A stretch of 64,000 nucleotides of DNA, taken from positions 2,790,001 to 2,854,000 of the forward strand of contig OY727096.1 of the NCBI GenBank assembly GCA_963402885.1. Reading direction: 5' to 3'. Below the pieces are notes generated by a model, which worked only from the letters and a program-made list of their open reading frames with translations, did no database searches and was not told the origin of the DNA. Below are positions 1 through 64,000 of the stretch, piece by piece. The position numbers and the translations under genes were made by a program. Origin of the DNA: Antedon bifida (taxonomy: Eukaryota > Echinodermata > Crinoidea > Comatulida > Antedonidae). Each line of letters begins with the position of its first letter. The stretch's first letter is position 1.

Positions 1-124
1 TAACACAGTTAGGGAAAGTGTTCCTATTTCACATTACTGAAGTACGTAATCCATCTACTGGTTACAGAGTGTCTAGAGCAAAGCACATAATTTGATATGA
101 AACACCTTTTATTGTAAGCAACCA

Positions 125-255
125 TTTGTCAAAAAATGTGCCCATACATGGACATGATGATGTCATATCACTAGTACCCTATTTGGGTATATCACTGCCA
201 TATTTGGGCACATCACACTTTTTTGTCAAACTAGTTTGATAGTGTGGACAGTGTG
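125..255 (-). mobile_element. Family-A foldback MITE, left end lost
   Basis: Runs from AAAAAATGTGCCCATACATG to CTAGTTTGATAGTGTGGACA. One intact CArG box (CCATATTTGG). Confidence 0.75.
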
Positions 256-1157
256 AGCACTAACCCACTATAAATCAGGGCCATTATTAATCTGTAAGTA
301 AATAATAAATATACAACAGTATAATATCAAATTATTATGAGGAATATAAACATTTAATAAAAAGTATTACTTGTACCAACGGAAGAAGAAAAAGTATAAA
401 AACAGAACCTTATTTTCAAGGAATATTAACAGCACCATTTTTTAGCAGTTAAACTTGTTTTGTACTCAACAATTTTCACAATAATATTCTCAATTAACCT
501 CCATATATTTTCTTGAAAGCTGTTTTTAAAATATTTTCTTTTCAGTTTACAAGATAATGCTATACAAAAAAAAATAAAAATTGTATGCACCCTTTGATGT
601 TTTAGGCCAAATAAAAGTTAGTTTCATGTCCGAGATTTTAAATAGTTTGAAAGCGCTGTATAATAGAAAATGACATTTGGTATCAAAACAATTTAAGGTA
701 ATTAAATTTATCACAAACACTGTACTATATTTCATATTCCATCCCTACAGTTATTTATACCAGTAAAGATACAAGGACTGTCCTCCAAAATCAATTATTC
801 TAGACCTGGCCTAGCAAATATTTTCCAATTACATACATACTGTATGCCCAAACATTGTCATATTCAAGTATAATATAAACTCATTGTAAAATGCGTGGCC
901 CAGGCTTCGTGAGAGTACACCATCCCGGTTAAAATCACAATTTTCTTTTTTCAACAAATTAATACTAGTTTATGAGCTACTGCAGCAAAAATAGGATAAT
1001 TTACAATCAAAATAACAACACACAATATACTTTGTATTAATACCATTCTAAATACTGTATTGGAGAGCTTTCTAATATACATGCTCAATAGACGTAGATA
1101 GATACACACTAAATGGAGGTACACTCAATACGTCCTATATTTAATACACAGCAATGT
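256..1157. other. Probable 3' UTR/downstream region of the first gene
   Basis: AT-rich with no recognisable exon. It follows the stop at 1158 on the minus strand, so part of it is likely 3' UTR. Confidence 0.35.
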
Positions 1158-1936
1158 TTAAGCATCAGAATCTGATCTTGGTGAGGTCAGTGGGGAGCTG
1201 CTTTGATCCGATCCCGGAGCCCCTTGTGGTGAGAAGTCAAAATGTCTTTGCTCTGCGCCAACTTGCTTAACATCAGCCTGTGTGGTTGGTACACTTATGC
1301 CTGGGTTACTGAATGAACGAAAATACTGGTACATCTTGTTCAAAGGAGACACTACAAGTAGGAAGAATTAGTAAAATAAATGTAAAACAAGTGAAAATTC
1401 CCAATTTATTAAAATAAAATATCATTTTAAGCAGATCGCCAAGGATATCCATTACGTGAGTTTTCACTATCCATCTGAAAGCTGGCAACCTTGTCTCACA
1501 AGATACTTTATACACAAAAGTTTTATTACTTATATTTTATACTTTAATACATGGTAGCCATCTTTGGGATTTGAACCCAAGACTCTAGGGTAGCCAGACA
1601 TCTTAACCACAAAGATAACCTACACTGCCTTTAGTAAAAACAAAAACAAAACAACTCAGCCCTAATAATGTCTATGAGGTTTATATACTTTTTAAATTGT
1701 TATTTTACCACAAAGATAAAAATAGATAAAAACATACAGGGCGGGGTAGGCGACCCAATTGGCGAACCGATGGGTGTGGTTGGCATGGCCTTAGCATGGC
1801 AGCCATCAATTTCACTCCTATTGGAGTTGATGTCCATCTCCTGCGACTGCTGCCTTTTCTGTATCTGCTGATACTTGCGTAGACTTGAATGGCAACTTCC
1901 TGGTGCCACAAACATGCTTGGAGGAATCGTAGCCAT
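1158..1936 (-). CDS. Short Ser/Pro-rich protein, unrecognised (2 coding exons)
   Basis: Two coding exons: 1738-1936 (ATG at 1936) and 1158-1351 (TAA at 1158-1160). The donor after 1738 reads GTATGT and the acceptor before 1351 reads TTGTAG. Together they encode 130 aa, a multiple of three. The protein is hydrophilic. Near residue 20 it has a Gln/Arg-rich stretch (KYQQIQKRQQSQE), then a run of Ser/Thr-Pro sites (MPTTPIGSPIGSPTPPLSP) joined across the intron, then MYQYFRSF and an acidic Ser-rich tail. No membrane span or catalytic motif is visible. The clustered SP/TP sites suggest a proline-directed kinase substrate (inference). The frame stays open from the acceptor at 1987 to the ATG, so the protein could start further upstream. 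I do not recognise the family. The exon pair and splice sites are well supported; the function is not. Confidence 0.6.
1543..1625 (-). mobile_element. tRNA-derived SINE head
   Basis: On the minus strand, A box TGGTTAAGATG (1599-1609) and B box GGTTCAAATCC (1567-1577), with a perfect T-arm TTGGG/CCCAA around a 7-nt loop. The anticodon arm has a 5-nt loop and the acceptor stem is poor, so this is a SINE relic rather than a working tRNA. It lies in the intron between the two coding exons of the first gene. Confidence 0.6.
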
Positions 1937-2070
1937 GACAAAATAAATAATTTTCTTATTTCTAGAAACAAATTTGGCACAAATTAACTGAAAGAGAAAG
2001 AAAACACATTTATTAAAAAAATAATTCAATTTAAACTTAAAACTTGCAGGTCAAATGAGCCATAGTGTCT

Positions 2071-2223
2071 TAAGCTCTGTCTACACTATCAAATTTAATG
2101 TGATGTGCCCATATATGGACATGATGATGTCATATCACTACAATATTTGGGCATATTACTACCATATTTTGGTACATCAAACTTTCTTTGTCAAACTAAT
2201 TTGATAGTGTAGACAGAGCTTAA
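2071..2223 (-). mobile_element. Family-A MITE, full length
   Basis: Both ends present: TAAGCTCTGTCTACACTATC and GATAGTGTAGACAGAGCTTA. CCATATATGG intact; the second CArG unit has seven A/T. Confidence 0.9.
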
Positions 2224-2350
2224 GTTCTGATCTTTCGATTAAATTCTATTGAATGTGTGATAAAGAAAAATTAAACAATTAAAATATTATTTCTATATCT
2301 ACTTACCTTATATACTGTACTTAATTAAAATATGTTGAGATTATGCGCAA

Positions 2351-2466
2351 TTAATCTGCCTCGCTAATCCTTGTTCTCAAGAAATATTGCAACCAGTCGT
2401 CGTTGCAACATCCAGTGACTCCTGACATCAGCATCAAACTGGTAACGCTTAACAACTTAGCGAGTC
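2351..2466 (-). other. Possible extra exon of the 1-8 kb gene
   Basis: A pyrimidine-rich acceptor on the minus strand ends at 2467 (TTTTGTAG). It is followed by an open frame of 37 codons, starting LAKLLSVTSL and containing CCNDDWLQYFL, that stops at 2351-2353. I see no good GT donor before the stop. It may be an alternative terminal exon, a 5' UTR exon with an unseen donor, or chance. Confidence 0.25.
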
Positions 2467-2584
2467 CTACAAAAAAAAAATTATATACTGTTATATATAT
2501 AATATATTTAAATCCAAAGGCAAATTTCTGAAAAAATCAGTGGCTGGATCTCAATGGAGATAAAAAAAAAAAAGCAAAAAGCTA

Positions 2585-2932
2585 AATCAAAACGATAAAG
2601 TAAAACAGCCAGAAAAGTTAGCAGAGCTTTCGGGCAACACTAGCCCTTCATCAGTGCAAGTGAAGGAATTTGGATAACGTCATAGTATAAGAACTGGCAA
2701 GTGCTGCCTGGGTGGACAGGAATAAAAGAAATACAACAAAAGGAGACAGGGTGGACATATATATTTAATATGCGTAACTTTATTGTTATTGTGTTACATC
2801 AATCTTTTTGACCAGGACTCTCCATTAGGCCAGAGCAAATGCATTATATGGTTCTCATACGTTCGCATGTGTGATTTAAGTGTCATTGTTTGTTTTGTAA
2901 AATCCGGAATAAATTGAATTGAATTGAATTCA
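2585..2932 (+). mobile_element. Retroelement-like copy with (GAATT)n tail
   Basis: A GC-richer block starting near AAACAGCCAGAAAAGTTAGC and ending AATAAATTGAATTGAATTGAATT, a tail style of non-LTR retroelements and SINEs. It contains, on the minus strand, CTGATGA and GAAA on either side of a GGGC/GCCC hairpin. Confidence 0.4.
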
Positions 2933-3117
2933 CTCTGGTTGTTATGTTTTGAGTTGTTTTGCTTTATTCATTTATGTATTGATTAGAGTTTGTAACCAAC
3001 AACATAACAATCCTAATTCACAACCATAACGTAAAGAGAAATCCTCGTTTAAATAATTAACACAGTATATATGATTACACAATGAAGGTCATGTAAACAT
3101 CTTAAAGAACACAAATG

Positions 3118-3203
3118 TAAAGCTCTGTCTACACTATCAACTAGTTCGACAAAAAGTGTGATTTGCCCAAATATGGTTGTGATAGGCTTAAATATGGTAG
3201 TGT
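3118..3203 (+). mobile_element. Family-A MITE, left half only
   Basis: TAAAGCTCTGTCTACACTAT through CCAAATATGG; breaks off after the second unit. Confidence 0.8.
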
Positions 3204-3454
3204 TAACTTGAACGAAGGAAATGTAAAAAGAAATCAATAGTAGAAAACTGTGTCTTACAATACTGGTACGGGTATTACAGTACTGGATACTACAATATAA
3301 AGAATTGTTTGTTTGTCAGACTACTGGTGGTGAATAATAGAGATCATGGTCCCTAATAGTGCCAGTTACTTTAATCAATAAAACATATTGTCATGGATGA
3401 ATCTAGCCAAAAGGCTTGAATGGGTGCCAATTATTGTAGTGCAAGTTTTAATAT

Positions 3455-3630
3455 CTACAGTACACTATCAAACTTTATGTGACAAAAAAATGTAAAGTGC
3501 CCATATATGGACATGATGATGCCAAATCACTACCATATTTAAGCATATTATCAAGTGATACCATACCATATTAGGGCACATCACACTTTTTTTGTCAAAC
3601 TAGTTTGATAGGGTTGTAGACAGAGCTTAA
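3455..3630 (-). mobile_element. Family-A MITE with internal expansion
   Basis: The right end has a small insertion (GATAGGGTTGTAGACAGAGC). An extra ATTATCAAGTGATACCATAC sits between the central units. Confidence 0.82.
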
Positions 3631-3699
3631 CATTACACATTTAATGCTTCATATAAGGGCTATTTCTGCTCAATAAATTACTCCAAATTTCTTTCCAGC

Positions 3700-3895
3700 A
3701 GAAACGGAACACATTTCACAGTTGTTAGAGAAAAATTGATCAACTGGAAAAACGACGATTTACCATAGTTATGCTTGCCTTTTCTTGTGCACTTTTTAAA
3801 TGTTTTTTTATGAAATTGTATTACCACAATCAAATGAATTTCCTAGGAGTTTGGGATAATAAAGTTTTATTGTATTGTATTGTTATAAAAAACAC
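3700..3895 (+). mobile_element. Non-LTR-like 3' end with (ATTGT)n tail
   Basis: Ends GATAATAAAGTTTTATTGTATTGTATTGTT: a polyadenylation-like signal followed by a short tandem tail. The body has no coding frame. Confidence 0.4.
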
Positions 3896-4105
3896 TGTGT
3901 ATATACGAGTTCAAAGGCAAAATGGTTATTTGATTGTCCGCCGTTGAACTTATGTCAACTTTCATAAAAGCATTTAGGTATTCATGGCATCATGGTCCGA
4001 TGATCACCAACTAATTGTTTTTTGGGAGCACAAGGAAATAATAATAACAGATTACTACCAGACTGTCAAATATATGTCAAATAGAAAAGGCTATTGTTAG
4101 TTTAC

Positions 4106-4270
4106 TAAGCTCTGTTTACAATATCAAACTAGTTTGACAAAAAAAGTGTGATGTGCCAAATATGGCAGTGACATGCCCACATATGGTAGTGATATGACAT
4201 CATCATGTCCATATATGGGGACATCACATTTTTTTGTCACATAAAGTTTGATAGTGTAGACAGAGCTTTA
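4106..4270 (+). mobile_element. Family-A MITE, full length, two units
   Basis: TAAGCTCTGTTTACAATATC to GTAGACAGAGCTTTA. CCAAATATGG and CCATATATGG are intact. Confidence 0.9.
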
Positions 4271-7200
4271 TAGTATGAAAATTGACACAAAACATACTAT
4301 TGTGTCATAAATATTTCTTCAAATACTAAATATTTTTCATCATTATTCACACCTATACATTGTGCAATCTGTGTGTACTGCAGTTACAGTAATGCCATGT
4401 GTCAGAGAGATGTTTAAAGTATTTTGTCAACACCATGCTATATATCTTAATAACGTAATACTACTTATACCAGTTGTTGGCCAATTAAACATTATAGGTG
4501 CGAACAGTTGTTAGGGTACGATACCGATACAATAATTACATACACTGTAAATGATATCACTTGGTAGACAATATGTTGCATATTTCAGTGGTGGATCCAG
4601 GATTTTGAAATAAGGGGGCATAGGGCCTAAAAATAGTGAAATGAAGGACTGAGCTTAATTTGATGTCCTATATTTTGCATTACAGTGCTGGGCAGCCCCT
4701 TGGATCTGCCCTTGCATTCAATGCTCCTTCCCTAGGGTTATGTGTAGAGAGGCTAAGTGAGGGATTAGTAGGGTAACCACTTGTGTAGATGTAGGCCTAC
4801 TGGGTTATTGAGATAATGTACATACTATAGTACATGGTTTGTCTTTATCTGCAGAGAAACCATATGGCAATGTTATGAATGATTTATATTTCCCCGAAAA
4901 AATCAATTGAAAATTTGCAACAAATGTTGTCAAGACTGAGACTCGGATGTTTTGCTTGATTTACAGATCTCTACCATTACACCTGTTCTAGTTCTTTCAT
5001 GACAAATATGACAACATACAATTACAAGTACATTAGCTATCAAAATACAAAGGAAAGATAAAAACCAATCCCACATACTGTACAAGCTTATTCAACCACT
5101 GATTATTTAATAACTTAATGTGTCATGAATATGAATTAACTCATAATAGCAATTAACACCCATTATCAAGTGACATTATACCAATTATGTGGCATATAAA
5201 TGTTTTAATAAGTACCACTAGTCAAGGGAAATACAGTTTAATAATCACAATATATTTTTTAAAAAAGAGTAATATAATATGTATCTAATAGGCCTATGAT
5301 AATTTCCTTTATTCGCCAATGTTCCTAATGTACGCCACAAAGTATGCCATACACAGTGTATTGATCATATTGACAGTTTGGCCATAATGCATATTAAGTG
5401 GGAATTAAGACTTACTTACACTACTTACGATGGTTAAGACAGAGTAGGTGTCTAGTGACACGTACAGAGCATTTCATTTTATATGCTCTTTGATTTTAAA
5501 ATGTAGGATGGAGTCTGCATAAGTAGTAACCAGTTTGGCATTAGCATTTATTTTAATGTTAAACCAAAATGTGAATTATCCATTAAATATATTAATTGTT
5601 TTCAATCTTAAATGTTTTGTTTTCAATCTTAAATGTCTTGTTTTCAATCTTAAATGTCTTGTTTTCAATCTTAAATGTTTTGTTTTCAATCTGAAATGTT
5701 TTGTTTTCAATCTGAAATGTCTTGTTTTCAATCTGAAATGTTTTGTTTTCAATCTTAAATGTCTTGTTTTCAATCTTAAATGTCTTGTTTTCAATCTTAA
5801 ATGTCTTGTTTTCAATCTGAAATGTCTTGTTTTCAATCTTAAATGTCTTGTTTTCAATTTGAAATGTCTTGTTTTCAATCTTAAATGTTTTGTTTTCAAT
5901 CTGAAATGTCTTGTTTTCAATCTGAAATGTTTTGTTTTCAATCTTAAATGTCTTGTTTTCAATCTGAAATGTCTTGTTTTCAATCTGAAATGTCTTGTTT
6001 TCAATCTGAAATGTCTTGTTTTCAATCTGAAATGTTTTGTTTTCAATCTGAAATGTCTTGTTTTCAATCTGAAATGTCTTGTTTTCAATCCAGACATTTT
6101 TTAATTTAAGATGAATGGTTGAATTAGGAGGGAGAAGGGGACAGCTAAAGGAGGGTATAATTAATGGGTAAGATAACAATAAACAGATTGGTAATACAGT
6201 ATAAACAAATCTTGGTCATTGGAATTATAATGATTGAATTTTCTATTGAAAAAAAAAATTGACTTTCATATTTTTGGAATATTACTGTAGTGTTAATTAG
6301 TTTAACCTTTTACAGGGGAGACAACCTTATTAATAAGACCTTTCCCATAAAACAAGCACAAGGGGTAATATAATTATGTTTCTGTCTCTATTTCTATTCA
6401 GGAAAAGCCCTATTAGGGGAAAATTTGTTGGGTCCCGAAGGTGTCCCCTTAATAAGCATTACTTTATTTACAATTCAATAAGATAACTTGTAGCATATGG
6501 CTCTTTCTCATATATTCACAAGAACTGTAATGCCATATGCAATCTGGCACGCATCTATGCTTTAAAAAACAATATAATAATTACCACCATAAATCTGGTA
6601 ATAGCATAAATATATTTTAAAAAAAATTAGATAACAATTGTTACTGTATTTACGAAAGTATATTATTAGCATTTTCCATTATGTAAACCATACTGCATCA
6701 CATGGATTAATTTTCAATTAAATAAATTGATTCTGGTAAACAGGATGGTAAATAAAAAAAAGAGCCAGTACAAAATATTTTAAAAAGAACTAATACAGTT
6801 CATGGTATTTAAAAAATAGCTAATACATTGTATTCCTTCCATTTGATCAAATGCAAGCAAATTTGCCGAGATGATTTTTCAATAAAAATTGATTCTAAAG
6901 TGGTAACTTTATAAAACAGTTAATACATGGTATTACTGCAAACAATTGTTAGATATCTTTGCTAATGCTATACAGCCTCAAATATAAAACGATTCTAGAG
7001 AAATTATTAAGAGAAGAATTACTGAAGCCTAGCCTATAGCATGTTAGGATCTACAGTGTTGACTGCCTATAGAATCCTATCAGACATTTATACCAGGAAA
7101 GTGTAGCGCTAATCAACAAATAATGGGAATAATCAGGTCTAGAAATTTACTTTTTTATCCAATGATAGGAGACCTTTGGTAGTTGTCAAAATCCAGCAAA

Positions 7201-7739
7201 ATGAGCAAACTAAAACTAAGCAAACAATTATGTTATTGGTAAACTAAGTCTATAGTAGGACCACGTCACTGCGGATGTTCAAACGTTCACAAGTTTACAA
7301 TAAAACATTGCGCTTCGCATATAGCGCCCTCAAGGAACAATTGCGTGAATCTACCTATTATAGATCAAGCCTCAGGTAAGTTTAATTACACTGTAACAAA
7401 CTATTTTCTCCCAGAATTACAACCAGAAGAAAACCTAGCACTGATGAAAAACTAGCATTTATGAAAAATCTAGAAAATTTTAAATTTAAAACCTAAAAAA
7501 TAAAGTAATTAAATGACATTAAACAAATTATTTTCAATGCACTGCTACAGTAATACTAAGTTTACTATTAAAGAATGTATTAGGTAACGTGAATTCACAA
7601 AATAGTGGAAATCAACTAACTGTATTTAAAATATTTCAGTAATTTAATTTAATGGATTTTAAAATCAATTAAGCTAACCTAAAATTACAAGAACATTTCA
7701 AGTTGAAATTTGTTCAGAAAATCTATTTTAAATACTCAC
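4271..7739. other. Long first intron of the 1-8 kb gene
   Basis: Apart from the 21-bp minisatellite at 5598-6089, I see only AT-rich unique sequence. A possible decayed Tigger-like block lies around 6300-6470 (GGGGAGACAACC, GGTGTCCCCTTAATAAG). Confidence 0.4.
5598..6089 (+). repeat. 21-bp minisatellite
   Basis: About 23 tandem units of 21 bp, TTTTCAATCTTAAATGTCTT plus G. Sites vary between CTTAAA and CTGAAA and between GTCTTG and GTTTTG. It lies in the long first intron of the 1-8 kb gene. It keeps reading frames open on both strands because 21 is divisible by three, which is an artefact and not coding. Confidence 0.95.
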
Positions 7740-7795
7740 GACAAAACTCTCATCATCCTAGCGCTTACTATCAGACTGACAAAGCTGGAATGATG
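7740..7795 (-). other. 5' UTR first exon of the 1-8 kb gene
   Basis: On the minus strand a strong donor (GTC|GTGAGT) lies at 7739/7740, 50-60 nt downstream of a TATA box at 7820-7827. This spacing suits a non-coding first exon beginning near 7790-7797. The next recognised exon on this strand is at 1738-1987 (or 2351-2466), giving an intron of about 5 kb. The transcription start is inferred from TATA spacing, not seen. Confidence 0.5.
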
Positions 7796-7819
7796 AGCTG
7801 ATAAAATGCACGTACGCTG

Positions 7820-7869
7820 TATATATATTACACAGTATAAAGGTCAAGAGGTCACTTTGAATGACGTCA
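7820..7869 (-). promoter_or_regulatory. Core promoter: CRE, DR2 half-sites and TATA box
   Basis: Three motifs occur in the right order for minus-strand transcription. A perfect palindromic CRE, TGACGTCA, is at 7862-7869. Two AGGTCA half-sites spaced by 2 bp (a DR2 nuclear-receptor arrangement) are at 7841-7846 and 7849-7854. TATATATA is at 7820-7827. The 5' UTR exon and its donor follow directly. CREB/ATF and nuclear-receptor control is inferred from the motifs only. Confidence 0.55.
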
Positions 7870-8070
7870 CATGTTCATTCTATTCATAGCATTCACAGTA
7901 GCATGTACGCTGAGTGTGTGTAACATTATCTTCATCATCTATACCCATTTTTAATCAATGATAAATCCTACTCCTTCCTGCTCTAAAGATTTCACAAAAA
8001 CAGTTTATTAGCTAGTTCACCGCATGTAGTCTAGTCGTTCAGCGTCAATTGCGGATCCATGGCAACCTAC

Positions 8071-8383
8071 TAAATTGGCTGTATCTAAATGTACAGTGTA
8101 AATACCAAATCGGCTGTATCTAAATGTACAACAATAAATACCAAATTGGCTGTATCTAAATGTACAACAATAAATACCAAATTGGCTATATCTAAATGTA
8201 CAGTGTAAATACCAAATCGGCTGTATCTAAATGTACAAAAATAAATACCAAATTGGCTGTATCTAAATGTACAGTGTAAATACCAAATTGGCTGTATCTA
8301 AATGTACAGTGTAAATACCAAATCGGCTGTATCTAAATGTACAAAAATAAATACCAAATTGGCTGTATCTAAATGTACAGTGT
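8071..8383 (+). repeat. 35-bp minisatellite
   Basis: About nine units combining TTGGCTGTATCTAAATGTAC with CAGTGTAAATACCAAA or CAACAATAAATACCAAA. Two sub-variants (CAGTG and AAAAA/CAACA) alternate. It starts about 200 bp upstream of the CRE promoter. Confidence 0.93.
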
Positions 8384-8611
8384 AATATAAAAATGTTACT
8401 AGTTAAAAACAGATTAATTTTATGTATTGAAATTACTGGTAATTTCCTTTTGTTTTGAATTCAATTTTCTTATTCTACATGGTATGTTACTGCGGTTTTT
8501 AGAGTTTAATTTTGAACATGTTAATAATCTAATCTTCATTTTTGTAGGTTACTTTACTGTAGTTTGTTTTATACTGTTTTTATTTCATGTTTTACCCATC
8601 TCTATGCTATG

Positions 8612-8787
8612 TAAAGCTCTGTCTACACTATCAAACTAAAGTGTGATGTGCCCAAATTTGGTAGTGATATTCCCAAATATGGTACAGTGATGTTACAAAA
8701 TTTGGTAGTGCTATGACATTATAATGTCCGTATATGGACACATCACTTTTTTTTTGTCACAAGAAGTTTGATGGTGTAGACAGGGTA
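8612..8787 (+). mobile_element. Family-A MITE, three units
   Basis: Lacks the CTAGTTTGAC inner segment. Units read CCAAATTTGG, CCAAATATGG and a decayed CAAAATTTGG. Confidence 0.88.
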
Positions 8788-9353
8788 TGACAAAATGCAA
8801 TTTTGGGCTACATGAAGGCTCCTCTTTCTAATGTCTTTTTAATTTAAATTTTTTATTTATTTTGAAAAAATTTAAAAAGCATGTATGTAATCAGCAATTA
8901 CAGTAAATGCAGTGTATACTCATGAATAATTTATTCATGAAAAACAATTTATTGCTTAACTAAATATTTTTATGACTTTTATGTCTTTGTCTATCAATCT
9001 TAATTAATCGACCAGAACTCATATTGGGCTCTTTTTGTTAAGAGAAAATACTATGAACATAAATTTTTTAATTTTTATCACATATTATTAAATTTATATT
9101 TTAAATGAAACCTACATTTTGTAAACTCTCTTCTCATTATGGGATATAAAGTTCAATTTAATAATATTTCATTTGTATTGCACAACTCAAAACTACTGTA
9201 TGATATTCATAAATCTCAGACATGATCAACCAATTGAGCTTGGATAATTACCTGGCATTTTATTGACTACAATTCTATATGCTTGTCTACAGGTGAAATA
9301 ACAAATGGTGATTTTGAAGGATATTTATACTAGGTAAGTTGAGCTGGTAGGCT

Positions 9354-9541
9354 TAATGCTCTGTCCACACTATCTTTATTTTTTCCTCCATGATCAAACT
9401 AGTTTGACAAAAAAAGTGTGATGTGCCAAAATATGGTAGTGATATGCCCAAATATGGTAGTGATATGACATCACCATGTCTATATATGGGCACATCACAT
9501 TTTTTTGTCACATAGAGTTTGATAATGTAGACAGAGCTTTA
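9354..9541 (+). mobile_element. Family-A MITE with a 20-bp insertion in the left TIR
   Basis: TTTATTTTTTCCTCCATG splits the left terminal repeat; the remainder is standard with two units. Confidence 0.87.
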
Positions 9542-12494
9542 TAGTATGTTTGGTAAGTATTGAAATGGAATGCTTGTATAAAACATACTTTGCTGTGGTA
9601 TGGTTGTTATTTGAATTATAAAAAGTAGATAATGATGTGTCATGACTTCCAGACATTGTATTGTAAAGAGATTTAATTGTTTACTTTATCACCAAGGAAG
9701 TTTACTAAACAATTTTGTTACGAATTTGAAATCGATTTTTGCCAGTTTAAATAATCGATCCTAAAGAAGGCGGTAGTTGTTATTCGTTTTATGAGCTCGT
9801 TACATTTTTATTTCTTCAACAAACAACATGTGTTCAATATAATACAATTTAATGACGTACGTGTACCATATAATAAATATTGTAATAAAGGTATGTCACA
9901 TTGCTTTACTGGCAATAATGGTTTAATCATAAAAGAAAGTATATGTATGTGGGAAGTTTTAAAGTGTGTAAAATGTGATACTTAAGTATCATTGATGACT
10001 ATTCATTATCATTCTAATATTAATAATACAAACAATCATTAAGACTTGACACATATATTATCTGTCTTTCATCATTGCAAATTATTCAATGTACATAAAG
10101 TACAGTTAGTACCTTTTGTCAATGTACATTTGAGCTCAGTTTATAGGTTTATAACGGTGTGGTTAGACTTAGAGACAGAAAACTAGTGGAGTTTAATGGT
10201 CATGAGTGCTCACTGTCTAAACCGAGGGGTCCTGGATTTTAAGGGGAGCTGGAGCTCAAGGAGGGGGTGGGGTGTTTAAGGAGGGCCCAGAGCTAAATGG
10301 GGACCTGGAGTTCAAGGGGGAGGGGGGATGGGCTGGTTTTGGTGGGTAAAGTATACCAAATTTAAGTGTGTAAATTACACTTCTCAAGGGCAGGTTGAGT
10401 ATGTTAAGTCACACTTCCTTGCCTCAAAATACAAGGTCTTTATAATAGTACTGTAGGTTAATGTAAGCTACAGCACTTGAGTAACAACATTAAAACTTTT
10501 GCGTAAGGTACTGTAAAGTACAGTATACCGTGCTGCTGCACCTCAAGCTGTTTTTATTGTATTTTTGTATATAAATTTTATTTGGCTTTGTGTTTATTGT
10601 AAAATACAAGAACAGCAAAATTGTAATGATGAGTTATGTTTGATTGTACTGATATCTTAACCTACTTATTTTTAATTGCCTTTGTTACTGCATGAATAAT
10701 TCCTCCATGGTTATAGTAAAGTTGAACTTAAAAAGAGGACTTAAAATTTGTCAAAAAAGGAGGCTAAAAACACAATTAGCTTTACACCAACTGTACTCAT
10801 TTGATGCATTGTGTAATGATTAGAGAAAAACATGCATTCAGTGCATGATAATATGAGACAATGTACATCTTGGCCTATTAACACAAAAGGCATTGAAATA
10901 CATACAAAGTGAGCATTAAGGTGAAAAATATATTGAAAAGGTTGTATTGATTAATTGTTGCAATTAGGCTAACATTTTGTAATACAGTAGGCCCATGTAA
11001 ATAACAGAATAAATGCTAGCACTGCAGATCAAATAAAGCATGTGCAAAGAGCATCAAACATTTAAATGTACCTATAAAAATCAAGAAAACACTACAGTAG
11101 TCACAAAACAGAAAAGGAAGGTTGAACGTCAGTGGGTGAAAATGATCATAGTGCATATCGGCTGTTATATATTGGCACTATACTTTACCAACAAAAAAAC
11201 ATCAGCAATACAATGGCGAGTAAAAATACTGACTGACCTACTTACTGACGAAACCTTTCACAATAAAAGGCGAAGATGGTGAATAAATTATAATGTATGA
11301 ATTTTAAATACGTTCATAACTGTCAGCTGAAATGACTGATAGCCGAAATGATCAAATGTTACCAATTCATAAAAGTTTCTTTTTTTAAATCTTTAATTTA
11401 AATTTAAATAACAAAATTAAATAATTTGAAAATTAAAAAAATAAAACGAAAATGTTGACTGCATAGAGAACTCTCCCAAAATCTGTACTATTGTAATTTT
11501 TCTTCAATTCAACATTCTTTATTTTACGCTCATCATACAGTTCATAATATTCGCTGCTGTTTAAGCAATTGGTTGGGTCAAGTGTCCTGCCTCTGAAAAA
11601 GCGGCCCCTCGATCATCATGACGGTGTTCTTGTCTGAAACATTTAAAATGGACGGCCTACACACACTTTAATAAGATGAAGAAGCCAGCAGCAGGCTTTA
11701 CGTAGCCACGAACTTATTGCTTAAATAACACACATTTTCACAAGAATATAATCTTTAAAAAATAACTAACCTTTTAAAATCTTTTAAGCAGTTACCAAGA
11801 AACAGTACATCTAAATGTTGTTGTCCTGTCTTAAATACACACAAGCGGTGGTGGTGTTGTGTTCTTCCTACAAACAATTGCTGAAGATGATACGCATCAC
11901 TAAGTACAATATGTGACCGGAATTAACCAATCACGTCGCTCGAAAAGAAAAGAATTGCCCACCAGACTTATGAACTGGTTGTATACCACGGACCAAGTTC
12001 ATGATAATACTGTATATAAATTCACGCAGATTTATTTATAACGCTGTAACTATTGTATTTCTTTTGTGCGTTGTTACATCATCATTCAAACATATTCAAG
12101 AATATTTCATGTAGAATTTTCCAGTAAAAACATGAATAAATAATTCATAGTTTACAATTGATCACGACTAAATCAGGAAGCAGGCCTTTACTCTACAACT
12201 TCCTTAGTATAACTGTTTCACCTTTTTAGTAATGTCAAATAAATATGTCTCTGAACAAATTTGTTTTTAATGTTTTGCTTGAGGTTTGAACATAGCTTTT
12301 GACATTTATAATGAAGTTTATGTTGAATGTGCTTATTGCGTTAGACATTTAAATTCAAAACTACACAACAATGGTAGACAAAAAAAACATGAGAAAATAA
12401 ATATTTATGCTAAAAAGAACTTAGCATGGCGAATAGTCAGTCACAGATTACACAGCTGCACAGAAAGAACCACAAAGTATTTTTTTATCAAATG
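9542..12494. other. Intergenic region without recognised genes
   Basis: Only short chance frames. A G-rich patch at 10240-10340 and a CpG-richer stretch at 11570-11960 (with AACCAATCACGTC near 11925) stand out. The latter could be an upstream promoter, but I see no matching exon. Confidence 0.35.
10165..10250 (+). mobile_element. Possible SINE relic
   Basis: AATGGTCATGAGTGCTCACT and CCGAGGGGTCCTGGATTTTA resemble the head of the SINE at 58275, but the B box is gone. A purine-rich GGGG tract follows (10240-10340). Confidence 0.3.
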
Positions 12495-12801
12495 TTAAAG
12501 ATGTATTGTCCCCTTGAAAAATAATTTTTACATTTTATTTTGTTGAATATGCCATTTTAATGTCACATAATAGTTATTCACTTTGACCAAAAACTGGATC
12601 GAAAATAAAGAATTGTTACCTAGAAAAAATGTAATTTAAAGAAAAAAATACATAAATTGTCTGTCAGACAATGGTTTTCTTTTGTCTTAAGTGTCTTATA
12701 AGTGAAATAATAATTTTTATTTTTTTACAGAAGTGAATAACTTGATTAAAACTGCAAATAATCTTCATTTTTCAGTTTTTGGAGGACAAATACATCTTTA
12801 A
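12495..12801 (+). mobile_element. Family-B MITE (TTAA type)
   Basis: Left end TTAAAGATGTATTGTCCCCT; right end GGAGGACAAATACATCTTTAA. Full-length, about 307 bp. The interior (GTTGAATATGCCATTTTAAT, CAAAAACTGGATCGAAAA) recurs in the other copies. Confidence 0.85.
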
Positions 12802-13202
12802 ATTAATTTTAAACTGAGCCAGAAAAAAAACAGAAGTCAATTTTTACTTTTTAGGAGGTTAAGAGTTTTATTTTCAATTTACAAAGATCATATAATTATA
12901 ACCATTTATTAATATTAGTACAAAAAGTGTACAGTAACCCCATGTAAACAGCCTTTATAGTGGAACAAATGCTTTTATCCACATTATTTAACTGTGGCAC
13001 AAATTCTTTTATTCACATATTTAACTGTGGAATACATCCTCATTATCATTATGTAAATAGGAAAATCTTTTCAAAGAAACTATTTGCAGAAACTATACAT
13101 CATATTAACTATTATGCACCACACATATTACATTTTGTTTCCACCATGCTAAATAACCTTTAACCAAATTGTTTAATGTGCGGCATATACATAATGCAGT
13201 AC

Positions 13203-13562
13203 ACAGTTACTTATGGTATTTGTGGTACAGTTAACATACAAAACAGTTACTTATGGTATTTGTGGTACAGTTAACATACAAAACAGTTACTTATGGTATT
13301 TTTGGTACAGTTAACATTCAAAACAGTTACTTATGGTATTTGTGGTACAGTTAACATACAAAACAGTTACTTATGGTATTTGTGGTACAGTTAACATACA
13401 AAACAGTTAGCTATGGTATTTGTGGTACAGTTAACATACAAAACAGTTACTTATGGTATTTGTGGTACAGTTAACATACAAAACAGTTACTTATGGTACT
13501 TGTGGTACAGTTAACATTCAAAACAGTTACTTATGGTATTTGTGGTACAGTTAACATACAAA
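13203..13562 (+). repeat. 40-bp minisatellite downstream of SF1
   Basis: Nine near-identical 40-bp units, each ACAGTTACTTATGGTATTTG followed by TGGTACAGTTAACATACAAA. It ends about 110 bp from the candidate SF1 poly(A) signals. Confidence 0.94.
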
Positions 13563-13668
13563 TAACAATGTACTATTTTCCTATAAAATATTAAATTTTA
13601 AAAAAGGAGAATTTTACTAGCTTCTGTAAATGTTGAAATAGCATATGTAGTTGAGACAAAAATCAGAT

Positions 13669-13713
13669 TTTATTTGATGACTAAAAACACCATTAAATAT
13701 AAACCATTTTATT
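13669..13713 (-). terminator. Candidate SF1 polyadenylation signals
   Basis: AATAAA on the minus strand (TTTATT on plus) occurs at 13708-13713 and 13669-13674, about 240-280 nt past the SF1 stop. A 40-bp tandem array begins about 100 bp further on. Which signal is used cannot be told from the sequence. Confidence 0.35.
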
Positions 13714-13951
13714 TTTTTTAAAAATTGGGAAGAAAATTGAAAGAGTTGGAAAAAATGTAATATCAAACCTATTAATGCTATACAAAGCATGGAATGACTT
13801 TCTTTCCATAATTGTAAACAAAAAAATATTTAGCAAGAATTGTTAAAAGAATGCAAAGTATTTGTTAAAATTGTTATTAATATTAATACAATAGTTGAAA
13901 TATTTTATATTAATGCATAATACTAGCTTGATTACAAAAAACCAAAACCTT

Positions 13952-16900
13952 TTAATTTGATGGAGGTGGTGGTGGAGGTGCTGGTGCTCCAGGGAGGGGA
14001 GGAGGTGGCACTCCCGCTTGTGAAAACTGTGAGAAGTCCATAGGAGGTGGAGGCTGGTTAAATGCCATGCTTGACATTGTAGATGGAGGTGGCCCTGATG
14101 GCATTGGAGGCTGGATGGGTGGAGGGGGAATACCAGGGGGTGGGCCTGGTGGAGGCATGGAGATAGGCATTGGGGGCATGGCATGCCATGGGGGTAAATT
14201 TGCCATCATATTTTGAAGTGACTGCGCTGATACGGTTGAGCTGGAGACAGACTGTGCTTGCGTGGTTGAATCTGAGGATGCTGAAAAAAATTAAATAAAT
14301 ACAAATTAATAACATATATTTTGTTTTTATTGGTATAACTAAAGCTCTGTCTACAATATCAAACTAGCTTGACAAAAAAGTGTGATGCGCCCAAATATGG
14401 TGGTGATATGCCCAAATATGGTAATGATATGACATCATGATGTCTATATATGGGCACATCACATTTTTTTGTCACATCAAGTTTGATAGTGTAGACAGAG
14501 GTTATTTTCTAATTTATATTCTCTGAGCAGAAAAACAAAACACACACTAAATAAAATACAATTAATTGAAAGATACATGGCTATACTTAGTAAATACTAA
14601 TAATTTTCAGATTTAATATTTAAAAAGAAAAATGCTTTAAGATATTGGGGAAAAAAATAGATATAGTATTATTTTTAATTTTAAATTGTTTTGTAGAATA
14701 TGCTGTGACCATTTAGAAACAAATTTGTTTTATCTAATAAAGTTTAGTAATAGATATATTCTATATAATAAGTAGATAGTCCGGGAAAGCAGATTTTGGT
14801 CTGGGCTAGTAAGCTATTAGTCTTGTGAAACTTGAATTCTAATAATCAGAAACTCTTCCAACACTTTTAGGCTCCAAAGGTCAACATTTACTGATTTAAA
14901 ACACATTTTGAAAATCGGGACATTATGTCCCAGGAAGTTCGGTATGGGAAGTGGAAAGATACGGGTTGCTACAAAACAATTGAATGGAGGGCTAAAATTA
15001 TAGGCTTACAAAATACATGCAAAGCTTTACATTATATACAGAGATGACTTGCACTAGCAAAGGAACACACAGGGAGGTCCCTGGAATAGGCAGGGAGGCC
15101 CCTGGAATAGCTAACGCAGGGAGGTCCCTGGAATAGGCAGGAAGGTACCCTGGAATAGCCAACGCAGGGAGGTTCCTGGAATAGCTAACACAGGGAGGTC
15201 CCTGGAATAGGCAGGGAGGTCCCTGGAATAGCTAACACAGGGCGGTCCCTGGAATAGGCAGGGAGCTCCCTGGAATAGCTAACACAATTTAGATCAAAAC
15301 CAAATACAGGAAGGAGTATCACATGTAGCAAACATATTTAAACACAAGGTCAAGTTTTCTGTGCTTATACAATTAAGCTCTGTCTACACTATCAAACTTA
15401 ATTTGACAACAAAATGTGATGTGCCCATTTATGGGCATGATGTTGTCATATCACTACCATATTTGGGTATATCACTATCATATTTAGGTACATCACATTT
15501 TTTTTTGTCTAACTAGTTTGGTAGTGTAGACAGAGCTTAACACGCAGGATGAAAATCAAAGTGCAGGCACTAAACAAATTTAGGTCATATTAGGGTAAAA
15601 CATGTCAGTATAAAAACAATCCATAATTCAGTCTCCACTATCAACTATGTTGCTAAATATAGCAAAGGTGGACATATTGAAAAACAAAAGAGCAATTAAC
15701 GTAAAAAGCAAAACCAAAAAAACCATAAAAATATATTAAAATTAATATTTGAAATATTTGGCGGGAACCGTTCATGCATGATAATATATGCCACACAATA
15801 TATTGCCAATACCTTGTAGCCAGGGTGGCGCTGTGGTAGAGGAACTGGGTGATACAGATAACCCTATGTAGAAAGACATAGTACACTTGAAACCAACCAT
15901 ATAGGTATATACATCATTATCTAGTTTTACAACATACATTTGATACCAACCATATACATCATTATAACATGGGTTCGAAGATGTAGCCAATCAGACATGC
16001 TGAAATGAGTCACATGTGTGCCTTTTTTTTACTATTATGCACTGTGCAAAAAGTGCGCAGCAAAAAAGCATAACAGCACTCTGCATGTAAATTATTGCAG
16101 AATACCAATTGCGCTAGATACCAACAATATCATATGTAAATCAGTTTTAGCTCATTTGAACTAAAAAATACATTTTGTATGTTGTTGCATGGTTAAATTT
16201 GTCAAGGCAATATAACAGAATGCTGGGCTTCTGAGATCAAAGGGTTTACCTGTGGCTGCGACAGGATCAGTTCCAAACCTCTTTACAGACACTGCGCGCC
16301 GCGGAGAATTATCTACATAGTAGATGTCGCAGCCAGACATAAGATCAAAGGACTGCTACGAGTTCATAACTTGGCAAGGCGAGCTCAGTGTCCTGTTGTT
16401 AGATTGCCTTGGTTTTGTTGTCTTTGTTTTGTAATTTATAAAATACACATATTTCAGAACCTTAAATATCAGTATAAAAGCAACATTTCATTTTTATAAT
16501 TTTATATTGAAAAGACAGGGGTTTGTGCAAGGTAGCTGATTCGAATAGAAACAAGATTAGTGCATTTAAACCAATATTCTTAATCAAATCAATTAATTTC
16601 CTGGAAAGTCTGAAAATTAATTAGATTTTGTAAGCTAAATTCCTGTTTACAGCATAACAAGCCATGCTGTAAATCAAAGTCACAGTCCCTAGTAATAGTT
16701 CACATGGTCATTTATTAAAAATGTTTAAAGATGTATTGTCCCCAAAAACATGAAAATTAATATTAATAAAATCAGACTTTGAATAGGTTATTAGGTAGTA
16801 GTCAACCACTTACATAGAAAACAATGTTTTCACAAAAAGGACAAAAAAAAAAGGGTTAAATTTAAGCAAAAACCCATTGGCTGCCAGGTAATTTGACTAT

Positions 16901-19900
16901 TTTTTTAATCTTTAAATTACATTTTTTTCAGGTAAATAATGTTTTTCTGAATCATTACATTAAAATGGCATATTCAACAAAAATCATTTTTAAGTTCCAT
17001 ATGCTATACTAATTAGATAAAACCATTTGGTTTGAAAATAAATATTCATGTCGTTTAACCCACACACGACTTTTATTTTTCACAGAAAAGTACCTTATTG
17101 CTTGTGGTATTGGTAATTTGCATAATGCATGGCCAGGATTTTTACAAAGAGATTTTATTTCTACAAAAGGGACAAAAATCATCATAATCTGGGCTAGTTA
17201 AGTAGGATTATTGCTGCTAGTATCTATGAAAAGGGAACTTCAGGGAAAAAGGGATTCATCATTCTACTAAACCACATTCTAAATAAGATTAATTTGTAAA
17301 TAATTTACTGAAGTGAATAAATAGAACATTAGAGACCGCTGTACTCAGGTGTGACTCAAACACATTACCTTCAGATAACTATCCTTCCTTTCTAGACCAA
17401 TAAACTTGCTACAAATGGCTAAGATAAAATTCTCAGTTTTCTCAAGTACATAAGTACTCCATATTGATAACAATTAACATACCTCTAATTTTCATTATCA
17501 ACAACAATTTTATATCAACTCGATAACAACGAAATATAGTAGAAAAAAAAGACATATATAAAAGTTGTTTTTAAATGGAATATAATTAAACAGTATCACT
17601 CAAACAAGTTTTTTTCTCAATAATATGAAACATAAAAAGTGTTTTAAATGAATAAAAACAAAAGACTAAAGAATTTACCATGAAGAAATAATTTGACCCG
17701 ACCTTTTTAAAAGGGATTTTTATATTTAACTTTATATATTTCTGTTTACTACATACTGTACTGACTATGAACACTTTCTTCCAAACATCCAAAAAATATT
17801 TTAATTTTTTTTAAACAGTAAAGAAAAAAGAACACTCCATTATCATTACATCCAACTGCAAATTCACTTTCTTCTAAACATCTAAAAAATATTTATTTAA
17901 AACACTAAAAAATTATCAGAAAAAAGAACACCCCCATTAATCATTACATTCCACTGCAAATTCCCTTTCAAACACTATAAAAATATCAGAAATAAAACAA
18001 CATGATCAATACATCCCACTGCAATCAAATAGCTACATTAACATGTCTGCACGAGTACGGGGAGCCGTTCATTAATAATGTCCCGAACGGCGCCCCATAC
18101 ATGAGTGATACTACCCCTAACTAGCTACTGGCTCCGAATCAAATGCCAAATTGTTAATGTATTTTGATAGCAGTGTAGATTGAAACCATTTAATATGCTA
18201 AACTTGAAGCAGTATGCACATTTGACAGCATTGCTTGAGGATGATTGATTGCTGGCAAGCCTGGCCAAACTACATTTCAAGTAGCAAACGTTTAACTTAA
18301 ACCGAGTCGTGTTCGAAATACATTATGTAAAGGATACCTGGATATCGGTTATATCTGTCAAATACATTTTGTACCGTACTAACATGTCATGTAACAGCAT
18401 TGAAAATGATATTCTTTATGTAAATGTTTTAATCTCAAGCTCTGTTTACACTCTCAAACTAATTTGAAAAAATAAGTGTGATGTGCACAAATATAATAGT
18501 GGTATGACATCATCACATCCATATATGGACACATCACATTTTTTTGTCACAAAAAGTTTGATAGTGTAGACAGAGCTTTAAAAAAAACTGTATTTCTCTA
18601 TTCAAGATTCAGAAAGATATTGATAAATTCCAGCCAGGTATTTTATCTCTGTATACTTATTTCTGCTGGCATGCAATTTGTAACATCAATGTCAATATGG
18701 TAAGCATACCAGCAGTACTTTACTAAATTATCCCCATGTGCTCAATTCTGCATTTCAATATTTAATCAATTTATTTCATTTATTTGCAATGACATTGAAT
18801 ATCTTACCTGAAGGTTGTTGCCATGGAGGCAGAGGGGCTGACGAACCTAAAAATAAAAAGCATATTATTTATTGCTTTTTTTATTTATTGCTTTTTTATT
18901 CATTACTATGAACATCAAATAGTTACTATTCTCTAATTGTAGATATCACTAAAGATCTGTCTATACTATCAAACTTTATGTGACAACAAAATGTGATGTG
19001 CTCATATGGACGTGATGATGTCATATTACTACCATATGTGGGAATGTCACTACCATATTTGGGAATATCACTACCATATGTGGGAATATCACTACCATAT
19101 TTGGGCACATCACACATTTTTTGTCAACTAGTTTGATAGTGTAGATAGAGCTTAATTCTAATGATGTCAAACTTACTTGTTGCTGTTTGCCAAGATGATG
19201 AAGATGGGAGTGGGGGAGGAGCATCACTGGATGGTGGAGGAGGGGGTGGCGGTAGCAATGATTGTGGTGTCATTCCACCAAGACCGCCACCATGTACTAT
19301 GAACGAAAAAGAAAGGCAAAGAATTGTTTAAAAATTTCACATAATTCAATTTATCAATTCCTATCAAATTAACACAATGTCAAAAAATCTATATATTTAT
19401 ATTATAAGGAAAAAACAAAAACAATTTTTTTAAAAAGAATTTCTTACATGAATTCATAGATGATGGCATACCACCTTGCATTCCCGACATTGGTGGGGGT
19501 GGCATTGCCCATGGTGGTGGCGGGCCTGCATTTGAAGGGGGAGGTGGTGGCACTGGCATTGGGTTTCTTGGGGGAGGAGGCTGGACTTGTTGGCGCATCA
19601 GTGGAGGAGGTTGGTTTTGTTGATGTTGGTTTCCCATCATTCCCATCGGCTTATTGTTGCCCATCCAAGGTTGACGATACTGTTGACGCATCTAGAATAA
19701 CAACAAACAAAATGAATACGATAGCCAAGTATATGGACATGATGATGTCACATCACTACCATATTTGGGCATATCACTACCATAGTTGGGCCCATCACAC
19801 TAGTTTGATAGTGTAGACAGAGCTAAACACTAAAATAAACTAATAAGAAGTACAAAAATTGTTTGATAGTATAGCCAGAGCTTTACACGGCAATAAATAG

Positions 19901-22900
19901 ATATTATAATAAAGTAAACTTACCAGCGGAGGGGGTTGGTTTATTTGTTGATTCATCAGAGGTGGTGGTCTGTTGTTGTACTGAGGCCTAATTGACGGGG
20001 GTGGTGCACTTGGCTTAGACACAGGCGGTGGTGGACCTTCACCTAGTTCAGCCATCAGCGACATATACTAAAAACATCAATAATACAAAGTGTTAAAAAT
20101 TATAGTAATTATGTGATTGTGATTATATTTGGAAGCACTAATGTCAGGGTTACTCATCATTCTAAAAAAAAGTTTTGTGTTGTATGGCTTTAACAACATT
20201 TAGATTGCAAGATAATATAGAGTAAGTACAGTAAAACTTAAGCTTGGTTCCCACTAGGACACAACCCAAGGATGTAAGCCGAAACATAATCAATCGCTTT
20301 TGATTGATCAATTCACTTGCGTCCTTGTGTTGCGCCCTAGTAAGAACGAAGCTTATAGCCCTGTCTAAACTATCAAACGTTATGTGACAAAAAAAATGTG
20401 ATGTGGCCATATATGGACATGATGATGTCATGTCACTACCATATTTGATCGTATCACTACCATATTTCAACATATGACACTTTTTTTTGTCAAACTAGTT
20501 TGATAGTGTAGACAGAGCTTTAGTTTTATTCTAGGCTACAACAAAGTACCTCCGAGTCCATCTTTGCTTTGTCAACCGCACTTGGTGGAGGTTGGCCTAC
20601 TCCAAGGAGTCTTTCTCCTGGCATCTTCTCCTTACAGTCATTTGCGATATGTCCTGAGCCTCCACAGATTGTACATAACACATTGCTTGTAATATTCTGC
20701 TTCTCTGGACACTGCCAGGTACGATGATCCGAAGCGCCACAATTTGAACATCTAAAAAAAAATTACAATGCACATTTACAATGAATCAGTTATATTGATA
20801 TAATAATATTATATATTACAATTACATCCAGTGTTATGCTTTAAAGATGTATTGTCCCCTTGAAAAATAATTTTTAACATTTTTTTTTGTTGAATATGCC
20901 ATTTCAATGTCACATAATAGTTATCGACTTTGACCAAAAATTGGATCTAAAAACAATTTATTTACCTTAAAAAACTGTAATTTAAACCAAAAAATGATCA
21001 AATTGGCTGCCAGCCAATGGGTTTTTGGTTGAATTTAACCATTTATTTTTTTCTACGGAAGTGATTAACATTATTAAAACTACAAAATAACCTATTCAAA
21101 GTCTGATTTAACTAATCTTCATTTTTCATGTTTTTGGGGGACAATACATCTTTAAATGTATAGTGAATTTCTATAATACCTGACAGCATCTTCATCTCGG
21201 AGAGTTCCATTAAGGCGAGCCAACTCTCGCAGTTGCATGCGTCGGAGGTCATTCTGCCCCTCGGGGGTCTCTATCCCCTGCTTTATGATATCCTGGATCT
21301 GTCAAGAAAGTTGTTATAAATCAGATTTTAGTAATACAATAAAACATGTATTATAAGGATAGTAGAGATCACACATATTAGAACACCATGTTTTGAAAAT
21401 TGTTCCCTATTATTTAACAATAGCAGGTCTGAAAATAATAATAAGTGGTCCAGAATTGGGACCCTGGTCCAGATTGCCTCCAGAATTGAATGGAGTAGTC
21501 CTTGATCACAAATCTATCTGTGGTTTCAATTTGGCAAAGATCTGGCAAAAACTTTTTGAGTAATCCTACCAACAAACAGACAAACAAACACACACATGCA
21601 ATCGACTACAAAACATCCTTGGAGGAGGTAATAATATGATGTCATAAACATACTTTGTCCACAGCAATCTTGACACTCTCTGCATTGTTGGCTGTCACTA
21701 AAGCGTGAAGTGGTTCATCTTCTCCAGGCAGGGGTTGGCCATCCTTACGACCAACTTTACCTTCCTTCACCGACCCCTTGCCTCTAATCATTATCTTGGT
21801 TGTAGTGTCCTTTTCAAGCTGTTTCAGTGTATTACCTCTGAAATAATGAAAAAAAAATGATAATGAAAATAATATATTAAATGATAAATAAAGTACTATA
21901 CGGTTTTGTGTGGTTTCTTCGGAAAGTTTTCATCTCTTTACCTTGGTCCAATAAGTAGCCCAACAAAATTGATGTCTGGGTGTTGGTCTTGTGGAATCAT
22001 GACTCGGTCACTGACACGCTGTACAGGTGGTCTGCGAAAAATGGAATTACAAAAATTAGTGTATATATATCCAACTAACTGAATGTAATAATAAAAACTT
22101 TGTCTACACTATCAAACTAGTTTGACAAAAAAAGTGCGATGTGCCCAAATATGATAGTGATATGCTCAAATATGATAGTCATATGACATCATCATGTCCA
22201 TATATGGGCACATCACATAAAGTTTGATATAATATAGAATTCTCTTACTTGTAATCTGCTGGAGGTTTGTACTCCGGATTCAACAAAAACGCATCTTGAA
22301 TCAACATGTGCCGTTCTTCCTCGAGCCTCTTGCGCATTCTGTACTCCCTCGTGTTCAACCGCTTTCCCTCATTGTTATAAATCGGCTCGGGCGACGGTGA
22401 CCTAAAACAAAATCAGTTATAGGTTTTTAATTTAACATTCACTAGTGATGTGTTCATTGTTAAATGCCAATACATGGTATACTGTATGCCAGGTTGACAA
22501 CATTCAAAAAAGTTTCGTTCTGGCTATTCCACTCTTTACCACACTTTGTTTTTATTCCTCTGTACCTTATGACCTGTAGGGTCAACGACCAGTAGGGTCA
22601 ACGACCAGTAGGGTCAACGACCAGTAAGGTCAACGACCAGTGGTGGTAGCAGATTGTAGTATAGATTCCTTAAGAATACAGTAATATTTGACATTCAAGA
22701 GATAATTGTAATAATGTAAGCTTCAAATTCACGTATTGGAGAGTGTTGGTGTCCACAGACTACTGTAACAATAGTGGACTTCTCAATAAAAGATGAAATG
22801 ATCAACATGCTACTTTCTCAATGAAAGTGAGCGAAAGAGGAGGTGCAGGGAAACTGGTACCACCACTGGTATTAATCACAAATTGTTTAAAATCCTATAA

Positions 22901-25900
22901 ATTACAATACTGTTGATGACAATCTATAATAATAACTTGTTATTCAGTAAACTCCTTGACAGCTTTCAATCTAAGAAAACCCTTTTTGTTAGCAACTTAA
23001 GCAATTCTAAAAATCATAGTAACATAGCATGAAATAACAGAAACAGATTAGTTTCTGCATTTACTTCATTCTACAATAACAGAGTACATTAATATTATCA
23101 ACGACAAATTACATTTTTACAAATAGAAATGTCAAAGGTTAATGACCTATGACCTCTTTTTGAGAAATTACATATAAACTTCCTAATTTACAGTTTCTAT
23201 GTAGAGTACTGTACAGTATATCAATTTTATCAACAAGAAAAACATCATAATTAACCTGTAATGCTTTTTTTTAAATTGGGGACAAAATTCATTAATATTA
23301 TACTGTAGTAAGCATAGCACTGTTGTATAAGCATCAGTCACTTCACCTATAAAATACGATAAACGCTTTTGGACTGCATGTTTCCAGTAAAATATCTTGC
23401 CATATTTACCATCTCTTTCATGTTGGATTTACCTTAATAACTTCAGTATAATCCCATGCAAAATTACTCATAGTGGGCAACTAAAACAATAATACTGTAT
23501 GATCCCTAAAGCTTAGTTCCCACTAGGATGTAACGCTAGGACATAAACGTAACGTGTTGACCAATGACAAGCGATAGTTCAAATAATTCATCGATTGTGA
23601 TTGGTCAACTAACTTACGTTGCGTTACGACCTTGTGTTGCGTCTCTAGTGGGAACCAAAAATCATGCTGATTAAGGCTAGTAGAATTAACAAGAATAAGC
23701 TCATGTATCCACCAAAATAAAAACATAATCAAGGCTACTTGTTGTGTTACTTCCTGCTATCACAAAAAAAGACAAATGGACAGCACATGGTAATCAGTAA
23801 ATATAATTATTATACTGAATGAATGTCCATATCTTACTAGGCCAGTTGATATAAATTTAAATAATTCTATTAACAAATTTCTCCTATAAATTATACTTCA
23901 AATTTTCATAAAACATGACCAAGTATTAGAAAGATTCATACTCATAGTATCCACTGATAAGTAATGGTGAAAAGAATGATTATATTAATTTATCTTATGA
24001 AATCAATACTATGCTTATATTAGGATCTGTAATATATAAAGTTATAAATTATCTCATAACTACTGAACCATATGAATACCAATTAAATAAGGTTAAAACA
24101 TATATTAAAGATATACTGTCCTCCTACAAAAATTGGTTTTCTTCAAAATTTGTTTCATAATAGTTATTCACTTTAACGAAAAACTGGATCGACAAAAGAA
24201 ATTTACCTGAAAAAATGTAATTTAAAGCAAAAAAGACTTAAATTGTCTGTCAGACAATGGTTTTTGGTTAAAATTAACCGTTTCTTTTGACTTTTAATAA
24301 GTGAAATAATAATTAATTTTGTTGGTTTTTTCCTATATAACTTCATTAAAACTGCAAAATGGGCTATTAAAAGTCTGATTTTATAAATCTTTATTTTTCA
24401 GGTTTTTGGGGGACAATGCATCTTTAATATCTTTGGCCTTTATTCAAATTAATCCCAATCATATTCTGTATGTTACCGAGACAAAACAGTGAATTATTAA
24501 TAGTAACTCCTTTATATAAGGCCACTACTGTATACATCTAGATACAGTAGGTGACTTACTAACATACCAAAGCTATGAAATACAGCAAGAGCAGATTTCT
24601 GTACACAGTTGTCCATCCATCCATTATGTTTGAATGGCTAAAGTTCACCATTGGAAAATAGGTCAACAACATGGACTGTCTACACTATTAAACTTTATAC
24701 GACAAAAAAGTGATGTGCCCATATATGGACATGATGATGTCATATCACTACCGTATGTGGGCATACCACTACCATACTCGGGTACATCACACTTTTTTGT
24801 CGACCTAGTTTGACAGTGTAGACAGAGCTTTAAGACTGGCCAAGATTGTTGGTTAGAAATAGTATGTAGCCTGCTTCACATACAGAGCTAAAGCTTTGTC
24901 TACACTATCAAACTTTATGTGGCAAAAAAAATGCACCCATATATGGACACGATGATGTCATATGACTAAGTACTATATTTGGGCACATGACACTTTTGTT
25001 GTCAAACTAGTTTGATAGTGTAGACATAGCTTTAGGGCAGATTTGACGGGGTTACCTAAATTTGTGTAAACCGATATTTATTTATATCCCTGTGAGTGAT
25101 ACAATTTCCAAAGGTTAAGACAAACTTTCTTGACTAAAACACTGCCCTCTATCGCCTATATTCATTACTTAGTAGAGTTAAACTTGCTGGTTTTGATTTA
25201 ATCATTAAATTTACATCTAAAATTATTTTTTTTAAAATTTATAATATCTTACAATAAATTCTTGTTATTTGGTTATTTTTTTTGTCTAGTATTGATAGAG
25301 TTGACTGTACTAGTCAAAAACAGTAATATAGTTTTTAAAAATTAATTTTGATTTCATTGCAAGTTTAACTCTACAAATTTGATGGTGCTATAAATAAACA
25401 AAAAGTGTGTAATTGGCGCTATATACTGTATAAGGGGCAAGGAATAAGGTACACAAAAGGTGGTATACTCAAAAAGCATTATCCCTATAACTTGTTTATG
25501 AAATAAATTAGTCAATCAAAAACAGTAAAGATTACATTTACCCATATTTGACTGTTCATTTTGTTTGACTCTAGCCAAAATATACTATCAAATATGGATT
25601 TTTGTTAGTAACCTTTGTTCTATTGTTGACTGTGCCAAGCTTAAAATATTGGTTTCTTTCTATCATATAACAATTAATATAATACTGTACCTTGATATTA
25701 AATAATATTTAAACATTTTGAAATTAATTTCACTGGTTTTCATGCATATTAAGATTTAAACAATTGCATGTATTTAAAAAAAGTGTAATTTAGAATAATA
25801 TAATAAAAAAATAATTATTTTTTTGATAGGTTATTATTTTATAAATTTAAAGTTGGAGTCTATATTTTGCTGTCAAAATAATATGGTTATTATGTAATAT

Positions 25901-27219
25901 GATAGCTCAATCAATTGATTAGTTAAAATCCTGGTTAAAATAGTTTTGAAAAGAAATGAATTACTGTTGTTGTCGGTTGGTGAAGCGATGCTTCAACCTG
26001 GGGATCCCAAGTAGCACACGTAAAAAAATGGAAAAGAAAAACGAGTTAAAAGTTTGGTTAATAACAAACCTATCCTCAGGGTTGGCTGGGATTCCGAGGT
26101 CACCGGTTCGAAGCTTACGGCTGTATTCCTCAATCTGGATGTGCACTGTGGAAAGATGGCGAGTTAGAAAGGAAAAACATCTGGTTAGAAATGACAAATA
26201 AAATTTAGACATTTGAAACATCATAAATGAATGTACATGACACATCTTTCAAGAAATATGTATCATTGTGTAAAGAAAATAAATTGATAATAGTTAATTA
26301 TGAAGATAGTAAATTCTCATTATTAAAACTGATGACAATACCAAATATATGAATTGAGTTTTTATCTAAAAATGTCACAAAACTACTATAAATCAACATA
26401 CAAAAAAAAATACTATACACAAATTATGTATATCTTACCTGAATAAAAAAAATAGTTCAATAAATATTTAAACAATAATTTTATGATGATTTTAAAATTA
26501 ATTTGGGATAAAAATAAATGTTATTAACGACATGTTCAATTCTTTAATCTTAGTGTTACTTCATACAACAATTTAACTACAGAAAAAAATGGGTAAATGG
26601 GACATAATAATTGAAATAAGAACTGAATTACTGTACCTGCCAAGGAAAGTTTTTTTATATTACAATAGAAATAGGCCCAGTAAAATAAAATCATGTAAAT
26701 ATAGGCCCCTAGTACTTAAAAAACAAAAGGAAAAATATATATTTAATTTTGCGTTAATTTAAAAATATGTAAAGCATGAAATCAAAGGTGAAAACAGTAC
26801 TTACAAAGTACTTGTTGCTCCTGGTCTTTCGTCAAATTTGGTGGAAGTGCCGAAGAAAGATTTGTTTTAGATTCTTCCCCTCCCCATCGGCTACGACGTT
26901 TCTTCTTTTCTGGTTGCCATCCTTGACTTGATAAACCACCTGGTAAATAATATTAAGCCATTGATTAATTGACATGTAAAAAAAAATAAAATAAAAGTCA
27001 ATGTGTTTGCTAGCTAGCTAGGCCCTTACCTGACGAACTACTGCTTCCACCTCCATTGGGTGATGGCGGACAGAAGACGCCTCGTTTCTGTGCAATCCTC
27101 GCTGCTGCTTCTCGGGCTGCATTCAGCATGGACTCTTGAGGTCGAACACCCCTTTGGCTTCCCTGAAATACAGGATGCAAGTTCCCTAATGGAACGCTAT
27201 TTGCTCCAGTTCCTGCCAT
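13952..27219 (-). CDS. SF1: Splicing factor 1 (branch-point binding protein)
   Basis: Binds the intron branch point with U2AF during early spliceosome assembly (family knowledge). Thirteen coding exons: 27030-27219, 26805-26939, 26070-26145, 22249-22401, 21942-22031, 21654-21837, 21180-21298, 20550-20751, 19924-20067, 19448-19691, 19177-19296, 18808-18846, 13952-14280. They sum to 2025 nt, 674 aa plus stop. Domains in order: a U2AF ligand motif KKKRRSRW near residue 82; [15 protein letters not shown] followed by the SPSP phosphosite; a KH-QUA2 domain ([23 protein letters not shown]) about 190-310; two CCHC zinc knuckles ([28 protein letters not shown]) about 317-352; then a long Pro/Gly/Met-rich tail. 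Human SF1 (639 aa) starts about 60 residues later and has one knuckle. The start is the first ATG of the exon encoding [14 protein letters not shown]. It is head-to-head with RAB20. Confidence 0.96.
14340..14503 (+). mobile_element. Family-A MITE, last SF1 intron
   Basis: Full length with two CArG-bearing units. Starts 59 bp from the start of the last SF1 exon. Confidence 0.9.
15069..15288 (+). repeat. GC-rich compound minisatellite in the last SF1 intron
   Basis: Alternating units of CAGGGAGGTCCCTGGAATAG followed by GC or by CTAACA, giving a roughly 46-bp higher-order unit, about five times. GGGAGGTCCC makes each half-unit partly self-complementary. Confidence 0.88.
15374..15540 (-). mobile_element. 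Family-A MITE, last SF1 intron
   Basis: Full length; CCATTTATGG and CCATATTTGG are intact. Confidence 0.9.
16248..16345 (+). other. GC-rich structured block in the last SF1 intron
   Basis: TGTGGCTGCGACA near 16252 and TGTCGCAGCC near 16325 are complementary and enclose CTGCGCGCCGCGG and the small hairpin ATCTACATAGTAGAT. It could be an inserted element or a structured RNA. No known RNA family is recognised. Confidence 0.3.
16725..16999 (-). mobile_element. Family-B MITE, reverse orientation, distal end degraded
   Basis: Begins TTAAAGATGTATTGTCCCCA and runs through ATCAGACTTTGAATAGG and GGCATATTCAAC, the mirror of 20841-21155. The terminal repeat at the far end is lost. Lies in the last SF1 intron. 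Confidence 0.75.
18058..18094. repeat. Hairpin with 12-bp GC-rich stem
   Basis: GGGGAGCCGTTC and GAACGGCGCCCC pair with one mismatch around a loop of about 13 nt. In the last SF1 intron. Confidence 0.5.
18437..18580 (+). mobile_element. Family-A MITE, one unit
   Basis: Short version with CCATATATGG only. Confidence 0.88.
18950..19154 (-). mobile_element. Family-A MITE, four units
   Basis: The longest internal array seen: CCATATGTGG and CCATATTTGG alternate. Ends 23 bp from SF1 exon 19177-19296, on its donor side. Confidence 0.9.
19729..19827 (-). mobile_element. Family-A MITE, truncated
   Basis: The left terminal repeat is missing and the inner right segment shortened. Ends in GATAGTGTAGACAGAGCTA. 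Confidence 0.8.
19861..19885 (-). mobile_element. Solo family-A terminal repeat
   Basis: Only GTTTGATAGTATAGCCAGAG plus CTTTA, 34 bp beyond the truncated copy. Confidence 0.6.
20238..20355. mobile_element. Family-C foldback MITE
   Basis: 118 bp, almost wholly self-complementary: AGCTTGGTTCCCACTAGGAC at the left, and CCTAGTAAGAACGAAGCTT at the right. The next feature, a family-A copy, abuts it directly. Confidence 0.75.
20355..20522 (-). mobile_element. Family-A MITE, full length
   Basis: TATAGCCCTGTCTAAACTAT to GACAGAGCTTTA. Abuts a family-C copy at its left and lies 27 bp from SF1 exon 20550-20751. Confidence 0.88.
20841..21155 (+). mobile_element. Family-B MITE, full length, in an SF1 intron
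   Basis: TTAAAGATGTATTGTCCCCT at the left and GGGGGACAATACATCTTTAA at the right, 315 bp. Ends 24 bp from the exon at 21180 (on its donor side). Confidence 0.87.
22093..22232 (+). mobile_element. Family-A MITE, right end lost
   Basis: Ends in AAAGTTTGATATAATATAG, 16 bp from SF1 exon 22249-22401 on its donor side. Confidence 0.82.
22571..22640 (+). repeat. 16-bp minisatellite in SF1 intron 3
   Basis: About 4.4 copies of GGGTCAACGACCAGTA. The core GGTCAACGACC is self-complementary (GGTC/GACC). Confidence 0.9.
23508..23662. mobile_element. Family-C foldback MITE
   Basis: AGCTTAGTTCCCACTAGGAT at the left and TCTAGTGGGAACCAAAAATC at the right. The arms include GTTGACCAATGACAAGCGAT and its mirrored counterpart ATTGTGATTGGTCAACTAAC. 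Confidence 0.75.
24105..24427 (+). mobile_element. Family-B MITE in SF1 intron 3
   Basis: TTAAAGATATACTGTCCTCC at the left and GGGGGACAATGCATCTTTAA at the right. Its AAAGTCTGATTTTATAAATC segment preserves the site into which the copy at 47345 inserted at another locus. Confidence 0.82.
24672..24833 (-). mobile_element. Family-A MITE, SF1 intron 3
   Basis: Full length; TGGACTGTCTACACTATTAA at the left, GACAGTGTAGACAGAGCTTT at the right. Confidence 0.87.
24889..25035 (-). mobile_element. Family-A MITE, SF1 intron 3
   Basis: Short version, 55 bp from the previous copy and in the same orientation. Confidence 0.87.
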
Positions 27220-27772
27220 AGTAAAGTAAACAACCTGATACAACTGGAAAAAACGCTGGTTTGTTTTCTTTTCTCAAAAAATTCTCTCGTCGTTTCAACG
27301 TTTCAAAATGGCGTAAGAAAAGAAAAAAAAAATAGCGATTAATATTGAGGGCGCGGTTTATAAATCGATGTGTAAAACGACATTGGTGTCATAAAAGAAT
27401 CAATTCCTAATAGATTTTGTTCTTTTTTTGTTTCTTTATCTCACGTTTAAACGAATTATTATAACTGGTACTGTACCTACATTGTTCTGAAAACTTGTTG
27501 AAATGTTGATTATGAAGTTATTTTATATGTATTGATTAGTTGTATGTCAGCTCACAATGACTGAATGTGTATAGACACTCATGGCGTGTCATACGTAACA
27601 AGTCGTCAGAGATATTTTTAGATTTTTCTCGAGATACGAGCGATCTCCCCACACACCTCTCTTCCCGCAAAGCGGCAAATTCCCCAGCAGAGTGCCAGTG
27701 TTATTCCTACCACCTCCAGGCCTACGACTGGGGCTAGCTTACGGGACGGACTGGAAATGAATTGTTAAAACA
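27220..27772. promoter_or_regulatory. Bidirectional promoter interval SF1 / RAB20
   Basis: The start codons of SF1 (minus, 27219) and RAB20 (plus, 27773) are 553 bp apart and divergent, so both 5' UTRs and promoters must fit here unless upstream exons exist. The interval is richer in GC and CpG than its surroundings. It contains CAAAATGGCG (YY1-like) at 27304-27313 and an E2F-like TTCCCGC near 27662. Shared regulation is inference. Confidence 0.45.
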
Positions 27773-29872
27773 ATGGCTGCTTCTCAAAGTGGATCTGCCA
27801 AAAAGAAGGCGTAAGTCTTAATTATTTATTTTACTATATTTAGTCAGGTGCTTATAATTTATAAATTAAAAGTACATTTTCTGTGAATTAGCTAGGCCTA
27901 GTAGTAGCTAGGCTGGGCTAACCTAAGGGCCAAGGCCTTGGCCCTATGGAGAGGGAGGTATTTATAAATAAGTATACATCCATGCATCTATCATGGCTAG
28001 ACCTGGCTAGACTACATTATTCCCTAGCATTTGGGAAAGTAGACCTCCTACCTATTTAGGGCTAGGTGTATATTTAATAATAATTAATATTAAATAAAAG
28101 TACAATTATTTATCGAAGTACTTTAATTAAGACTATGTAAATGAAACAATTTTTAACTTTTTAAGCGTTTTAATTTTATGCATTTATATCAACATAGTCA
28201 TTTTTTAACTTCTAAATTGTTGCTGCATTTTAAAACTTAAGTTTTGTGCAATACTGTGTGTGTAATCTGTATATGAATTTTTGTTTTATATTTTTTATTT
28301 TTCTGCTTTTTATCGTACTAATATTTGCCAATCTTTAAGAAGAATTTCTATTGTTATTTTATTATAATAATCGACAAATAAAGCTATTCATTAAATAAAA
28401 CACTACTATTATTATTTCAATATTAAATTTTGATGATAATAATTAATAAAATTCACATATAAATCTGGTAAACCATATATAGGCTTGTTTATAAACTTTT
28501 TTGCTTGCTCTCTTGCTTGGTAAGGAGAGGCAAACTAAGTAACATGTCAAGTTAAAGGACACAAAAAAATGCGATCTTGCAAACAGAAGTTCAACGTTCA
28601 ACACACTGCCCATTTACTCTAAAAATTTATGATGCTTTATTTTTTACTTCAGAGACGTAAAAGTGGTGATAGTTGGCGAAGCTTTTGTAGGCAAAACAAC
28701 GCTGGTCAAGCGTTACATAGATGGTGAATTTACACATAATGTTGGAGTATGTCTTACTACTACTGCATTTATTTTCTATTAATAAAAATTTCACAACTTT
28801 GCAAACTAAAAAAATGTTTTTTTATTTGCCCAACATAAAAAGAACACATACAGTACTATATAATGTATCATGGGAAGAGCTAATATATAGTAATAATTAA
28901 GTTCAGGCACTATAAATATAAATTTTAAATTAAGAAGGGCATATGTATGTCATTGAGCTTTTTGCTGTCACAACCCCTTGACCTTGTGTCTAATAAATGT
29001 TCACACCATTCAATCTAAATTTATAAATATTCAATTCCGTTTCTGTTTAGACTATTGGAGCATGCTTTTCTTTAAAACAATGGGGACAGTATAATATCGC
29101 AATATGGGTAAGTTTTGCTCTGTTGTAATAATAATAGGACCACAATGGAAATAACTTTGCCGTCTCGGTACTTTATTGTGTTCTTATCCTATAATTTTAT
29201 GTCAGAATAAAGAAATAAAAATAAATAAATAAAATAGACCAGGAATTGTTATGTTCATTGCATAAATCATCATGTCCATATATGGGCACATCACATTTTT
29301 TTTTGTCACATAAAGTTTGATAGTGTAGGCAGAGGTTAAGATAATTGATCATAATTTATTTATTACAGGACACAGCTGGTGAAGAACGGTTCTCAGGTTT
29401 AAGCTCATTCTATTGCAGAGATGCTTCGGCTGCAATTCTAGCCTACGATGTCTCAAATAAGAAAACGTTTGAAATGCTGGAGAAACGTTTCTTACCGCTG
29501 CTCGATGCTGCAAAAGACGATTGCTTATTTTGCGTTACTGGAACTAAACTCGATCTTAAGAAATCAATCGCGAAAAATGAAAACAATCAGACGGACTCCA
29601 ATCATGTGACTAAAGAAGAGGCGGAAAATTTTGCACTGAAGATTAACGAAGCAAGGATAAAGTCTAAAACATCGCCCGTAGTGACACCGTGTTTTGAGAC
29701 AAGCGCGTTAACGGGTGACAATGTATGTGAAGTTTTTGAATATATATTTGAAGAACTATTACCGCTAGGAAAAACGAGGGAGGTATCTAGGGGAAGCAGA
29801 AAGGCGAAGGATAAAAACATTATTTCAATAGATAAAGAACCAATAACAGAAAGTAAGAAACTATGTTGCTGA
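27773..29872 (+). CDS. RAB20: RAB20-like small GTPase
   Basis: Rab GTPase; vertebrate RAB20 acts in phagosome/endosome maturation and near the Golgi. Four coding exons: 27773-27810, 28653-28746, 29051-29107, 29369-29872, totalling 693 nt and 230 aa. P-loop GEAFVGKTT is at 21-29, switch II DTAGEERF at 64-71, TKLD at 122-125, ETSA near 188, and the prenylated end is KKLCC. LKQWGQYNIAIWDTAG, YCR and LEKRFLPLLDAAKDDCLF match RAB20 rather than other Rabs, while DVKVVIVGEAFVGKT recalls RAB24. Two hallmark positions are atypical: the catalytic Gln is Glu68, and the Asn of NKxD is Thr122, as in RAB24. Slow hydrolysis or altered nucleotide affinity is possible (inference). The last exon is uninterrupted from switch II to the stop. 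Confidence 0.88.
29265..29339 (+). mobile_element. Family-A MITE, right half only
   Basis: From ATCATCATGTCCATATATGG to the right end. It lies 30 bp before the last RAB20 exon, next to its acceptor region. Confidence 0.8.
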
Positions 29873-29952
29873 AACCACACCCTACAGGAACCACACCCTA
29901 CAGGAACCACACCCTACAGGAACCACACCCTACAGGAACCACACCCTACAGG
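29873..29952 (+). repeat. 16-bp minisatellite directly after the RAB20 stop
   Basis: Five perfect tandem copies of AACCACACCCTACAGG. The first base of the array is the first base after the TGA stop of RAB20, so the whole array lies at the head of the 3' UTR. Confidence 0.92.
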
Positions 29953-29986
29953 ATGTTTTTTATGCAGACCACCATAAGCATAGTCT

Positions 29987-30192
29987 GTTAGCCAATCAGA
30001 GGCTTGTATTTTGCAATTACATCACCAGGTACTTCATTTTTAGGTCTTACTAATTAGTGTTGGCTATTGTCAAACGATTTGGCCCTTGTTGAAATTCCTT
30101 TAATATCTATTTTTTTTTAAGGGAAGAGAATTTATTAGAGGGTTATGTTCAAACCTGTGACACTAATTTAGCTAAGCCTCTGATTGGCTAAC
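29987..30192. repeat. Inverted repeat (19-bp perfect arms) in RAB20 3' UTR
   Basis: GTTAGCCAATCAGAGGCTT at 29987-30005 returns as a perfect reverse complement at 30174-30192, about 170 bp apart. It may be a small foldback transposon or a 3' UTR hairpin. A candidate AATAAA for RAB20 lies downstream at 30568-30573, which would keep both arms in the mRNA. Confidence 0.7.
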
Positions 30193-31931
30193 AAGCTATT
30201 TTTACCCATGTGGTCCAAGGAAAGGGATTAGTTACTATTTCATTTGTCACTGATTAAACTAAGGGCATTTTATATACAATTTATACATATTTACACACAA
30301 TATAGTTAACATTTTATGATTTTGTTTGTAGAAAAACCAATGAAGTCTTTCAGAAATTAAATATTATTATTAAATATTAACATTTTATGTAGTAAAAATT
30401 GTTAAATTTTTTACTTTAAAAAAAATGTTATAATCTGGTAAATAGATAACTGATATGTTGACATCTGGGGGTGTATTTACATGGGATTTTTACCATTGAG
30501 TAGTTTAACAGGTTTAGTTAGTATAATAGTACTCAATTGATAGCAACATACAAATGTTTACCTTTCAAATAAAACAAAAAATCTTGTCCGTTGAGCACAA
30601 ATGTTTCCCAATCAAATACACCAATTGTCAATCATCTATTCATAAGTACTTATCAACATATTTATTCACATTCATGTTTAACATACTCATATCATACTTA
30701 ATTCAAAAACAGTATTATTATATAGTTTAAAATGAGTGCGATTGTTTGTATAATATTTTTTCAAGTTTGTAAACTGTTTATTGTTTAGCAAATTATTTGA
30801 TTACCATCAAAATTGAATATTGAAGTAACACGCAAAGGAAGAAGCTCTGAAAAATAGCAACCGTGTTCTATTTATAGATATTTTCAGTGGTTGGCAGGAA
30901 ATTGTCATAATGTGTATAATTATGAATATTAGGGAGGAAATGTTGATTTACTACTAAATTCATATTTTGTAAATCGTTGTATTATGTCTAGACAAAATTA
31001 TATTAATTTTATTATTACAGAATTATTTTATACATTTTTTATATAAATAGTACTATGTATACATAATGTTGATCAGGAGCGAATCAATTTTTAAATTTTT
31101 ACTTTTTAATAATTTGTCAAATTATTAATAAAATACTCATTTACGGAAAATCAAGGTCTTATTTTATTACTTAATTGCAAACCAAATGATATTAAATTTA
31201 TAAACATTATGTCTAATTATTTATAATTACCTGTACATTGTGTTGGATATTTGGTGTACTATTCCATGACGTACTACTATTCTATATGTATAATGTATTA
31301 GTTAACACTGTATTTTGAACTATTAAACTAGCATGTTATTAGATAGTTACAGTAGATAGTTAAAGCGTAAAAAGTATAAATTCCAATAACAATACCCACT
31401 ATGGTCACAATAAATAAAATATAATAAATTTGAACATTTTAAGTGATTTTATAGGATTGAGATGTTTATATATAAAATGTATATGTATATATATAAAATA
31501 AATTAATGTTAAGGTTTAAAATTTACAAACAAATATACTTATTTTAAAGATTTTCATATATAACACTAATTGTGCCAATACCATTCATTAATAATAAAAT
31601 ATTTATAAATGCTTTCAATAGTTTGATTTTTATCTAATTTTTATTTTGGTTGGGGGTGAGGAAGTGGGAAAGAAGTGTGGGGGCAGTTGTGTTCCTTTTA
31701 AACAAGAGATATTACAGCATTGAATATAGAAGCGGCCGTTGCCAGAAATGAATTTGTTGCCAATTATATTTTGCATTAAAGCTTTTAAATGTTGACATAT
31801 GATTTCAATTTCCGTTTGCAGTATTTATAGCCAAGGACAACAAATACAGCTTAAATTAAATGAAAAAAAAACTTGAAAGAGCCAAAACAAGTTTCAATTT
31901 ATATATAGCTACTGCTGCCATCAATTACAGT
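30193..31931. other. RAB20 3' UTR/intergenic
   Basis: Very AT-rich, with no exon seen on either strand. Confidence 0.4.
30568..30573 (+). terminator. Candidate RAB20 polyadenylation signal
   Basis: An AATAAA hexamer about 700 nt after the stop. Others occur further on, so the true 3' end is uncertain. Confidence 0.3.
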
Positions 31932-32068
31932 GTAAAGCTCTGTCTACACTATCAAACTTTATGCGACAAAAATGTGATGTCATCACTATCATATTTGAGC
32001 ATATCACTACCATATTTGAGCACATCACACTTTTTTTTTCAAACTAATTTGATAGTGTAGACAGCTTA
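31932..32068 (-). mobile_element. Family-A MITE, no intact CArG
   Basis: The first central block (CCATATATGG) is deleted. The units read CATATTTGAGC, losing the final GG. Confidence 0.85.
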
Positions 32069-32556
32069 AAAGACAAATTACACACAAAAACAAATTTCTA
32101 AGGGAAAGTTTTATCAATTTTATTCCAGGTATTTAACTATAAATAAATATTTACATATATATCACATATATTATATGATAATTCATATAAAATACTACTA
32201 TTGGAAATAAAACATAAAATACAAATAAAAATATTATAATAGTAATATGTTTTGATTTATTACTTAAGTGTAAAGATTTTTATTAACAATAAATACCTAT
32301 CTTTAATCAGTGCATATATTTTTATTTTGTTTATGTAAAAAAAAAATCATATGTACAAAAGTCCAGCTTATTTGTTTTCGTCTTTTGTTAATTAATTCAA
32401 TTCCTTTTCACATTATCCTTACTGTATTTGGCACTGAATACACTGAGCTTTCTCTATATTCCAAAATATATTCATACAGTATATACTCCCAAGGCTTGGC
32501 TTAAATTTACTATACCACTACATTGCGGTCTACACCACAGTAGTTATGCTGTATCA

Positions 32557-32637
32557 TAAAGCTCTGTCTACACTATCAAACTTTATGTGACAAAAAAAAT
32601 ATGATGTGCCCATGGACATAGTGTAGACAGAGCTTAA
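32557..32637 (-). mobile_element. Family-A MITE, 81-bp internal deletion form
   Basis: Both terminal repeats are intact but the tandem units and the right inner arm are gone. Confidence 0.85.
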
Positions 32638-32713
32638 GAACCTACTAAAATATCAGCAATTTCTTGGTTGCTCACACACTCATACTGCAACACACATTCC
32701 CAGTGTGTACCTG

Positions 32714-32853
32714 TAAAGCTCTGTCTACACTATCAAACTAGTATGACAAAAAAGTGTGATGTGCCCAAATATGGTAGTGATATGACATCATCATGTCCAT
32801 ATATAGGCACATCACATTTTTTGTTGTCACACAAAGTTTGATAGTGTAGACAG
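32714..32853 (+). mobile_element. Family-A MITE, one unit
   Basis: TAAAGCTCTGTCTACACTAT to GATAGTGTAGACAGAAATG; the last bases have decayed. It ends just before the candidate WDR48 poly(A) signal, so it is near the 3' end of that gene. Confidence 0.86.
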
Positions 32854-32878
32854 AAATGAAGAATATGGTCCCTTTTCT

Positions 32879-32884
32879 TTTATT
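32879..32884 (-). terminator. Candidate WDR48 polyadenylation signal
   Basis: TTTATT on plus (AATAAA on minus) about 160 nt past the WDR48 stop. It is the first such hexamer downstream. Confidence 0.4.
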
Positions 32885-33041
32885 TCATATTGACAGGAAA
32901 TGAAATTTGCACGTACCATTTGCAGTATAACCATAACATGTTGTCTCTCTGTAAACGCGGCATCATTTTAGGAGGAATGCAAAAATCTGTAACATCAACT
33001 TCTGATTTGGCAATTAAAAAAATAATTTTTCATTTACATAT

Positions 33042-36000
33042 TCAGTTAGTTGATTTGTATCTGTAATTGAGTGTTAAATCTCCACCTGTTTTCCAAATGA
33101 AATATCGTACAGTTCGTAAATCCATATTTGGGTCTATAACCTGAAGAGAAAAAAATCCATTTATTCCATCAACCATTTTATTTTATTTATTTCATGGATT
33201 ACTTTTATTTTTATGTGAAGCACATAGAGGCTTTATGCATTATTCGCTTAAAAGTCTAAATTTATTATATAGTAGGAAGGGTCATTTGACATTTGAATGA
33301 GACAATGCTCAGGGGATATCTTTTTTTACAGACTCACTATTAATAACTATTAATATTATTATGTTAGTGCTCCCCTTGTTAACAAATCCTGGATCAAGTC
33401 TTAACATGAAACCAACCAGTGTAAAACTCTGTCTACACTATCAAACTTTGTGCCCATATATAGACATGATGATGTCATATCATTACCATATTTGGGGACA
33501 TCGCACTTTTTTTGTCAAACTAGTTTGATAGTGTAGACAGAACTTTAAAGATAAGCTTAATACAGATGAAGACTTACCTGATCTTGGCATAGTAGTTCCA
33601 CCTTCTCCTCAGCATTGCTTACACTAGCAGCATCTTGGCCCTCCTGTTCTTTGCCATTTACCATTCCTTGTTGACTTCCGTTCTCTACTCCAAGAACCTT
33701 CTCATAGACATGCTCAAGAACCTTACGTATTTGAAGCATGTCGCTAGCTGATAGCCTATCCCTAGATATTAAATAAACAACGTCAGAATAGCTTTGCCCA
33801 ACTTTTTAAAAAATATTATTTTAAAAACACAATGAAAGTATTATGCCAAAGATACTGTTTACAAAGTCAACAAACTTAAAGATTATATTGTCCTGAAAAT
33901 ATAATTCTTAAACAATGCATTGTTCAATGTTATTTTAATGTCACATTATAGTAATTCACTTTGACCTAAAAGTGACCTAAAAAACTGTAATTCAAAGGAA
34001 AGAACAGGACTTCTTTTCAATGTTTTGGGGAACAATACATATTTTATCATTTTTGCCACAAAACTTTTCTCAAAACAGAAGAAATGTATAAAACTTACTT
34101 TTTAAGAGTTTTTGCACCGGAAGTTGAATGAGGTTGTAGGAAGAACGATATCTTATTAAATTTTGGCTGGGTTTTCTATAAAAAAAACACAATAGAAATA
34201 AAAACTAATATACTGTATACAAGCTATTATCAATATCAATTTTGGCCATGTTTTTTAAAATTTCATACGCATCCAACAGCGAGTAATTGTCAATTACAGG
34301 ATGGATAAACTATTTAACAATTAAACATTTTTTTTTTATTATGTAAAAAGAATAAGATTTCTGAAAGACTGGTAATGAAGTGACAATAAACAGAAATAAT
34401 TCAACACTATCTTATTAGAAAGAGAGAATAACAATTTGAGACATGCTACATAACATCTACCTCAACTGTAATATCATTAACCCATTGTGGTACTGTATCT
34501 TGTAGAAGCATCTGTTCCGAATCTCCCCCAGCGTCCCGACACAGCAACCTGAACATCGTCCTGCCATTGACTTCACTTAGAATGACGGGCGTGTGTCCAG
34601 GTACGCTGAAGTAGCCGTTGCCCATCGGCGTCCTTTCACCACTCACGTCTTCAGTGCTTCCATCAAAACCATTTACTGGAATTACAATACAAATGATTAC
34701 TGATGTGATATATACACTGTACTAAAGCTCTGTCTACACTATCAAACGTTATATGAAATGTGATTTGCCCATATATGGACAGGATGATGTCATATCACTA
34801 CCATATTTGGGCATATCACTACCATTTTTTAGAAAGTAGTTCGACTATCGATTTTCTTAACTTATGTACGAAAAAAATATCACAGAATTAATGTGTGTGT
34901 GTGTTTACCTTGGCCATTTACTTCTTCTGATTCTATTGCATGTGTTTTAGGCCAATGTTCCAGCAATGCTTGTAGTAATAATCCACCAAAATTCACTATA
35001 AATTAGTAACAATAATTAATAAAGATAAGCATTATAATAATTAGCCATCGAAAGAGAACATTTATTTATTCATTTATATTTTCAAATCATCTCACTGAGG
35101 GTTTATCACGCTAATCAAGCATGTTATTGCATCAGTGTCTAGAAACTATGATCTATCTCAGTTTCCATGCAAGGACCTACAATGCAAGTTACTGTAATTG
35201 ACCAATGACAAGCGACATTTGATGTGATTTGGATGAGATGTGGCTTCTGATTGGTCAAATTATATTCACTGTGTGTATATCTTTGCATTGCCTTCTAGCT
35301 AGTGAGAACAAAGCTTTCATGTTATGTCACCAGTATCATGCAACTGACCAATGACAAGCAACATTTGGTGGGGTTTGGATGAGCTGTGGCTTCTGATTGG
35401 CCAAATTATATACATTGTGTGTACATCTTTGCATTTGAGAGAATGTACTTTACCTTTGGTGTCCCCACCATCTATAGAATTCAAACCAACATCTTTTGCA
35501 CAAACCCATGCTGCAAAAGCATCAGACTCCTCAAGGTGTATATTTAGCATCTGAATCAACAATTAAATAACAGTTATTATATAACACCTAAACAAATCCC
35601 TGTCATTTGATTGGATGATTGTGGGTCACATGGCGTTCAATAGTACTTTAATCATTACTTAATAATGATTTCACTATTCTATAAATTACTTGGCAAAATA
35701 ATATAGTACTTGCTTTGTTTGTTCGTTAGCACAATAACGCCTACAATTTTCTATTTTTTATCATTCTGATTTTTTCAGTGTAGATAGGTATATACTATTA
35801 ACAGAATATGCCTACTGAAATCGGTTCATTAATAACTTCACAAATAAAAAAAAGAAAACTTTGTATTCTTTTAACATGGGTTGAAATATTAACATGCGCC
35901 CTCTATTTTGCCAAGTACTTCACTCAGTTTCTGAGTTCTTTCATTATTAATCTTCATTAGTGTTGCTATTTAAATGAATCAAGTATACATACCCCATTTT

Positions 36001-39000
36001 TTAGATCCACACTGAACCAAGGAGGAACGTACACCATTTTAAATTTGTTCTTGATTTCTATATCAAAATCTACTTTGCCCAAATCTTCAACTTTACAAGC
36101 CTGCAAAGAAATTAATATTATGTGCATTTTATGTCAACTTTCTCACACAAATTAGTGGCAAAGAAACTAGTTTACATAATCCATTTGTCTATCATAAATG
36201 TCCTAAAGCTTTGTCTACACTATCAAACTAGTTTGACAAAAGAAGTGTGATGTGCTCAAATATGGTGGTGATGTGCCCAAATATGGTAGTGATATGACAT
36301 CATCGTGTCCATATATGGGCACAACATATTTTGCTGTCACATAAAGGTTGATAGTGTAGATAGGGCTAATTAATACTTAATTTAAGTACAGTACAACACC
36401 AACACTTTTCTTCGAAACAAACAAGGGCCAATATATGCTTTAACATTACAGCCAACCCCCATTTAGGGGTCACCACTATGGGGTCACCACTATTAGTGGA
36501 CATTTTTTGGATCTCCAAGGAGTCCTCTTAATAGGGATCTACTATAATTTTTTACTTTGTGTTTTGTTCCACCACACTATCCAACCTACCTTCAGGATAT
36601 CCCATAATACAACATTCTCATTTGAATCTTTTGTTAGTATATATCGCTTATCATTTAGAATATGATATTGCTGGATGCTAGTACCACCTAAAAAAACCAA
36701 ATATCTTTTCGTTAAAATCGAACGATTCAAATTTAAAAAAAAATAATTATGAATTTGTAAAAATCTTCCACAGTCGAAAATATCATTTCATTCACCACAA
36801 CAGAGTGGTATGATGTAATGGATAATTAATTAGAAATAAAAAAAAAACTAACCTTTAATTGTTTGGCTAGGCTCAGAACAGATTGGAACAAGTTTGTCTT
36901 CATTTTCTTGTTGCGATAACCGCGACTGAACTCCTTTTGTAGACTACAGGTAAAATAACATATATAATAAATAGACAATATAAAATTATAATACAAATTT
37001 GTTATATCTTATATTCTACATTGATTGATTTTGTATTGTATTTTAATTATACTCCCAAATCAATCTTGTAATAATATAGTCTAAAGCTCTGTCTATAGTA
37101 TCAAATTAGTGTGATGTGCCCAAATAAGGTATTGTTATGCTCAAATATGGTAGTGATATGACATAATCATGTCCATATATGGGCACATCACATTTTGTTG
37201 TCAAATATACTTTGATAGTGTAGACAGAGCTTAAAGCTACTTCATGTTTGTCCTTCCAAACTTGATTCAATTCTGTTTCCAAATGAATGTAATATAATGC
37301 CTTGTCTACACTATCAAACTAGTCTGACAAAAAAGTGTGATGTGCCCGAATATGGTGATGATATGACATCATCATATCCATATATGGGCACATCACATTT
37401 TTTTGTCTCATAAAGTTTGATAGTGTAGACATAGCTTAAGATCTTACCCATTTATGTAAATCAGATTTTGTTGTTGCAACCCACATTGACTCCTCATCAG
37501 GCAGAAGATGTATCTTAACAATCGGGGCAGATTCTTTACACACTAATGCACTACTGTTTGGCGTTCTCATATCCGTCGCATACACATTGCGATCCCTACC
37601 GCCAGAGTAGAATACCGTGAAGGCGTCGTTTGCCCGCAACGCCCACACGCCATCATTGTGAACCCTGTATGTTGCTATGCAGCGCTGTTGACCTAGCGAC
37701 CATAGTTTGATGGTTCCATCCGAACTTGCTGACAAGCACTAAATACAAAAATAATGTTAATTAAATAATGTAAATAAGAGACTGTGCCAGATGTATTCTA
37801 CTGCAATTACTGCAGTAATCTTAGTGAACATAAGTTGTACATCATGTATAATTAATATTGTGTGGCATCTTTATTAACAGTTAATGCTTCGACATTGTCT
37901 GTATGTCCCTTAAATTTCATCATGTATAAATTAATAATGTGTGTTTACACTTACTTGTGTGGCATATTTATTAACAGCTAATGCTTTGACATCTGTATGC
38001 CCCTTTAATTTCATCATGTATAATGTGTGTTCACACTTACTTGTGTGGCATCTTCATTAAAGCTAATGCTTTGACATTGTCTGTATGTTCCTTTAATTTC
38101 ATCATGTATAATGTGTGTTCACACTTACTTGTGTGGCATCTTTATTAACAGCTAATGCTTTGACATTGTCTGTATGTCCCTTTAATTTCATCATGTATAA
38201 ATTAATAATGTGTGTTCACACTTACTTGTGTGGCATCTTTATTAACAGCTAATGCTTTGACATTGTCTGTGTGTCCCTTTAATTTCATCATTTTGACACA
38301 CGTCCTAGGATCCCATACCCGCAGAATCTTCTCTGTTGAACCAGAAACGATGACAGAGCAAGCTGGATTCATTGCTAAACTATAAATAGAATCTTTTTGG
38401 CCACTTAGAGACGATGCTGAAAAAATGAAATTTTATAATAAGGTCTAGATTTAATTTAAAGATTTATATAGGCCTATTCTACAATATTGCCTGTTGCGCC
38501 TCTCCTTCTTCTTCTTCCCCACCCCCCTCTCTGTACACACGCCTACACTCACTTGTTACAGTATTATTTGCAGCTGTGAGTGCTGTTAATGTGTTTACAT
38601 CCCATAGGAATATTTGTTTATCAAGGCCACCTGATGCAACATATTCCTTTTCTTTTGCATATGCTAATGCCTTTACATAATCCTACAAGACAAAATTAAA
38701 AATACAATTGTATATTTAAATTATGAGCAGACTAGAACAAAACCTTTAAGCTCTGTCTACACAATCAAACATTATGAAACAAAATAATGTGCCCATATAG
38801 AGACATGATGTCATATCACTACCATATTTGGGCATATCACTATGATATTTAGGTGCATCACACTTTTTTGTCAAACTAGTTTGATAGTGTGGACAGAGCC
38901 TTATTCCAGCACCTAATACATCTTACTACAGTACATCACAAATACTTTGTCTCATTATTTTTCTAACATACTGTACCTTATGTGTTCTTAATGTTGACAT

Positions 39001-41179
39001 ACAAAACCCTTTATGTGCGTTCCAAACTTTTACCATAGCATCTGAAGATGCTGATATTACTGTGGATGAAAAAATAATTATAATAAATTAATCTTTAACT
39101 TAATTTATTAAATATTTAAACATTTTATATGCCAGCAGAAAAGACAACTTGTATATGAGATGGGTCACATAACTGTAAGCTTTTCAATGGCAAAACAACA
39201 TCAAGCCAATTTACACAGACGAGCGGTAACGGTAAGCAGTAACAGTAAGCGGAAAATCGTGTAGATAGTACCATTTACACAGTACATGGAATTCGCGAGC
39301 GGTGTGATGGAAAGTAGGTGCTTGTAGGCCTCGAGGCTAGTGCATGGACTAGACTATTATGACTCACTCATTTTTTCATTTTACGAAAAAGGTAAACTAC
39401 TTAACACATACATGTTTTGCCTCCACAACATAACACAATGTCATTCACCCAATCAGTGTGGTGTTCCATAGACTGAAAATAAGATGCTTCCTGAAATCAA
39501 ACACAACATACTTTGGAATCAAAAGAAGAATTAAGCTAGTGTGATAGTGTAGACAGAGCTTTAAGCTAATGAAGTTAAGGTTGGTTTCCACTTGGATGCA
39601 ACGAGGTAGGAAATAATGATCAATTGATTAGTTTAGATGATCTTAAAGTACTACAAATTGATTCATGGAATTAATAATGATTAATTATTTATTTTTTGAA
39701 TGTTATTATTTTCTTTTTTAAAGAAAATAATTATATTAAATTTATAAGGTGATAATAATAGTGTAGACAGAGCTTTAGGCTAATGAAGTTAAGGTTGGTT
39801 TCCACTTGAACGCAATGAAGTAGGCGGAATGATTAAAGTAAGTTGACCAATCACAAGCGACAGTTTTGGATGGTTCATAGCTTTGTGACTGGTCAAGTTA
39901 CTTGCAGTGCAGTTACGTATATGGCATAACTCAGATAAGCTTGAGGCCCCTGGTTTAGGTAACCTAAGTGGCCCTCCAAGTTCCAACGTTGGAGGCCCCA
40001 GGGATTTTTTTAGCCTTTTCGGCATATTTTAATGCCTGTTTTTTCCTCTGGGCACTGCTCATGAGCCCCCATAAGCTCCGGGGCCCCTGGATTTAGCCAA
40101 TGAGCGCTCATAGCCGTTACGCCACTGAGTTACGTCCTTGTTTTGCCTCCTAGTGGGAACCAAGAATGAATGATTTGCCTTACTGTTTGACTACTATTAA
40201 CGTTCCATATCCTAATTATTGAATCTCTTCCTGCAGTGTATAGTCTATTCATGGCAGGGTCAAACTGTACTGCGTTGACCCCTGACCGGTGCTGCTTTTC
40301 TGTTTCATCTCGAATAACAAATGAGACCTGTTGGACAACAAATAATTGTAAAATGCATGCTCTATTATTAATTATATTTTCAATTATTCATTTCAATTCA
40401 ATCATGGCGGGTGGAAGAATGTATTGTTATTTAAGTCAATTGAATGGTGTAGTGCTCATTATATCATATTGAGATTCTGGAGTTTTTACAGAAATGCTTC
40501 TTTTTTTAATTGAAGAATTTTATTTCAGAAATAATAAAATAATAATTCTTTTATAAATATATATTAATAATATAAGCCTATTTAAGTATTTATAATATAA
40601 ATAAAATTCCTTCGATCAGTTTATTATTCATATATATATAATATTATAGTGTTTATTCATTCATACCATGGAGTAATTTATACATAGTGCTACTACGTAG
40701 GCCTAAAAATTAAAACTAAAACATTTTAAAAAAGATTTTACAAAACTACATACAAATACAATACATTTTTGATTTATGAATTATGGTAATGAATACAACT
40801 TTATTTCTACCTTTAGGTCTTTTTTGGAATTCTGGAGAATCTAGGAGCTCTGTAAACCGTACCCTCATTACATCACTTCCTGCTCTAGCTAGTAGGCCTG
40901 CACTAAAATAGCCTAGCCCTACAACATACGACCCAACCTACTACTCTAGGCGTCCTAGACTAGCCGCATCTCCGCCCCCAAATTAATTTGAGCTGGCAGA
41001 GAGTGGCAGCCTAGCCTTAGCTTAATTAATAATATAGAAACAATCGCATGCTCCTTTGGCTTAACAGGGTACTAAAGGATCAATCAGCATCGTACACACC
41101 CGCTGATAAGATAAACAGAAATGAGAAATACCTGTACTTTCTTCCGAGGATTACCCTGGGACCTGTGATGCATCGCCAT
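33042..41179 (-). CDS. WDR48: WD repeat protein 48 (UAF1, USP1/USP12/USP46 activator)
   Basis: Eight-bladed WD40 protein with C-terminal SUMO-like domains. It binds and activates the deubiquitinases USP1, USP12 and USP46 (Fanconi/PCNA repair, endosomal trafficking). Sixteen exons: 41132-41179, 40184-40327, 39412-39490, 38977-39059, 38553-38682, 38226-38416, 37448-37738, 36853-36943, 36590-36687, 35993-36100, 35454-35550, 34909-34995, 34461-34675, 34099-34175, 33578-33761, 33042-33140. They sum to 2022 nt, 673 aa (human 677). It starts [16 protein letters not shown]. Clear family stretches are [52 protein letters not shown] and [10 protein letters not shown]. The C-terminus [18 protein letters not shown] matches the human end. 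Several family-A MITEs sit in its introns. Divergent from the ORP1 gene. Confidence 0.97.
33422..33547 (-). mobile_element. Family-A MITE, WDR48 intron 15
   Basis: Short version with CCATATTTGG. Ends 31 bp from exon 15 on its donor side. Confidence 0.86.
33876..34044 (+). mobile_element. Family-B MITE, internally deleted
   Basis: Starts TTAAAGATTATATTGTCCTG and ends GGGGAACAATACAT. Only about 170 bp remain. In the WDR48 intron between 33761 and 34099. Confidence 0.65.
34723..34830 (-). mobile_element. Family-A MITE, right end lost
   Basis: Stops after the second unit; two intact CArG boxes. Confidence 0.82.
35155..35318. mobile_element. Family-C MITE, diverged
   Basis: Carries GACCAATGACAAGCGACATT and CTTCTGATTGGTCAAATTAT in mirrored arms and ends CTAGTGAGAACAAAGCTTTC. 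In the WDR48 intron between exons 11 and 12. Confidence 0.6.
35335..35440. mobile_element. Partial family-C duplicate next to WDR48 exon 11
   Basis: Repeats the core of 35155-35318 (GACCAATGACAAGCAACATT, CTTCTGATTGGCCAAATTAT) immediately after it. Ends 14 bp from exon 11. Confidence 0.6.
36204..36368 (+). mobile_element. Family-A MITE, WDR48 intron 9
   Basis: Full length with two units. Confidence 0.88.
36455..36545. mobile_element. Decayed Tigger-like fragment
   Basis: Contains two GGGGTCACCACTAT motifs and AGTCCTCTTAATAGGGATCTACTATA, resembling the element at 61279. It lies in a WDR48 intron, 45 bp from exon 9. Confidence 0.35.
37082..37233 (+). mobile_element. Family-A MITE, WDR48 intron 7
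   Basis: Full length; CCAAATAAGG and CCATATATGG are intact. Confidence 0.88.
37297..37440 (+). mobile_element. Family-A MITE abutting the WDR48 exon-7 donor
   Basis: One unit. Its right terminal repeat ends about 8 bp from the 5' splice site of exon 7 (donor GTAAGATC, 37440-37447). Confidence 0.9.
37857..38290 (-). repeat. Tandem duplication of WDR48 exon-6 end with its 5' splice site
   Basis: The last 60 or so bases of exon 6 plus about 30-40 bp of following intron are repeated downstream in the intron four more times, with periods of 98, 86, 88 and 97 bp. The true donor (GTAAGT, 38220-38225) has intact decoy copies at 38123-38128, 38035-38040 and 37949-37954; the most distal copy (37857) has lost its donor. 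Read-through from the true donor meets an in-frame TAA after seven intronic codons. Confidence 0.9.
38746..38904 (-). mobile_element. Family-A MITE, WDR48 intron 4
   Basis: Two units, one intact CCATATTTGG. Confidence 0.87.
39541..39564 (-). mobile_element. Solo family-A terminal repeat
   Basis: GTGATAGTGTAGACAGAGCT plus TTAA at the left of the duplicated block in WDR48 intron 2; a sister copy is at 39759-39777. Confidence 0.65.
39613..39758 (+). repeat. Copy of the WDR48/ORP1 promoter region inside WDR48 intron 2
   Basis: Nearly identical to 41286-41397, then continues with ATTAAATTTATAAGGTGATA, which matches 41689-41713. About 290 bp between those two segments is missing here. The block is bracketed by direct repeats (39541-39612 and 39757-39824) that share GTGTAGACAGAGCTTTA and GAAGTTAAGGTTGGTTTCCA. 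Confidence 0.85.
39759..39777 (-). mobile_element. Solo family-A terminal repeat
   Basis: TAGTGTAGACAGAGCTTTA on the right side of the 39613-39758 block; repeated because the flank was duplicated. Confidence 0.6.
39789..40163. mobile_element. Family-C MITE enlarged by a GC-rich insert, WDR48 intron 2
   Basis: Left arm TTAAGGTTGGTTTCCACTTG and right arm CCTCCTAGTGGGAACCAAGA. The interior keeps GACCAATCACAAGCGAC and its partner but also holds a GC-rich block (about 39940-40110: GAGGCCCCTGGTTTAGG, CCCCTGGATTTAGCC) not found in shorter copies. Confidence 0.6.
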
Positions 41180-42001
41180 TTTGATTGATGTTGATATCAT
41201 TTTAGACGACGACTGTACAATGAAGTCTAGAATAAGGAGATTGCATGCAGGATGGATATGGAACGCCATCGGAGAGAATAATGAAATAATGATCAATTGA
41301 TTAGTTCAGATGATCTTAAAGTACTACAAATTGATTCATGGAATTAATAATGATTAATTATTTATTTTTTGAATGTTATTATTTTCTTTTTTAATAAACT
41401 TTAGAGTTTGACTGACGGCGTGTTTTTAAATGTGTCTGGATCATAGAGGCTAAAAGAGGAGGTTCCTCGATCCTCGTTTTTGTTGATTTCGATCCTCGCG
41501 ACAATTCGCAAAAGTCAACCCGAGGAACAAAACAAGGATGATAGCCGGGGCAAGGCGTGTGAGCACTGACCTATTTTGACGTATTGGGGCCTAGCGAAAG
41601 TCGCATTTGGAAGAATATATCTATCTTGTTTAATATGTAGCCACATCTGAGTATATTACAAATATGCCATTTTGCTCTTAACAAATATTAAATTTATAAG
41701 GTGATAATAATATTTTATCAATTATTTAACCTCGCTGGTCCTTCTGATCTGTTGCAAAATGAGGATCAAAATGATGAGCTGGCCTAGGCCTAGCCGAGCT
41801 ATTCTGGTCCTCGAATTATCTTTGGTCAACAAAGAAAGGCGGAAGGAATGGTCATCCGCACACATCCGGCTAGTAGTATAGTAGGCCTACTACTTGGCTG
41901 TGCTAAATACATATTTGTTTGTTTATTTTGGAGTCAAAAATACATTTAAATAATTAATAATTTCTTTTAAATTAAGAAAGTAGAAGAGAGTATCATGCAA
42001 A
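41180..42001. promoter_or_regulatory. Bidirectional promoter interval WDR48 / ORP1
   Basis: The start codons are divergent and 822 bp apart. The WDR48 ATG lies within CAAAATGGCG, a YY1-like sequence that also occurs beside SF1. About 41286-41397 and 41689-41713 have a near-identical copy inside WDR48 intron 2 (39613-39758). The segment 41400-41640 is GC-richer and is the likeliest promoter core (inference). Confidence 0.45.
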
Positions 42002-45000
42002 ATGGATAGGGATCTGGAAGATCAGTTGCTGTATGGAGCTAGGAATGGCTTAGTGGAACATGTCCAAACACTTATCAAGAGGTATAAAGCTGGTGAAATA
42101 TCTATCAATTTGAACTGCAAGGGTAAGTCCATATAAAAGTATATTCCGTTTTTTTTTATTTGCATAATTTAAGCTACAGTAATCTACATAATAATATCAT
42201 GGAACTATATAGTTCCATGATAATATCAATTTGAACTGCAAGGGTAAGTCCATAAAATAATAAATTCCATTTATTTTAAGTTTGCATAAATTAAGCTAAT
42301 CTGCATAATATTTCTTCATTTGCATAATTTAAGCTAATCTACATAAACAAATTTACATATTGTTTAAGGTAATCTTTAAATTTTGAAGAAATTTGCATTT
42401 TTTAAATGATTTGCATATATCAAGGTGTAATATCAATATAAAGCATATTTGCATATTACTAGCATTATTTTGCGCAGACTTATTGTTTTAATATATTTGC
42501 ATATTTTAAGGCTAACTAATTTCAACATATAACTACACTACAGAAAGTATAGTTAGTAGATATTTTAATTTTTTAATTTTTTGTTTTAATTTTTTTTTAC
42601 CTTGACAGGAAAATCCAAAGCAAACCTTGGTTGGACCCCATTGCATTTATGCTGCTATTTTGGGCATTTGGAGGTTGCGACTATCTTATTAGAAAACGGA
42701 GCTAACATTAATGTGATTAACGATGTTGGCGATACTCCGCTTCATCGAGCTGCATATACAGGCCGTATGGTTAGTCGTTTAATTCAAATTTTCTCTCAAT
42801 ATTAACATTTTAAAAAAAACTATGATTTATAAATGCTCATTTATACATTGTTAAGTCGTTCATATGGTGTGTTAATGGTATTCACATGCGTTGGTGTTTT
42901 TCGTCATTTGCTGAACAGTACAGACTGTAAGAAGTACTGTACTGTGTTCTAGCTACACTACATGTAAGTAAGTGGTGTTACAGAGGTAGAACCAGGGGTA
43001 GAGCTAGGGGTGGAACCAGGGGTAGAGCTAGGGGTGGAACCAGGGGTAGAGCTAGGGGTGGAACCAGGGGTAGAGCTAGGGGTGGAACCAGGGGTAGAGC
43101 TAGGGGTGGAACCAGGGGTAGAGCTAGGGGTGGAACCAGAGGTAGAGCTAGGGGTGGAACCAGAGGTAGAGCTAGGGGTGGAACCAGGGGTAGAGCTAGG
43201 GGTGGAACCAGAGGTAGAGCTAGGGGTGGAACCAGGGGTAGAGCTAGGGGTGGAACCAGGGGTAGAGCTAGGGGTGGAACCAGGGGTAGAGCTAGGGGTG
43301 GAACCAGAGGTAGAGCTAGGGGTGGAACCAGAGGTAGAGCTAGGGGTGGAACCAGAGGTAGAGCTAGGGGTGGAACCAGAGGTAGAGCTAGGGGTGGAAC
43401 CAGGGGTAGAGCTAGGGGTGGAACCAGGGGTAGAGCTAGGGGTGGAACCAGAGGTAGAGCTAGGGGTGGAACCAGAGGTAGAGCTAGGGGTGGAACCAGA
43501 GGTAGAGCTAGGGGTGGAACCAGAGGTAGAGCTAGGGGTGGAACCAGGGGTAGAGCTAGGGGTGGAACCAGAGGTAGAGCTAGGGGTGGAACCAGAGGTA
43601 GAGCTAGGGGTGGAACCAGAGGTAGAGCTAGGGGTGGAACCAGGGGTAGAGCTAGTGGTGGAACCAGAGGTAGAGCTAGGGGTGGAACCAGAGGTAGAGC
43701 TAGGGGTGGAACCAGCGGTAGAGCTAGTGGTGGAACCAGAGGTAGAGCTAGGGGTGGAACCAGGGGTAGAGCTAGGGGTGGAACCAGAGGTAGAGCTAGG
43801 GGTGGAACCAGGGGTAGAGCTAGGGGTGGAACCAGGGGTAGAGCTAGGGGTGGAACCAGAGGTAGAGCTAGGGGTGGAACCAGGGGTAGAGCTGGGGTGG
43901 AACCAGGGGTAGAGCTAGGGGTGGAACCAGAGGTAGAGCTAGGGGTGGAACCAGGGGTAGAGCTGGGGTGGAACCAGCGGTAGAGCTAGGGGTGGAACCA
44001 GAGGTAGAGCTAGGGGTGAAACCAGAGGTAGAGCTAGGGGTGAAACCAGAGGTAGAGCTAGGGGTGAAACCAGAGGTAGAGCTAGGGGTAGAACCAGAGG
44101 TAGAGCTGGGGTGGAACCAGCGGTAGAGCTAGGGGTAGAACCAGGGGTAGAGCTAGTGGTGGAACCAGAGGTAGAGCTAGGGGTGGAACCAGGGGTAGAG
44201 CTGGGGTGGAACCAGCGGTAGAGCTAGGGGTAGAACCAGGGGTAGAGCTAGGGGTGAAACCAGAGGTAGAGCTAGGGGTAGAACCAGAGGTAGAGCTGGG
44301 GTGGAACCAGCGGTAGAGCTAGGGGTAGAACCAGGGGTAGAGCTAGTGGTGGAACCAGAGGTAGAGCTAGGGGTAGAACCAGAGGTAGAGCTGGGGTGGA
44401 ACCAGCGGTAGAGCTAGGGGTAGAACCAGGGGTAGAGCTAGGGGTGGTCCCAAGGGGTAGAGCTAGGGGTGGAACCAGAGGTAGAGCTAGGGGTGGAACC
44501 AGAGGTAGAGCTAGGGGTGGAACCAGAGGTAGAGCTAGGGGTGGAACCAGGGGTAGAGCTGGGGTGGAACCAGAGGTAGAGCTAGGGGTGGAACCAGAGG
44601 TAGAGCTAGGGGTGGAACCAGAGGTAGAGCTAGGGGTGGAACCAGAGGTAGAGCTAGGGGTGGTCCCAAGGGGTAGAGCTAGGGGTGGAACCAGAGGTAG
44701 AGCTAGGGGTGGAACCAGGGGTAGAGCTAGGGGTGGAACCAGGGGTAGAGCTAGGGGTGGAACCAGAGGTAGAGCTAGGGGTGGAACCAGAGGTAGAGCT
44801 AGGGGTGGTCCCAAGGGGTAGAGCTAGGGGTGGAACCAGGGGTAGAGCTGGGGTGGAACCAGGGGTAGAGCTAGGGGTGGAACCAGAGGTAGAGCTAGGG
44901 GTGGTCCCAAGGGGTAGAGCTAGGGGTGGAACCAGAGGTAGAGCTAGGGGTGGAACCAGGGGTAGAGCTAGGGGTGGAACCAGAGGTAGAGCTAGGGGTG

Positions 45001-48000
45001 GAACCAGGGGTAGAGCTAGGGGTGGAACCAGGGGTAGAGCTAGGGGTGGAACCAGGGGTAGAGCTAGGGGTGGAACCAGAGGTAGAGCTAGGGGTGGAAC
45101 CAGAGGTAGAGCTAGGGGTGGAACCAGGGGTAGAGCTAGGGGTGGAACCAGAGGTAGAGCTAGGGGTGGAACCAGGGGTAGAGCTAGGGGTGGAACCAGA
45201 GGTAGAGCTAGGGGTGGAACCAGGGGTAGAGCTAGGGGTGGAACCAGCGGTAGAGCTAGGGGTGGAACCAGGGGTAGAGCTAGGGGTGGAACCAGGGGTA
45301 GAGCTAGGGGTGGAACCAGAGGTAGAGCTAGGGGTGGAACCAGAGGTAGAGCTAGGGGTGAAACCAGAGGTAGAGCTAGTGGTGGAACCAGAGGTAGAGC
45401 TAGGGGTGGAACCAGGGGTAGAGCTAGGGGTGGAACCAGGGGTAGAGCTAGGGGTGGAACCAGAGGTAGAGCTAGGGGTGGAACCAGGGGTAGAGCTAGG
45501 GGTGGAACCAGGGGTAGAGCTAGGGGTGGAACCAGGGGTAGAGCTAGGGGTGAAACCAGAGGTAGAGCTAGTGGTGGAACCAGAGGTAGAGCTAGTGGTA
45601 GAACCAGGGGTAGAGCTAGGGGTGGAACCAGGGGTAGAGCTAGGGGTGGAACCAGAGGTAGAGCAGGGGTGGAACCAGGGGTAGAGCTGGGGTGGAACCA
45701 GAGGTAGAGCTAGGGGTGGAACCAGGGGTAGAGCTAGGGGTGGAACCAGGGGTAGAGCTAGGGGTGGAACCAGGGGTAGAGCTAGGGGTGGAACCAGAGG
45801 TAGAGCTAGTGGTGGAACCAGAGGTAGAGCTAGGGGTGGAACCAGAGGTAGAGCTAGGGGTGGAACCAGGGGTAGAGCTAGGGGTAGAACCAGGGGTAGA
45901 GCTAGGGGTGGAACCAGAGGTAGAGCTAGGGGTGGAACCAGAGGTAGAGCTAGGGGTGGAACCAGGGGTAGAGCTTGGGTGGAACCAGAGGTAGAGCTAG
46001 GGGTGGAACCAGAGGTAGAGCTAGGGGTGGAACCAGAGGTAGAGCTAGGGGTGGAACCAGAGGTAGAGCTAGGGGTGGAACCAGGGGTAGAGCTAGGGGT
46101 GGAACCAGGGGTAGAGCTAGGGGTGGAACCAGAGGTAGAGCAGGGGTGGAACTAGAGGTAGAGCTAGAGGTGGAACTAGAGGTAGAGCTAGGGGTGGAAC
46201 CAGGGCTAGAGCTAGGGGTGGAACCAGGGGTAGAGCTAGGGGTGGTCCCAAGGGGTAGAGCTAGGGGTGGAACCAGAGGTAGAGCTAGAGGTGGAACTAG
46301 AGGTAGAGCTAGAGGTGGAACTAGAGGTAGAGCAGGGGTGGAACCAGAGGTAGAGCTAGAGGTGGAACTAGAGGTAGAGCTAGAGGTGGAACTAGAGGTA
46401 GAGCTAGGGGTGGAACCAGGGCTAGAGCTAGGGGTAGAACCAAAGGTAGAGCTAGGGGTGGAACCAGGGGTAGAGCTAGGGGTGGAACCAGAGGTAGAGC
46501 TAGGGGTGGAACCAGGGGTAGAGCTAGGGGTGGAACCAGGGGTAGAGCTAGGGGTGGAACCAAAGGTAGAGCTAGGGGTAGAATCAGAGGTAGAGCAGGG
46601 GTGGAACCAGAGGTAGAGCAGGGGTGGAACCAAAGGGGTAGAGCTAGGGGTGGACCCAAGGGGTAGAGCTGGGGTGGAACCAGGGGTAGAGCTAGGGGTA
46701 GAACCAAAGGGGTAGAGCTAGGGGTGGACCCAGAGGTAGAGCAGGGGTGTGCACTTCAACTCTTTTGACACAGCAAGCAATATATTATGAACTACTTTTT
46801 TATTCTATTTTTGACAGGCTTGATTAATTAATATTATTAAGTTATTATATTAATATTTAATAAATCCTAGATCCGCCTCTAGATTATAGTTTAAATATGT
46901 GTGATTGATTGATTATTTTTTATTTATTTTTTTATTGTATACTTGCTCAATAGATACTTTTTTTTAGCAATTGATGTAGAAAAGATTGTAATATCTCATA
47001 GATTGATGATTTCTGATTTAAATAATTGATTGATATTGATTGAATTTACAGGAAGTCGTTCTTTTACTAATTCAACATGGTGCAGATGTGAGTATAGTAA
47101 ATGGTGAAGGACTAACAGCCAGAGATGTAGGATATGGGGAGGATATTGTTAACATGTTAGATGGTAAGTAAAGCTCTGCCTACACTATCAAACTAGTTTG
47201 ACAAAAAAGTGTGATGTGTCCAAATATGGTAGTGATATGACATCATCCTGGTAAGTCTTATTTTTCCACCAATGATAAATAAGATTGGTTAAAGATGTAT
47301 TGTCCCCCAAAAACATGAAAAATGAAGATTAATAAAATCAGACTTTAAAGATGTATTGTCCCTTGAAACACAAAAAAATGAAGGTCAAAATATTCTAAAT
47401 GTAAATTGGCCATATCAAAGTAATATTAAAGTTATTCACTTTAAGTCGAAAATTCGAGCCAAAAACAACAAGTTTATGTAATTAACAGGTAAATTAGTTT
47501 GATTACATTTCGTCTGGAAAATCGTCGCGAGCGAAAGTAAACAAAGACTTCAAACCACGAGTACGCATTATGCATATGCTAATTAGGATTGTTTACAACT
47601 TGTCACAGTTGAAAAGGTATTTTCACACAGATCGTGAGAAAGTTTTATGAAATATGCATACAGAGTAGCCAAACAAGCGCGTTTCATTATGGGATATGTT
47701 TTGATCGAAAACTTTGACTGGAAGTCAAAGTTATTTTTTTAACAAAAAAACGTCTGTATTTCAGTTAAATGATTTTTTTTTTCAACAAATTTTTTGTGAA
47801 AGTTAATAACTATTATGATACTTCAAAATGACCCACCTTTTTTTGAAATCTTTTATTTTTTATTTTTTTGAAATTAGTCAAAGGGACAATACATCTTTAA
47901 GTAGGCCATTTTGCAGTTTTTATAAAGTTATTCACTTCTGTAAAAAAAAAAAGAAAAAAAAGATAATTATTTCACTTATAAAAAGACAAAATAAACGTTA

Positions 48001-51000
48001 AATTTTAACCAAAAACCATTTTTTGGAAATAATCTTTTATGATTTGATTTTGAATAGAACTACATTCTGTACATTTAAGGTTCATAGCTAGCTAGCACCA
48101 GAAAATTAAATATGATTCACTACAAGTCTTCCGTTAATATTTGATGGTTCTGTCCCAAAAAAACCATTTTAACCAAAACCACTTGAGTGTCTTATTCAAC
48201 AAAGCCGAGTTGAAAAGAGCAGTCTATATAGTTTTTCTGTCTGTATTCTGTAATAGTTTACTGAGTGTATGAGATGAATATAAATTGTACTGAAACTGTA
48301 ACATAAGCCTTTTCATATTAAAATGTATGAACATTGGTCATGGTCCAATGATTTTGCATTTAATAATAATGAATGTGAAAATTATCATGTTAACATTATA
48401 TTCTCAACCTCTTTATTTGCTGGTGTCCTTGTTTTACTTGTTTCTGAAATTATTCCTTGCATAATCTGGTATTTATAATTGTTTATTTTTCAACATTAGT
48501 ACCACTGATTTGTATTTTTCCTTTTCAGCTGCACAACAATCTTTTAAGCTAAAGACCGAGAAAACGCTATTAGCAGCTGCTAGGGAGGGTGACGTCGAAA
48601 GCCTGAAACAGCTTGTAAGTAAACTGCTTTCTTTGCAAAATTTAGGATATCATGACATTCCATTGACATGATCCCTAAAGCTCTGTCTACACTATCAAAC
48701 TTTATGTGACAAAAAAAATGTGATGTACCCATATACTGTATGGACATCATGATGTCATATCACTACCATATTTGGGCATATCACTACCATATTGGGGCAC
48801 ATCACAATTTTTTTGTCAAACTAGTTTGATAGTGTAGACAGAGCTTAAGTGTGAATTGTGGATACGACCATTGCACTTCAAAAAAGTTTCAATTTTTGTT
48901 TTAAGAGAGTCCTTTTTCAAAGAGTTCCTAATTTGAGAGTTGTGTATATCTTTTGTATAATTTCACAGTTTACCTTTAACATAAATTTCACTGATTAATC
49001 TCCTTTATTTATTCCGGATATGCATGATTGCTTCCTTTACAGTTAAGGTCAAAGGTTAACTGATCTCAAAGCTTAAAGTTATTTATGTATATAATAGGGA
49101 ACTTTAGTAAAGATCAAGAGATTATCTAGGAATTCTAACATTCTAATAAAAATGTTTTTTGTGTCTATAATAATAGGTGTTAAGTGGTAACCCACCTAAC
49201 ATAAATTGTTCTGACGCAAACGGAAATACTCCCTTACACTGCGCTAGTTATCGAGATCACAAAGAAGCGGCCGTGTTGCTGTTACAGTGCGGGATAGACT
49301 GCAATATGAAGAACAGTCGAGGGCAGACTGCTCTCGATCTCGCACAGACGACAAAGATGAAACAGCTACTTGATGTGAAACCCGTTAAGGTATTTTTTAT
49401 TATCTATTTTGAACAATATTACCAAAGGTAATACAGGTAGTACTGATGTTTATACTTTTGTTAATATTCGACTAAACCTTGTCTACACTATCAAACTTAA
49501 TGTGACAAAAAAATGTGATGTGCCCAAATATGGACATGATGATGTCATATACAGTCGGAAAGCCGCGTTGGTAACGCATCACTGATTTCATTCATTGTGA
49601 GGGCGCGCTTCGTGGAAAATGTTGGAATTTTTGCTATTTTAGTACACTTAGAAAATGGTATAATTTTGATATTAAATGAAATCAATAAACGTATTTCAAT
49701 AGTTGAACTACAAGCGTAAATAATGATAAAAACTGTGATCTAAATTCCACAGATTTTTTGTTTCAAGAAATATCATTATTTTATGTATAAACTTTTTTAC
49801 TTTAATTTTTTTTTAAATGATGGTAAAAAATCATTAAATTTTATATTTTCTAGATAAGGTTTCAAAGCAAATTTAAAATCCTTTCAAGATAAACTATTAA
49901 GCTATCTATTAAAATAAAAATCTAATTTTAAGCTTTCTTGGGATGCAACTCCCACTAATCAAACCAAACCTACTACATTTCTGTTCTGTTTCGATCGAAA
50001 AATCGCCATTTTGAAACTTTGTTTACGTTTTACGAAGCTGGTACGAATCGTCCCGGACCGAATCGTGTCTGTGTTCAATACGGTTTTCATGCAGGCGTAT
50101 TACGTCATAGGCCTAAGATTTCAATTTGCTCACCGATTATTGTTCTATTTGGTTTCTGAGCTAGGAAAGGCTACCTACTATAATTACTTACTTGATTTCT
50201 AGCCTAGCTAGGCCTAAAAATAGTATTTTCTAGGCCTAGCTAGGCTGAGTAATTCTGATATAATACTAATAGGTAGGCCTACCCTAGTGAGTGTTAATAA
50301 TAGTAGCTGGGTATTCTATAGTCTAGGCTGGTGGTAGGTCTATCCCAGCTCTGCTCATATACCAAGCAAGAAGAAGCCTGAAGAAGCCTGAAGGAGAAAC
50401 TAGAGGCCCAGAACAAATAAAAAACTGTTAAAAAAACAATAAATGGAAAAATAAAAATAAATAACCCATTTTCAATTTATATATGGGGAATGTTTTATAA
50501 AATCGGGCATGTTTGTTTCAGAGACTCAAACGTGTATTTTTATATGGTCATGTTTTAAAAAAAGATAATTATGGGCCCAGCTGAAACCAAGATATAAAAA
50601 TATAAGTCCATCATTTACTTGTATATAAATATTACTTTATTAGATACAACTTGCATTTCACACAAGCAACCAATTTTTTTTTTACGTATACAGAATGTGA
50701 AAAAGCAGTTTTTAATACAAATATCTTTCAAACAATACTGATATAAATAGTAAATACTACTACTACTGTATATATTATTTAAATAGCACCTTGTTCATCA
50801 AACATAACAAACTAGCTAGGCCTTAGCCTATATCATATTAACTTACGTGAGTCTTACGGTTGTACTGATTTTATGATTGTTTTATATGTTTATATTGTAT
50901 GTATCTGTGTGACTCTGGTTAATAAAGTAAATCAATCAATCAATTGCAACTTAATTTATATCTTATCATTGACTGATCTGAAACGCTTCTAAAACTTGAA

Positions 51001-54000
51001 TGCGCATGAATGTATATGTTATATTATTATTAGCGAATAAAATGAAAAACTATCAGCTGCAGCAATGATATTGAAATCGAGAAAACCATTACAGCTTCCA
51101 CCGTCCAACCTCATATTGAAGAACGAGACAGAAAATCGTCGAGTCTTGATACCAACAAAAAACCTAAAATGAAAATGAATAGCTGAAATGTAATGAATGA
51201 AACTATTTAAATAATTGTCACTATGATATGAACAAAACATTGCATCGTTATACAGTATAATTATTCAACAACCTGAAAACATTTTCAGATATAGGCCTAC
51301 CATGAAAAAGCAGCAAATACAAAATTTCCTTATGTCTGTTTATTGTAATAATTATTAATATTATAAATAAATTGTACCCCTCAGTTGTCAATAATTTTAC
51401 TATAAATAAATATTTAACTATATAGAATAGGTAGGCCTATACCTGTATCAGGCTGCGATTTGCTTAATTATCTTTTTAAAACTTCCCAATGCATCTTCAA
51501 TATAGAGTAGGATTGTAACGATACTTTAATAATACTAAATTGTAACTAAAGTATTTAAATTATTAACAGAACATGTTACTAGGCCTAGGCCGATATAATA
51601 CGACAACGATCCACCAGGTCGTGCATATACTCACCTACAACAACCACAATCAACACACCATGCACCACACACGACGGAACTAGTGCCGCGAGACGTAACA
51701 ATATATGACATGAGGACCTTTTTTAAAATGTTCGCTATAGGAAGCTTAAATAGGGTTTCAAGCCAATTTTAACGTAAAACAGACTATTGATACTTACTCT
51801 ATCCATATACGTCGGTTTTTTGGTAATTCACTGTATGGGATGCAAATCCCACTAATGGAAAATTTGTAAACAAACACCTGTTAGAAAACTTCAGTTTTGA
51901 CGGACGCACACGAACTTTGGAAAGAAATTGTCGCTGACAACAAATCCAACAAATTATTCAGAAAATTAGGTGACCTGCGACATCTTAAACATATAAGGAA
52001 CTGATCTTACCATATATGGTTAATTTTTCGCCTACTAATGTTTATTAAACAGCTATTAAATGACGTATACTTTATGCTAATGTTTTCGCGCGAAACGTTG
52101 ATGCTTCTGTGCCGAGAGAGGGCTTCTAAAATTTATGACGTCATGCGAAGTCGAAAATTCAGCAATAACGGTCATATTTCCCAACGCGGCTCTCCGACTG
52201 TATAACTACCATATTTGGATACATTACTACCATATTTGGGCACATCACTTTTTTTGTCACATTAAGTTTGATAGTGTAGACAAAGCTATACATTATATTT
52301 GTTCTAGTTACACTCTCGCACTGCTACCTTTGTTTCTGTATGCTTACTGTACATTTGATTAAAACTAAATTAAATAATAAACTAAAATTAATAAACAATT
52401 TGAATCAAATGGATTTATCTCGCTTTGAATTGGTACTCGCATTGAATCTATACAGTAATTTGTTTAAATGCCACTGTCTCTATTCTCTAATATTTTTTTA
52501 ATTTAAAATAAATGAATGTATGAGACATATAATTTTTACCGAAATTGTTACATTAGCCTTTTCATATTAAAATATACGAACGTCGGCCATGGTTCAATGA
52601 CTTTGCATAATATAATAATTATGTTGACTTAACCTTGCAATATATTGCAAAATATTATACTAATGCATTTTATATATGCCATTTATTGTTATCATTTGCT
52701 GCCGCTATACATTGAGAAGTCAAAATAAATTATATATAATATTTCTAAATTATGATATTTTTATTGATTCCAGACAATTCAGAAAAGTGTGGATATGTTT
52801 GAAGGGCAATTATACAAGGTACATTTTGTCGCTTTCAATACTTTTTCCTTAATGTTTATCTAGTGTCATAGGCAAATTCGGTAATACAGTGTCACATATG
52901 TATCACATGTGATGCCTGTATCATGTAAGGTTAGGGCTAGCTTATGATCACATGTGATGCCTGTATCATGTAAGGTTAGGGTTAGCTTATGATCACATGT
53001 GGTGCCTGTATCATGTAAGGTTAGGGTTAGCTTATGATCACATGTGTTGCCTGTATCATGTAAGGTTAGGGTTAGCATATGGTCACTTATGGTACCTGTA
53101 TCATGTAAGGTTAGGGTTAGCCTATGGTCACATGTGGTGCCTGTATCATGTAAGGTTAGGGTTAGCTTACGATCACATGTGTTGCCTGTATCATGTAAGG
53201 TTAGGGTTAGCATATGGTCACTTATGGTACCTGTATCATGTAAGGTTAGGGTTAGCCTATGGTCACATGTGGTGCCTGTATTATGTATGGTTAGAGTTAG
53301 CCTATAGTCACATGTGGTGCCTGTATCATGGAAAAGTAGGTTATAGATGATACTGGAAACATTTAGATAAAGTACCAAAAATCGTCTTAAATTGTCATAA
53401 TAAAGATTGGAGAAAAAGCACATTCCAAAATTATAATTATTTTCTTGTTCAATTTATATTATTTTTTTAATTTAATATTTACAATTTGTTTTCATAGAAG
53501 TCACGGTGGATTGGCGGCTTAAAATCACACTGGGTGGTTGTTGATAAGGGAGTTATCAGTTATTTCAAAAGAAGGTAATTTCTTAATTATTTAATAGTTC
53601 ACTCCCAAAAAGAGCAATCCAATCACTTTTAGGAGATTATAAATAATATAACAATAGAAAAGACAATGTACCTGCAAACATAACAATAAATCCCCCATTT
53701 GAACATAACTAAATTAACTTAAAATACTTCTTTCTTTTATAAAGAGCTGATGCTGTGTCTGGTGTAAAGAGACAAGGTTTCAAGTACTTAAACCAAGCTA
53801 AATTTAAGGTAGTTCTTTATAATCATTATGATGTCCCTTTGGTTCTTTAAGTTGAAATTAAGTAAATATGTTGATCTTTTTATTGGAGAATATTATTTTA
53901 TTTTTATCTACTTTTCTATAAATTATAACCTCTTGAAGTCTAGTTTGATATTTAATTACAGTATTTCTTTTTTTTTTGCAATAGTTATATTGTTTTTGTA

Positions 54001-56141
54001 TGTATTTTTAAAATAAAGATACCTTTAAGCTCTGTCTACACTATCAAACTAGTTTGAAAAAAAAGTGTGATGTGCCCAAATATGGTAGTGGTATGACATA
54101 TCCATATTTGGGCACATAAAGTTTGATAGTGTAGACAAGGCTTTATAAATGAATATTGTTGTTTGATAGATTAATAAAGATGATTCAACAAGCTTTGCAG
54201 TGCAATATGCAGATAGGTCTAGTCACATTTGGAGTGTAGCCCAGGATGGGCAATCAGCCTTCATATCACGCCAGGTGAGGGCAAACATGATCATTTTGAT
54301 GCTGTTTTAATATTATGTCATTGTTGGCATCGTAAAAGTATCTAATTATCAACTTCATTGTCATTAACAACATTGTCAAGAACATCATTACTATGTCTTC
54401 ATTATCATTAATAATATTGGTATCAACATCATTGTCTATATCAATTTGAATTGATTGGCTGAGCTGCAAACCATAGAAAAGTGTGATGTACCCAAATATG
54501 GTAGTGATATGCCCAAATATGGTAGTGATATGCCCAAATATGGTAGTGATATGACATCATCATGTCCATTTATGGGCACATCACATTTGTTTGTCACATA
54601 AAGTTTGATAGTGTAGCTTTTACATCATTTATGATGTGATTTCTTGTCAGAAATTCATATTAATGTATTTTTTTTTTCAGAAATGGTTAAATATATTGTA
54701 TGAACACTGTGAATACAGCAACCATTATACAAAGTCAGAGCCAATGGATGATGAGGATATAGAAGACTTAAAGCCATTAGGTTGTATTCAAGATGTACTT
54801 CAGGTATCTATATAATAATGGCACTATCCACAATCCTTTGTATCTTGTTACTGCATCTATCCTAAACCTCAAGACTGACACTTAAAGCCATCTCAGACAT
54901 CGTTAAACGACAAGGCCCGACAAATGTCTTGACTCGTCGGTGCTGTCTGAGTTGCAGCGCGAAGAGGCGAGTCATGAGATAGCGTTGGCTGTTGTTTTTG
55001 AGTCGTCAGAAGAACTTTAAACATGTTTAATTTCCTCCCAACGAGACGACTTGTCGTACGATGATGTCTGAGTTGGCCTTTAATCATGACGATTTCCCCC
55101 TGAAAAACCAATTCCTTTGCTACATCCAAACGCTCAAAATGAACTAGAAAATTCTCGACTCATCATTACACAATTTCCTACTCTTTTACATTACTTTTTG
55201 TGTATACCAAACAAACCAACAGCTTAACATCCCATCTGAAGATTGAGGTACAGTAATGAGAGTAAAATATTTTGGAGAAGGTGGCACTGCTTGAACTTTG
55301 ACAATGTCTGATACATGTCTCATACTCTCATTTTCTGTCTTTATAATTTTGGTAAGAGGGAATTTACTAATCTTATTAATTTGTTTCAGGTTGCAAATGC
55401 ACATAAAAATTTACTAGAGCAGCAAGTTGAAGGGCTTCAGAAGTTCTTAGACCAGCAGAATGCTGCCGCTTCACAGCAGAAATCACATAGTTTAAAGAGT
55501 AATTTAAAACAACAGAGTAGTAAGTATTTCGAAATTCCCTGTTTTTTTTATTTCTATGTATATTTATTTATCTTCTTGCTTATTCTATGCTATATTACTA
55601 AGTTCATAACTTGCATTTCCCTACTTATTTCTTCACTTTCTACTAACTGAAATAGCAAAAGCAATACATATCAATAAAATTAACATAATAAAAGGACATA
55701 AACAAAATGGCAAAACCATAAGAGATGGGCCACCATAAATCAGTATCTTGATATTATAAATAAAAGTTTATATTTTTAACAAATTATTTTCATGCCACAC
55801 CTCATATTCCTATTCCTTCCTGCTATTCCACATTTATATCTTGCTTGCCTCACTGCTGGGCCATACTACCTACTTCTCTGCTACAGTACTTCACACTTAT
55901 ATCTTGCTTACCTCACTGCTAGGCCTTACTACCTACTTCTCTGCTACACCGCACTAATATTTTGCTCACCTCACTGCTTACTGTACTTCTCTTGCTAGGC
56001 CTTACTTATTTGCTCATTTCTCTCGTAGACTTTCCTCTAACAGTTGAGATCAAGCAACTTGTTCAGCAGCTAGTGTGTAGTTCTAAAGAGATGTACAGTT
56101 CAATGACCCACTGCCTTCATATAATGACACAACAAGAACAG
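42002..56141 (+). CDS. OSBPL1A: Oxysterol-binding protein-related protein 1, long form (5' part)
   Basis: Long ORP1 sits on late endosomes and senses or transfers sterol. Twelve exons: 42002-42122, 42609-42769, 47052-47163, 48529-48614, 49177-49389, 52774-52818, 53498-53574, 53745-53808, 54170-54274, 54681-54803, 55390-55519, 56029-56141, totalling 1350 nt, 450 codons in phase. Ankyrin repeats: GWTPLHLCCYFGHLEVATIL about 48-80, DTPLHRAAYTGRMEVVLLL about 81-114, and NTPLHCASYRDHKEAAVLLL about 178-210. A PH domain lies about 236-345 (MFEGQLYKKSRWIGGLKSHW to KWLNILYEHCEYS). A Gln-rich coiled coil follows, then EIKQLVQQLVCSSKEMYSSM as in human ORP1. The FFAT motif and sterol-binding domain are absent from the window, so the gene must continue past 64000 or be truncated. 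Intron 2 holds a 3.8-kb minisatellite. Confidence 0.93.
42092..42350 (+). repeat. Direct duplication of ORP1 exon-1 end with its 5' splice site
   Basis: The sequence from the end of exon 1 (TCAATTTGAACTGCAAGG|GT) into the intron is repeated about 121 bp downstream. The second copy has its own intact GTAAGT at 42244-42249, against the true donor at 42123-42128. The copies then run in parallel through TTCC...TTTGCATAA...TTAAGCTAATCT. Confidence 0.85.
42195..42222. repeat. 28-bp perfect palindrome
   Basis: TATCATGGAACTAT followed directly by its reverse complement ATAGTTCCATGATA. It lies exactly between the two copies of the ORP1 exon-1 duplication. Confidence 0.9.
42981..46749 (+). repeat. 3.8-kb G-rich 24-bp minisatellite in ORP1 intron 2
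   Basis: About 157 tandem units of 24 bp, each two related 12-mers: GGGGTAGAGCTA and GGGGTGGAACCA. Common variants change the GGGG after CCA to GAGG, GCGG or AAGG. Rarer forms include GGTCCCAAGG in place of GGAACCAGG, and units one base short. Near 46145-46400 a GAGG/CTAGAGG subtype dominates. Because 24 is a multiple of three, long frames stay open on both strands; they are not genes. The array lies between ORP1 exons 2 and 3, and the G-rich strand is the sense strand of the pre-mRNA. Confidence 0.97.
47169..47250 (+). mobile_element. Family-A MITE starting inside the ORP1 exon-3 donor
   Basis: Left half only. The first T of TAAAGCTCTG is the sixth intron base of the GTAAGT donor at 47164-47169. 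Confidence 0.88.
47289..48012 (-). mobile_element. Family-B MITE (outer), split by an inserted copy
   Basis: 47289-47344 is the start of a reverse copy (TTAAAGATGTATTGTCCCCC to ATCAGACT). Its continuation GTAGGCCATTTTGCAGTTTT resumes at 47901. The gap is exactly filled by a second element flanked by TTAA. Confidence 0.8.
47345..47900 (+). mobile_element. Family-B-related element (inner), 556 bp, inserted at TTAA
   Basis: Ends TTAAAGATGTATTGTCCCTT and GGGACAATACATCTTTAA. It is longer than the other copies and has a unique interior with GGAAAATCGTCGCGAGCG and CATTATGGGATATG. It sits within the outer copy, with TTAA on both sides where intact copies have a single TTAA (for example in the mirror of 24105-24427). 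Confidence 0.82.
48676..48848 (-). mobile_element. Family-A MITE, ORP1 intron 4
   Basis: Full length with two units; starts 61 bp after exon 4. Confidence 0.9.
49473..49551 (-). mobile_element. Family-A MITE, left half (split by 2.65-kb element)
   Basis: TAAACCTTGTCTACACTATC to GATGATGTCATATA, where the TIR of the inserted element begins. Confidence 0.87.
49552..52200. mobile_element. 2.65-kb terminal-inverted-repeat element, non-autonomous
   Basis: The left end CAGTCGGAAAGCCGCGTTGG and the reverse complement of the right end match at 19 of 20 positions. TATA (or TA) flanks both ends (49548-49551, 52201-52204). It splits one family-A MITE in two: the left half ends at 49551 and the right half resumes at 52201. 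CAGT termini with a TA-type target are typical of Tc1/mariner/pogo elements (family knowledge). No transposase frame is visible, so it needs a helper. A 21-bp motif based on GGGATGCAA.TCCCAC occurs at 49939-49959 and 51836-51856. ATTAATAAAGTAAATC plus (AATC)n at 50920-50944 looks like the tail of an inserted retroelement. Confidence 0.85.
52201..52290 (-). mobile_element. Family-A MITE, right half (split by 2.65-kb element)
   Basis: TATAACTACCATATTTGG to GATAGTGTAGACAAAGC; completes the copy begun at 49473. Confidence 0.87.
52894..53335 (+). repeat. 45-bp minisatellite with telomere-like core
   Basis: About ten units of 45 bp in ORP1 intron 6. Nearly every unit contains GGTTAGGGTTAG, two TTAGGG hexamers, next to CACATGTG and CTGTATCATGTAA. 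Units 53038-53172 and 53173-53307 form a 135-bp higher-order duplication of three variants. Confidence 0.93.
54026..54145 (+). mobile_element. Family-A MITE, ORP1 intron 8, inner right arm deleted
   Basis: Both ends are present. It ends 25 bp before exon 9. Confidence 0.87.
54477..54620 (+). mobile_element. Family-A MITE, three perfect CArG units
   Basis: The left terminal repeat is lost. CCAAATATGG occurs three times at 21-bp spacing, then CCATTTATGG. The right end is cut inside GATAGTGTAG. Confidence 0.88.
54882..55083. mobile_element. 202-bp MITE with TTAA ends (family E)
   Basis: Terminal inverted repeats of about 33 bp: TTAAAGCCATCTCAGACATC at the left, and the right end reads TTAAAGGCCAACTCAGACAT when reverse-complemented. 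TTAA at both termini suggests a piggyBac- or Kolobok-type target. It is in ORP1 intron 10. Confidence 0.8.
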
Positions 56142-57520
56142 GTCAGTTTTCATTCTCACTACTTACTACTTTTATTAGTTCCATTGTTTTTTCATTTCAT
56201 TTATCATGTATATTCAATCAGCAATTTATCCCTCCCTCCATCTGTCTGTGTACTCTTTTATGAATATTTATCGGGCCGCCTAGGCTTAGTTATGGACTTT
56301 ACAAAACAGGACGGGAAGCCACAGGACGGTGCTTATGAATAATTTATGCATGAGCTTTAACAAGAGCTTAGCTTGAAATTCAGTCTTCTTAACTTTTTGA
56401 GGACAATAAAGTTGCCATTTTCCCGTTTACAGAGAAATAAGGTACATATAACCTTAAATATACAGTTCAAATTAAACTTAAAAGTAGAATTTTCGAAACT
56501 ATAAATAACATTTAAACTTCTAATCTTATTTTGTACTTGGATTTCTGATAATTGCAGCAGTAAGTGCATAAACAAGATTGCAGAGCAGTAGATTATGAAT
56601 GCTAGATTTAGTATAAGGTTTGATGTTATTTATTAGTATTTTTATTCCTATATTTATACTGAATAACACTTTCAGTGCTAACATTGATTATATATATCAG
56701 CAATATTTAAAAGCAAAATAATTTTAAAAATTAAACAGTTACATTGAAAGTATACAAGAATATACACTTACTGTATCTATGAAAAATGGCACCCAGGCTG
56801 AGCTGAGCTGAAAAGTCAGTTAAATACTGTACTTATTAATTATATTCATCTTATGCAATTTGATTTTTGCTTTGTTATATCATAGATCAGACTTCAACCA
56901 TTGTTTTTTAGATACATTTTTGTTTTTGAGTTTTTTAAATGAGTGTATTTTTTTTTCATTTTTGTCATTATTCAGTTTAATAAAGACAGCTTCTGAAATA
57001 CTAGTTTCATTAGTTATATTTATGTTATTATTTCTTTTATGTTGTTTTTCAATGTGCAAGTTTTCGTTATTCCCTTTTCTATTTTAGTACATTTTAAAAT
57101 AAAGTAGGCCTAAAAGCAAAGAGTGTACAGGGGAGTCCCCACAAGTTTTTCTACTTTAAAAAGTCAGCTCTAACAAAAATTAAAAGATTACTATAATAGC
57201 TATATGTTTAGTTTCTGCGTAAATAATGAAATGAGCATATTATTGCCAAATGCTATGTTATGGAATTTGGGCACCATAGAAAAAATACAACAAAATTATT
57301 TAAGACTGAGACTGTTATACAAGAACAAAGTGTAATGCCTAAAATTTAGTAAGAGTTGTTATTTTATAAAAAGAAAATAGCGCGACGGGATGGTGATTTG
57401 AATGAGTACGTATTTATGAAATCTGGTAAAATTATTTCCGAATCATTTTGTTGTAAAAAAGATGTTAGCAACGGTAAATATAAAGTTAGCATATCACTTC
57501 TTAAAATTTGTACACGTCAC
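56142..57520. other. Intron-like region after ORP1 exon 12
   Basis: Exon 12 ends CAG|GTCAGT, so an intron starts here. I searched by eye for the next ORP1 exon (coiled coil, FFAT) and found none. Confidence 0.45.
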
Positions 57521-57789
57521 TAATTGAGGGCGCCTTTCAAATAGTTACCGCGGTAAGGTTTTCTATCGTTGGTAGAATAGAATGAGTTTATTGATGTTTA
57601 TTGATACTGTACATGGTTTACCGATTGACAGTGGTATCTTCTTTACTTTTGCAAGTTAGTTGTTTTACACATTTTCAATGTTAGTCAACGTTTCTTATTA
57701 CGTTTTATCGGTATTTTCTTAACCTATTAGAGGTAACTGCATGTACTTTTGTACTTTAGATGCAAAGTAAGTGTGCTTTATTTATTTAC

Positions 57790-58056
57790 GACTACCTGTC
57801 GTAAACTAGCGATGGCCCAGTTGTGGTGGTGGTAGAGCTTAGTTGCTTTTGTTGTGGTTCAGTGGGCGGTGTCGATACTCAGCGGCGGTCTAAGCTAGGC
57901 TTGGCCGTGGGGTGGTTGTGGCCGTAATTTCGGATAATTCGTAATCGGAAACTTCTGATTTTAAGGTGTTTTTTATAAGCATATGCTCATATACTGTTAG
58001 TGTAAAAGTAGTGAGCGTCGACAACTTGTTTTCACCTCTTTTCAATGATGGTAAGT
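57790..58056 (+). promoter_or_regulatory. Candidate internal promoter or alternative first exon
   Basis: A GC- and CpG-richer patch in otherwise AT-rich intron-like DNA. It holds a GC box (GGGCGG at 57864-57869) and ends in a strong donor, ATG|GTAAGT, at 58051. Human OSBPL1A has a short isoform driven by an internal promoter, and the position here, downstream of the coiled-coil exon, would fit. This is inference from composition and one splice signal. Confidence 0.25.
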
Positions 58057-58274
58057 ATTTCCCAATTTACCAGAGGAGGAGTGTTTTTGGGTGGTTTTTA
58101 GGAAATATAGTAAGCCTATGTTGTTTTTATACATCTGTAACATACTTTAGATAATTTAAAGTGTTTTTTGAATTGTTTGAGATAGAGTCTACTCTTGCAT
58201 ACAAAGGACCAGCATCTGATGTGGCTCTCAATTTTATTAAGACAGCATTTCCATAAATTAGATAATAAATTACT

Positions 58275-58450
58275 ACTTAAATGGAGTTGGTGGTTATGAT
58301 GCTTGGCTACCAATCCAAGGGTCCTGGGTTGAAGTCCTGTCTAATGACAATTTACAACTCCACTCCTAAAGACTTGTAATAAGACTTTGTTTATGTAGAG
58401 CATCTTGTGTATATGAATGAATTCGCTTATGGTTATCCTTTGCTAAATAT
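58275..58450 (+). mobile_element. tRNA-derived SINE, same family
   Basis: A-box-like TGGTTATGATG (58291-58301) and B-box-like GGTTGAAGTCC (58327-58337). It shares the spacing and GGCTACC segment of the copy at 1543-1625. A tail of about 100 bp follows. Confidence 0.55.
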
Positions 58451-58557
58451 ATAAATTTCAAAAAATTACTACAAATTGTTGAATGTATGTTTCAATAATT
58501 GCTTCAACGATTTTGTTTGGTTTTTTTTTCTTATTAGCTTGTACAATACAGGCCATT

Positions 58558-58833
58558 CATAAAACAAAAGGAATACAAAAACTTTTCATTCTAGAACTAT
58601 AGAATAACTATCTATGCTTCCTTTGATGAAAATAATATTTCCACACGTCCAATCAAATGACGTCATGAGTAGTAAGAGCAAATAATATCGTGACAATACA
58701 ACGGTTTTATTGTTTTTATTTATCATGACGTCATTTGATTGGAATTTTAAAAATATTATTTTTATCAAAGAGAGCATAAATGATTATCCTATAGTTCTAG
58801 AACGAAAACCTTTCTAATTTCTTTTGTTTTATG
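58558..58833. mobile_element. Long foldback element (about 110-bp arms) with CRE in each arm (family D)
   Basis: The left arm contains CATAAAACAAAAGGAAT, TTCTAGAACTATAG and CCAATCAAATGACGTCATGA. The right arm carries the reverse complements in mirrored order. Both arms contain the palindrome TGACGTCA. The central spacer is about 60 bp. The arms have small mismatches, so it is an old element. Confidence 0.85.
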
Positions 58834-59128
58834 TAAAACAAATGCATGCTTATATATTTATCGTTGATCGTTTATATCGCCTTAATCAACTATTATACCT
58901 TTTTGTGAGAACCCACCTTCTAAAGTTCATTCGGTAGGGCTTTGTATTTAGTAGGACCTCTTTACACAGTTTGAATAACCCCTGGAACTATACTATGTAA
59001 ACTACAGATAATAAATTAACTACAACTAATAGCTATTTGATAACATCATAAACTAATTGATTGGTATCACAATGAGTTTACAAGTAATAAAGTACTGGTA
59101 GTTTGAGTACAGTAAACTATAAGTATAC

Positions 59129-59489
59129 TAAGGGCCTGTTCAGACCTACAGAATTATGCTTTCGTATCGTACTCAGTTTACTGAGGCAGGTCTAAACCAG
59201 GAAAAGAGCGGAAGCCACCTCTTACGACACTGATCTTTCGTTCGTTATGACAGCTCAAGGTACAAGATTAGTGAACGACGCTTACGATAGGAAATCCATG
59301 CATCAACGATTTTGACCTCTTACCAATTAAATTTACTCCTGCATACCAGATGTTTGCCCAAATCGGTGACACTTTCAAACGAAAGCGTTAGTTAAGCAAA
59401 TCTGAACACTCTGCTATTACGATGCTAATTATAATATGACATTGTTTGCGATACGAAAGCATAACTCCATGGATCTGAACATAATCTTA
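59129..59489. mobile_element. 361-bp MITE with about 40-bp TIRs (family F)
   Basis: The left end TAAGGGCCTGTTCAGACCTA runs on to TTATGCTTTCGTATCG. The reverse-complemented right end reads TAAGATTATGTTCAGATCCA and also runs on to TTATGCTTTCGTATCG. No coding capacity. Confidence 0.78.
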
Positions 59490-60109
59490 TTCTAAAGATT
59501 TTTGTAATAAATCAGTACCATAATTATTATTAATCGTTAATTATGTAAATTAAAAGTTGATAGCAATGTTATTTAGTTACATAATTAATAAATTTATGTG
59601 CACAAATATAAATTTAAAAGGCTAGAAAAGGGAAATAAAAAATGGTTTTAATGATGATACCTAGAAAAATAACATGTATAATAATTACAAATGTGCTTTA
59701 GACAAAAAGGGTCCATCAAATATCCTAAAAATAACTGAAATATGATTAAAACCGAGGACCATTTTCACAGATGTTCTCCAGCACCCCAAGTGAGAGCTCA
59801 CTAGAACAGAACACTAGTGAAAAAGGCATCCTACTATTTTCAGATTTACAAAATTAGTACTGAATATATTTTCTTGCATTATATCACGTAATAAAGTGTT
59901 CAATCATTGTTCATTAATGAGAGTACATTGATTATCAAATAAATCATATTGAATACCAGTGCAGCAAATTTTGCAAACGAATTGACACTTTTATCTTTCG
60001 ATGGGAGTTGGCCTGAAGAGAGGTCAAAGTCCGCAGAATCTACTTGCAGTTTGTAATCGGTATAACTAGATACAGTTTATCACTTTTGGCTAGGCTGTAC
60101 TGTTTCGAT

Positions 60110-60445
60110 ATTTGGATTATTCTACTGTACATCGATCTGTCGGGTAGGTGTAATTTGTTCTGTAGCCCTTGGTTAAACTATGTTTTGTATCTTGCGGCCA
60201 AATTTTGGCCTAGTGTTCAGTCTAGTTCTGATAGTAAACCCATAATCTTTTTATTTGTTTTTTATAATTTGTTTCAATTATTCTACCTTGATCTGTTGGG
60301 TAGGTGTCCATGTAATTTGTTCTGTAGCTCTTGATTATAAGCCGTGATGTTTTGTACAGTAACTTTCAGGCCAAATTGTGGCCTAGTGTTTAGTCTCTTG
60401 AATGAGATACTAAATCCATAATCTTAATAATTTCAGCCTTTGTGA
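60110..60445 (+). repeat. Two diverged tandem copies of about 160 bp
   Basis: 60120-60265 and 60285-60440 share TGTAATTTGTTCTGTAGC, TTTTGTA, GGCCTAGTGTT and CCATAATCTT in the same order. Confidence 0.7.
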
Positions 60446-60649
60446 ATTTTTTTTAATTATTTGTATACCTAGGAAAATTTAGAAATTAAAGAGTTTAAAT
60501 TGAACCTTTTAAAACATCCTGAACTAATCCACAGATAATTGTAAAGTGTTGATGACAATATTTTATTCATTTAAAAACAGTTCAAATGGTTAAATATGAA
60601 GGTTAAATGGCTTAGTTGGAATCAAGTACTTGTGTTTTATTGGTCAATT

Positions 60650-60805
60650 TTTAGATCTAAAGTTCTTAAATCTATTTAATTTTGCCACATTTCATATTGT
60701 ATTTTTCTGTGTTTTTATGTCTATATTTATATCTAAATATTTTTAAGGCATCCTATAATTGGTGATTTTTCGCTGTTGGATGTAGTTGAAATAAAATAAG
60801 TAAAT
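60650..60805 (+). repeat. Dispersed repeat, copy 1
   Basis: Shares TCTAAAGTTCTTAA, TCTATTTAATTTTGCCA, TTTTTAAGGCATCCTATAAT and GAAATAAAA with 62770-62932. Confidence 0.75.
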
Positions 60806-61063
60806 AAAATAAATAATAAATGAGTTGAATTAATTTTGTTAATATTTTAATATCAATTTAAATACTGTATCATAAATTGCTATTTTAATTATTTATTTTT
60901 ATAAAATTAAATGTGTTTTTTATTGCTGCACTAACCAAATTATCAAATGTATTTTTTTGGGGCTGTGCAGGATGGGATGTTTGTTATATACTCAACTCTT
61001 TTGTGATAACATTCTATTTAATAACAAGTGCATGGTGTACAGCAAGCTTAGGAATAACAAATC

Positions 61064-61225
61064 TTAAGCTCTGTCTACACTATCAAACTTTATGTGACAA
61101 AAACATGTGATGTGCCCGTATATGGACATGATGATGTCATACAGTAGCACTACCATATTTAAGCATATCACTACCAATAGGCATATCACACTATTTTTGT
61201 CAAACTAGATTGTGATAGAGCTTTA
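61064..61225 (-). mobile_element. Family-A MITE, decayed CArG units
   Basis: Left end intact, right end shortened (GATTGTGATAGAGCTTTA). Confidence 0.84.
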
Positions 61226-61278
61226 GATAGTAAATAAGCTATACACTGTACAATAATTTAATAGCATAGGATCTTATA

Positions 61279-61486
61279 CAGTAGAACCCCCTCTTTTTGG
61301 GACACCCCTATTCAGCGGACACCCCTATTCAGCGGACACCCATTGGGACACTTGACACGTGATTCGAATGAGGAACAATGTTAATACTATGGACAACCCA
61401 TATTCAAGGGACAACTATTATTCATCATTAAGGGAGAACACTTTAGGGTCCTGAGTGTCTCCTTAGTAGGAGTTCAAATCTACCTG
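61279..61486. mobile_element. Tigger/pogo-like MITE
   Basis: Starts CAGTAGAACCCC after TA (61277-61278) and ends GTTCAAATCTACCTG before TA (61487-61488). It contains a duplicated GGACACCCCTATTCAGC. The CAGTAGAACCCC start with TA targets is typical of non-autonomous pogo/Tigger elements. A decayed relative may lie at 36455-36545. Confidence 0.55.
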
Positions 61487-61892
61487 TATGATTAAAATGT
61501 CGCATCACGATCAGATCATTTATTCCTATTGTATTTTGCAGTAGCATAGAAACTGTACAAATAAACATCAACATATAATTGTTTTGTGGGATTGTTTTCA
61601 TGTCTTTTCATAAAGTAATGCTTTCTTTTATTAACTGTAATAATGTTTTATTTAACACGTACATATTTTTGAGTCAACGGCATGACCTTTGTCAGACTGT
61701 AAACATACTTTGTACCGTGGATTGCGTTTAAAATCAATGTAGCAACTCCAAAGTAAATTAACGCAAATTTGTCATAAGCATACAATGCAATAACAATGAA
61801 TAATGGTTCAAATATCGGCCATTTTGTTTGTATGCTTTGCCATTTGGGACATAAAACTGTTTGTATACCATTTACATTACAATATTGATGCC

Positions 61893-62059
61893 TAAAGCTC
61901 TGTCTACACTATTAAACTAGTTTGACAAAAAAAGTGTGATGTGCCCAAATATGGTAGTGATATGCCCAAATATGGTAGTGATATGATGTCAACATGTCCA
62001 TATATGGGCACATCACATTTTTTTGTCGCATAAAGTTAGTAGTGTAGACAGTGCTTTAA
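61893..62059 (+). mobile_element. Family-A MITE, two units
   Basis: Close to the family consensus; three intact CArG boxes. Confidence 0.9.
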
Positions 62060-63262
62060 GGTATGATGTACAGAAAACTTTCTAAGCGGACCCCAAAATT
62101 TGAGAGGATAACCCTGGTTTTTGGAAAAATTTATTTTAAAATATTTTTGTAGTTTAATAGACTTTACTGTATAGTATTGCTTGGAAAAAGTTGCAAGTTT
62201 TCAGTAAATTGTGAATAAAAAATAACTGGATTTTACTAAAGGGGAGATCCCTATAAAGTACTCTATCAAACAAACAAACAAAAACAAACAAGTATGAATT
62301 GTGAGGCATTTTAAGCAACAATGTACAAATTTGATTTCCTAAAAATTCCTTTTCTTTTCACAGCCTAGTTTAAACATTTTGATTATTGCAATTCTAGTAG
62401 ATTGAGCAATGGCCGCTACTGTTGCCATAGAGATGTTTATGTCATTTGATGCTGGTAACCAATTGTGTTTAATGATATTATGTATAACTTAACTAAATTT
62501 ACTTTTCAAAACCAAATACCAGCAATATATTAGTATTGTAAGTTAATTGATTTTGCATGACAAGTGAAGGTAATCATATACGCTAGTTTCCCACACCTTC
62601 CATTTTGAATTTGTTTAGTATCACCGTTCGTAGATTTTTATTTTTCAATGTAGTGTCTTAAATGATGCTATAGATCTAATCATGGAGATTTCTCCATGAT
62701 CTAATGAACAAAACCAGATTACAATTCAATTTCTATTAAAGATAAGACTATCGTTATTATTTTTGACAGTTTTTATATCTAAAGTTCTTAATTCTATTTA
62801 ATTTTGCCATTTTTTGTATGTTTCATCTTGTATTTTACTGTGTTTTTATGTATATATTTATAATATTTAAATATTTTTAAGGCATCCTATAATTGGCGAT
62901 TTTTTGCTTCATCTAAATGAAATAAAAATTTTAAAAAAACAATGTAATTTCTGTACCGTGTTCTTGTATAGTAATTGTAGAGTGTTTTATTTTCTCATGT
63001 CAATTAATTACCACTACCACAAATGTTTTAGTTGAAAATTAAACATAGTCTTTTTTTAAAAAGGGAAGGTCTTATCTGATCAGCATACACTTATATTTTA
63101 GTCATCAATATTTGCATACTGCCAGAAACGTACCATATTATTATCCTGGTTTATGATGATATAATGACTGTTAAAATATATGAACATCAGCATAATATTT
63201 CATTTCTTCGAATTGGTAATTCTTTGTTATTAAGAACAATTTTGTTTCTGTGTTTTATTTTA
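62060..63262. other. Non-coding region near the window end
   Basis: One dispersed repeat copy at 62770-62932. The rest is AT-rich with no supported gene. Confidence 0.4.
62770..62932 (+). repeat. Dispersed repeat, copy 2
   Basis: About 85% like 60650-60805 by eye. The GAAATAAAAA end suggests a retroposed 3' terminus. Confidence 0.75.
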
Positions 63263-63419
63263 TCTGTCTACACTATCAAACTAGTTTGACAAAAAAAGTC
63301 AGTGTGATGAGCCCAAATATGGTAGTGATATTTCCAAATATGGTATTGATATGACATCATCTGATGTCCATATATGGTCACATTACATTATTATAAGTTT
63401 GATTGTGTAGACAAGGCTT
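63263..63419 (+). mobile_element. Family-A MITE, two units
   Basis: Outermost left bases are missing; three intact CArG boxes. Confidence 0.87.
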
Positions 63420-63933
63420 CCGAGTGCTTTTTACTGAATTAGTTAATATATTATTGTTAGTGTTACATAATATTGGTCAAAAAAATCTACCATAATAAAA
63501 GTGTACAGTACATAATTAAAGAAGATACCATTAAAGCATCAATTATCATAAAATTGTATAGCCTATAGTTGAAGGATAGTTACTGTATTACAAACACTAT
63601 TAAATTCTGTATTTAAATTTCTGCAAAAATATTTATACAAAACATTGAATGAATAATAGGGCGCTTCAGTGAGCCTTATGTTACATAGTCAGTTTACACT
63701 TCAGTTGTTTTGTTTGGTCATATTGGGTTGGTTGTTTGTGTTACAGTATAGAGTACCTGTACATAATATTTAAGGTGTGAGTGTGTGTATATTTCTTGGC
63801 TATACAATTTATTTACTTTATTTCACATTGACTTTGAATGTCAATCCATTATACGTATACTTTAGTAGCAGTTTATTAATAAACAAGAAATATTTCTTAC
63901 AAAAAACGCTGCTCGCTTATTGACGCAACAGTT

Positions 63934-64000
63934 TTAAAGATATATTGTCCCTCTGAAAAATATTTTTTATTTCAAATTTGTTTTTGAATTTGTCATTTTA
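63934..64000 (+). mobile_element. Family-B MITE cut by the window end
   Basis: Begins TTAAAGATATATTGTCCCTC and reaches the last base of the window. Confidence 0.75.

Follow-up and report, generated by a model that had tools for sequence, protein, structure and literature searches.

A foldback MITE that has multiplied SRF-type CArG boxes in the genome of the crinoid Antedon bifida

Perfect CArG boxes, CC(A/T)6GG, have multiplied to tens of thousands in the Antedon bifida genome together with the element that carries them. This element, family A, is a short foldback MITE with terminal inverted repeats (TIRs), no coding capacity and a high, dispersed copy number. It is probably a PIF/Harbinger-type MITE whose end happens to be a CArG box and which spread in one burst, leaving copies that are mostly inert or titrating and of which a few are perhaps co-opted. 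The window referred to below is the whole 64-kb stretch of DNA that was analysed.

Anatomy and copy number of family A

The family-A consensus is 163 bp long and non-coding, within the MITE size range of under about 600 bp. Its two arms align with each other over 60 bp, an alignment whose end coincides in each arm with the final base of the CArG box. The left arm contains a 21-bp tandem unit that carries an additional copy of the box, and consensus boxes lie at positions 51, 72 and 104, the tandem unit having the decamer CCAAATATGG and the opposite arm CCATATATGG. Folded as single-stranded DNA, one family-A copy reaches -48.7 kcal/mol, compared with a shuffle mean of -15.1 (z -11). The 60-bp arms, the fold and the three consensus boxes bear out the initial annotation, which had described a foldback element built around CC(A/T)6GG decamers. 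It had also reported copies in both orientations with terminal repeat AAGCTCTGTCTACACTATCA, and this repeat, at up to 3 mismatches, is indeed found at 27 sites on each strand of the window.

A profile search of the window (E<=1e-3) returned 36 non-redundant matches totalling 4,722 bp (Table 1). These represent 34 insertions, because one copy (18952-19153) is matched twice and two other matches (49474-49550 and 52201-52288) are the halves of a single split copy. Together with three remnants that retain only a TIR they give 37, in agreement with the approximately 37 copies or fragments first proposed. Among ten window reading frames searched against Pfam, one has a Ras-like match and nine have none; neither Rfam nor tRNA scanning produced a match in the window.

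Table 1. Family-A copies and remnants in the window (+, tandem-unit arm first)
Feature	Positions	Strand	Basis
Copy, inner end missing	124..253	-	profile match
Copy, both TIRs	2072..2221	-	profile match
Fragment, left arm and tandem unit	3120..3205	+	profile match
Copy adjoining the 3120..3205 fragment, one end shortened	3461..3628	-	profile match
Copy, both TIRs	4107..4268	+	profile match
Copy, both ends	8614..8788	+	profile match
Copy, both ends	9356..9539	+	profile match
Copy, both TIRs	14342..14503	+	profile match
Copy, both TIRs	15375..15538	-	profile match
Copy, single tandem unit	18437..18578	+	profile match
Copy, ~4 tandem units	18952..19153	-	two profile matches
Fragment with left end	19730..19825	-	profile match
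Copy, both ends	20356..20520	-	profile match
Copy, worn right end	22095..22243	+	profile match
Copy, both ends	24671..24830	-	profile match
Copy, both TIRs	24891..25032	-	profile match
Right-arm fragment, directly before Ras-like exon	29265..29337	+	profile match
Copy without CCATATATGG part	31935..32069	-	profile match
Deletion copy, 77 bp, both ends	32559..32635	-	profile match
Copy, single tandem unit	32716..32858	+	profile match
Copy, both TIRs	33424..33545	-	profile match
Fragment with right-arm end	34725..34832	-	profile match
Copy, both ends	36206..36368	+	profile match
Copy, both ends	37084..37232	+	profile match
Copy, single tandem unit	37297..37437	+	profile match
Copy, both ends	38748..38901	-	profile match
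Left-arm fragment	47171..47250	+	profile match
Copy, two exact TIR ends; used as search query	48678..48846	-	profile match
Copy, part one, interrupted by later insertion	49474..49550	-	profile match
Copy, part two of copy begun at 49474..49550	52201..52288	-	profile match
Copy, single tandem unit	54027..54143	+	profile match
Copy, ~3 tandem units, outer left end missing	54475..54616	+	profile match
Copy, one worn end	61066..61214	-	profile match
Copy, both ends	61895..62056	+	profile match
Copy, both ends worn	63259..63419	+	profile match
TIR-only remnant	19864..19883	-	terminal-repeat match; weak profile match
TIR-only remnant	39542..39561	-	terminal-repeat match; weak profile match
TIR-only remnant	39756..39775	-	terminal-repeat match; weak profile match

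Across the 315.6-Mb genome, a search for the 20-base terminal repeat at up to 1 mismatch gave 27,867 matches, compared with 0 for the control, and the copy number of family A is by extrapolation roughly 28,000–29,000. The exact 21-base TIR matched 0 stretches in a bacterial and archaeal sequence collection and 0 in a viral one. Copies diverge from the consensus by 5.9% on average, with no significant overdispersion (p=0.22), and thus fit a single burst.

CArG boxes in the window and the genome

The window contains 53 perfect CC(A/T)6GG decamers, 49 inside the 36 family-A matches and 4 outside, whereas the reversed-word control GGW6CC occurs 0 times inside the matches and 3 times outside. A count of 50 of the 53 in family A is equally defensible, because the box at 54492 adjoins a profile match and lies in an additional tandem unit belonging to the copy at 54475-54616. 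Either figure falls within the estimate by eye of roughly 45–50 boxes in these copies. The same enrichment is seen in a larger set of 62 matches, comprising the window and loci L001–L021 (L022 was left out, as it overlaps L021), which holds 80 boxes; when each match was dinucleotide-shuffled 300 times, the mean was 0.46 and the maximum 3.

Genome-wide, there are 65,912 perfect boxes and 17,178 reversed words. The two decamers of family A account for 36,497 of the boxes (55% by word count), whereas their reversed controls account for 762 of the reversed words. Because of this share, family A should be masked whenever SRF targets are sought in this genome, even if its copies are inert.

Superfamily and target site

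Family A most likely belongs to the PIF/Harbinger (PHIS) cut-and-paste DNA transposons, as a non-autonomous member. First, like other MITEs of this group it is short and non-coding, has TIRs and lies in AT-rich targets, 46 of 69 copies being flanked by TWA at either end. Second, such transposases are abundant in the genome, in which 150 matches to the Harbinger-type DDE_Tnp_4 domain were scored, and a sampled Harbinger-type element (L066) has 75-bp TIRs with TAA on both sides. Family A differs from other PIF/Harbinger MITEs in its arms, which hold a 21-bp tandem unit as well as a CArG box. It may differ also in its flanks and partner: the two TWA are identical in 30 of 46 pairs overall (p=0.032), significantly so in a near set chosen by likeness to one window copy (21 of 28, p=0.011) but not in an unbiased set (7 of 15, p=1.0), and the family-A TIR was not found as an end at 10 transposase loci, one each from 10 of the 150 scored matches, 6 of them visible on one side only. 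Sixty joined-flank queries against sampled sequence gave two matches that spanned the joint; as both lie within family-A copies, no empty site was found.

A less likely alternative is a Spy-like element that inserts within AAATTT-like sites without target duplication, the preference described for Spy, a member of the PHIS superfamily (PMC4482050, PMC11304231). The extended flanks of family A, TWAA and TTWA, resemble this AT-rich, AA..TT-like target, and the disagreement of the flanking W bases in the unbiased set may point to insertion without duplication. However, these bases agree in the near set, unlike in Spy, and the sequence beyond leans to C on the left and to G on the right, symmetrically around TWA. 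The PIF/Harbinger assignment, with a target duplication that is putative, is preferred to Spy-like or another kind of insertion. Family A also shares inverted arms with internal tandem units with Foldback/Galileo-type elements, which are longer and belong to a different superfamily.

SRF, MEF2 and the decay of the boxes

The initial annotation had proposed that SRF or MEF2-like factors bind the boxes. The SRF half of this proposal is partly supported by the genome-wide abundance of perfect SRF-type decamers and by the genome itself, which encodes SRF, a regulator of muscle and growth: two MADS exons on contig C14 match solved SRF, one at 33 of 34 aligned residues and the other at 51 of 54. Because 84 of 88 aligned MADS residues are identical, SRF would likely bind naked family-A DNA. 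The MEF2 half did not hold. MEF2 sites have the motif YTAW4TAR, which occurs 0 times in the 62 family-A matches compared with a shuffle mean of 1.1, and the MEF2 reading of the boxes was rejected.

Selection on the boxes predicts that they decay more slowly than their surroundings, which was not seen in any of three copy sets. In the first, 81 of 1,209 base comparisons in CArG columns are substituted (6.7%; 79.8 substitutions expected), compared with 232 of 3,693 (6.3%) in the other inner columns (p=0.59). In the second, the rates are 6.2% and 4.9% (p=0.10), towards faster decay of the boxes, and in the third they are 7.6% in CArG columns and 7.6% elsewhere. On average, the boxes decay like the remaining element, the pattern that the initial annotation had named, for older copies, as refuting its proposal. 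Dividing the copies into older and younger halves is uninformative, since the overdispersion value given above shows no measurable spread of ages. The lack of box conservation does not exclude SRF occupancy, and a minority of copies near genes may have been co-opted.

Possible roles of the boxes

In the preferred explanation, the CArG decamer is the inner end of each TIR, and the 21-bp unit holding it is repeated in the left arm. This inner end may serve the transposase or the structure of the end, and its match to an SRF site would be incidental. The boxes multiplied along with family A, probably in one burst. SRF could bind accessible copies, most of which would now be inert or passive titrators of SRF, with a few possibly co-opted near genes.

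It is unlikely, in contrast, that the copies act as SRF-dependent enhancers that rewired actin, muscle or growth genes. The tens of thousands of perfect decamers and the close identity of the encoded SRF to solved SRF speak for such seeding, as does the placement of listed exact copies on contig C1, where 3 of 100 lie within a transposase-rich block at 15–24 Mb, chosen post hoc, compared with 31 expected. There is also a plant precedent: CArG-box motifs of PHERES1 are carried on Arabidopsis RC/Helitrons (PMC6914339), so that there too a transposon spreads the CArG-box motifs of a MADS-box factor. That system, however, involves a plant type I MADS factor, Helitrons and ChIP-seq, whereas family A is an animal MITE with predicted SRF sites. 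Against seeding are the CArG columns, which have no added conservation in the three sets, and the absence of MEF2 sites from the 62 matches.

Equally improbable is a pure sink, in which copies have no local effect and titrate SRF across the nucleus. The excess of the two decamers over their reversed controls fits this reading, and according to a review, MITE-borne binding sites may dilute the factor E2F (PMC12595863). In the Brassicaceae covered there, MITEs amplified E2F sites, and a transposon family, partly of PIF/Harbinger MITEs, became the source of most sites of one factor, as in family A; the host there is a plant, the factor is E2F and binding has, according to the review, been shown, whereas for family A it is predicted. 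A limited literature search turned up neither a report of an animal MITE with SRF boxes nor one for echinoderms. Family A, if SRF does bind, would be an animal counterpart of the plant E2F MITEs and PHERES1 Helitrons. Should SRF recognize even some of the copies, a single parasite would have altered where SRF can bind throughout an animal genome. This would offer a natural experiment on whether a supply of motifs is enough to create regulation or just titrates the factor.

A further reading gives the box a function in the transposon itself. A broad version, quite improbable, holds that SRF at the inner TIR aids or times transposition and that the family thereby supplied more than half of the perfect CArG boxes of the genome, mostly in chromosome arms, where they would now be both a sink and a reservoir of SRF-dependent enhancers. 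Slightly less probable still is the bare proposal that a MADS protein, SRF or another, occupies the inner TIR and promotes transposition or sets its timing. In its favor, each 60-bp arm terminates on the inner side exactly with the box, and of the 18 distances under 100 bp between boxes in the window, 14 are close to whole helical turns (21 bp, seven times; 32 bp, five; 53 bp, two; the others are 65, 42, 26 and 34 bp), but the spacing may simply reflect the length of the tandem unit. In addition, intact consensus decamers remain in only 16 of 36, 31 of 54 and 23 of 44 copies at the three box places, although decay after insertion could suffice for this, and no CArG box occurs in L065 or L066, the two sibling elements sampled.

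The weakest reading, that an AT-rich genome (window GC 0.336) is naturally rich in CC(A/T)6GG words, agrees with the region outside family A, where the box is about as frequent as the reversed word (13 and 10 in 167.5 kb), but as the cause of box density it is refuted by the shuffles and the reversed-word control. The motif as such may well have arisen by chance, because the boxes are one motif copied through symmetry and tandem repetition and at least one CArG box appears in 0.9% of 20,000 shuffles of the consensus.

CArG boxes inside and outside family A

The window contains 53 perfect CCW6GG decamers, 49 of which lie inside matches to the foldback MITE family A. A family-A profile, derived from 21 copies having both ends, yields 36 non-redundant matches totalling 4,722 bp; the end pairs at 3120–3628, 9356–9539 and 32559–32635 were not part of it. 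The initial annotation, which gave about 37 copies or fragments and, counted by eye, roughly 45–50 boxes within them, was right in both figures. GGW6CC, the reversed-word control, occurs three times in the window, always outside family-A matches. Beyond the window, of 20 preset 10-kb stretches eleven exist in the assembly, each on a different large contig; they hold 15 family-A matches with 21 boxes and nine boxes outside them, and GGW6CC is found there zero times inside and seven times outside. With window and stretches pooled, 70 boxes fall in 6,480 bp of element versus 13 in the remaining 167,520 bp, and 62 matches (from the window and loci L001–L021) carry 80 boxes versus a mean of 0.46 in shuffled copies. 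The initial observation is confirmed, and its scale goes beyond what that annotation could see.

In the genome (315.6 Mb in 27 contigs, eleven of them 19–37 Mb), the 20-base end of the terminal inverted repeat (TIR), allowing up to one mismatch, is found 14,042 times on one strand and 13,825 times on the other (control 0), and a right-arm 35-mer with at most three mismatches 11,260 times (control 0). Because the window has 35 such TIR ends for its 36 matches, the copy number extrapolates, very roughly, to 28,000–29,000; family A is about six times as dense in the window as in the genome on average. Genome-wide, CCW6GG occurs 65,912 times and the reversed word 17,178 times. The words CCAAATATGG (11,852 + 11,909; control 202 + 248) and CCATATATGG (12,736; control 312) together account for 36,497 perfect CArG boxes, 55% of the total (controls, 762 of 17,178), a figure of word counts, their membership in family-A copies being seen in the window and samples.

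Origin and decay of the boxes

Within the 163-bp consensus, a local alignment pairs 60 bp of the left arm with the reverse-complemented right arm, and in each arm it stops at the final base of the CArG box. The second CCAAATATGG derives from a 21-bp tandem unit, present in about 1–4 units per copy. The boxes therefore do not represent three separate gains: they are a single terminal-repeat motif, multiplied through the symmetry of the arms and through tandem repetition. Eighteen box spacings in the window are below 100 bp: 21 bp (seven), 32 bp (five), 53 bp (two), and 65, 42, 26 and 34 bp. At least one box appears in 0.9% of 20,000 shuffled consensus sequences, and the foldback of one window copy has a z of −11.

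According to the initial annotation, decay of the CArG decamers in older copies at the rate of the rest of the element would refute its reading, and for the average copy such decay is what we find. In an unbiased set of 51 matches, 81 of 1,209 CArG-column bases differ from the consensus (6.7%) versus 232 of 3,693 in other inner columns (6.3%; p=0.59), and per-base rates predict 79.8 differences in the boxes. The near set (here 40 matches), drawn from loci L023–L062 and mostly chosen for likeness to one window copy, gives 74/1,195 versus 177/3,601 (6.2 versus 4.9%, p=0.10; 64.2 predicted), and the ten matches of the first loci on contig C1 give 17/224 versus 54/710. Among the 62 matches, box columns are, compared with other inner columns, slightly more variable at G/C (67/583 versus 135/1,454, p=0.14) and slightly less so at A/T (34/870 versus 155/3,003, p=0.15), with no significant excess of changes staying within A/T (15/34 versus 47/155, p=0.16). 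Mean divergence is 5.9%, and no overdispersion of age among copies was found (p=0.22), so older copies do not stand apart from younger ones and the comparison applies to copies of all ages together. Selection on a few copies is compatible with this average result, and SRF occupancy would not need conservation of the box.

SRF itself is encoded in the genome: two exons on contig C14 match solved SRF chains at 33/34 and 51/54 aligned residues. Since the sequence specificity of SRF is established, it would likely bind family-A boxes as naked DNA. A MEF2-like MADS exon is present on C15, but no MEF2 pattern occurs in the 62 matches. The best-supported mechanism is hitch-hiking, in which a CArG-like transposon end would have been amplified along with the element. 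Transposons that spread factor sites are already known, with E2F sites on Brassicaceae MITEs treated in PMC12595863 and CArG boxes on Arabidopsis Helitrons in PMC6914339; an animal MITE bearing SRF boxes did not turn up in a limited literature search.

Insertion sites and transposon class

The bases that flank GCTC...GAGC are TWAA and TTWA. Of 69 copies having both ends, 46 carry TWA at each flank, and in 30 of them the two triplets are the same (p=0.032). The near set (38 copies) has TWA on both sides in 28, with 21 identical (p=0.011); an unbiased flank set of 27 copies from the window and loci L009–L019 has 15, with seven identical (p=1.0). PMC4482050 describes both PIF/Harbinger elements, which duplicate TWA, and the Spy group, which inserts without duplication. 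The flanks favour, without proving, the duplication of PIF/Harbinger over Spy.

Transposases of the PIF/Harbinger class are numerous in the genome, with 150 DDE_Tnp_4 matches scored among 215 candidates. One sampled element (L066) is 3.9 kb long, ends in 75-bp TIRs and has TAA at either flank. A family-A TIR forms the element end at none of ten transposase loci inspected (four 6-kb stretches and six 1.8-kb stretches, the latter viewed on one side only); ordinary copies are present at two, L064 and L065. On contig C8, 21.5–22.2 Mb holds a cluster of many near-identical Harbinger-type transposase matches, with one TAA inside each.

Along C1, 100 exact 35-mer places were listed, reaching 28.7 of 33.2 Mb, and only three fall within 15–24 Mb versus 31 expected by length. 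Copies therefore seem to prefer chromosome arms, as judged from one chromosome and a block picked after the list was seen. The same block holds 13 of 18 C1 transposase matches.

Neighbouring features

Features of the window and of sampled loci L010, L017 and L021
Feature	Position	Description
Minisatellite array	window 5596–6090	21-bp unit
Minisatellite array	window 8068–8385	36-bp unit
Minisatellite array	window 13203–13562	40-bp unit
Ras-superfamily GTPase exon with the 16-bp array after it	window 29345–29953	Pfam Ras, E 3.8e-19
Minisatellite array	window 37934–38291	97-bp unit
24-bp-unit array, 3.8 kb	window 42985–46749	about 157 copies; G-rich on + strand
DNA element, ~2.65 kb	window 49551–52205	inverted ends CAGTCGGAAAGCCGCGTTGG; TA both sides
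Minisatellite array	window 52897–53330	45-bp unit
Dispersed repeat GTGCACGTTAAAGAACTTGGTACACTATTCG...	L017 8540–8700 and 9350–9510; L010 4105–4260	
Second dispersed repeat family	window near 12800, 16716, 21155, 24427, 47250	common to L010, L017, L021

The ~2.65-kb element splits one family-A copy; no reading frame above 94 aa was seen in it, and its TA target recalls Tc1/mariner. The 24-bp array is open in several frames, one encoding Gly-Arg repeats. The Ras-like exon is preceded by a family-A fragment and directly followed by a perfect 16-bp tandem array (29873–29953). The GTGCACGTTAAAGAACTTGGTACACTATTCG... repeat is about 95% alike between L017 and L010 and begins, in L010, 7 bases from a family-A copy; the second dispersed family adjoins a truncated copy at window 47171.

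COX1 on C27 is consistent with mitochondrial code 9, that of echinoderms and flatworms; being conservative in sequence, this COX1 points more to an echinoderm. Four of its five AAA codons stand opposite Asn in the mammalian COX1 chain 7o37_a (the exception is the fifth, which adjoins a gap), and its four AGA/AGG codons stand opposite Ala, Gly, Ala and Thr, none opposite Arg.
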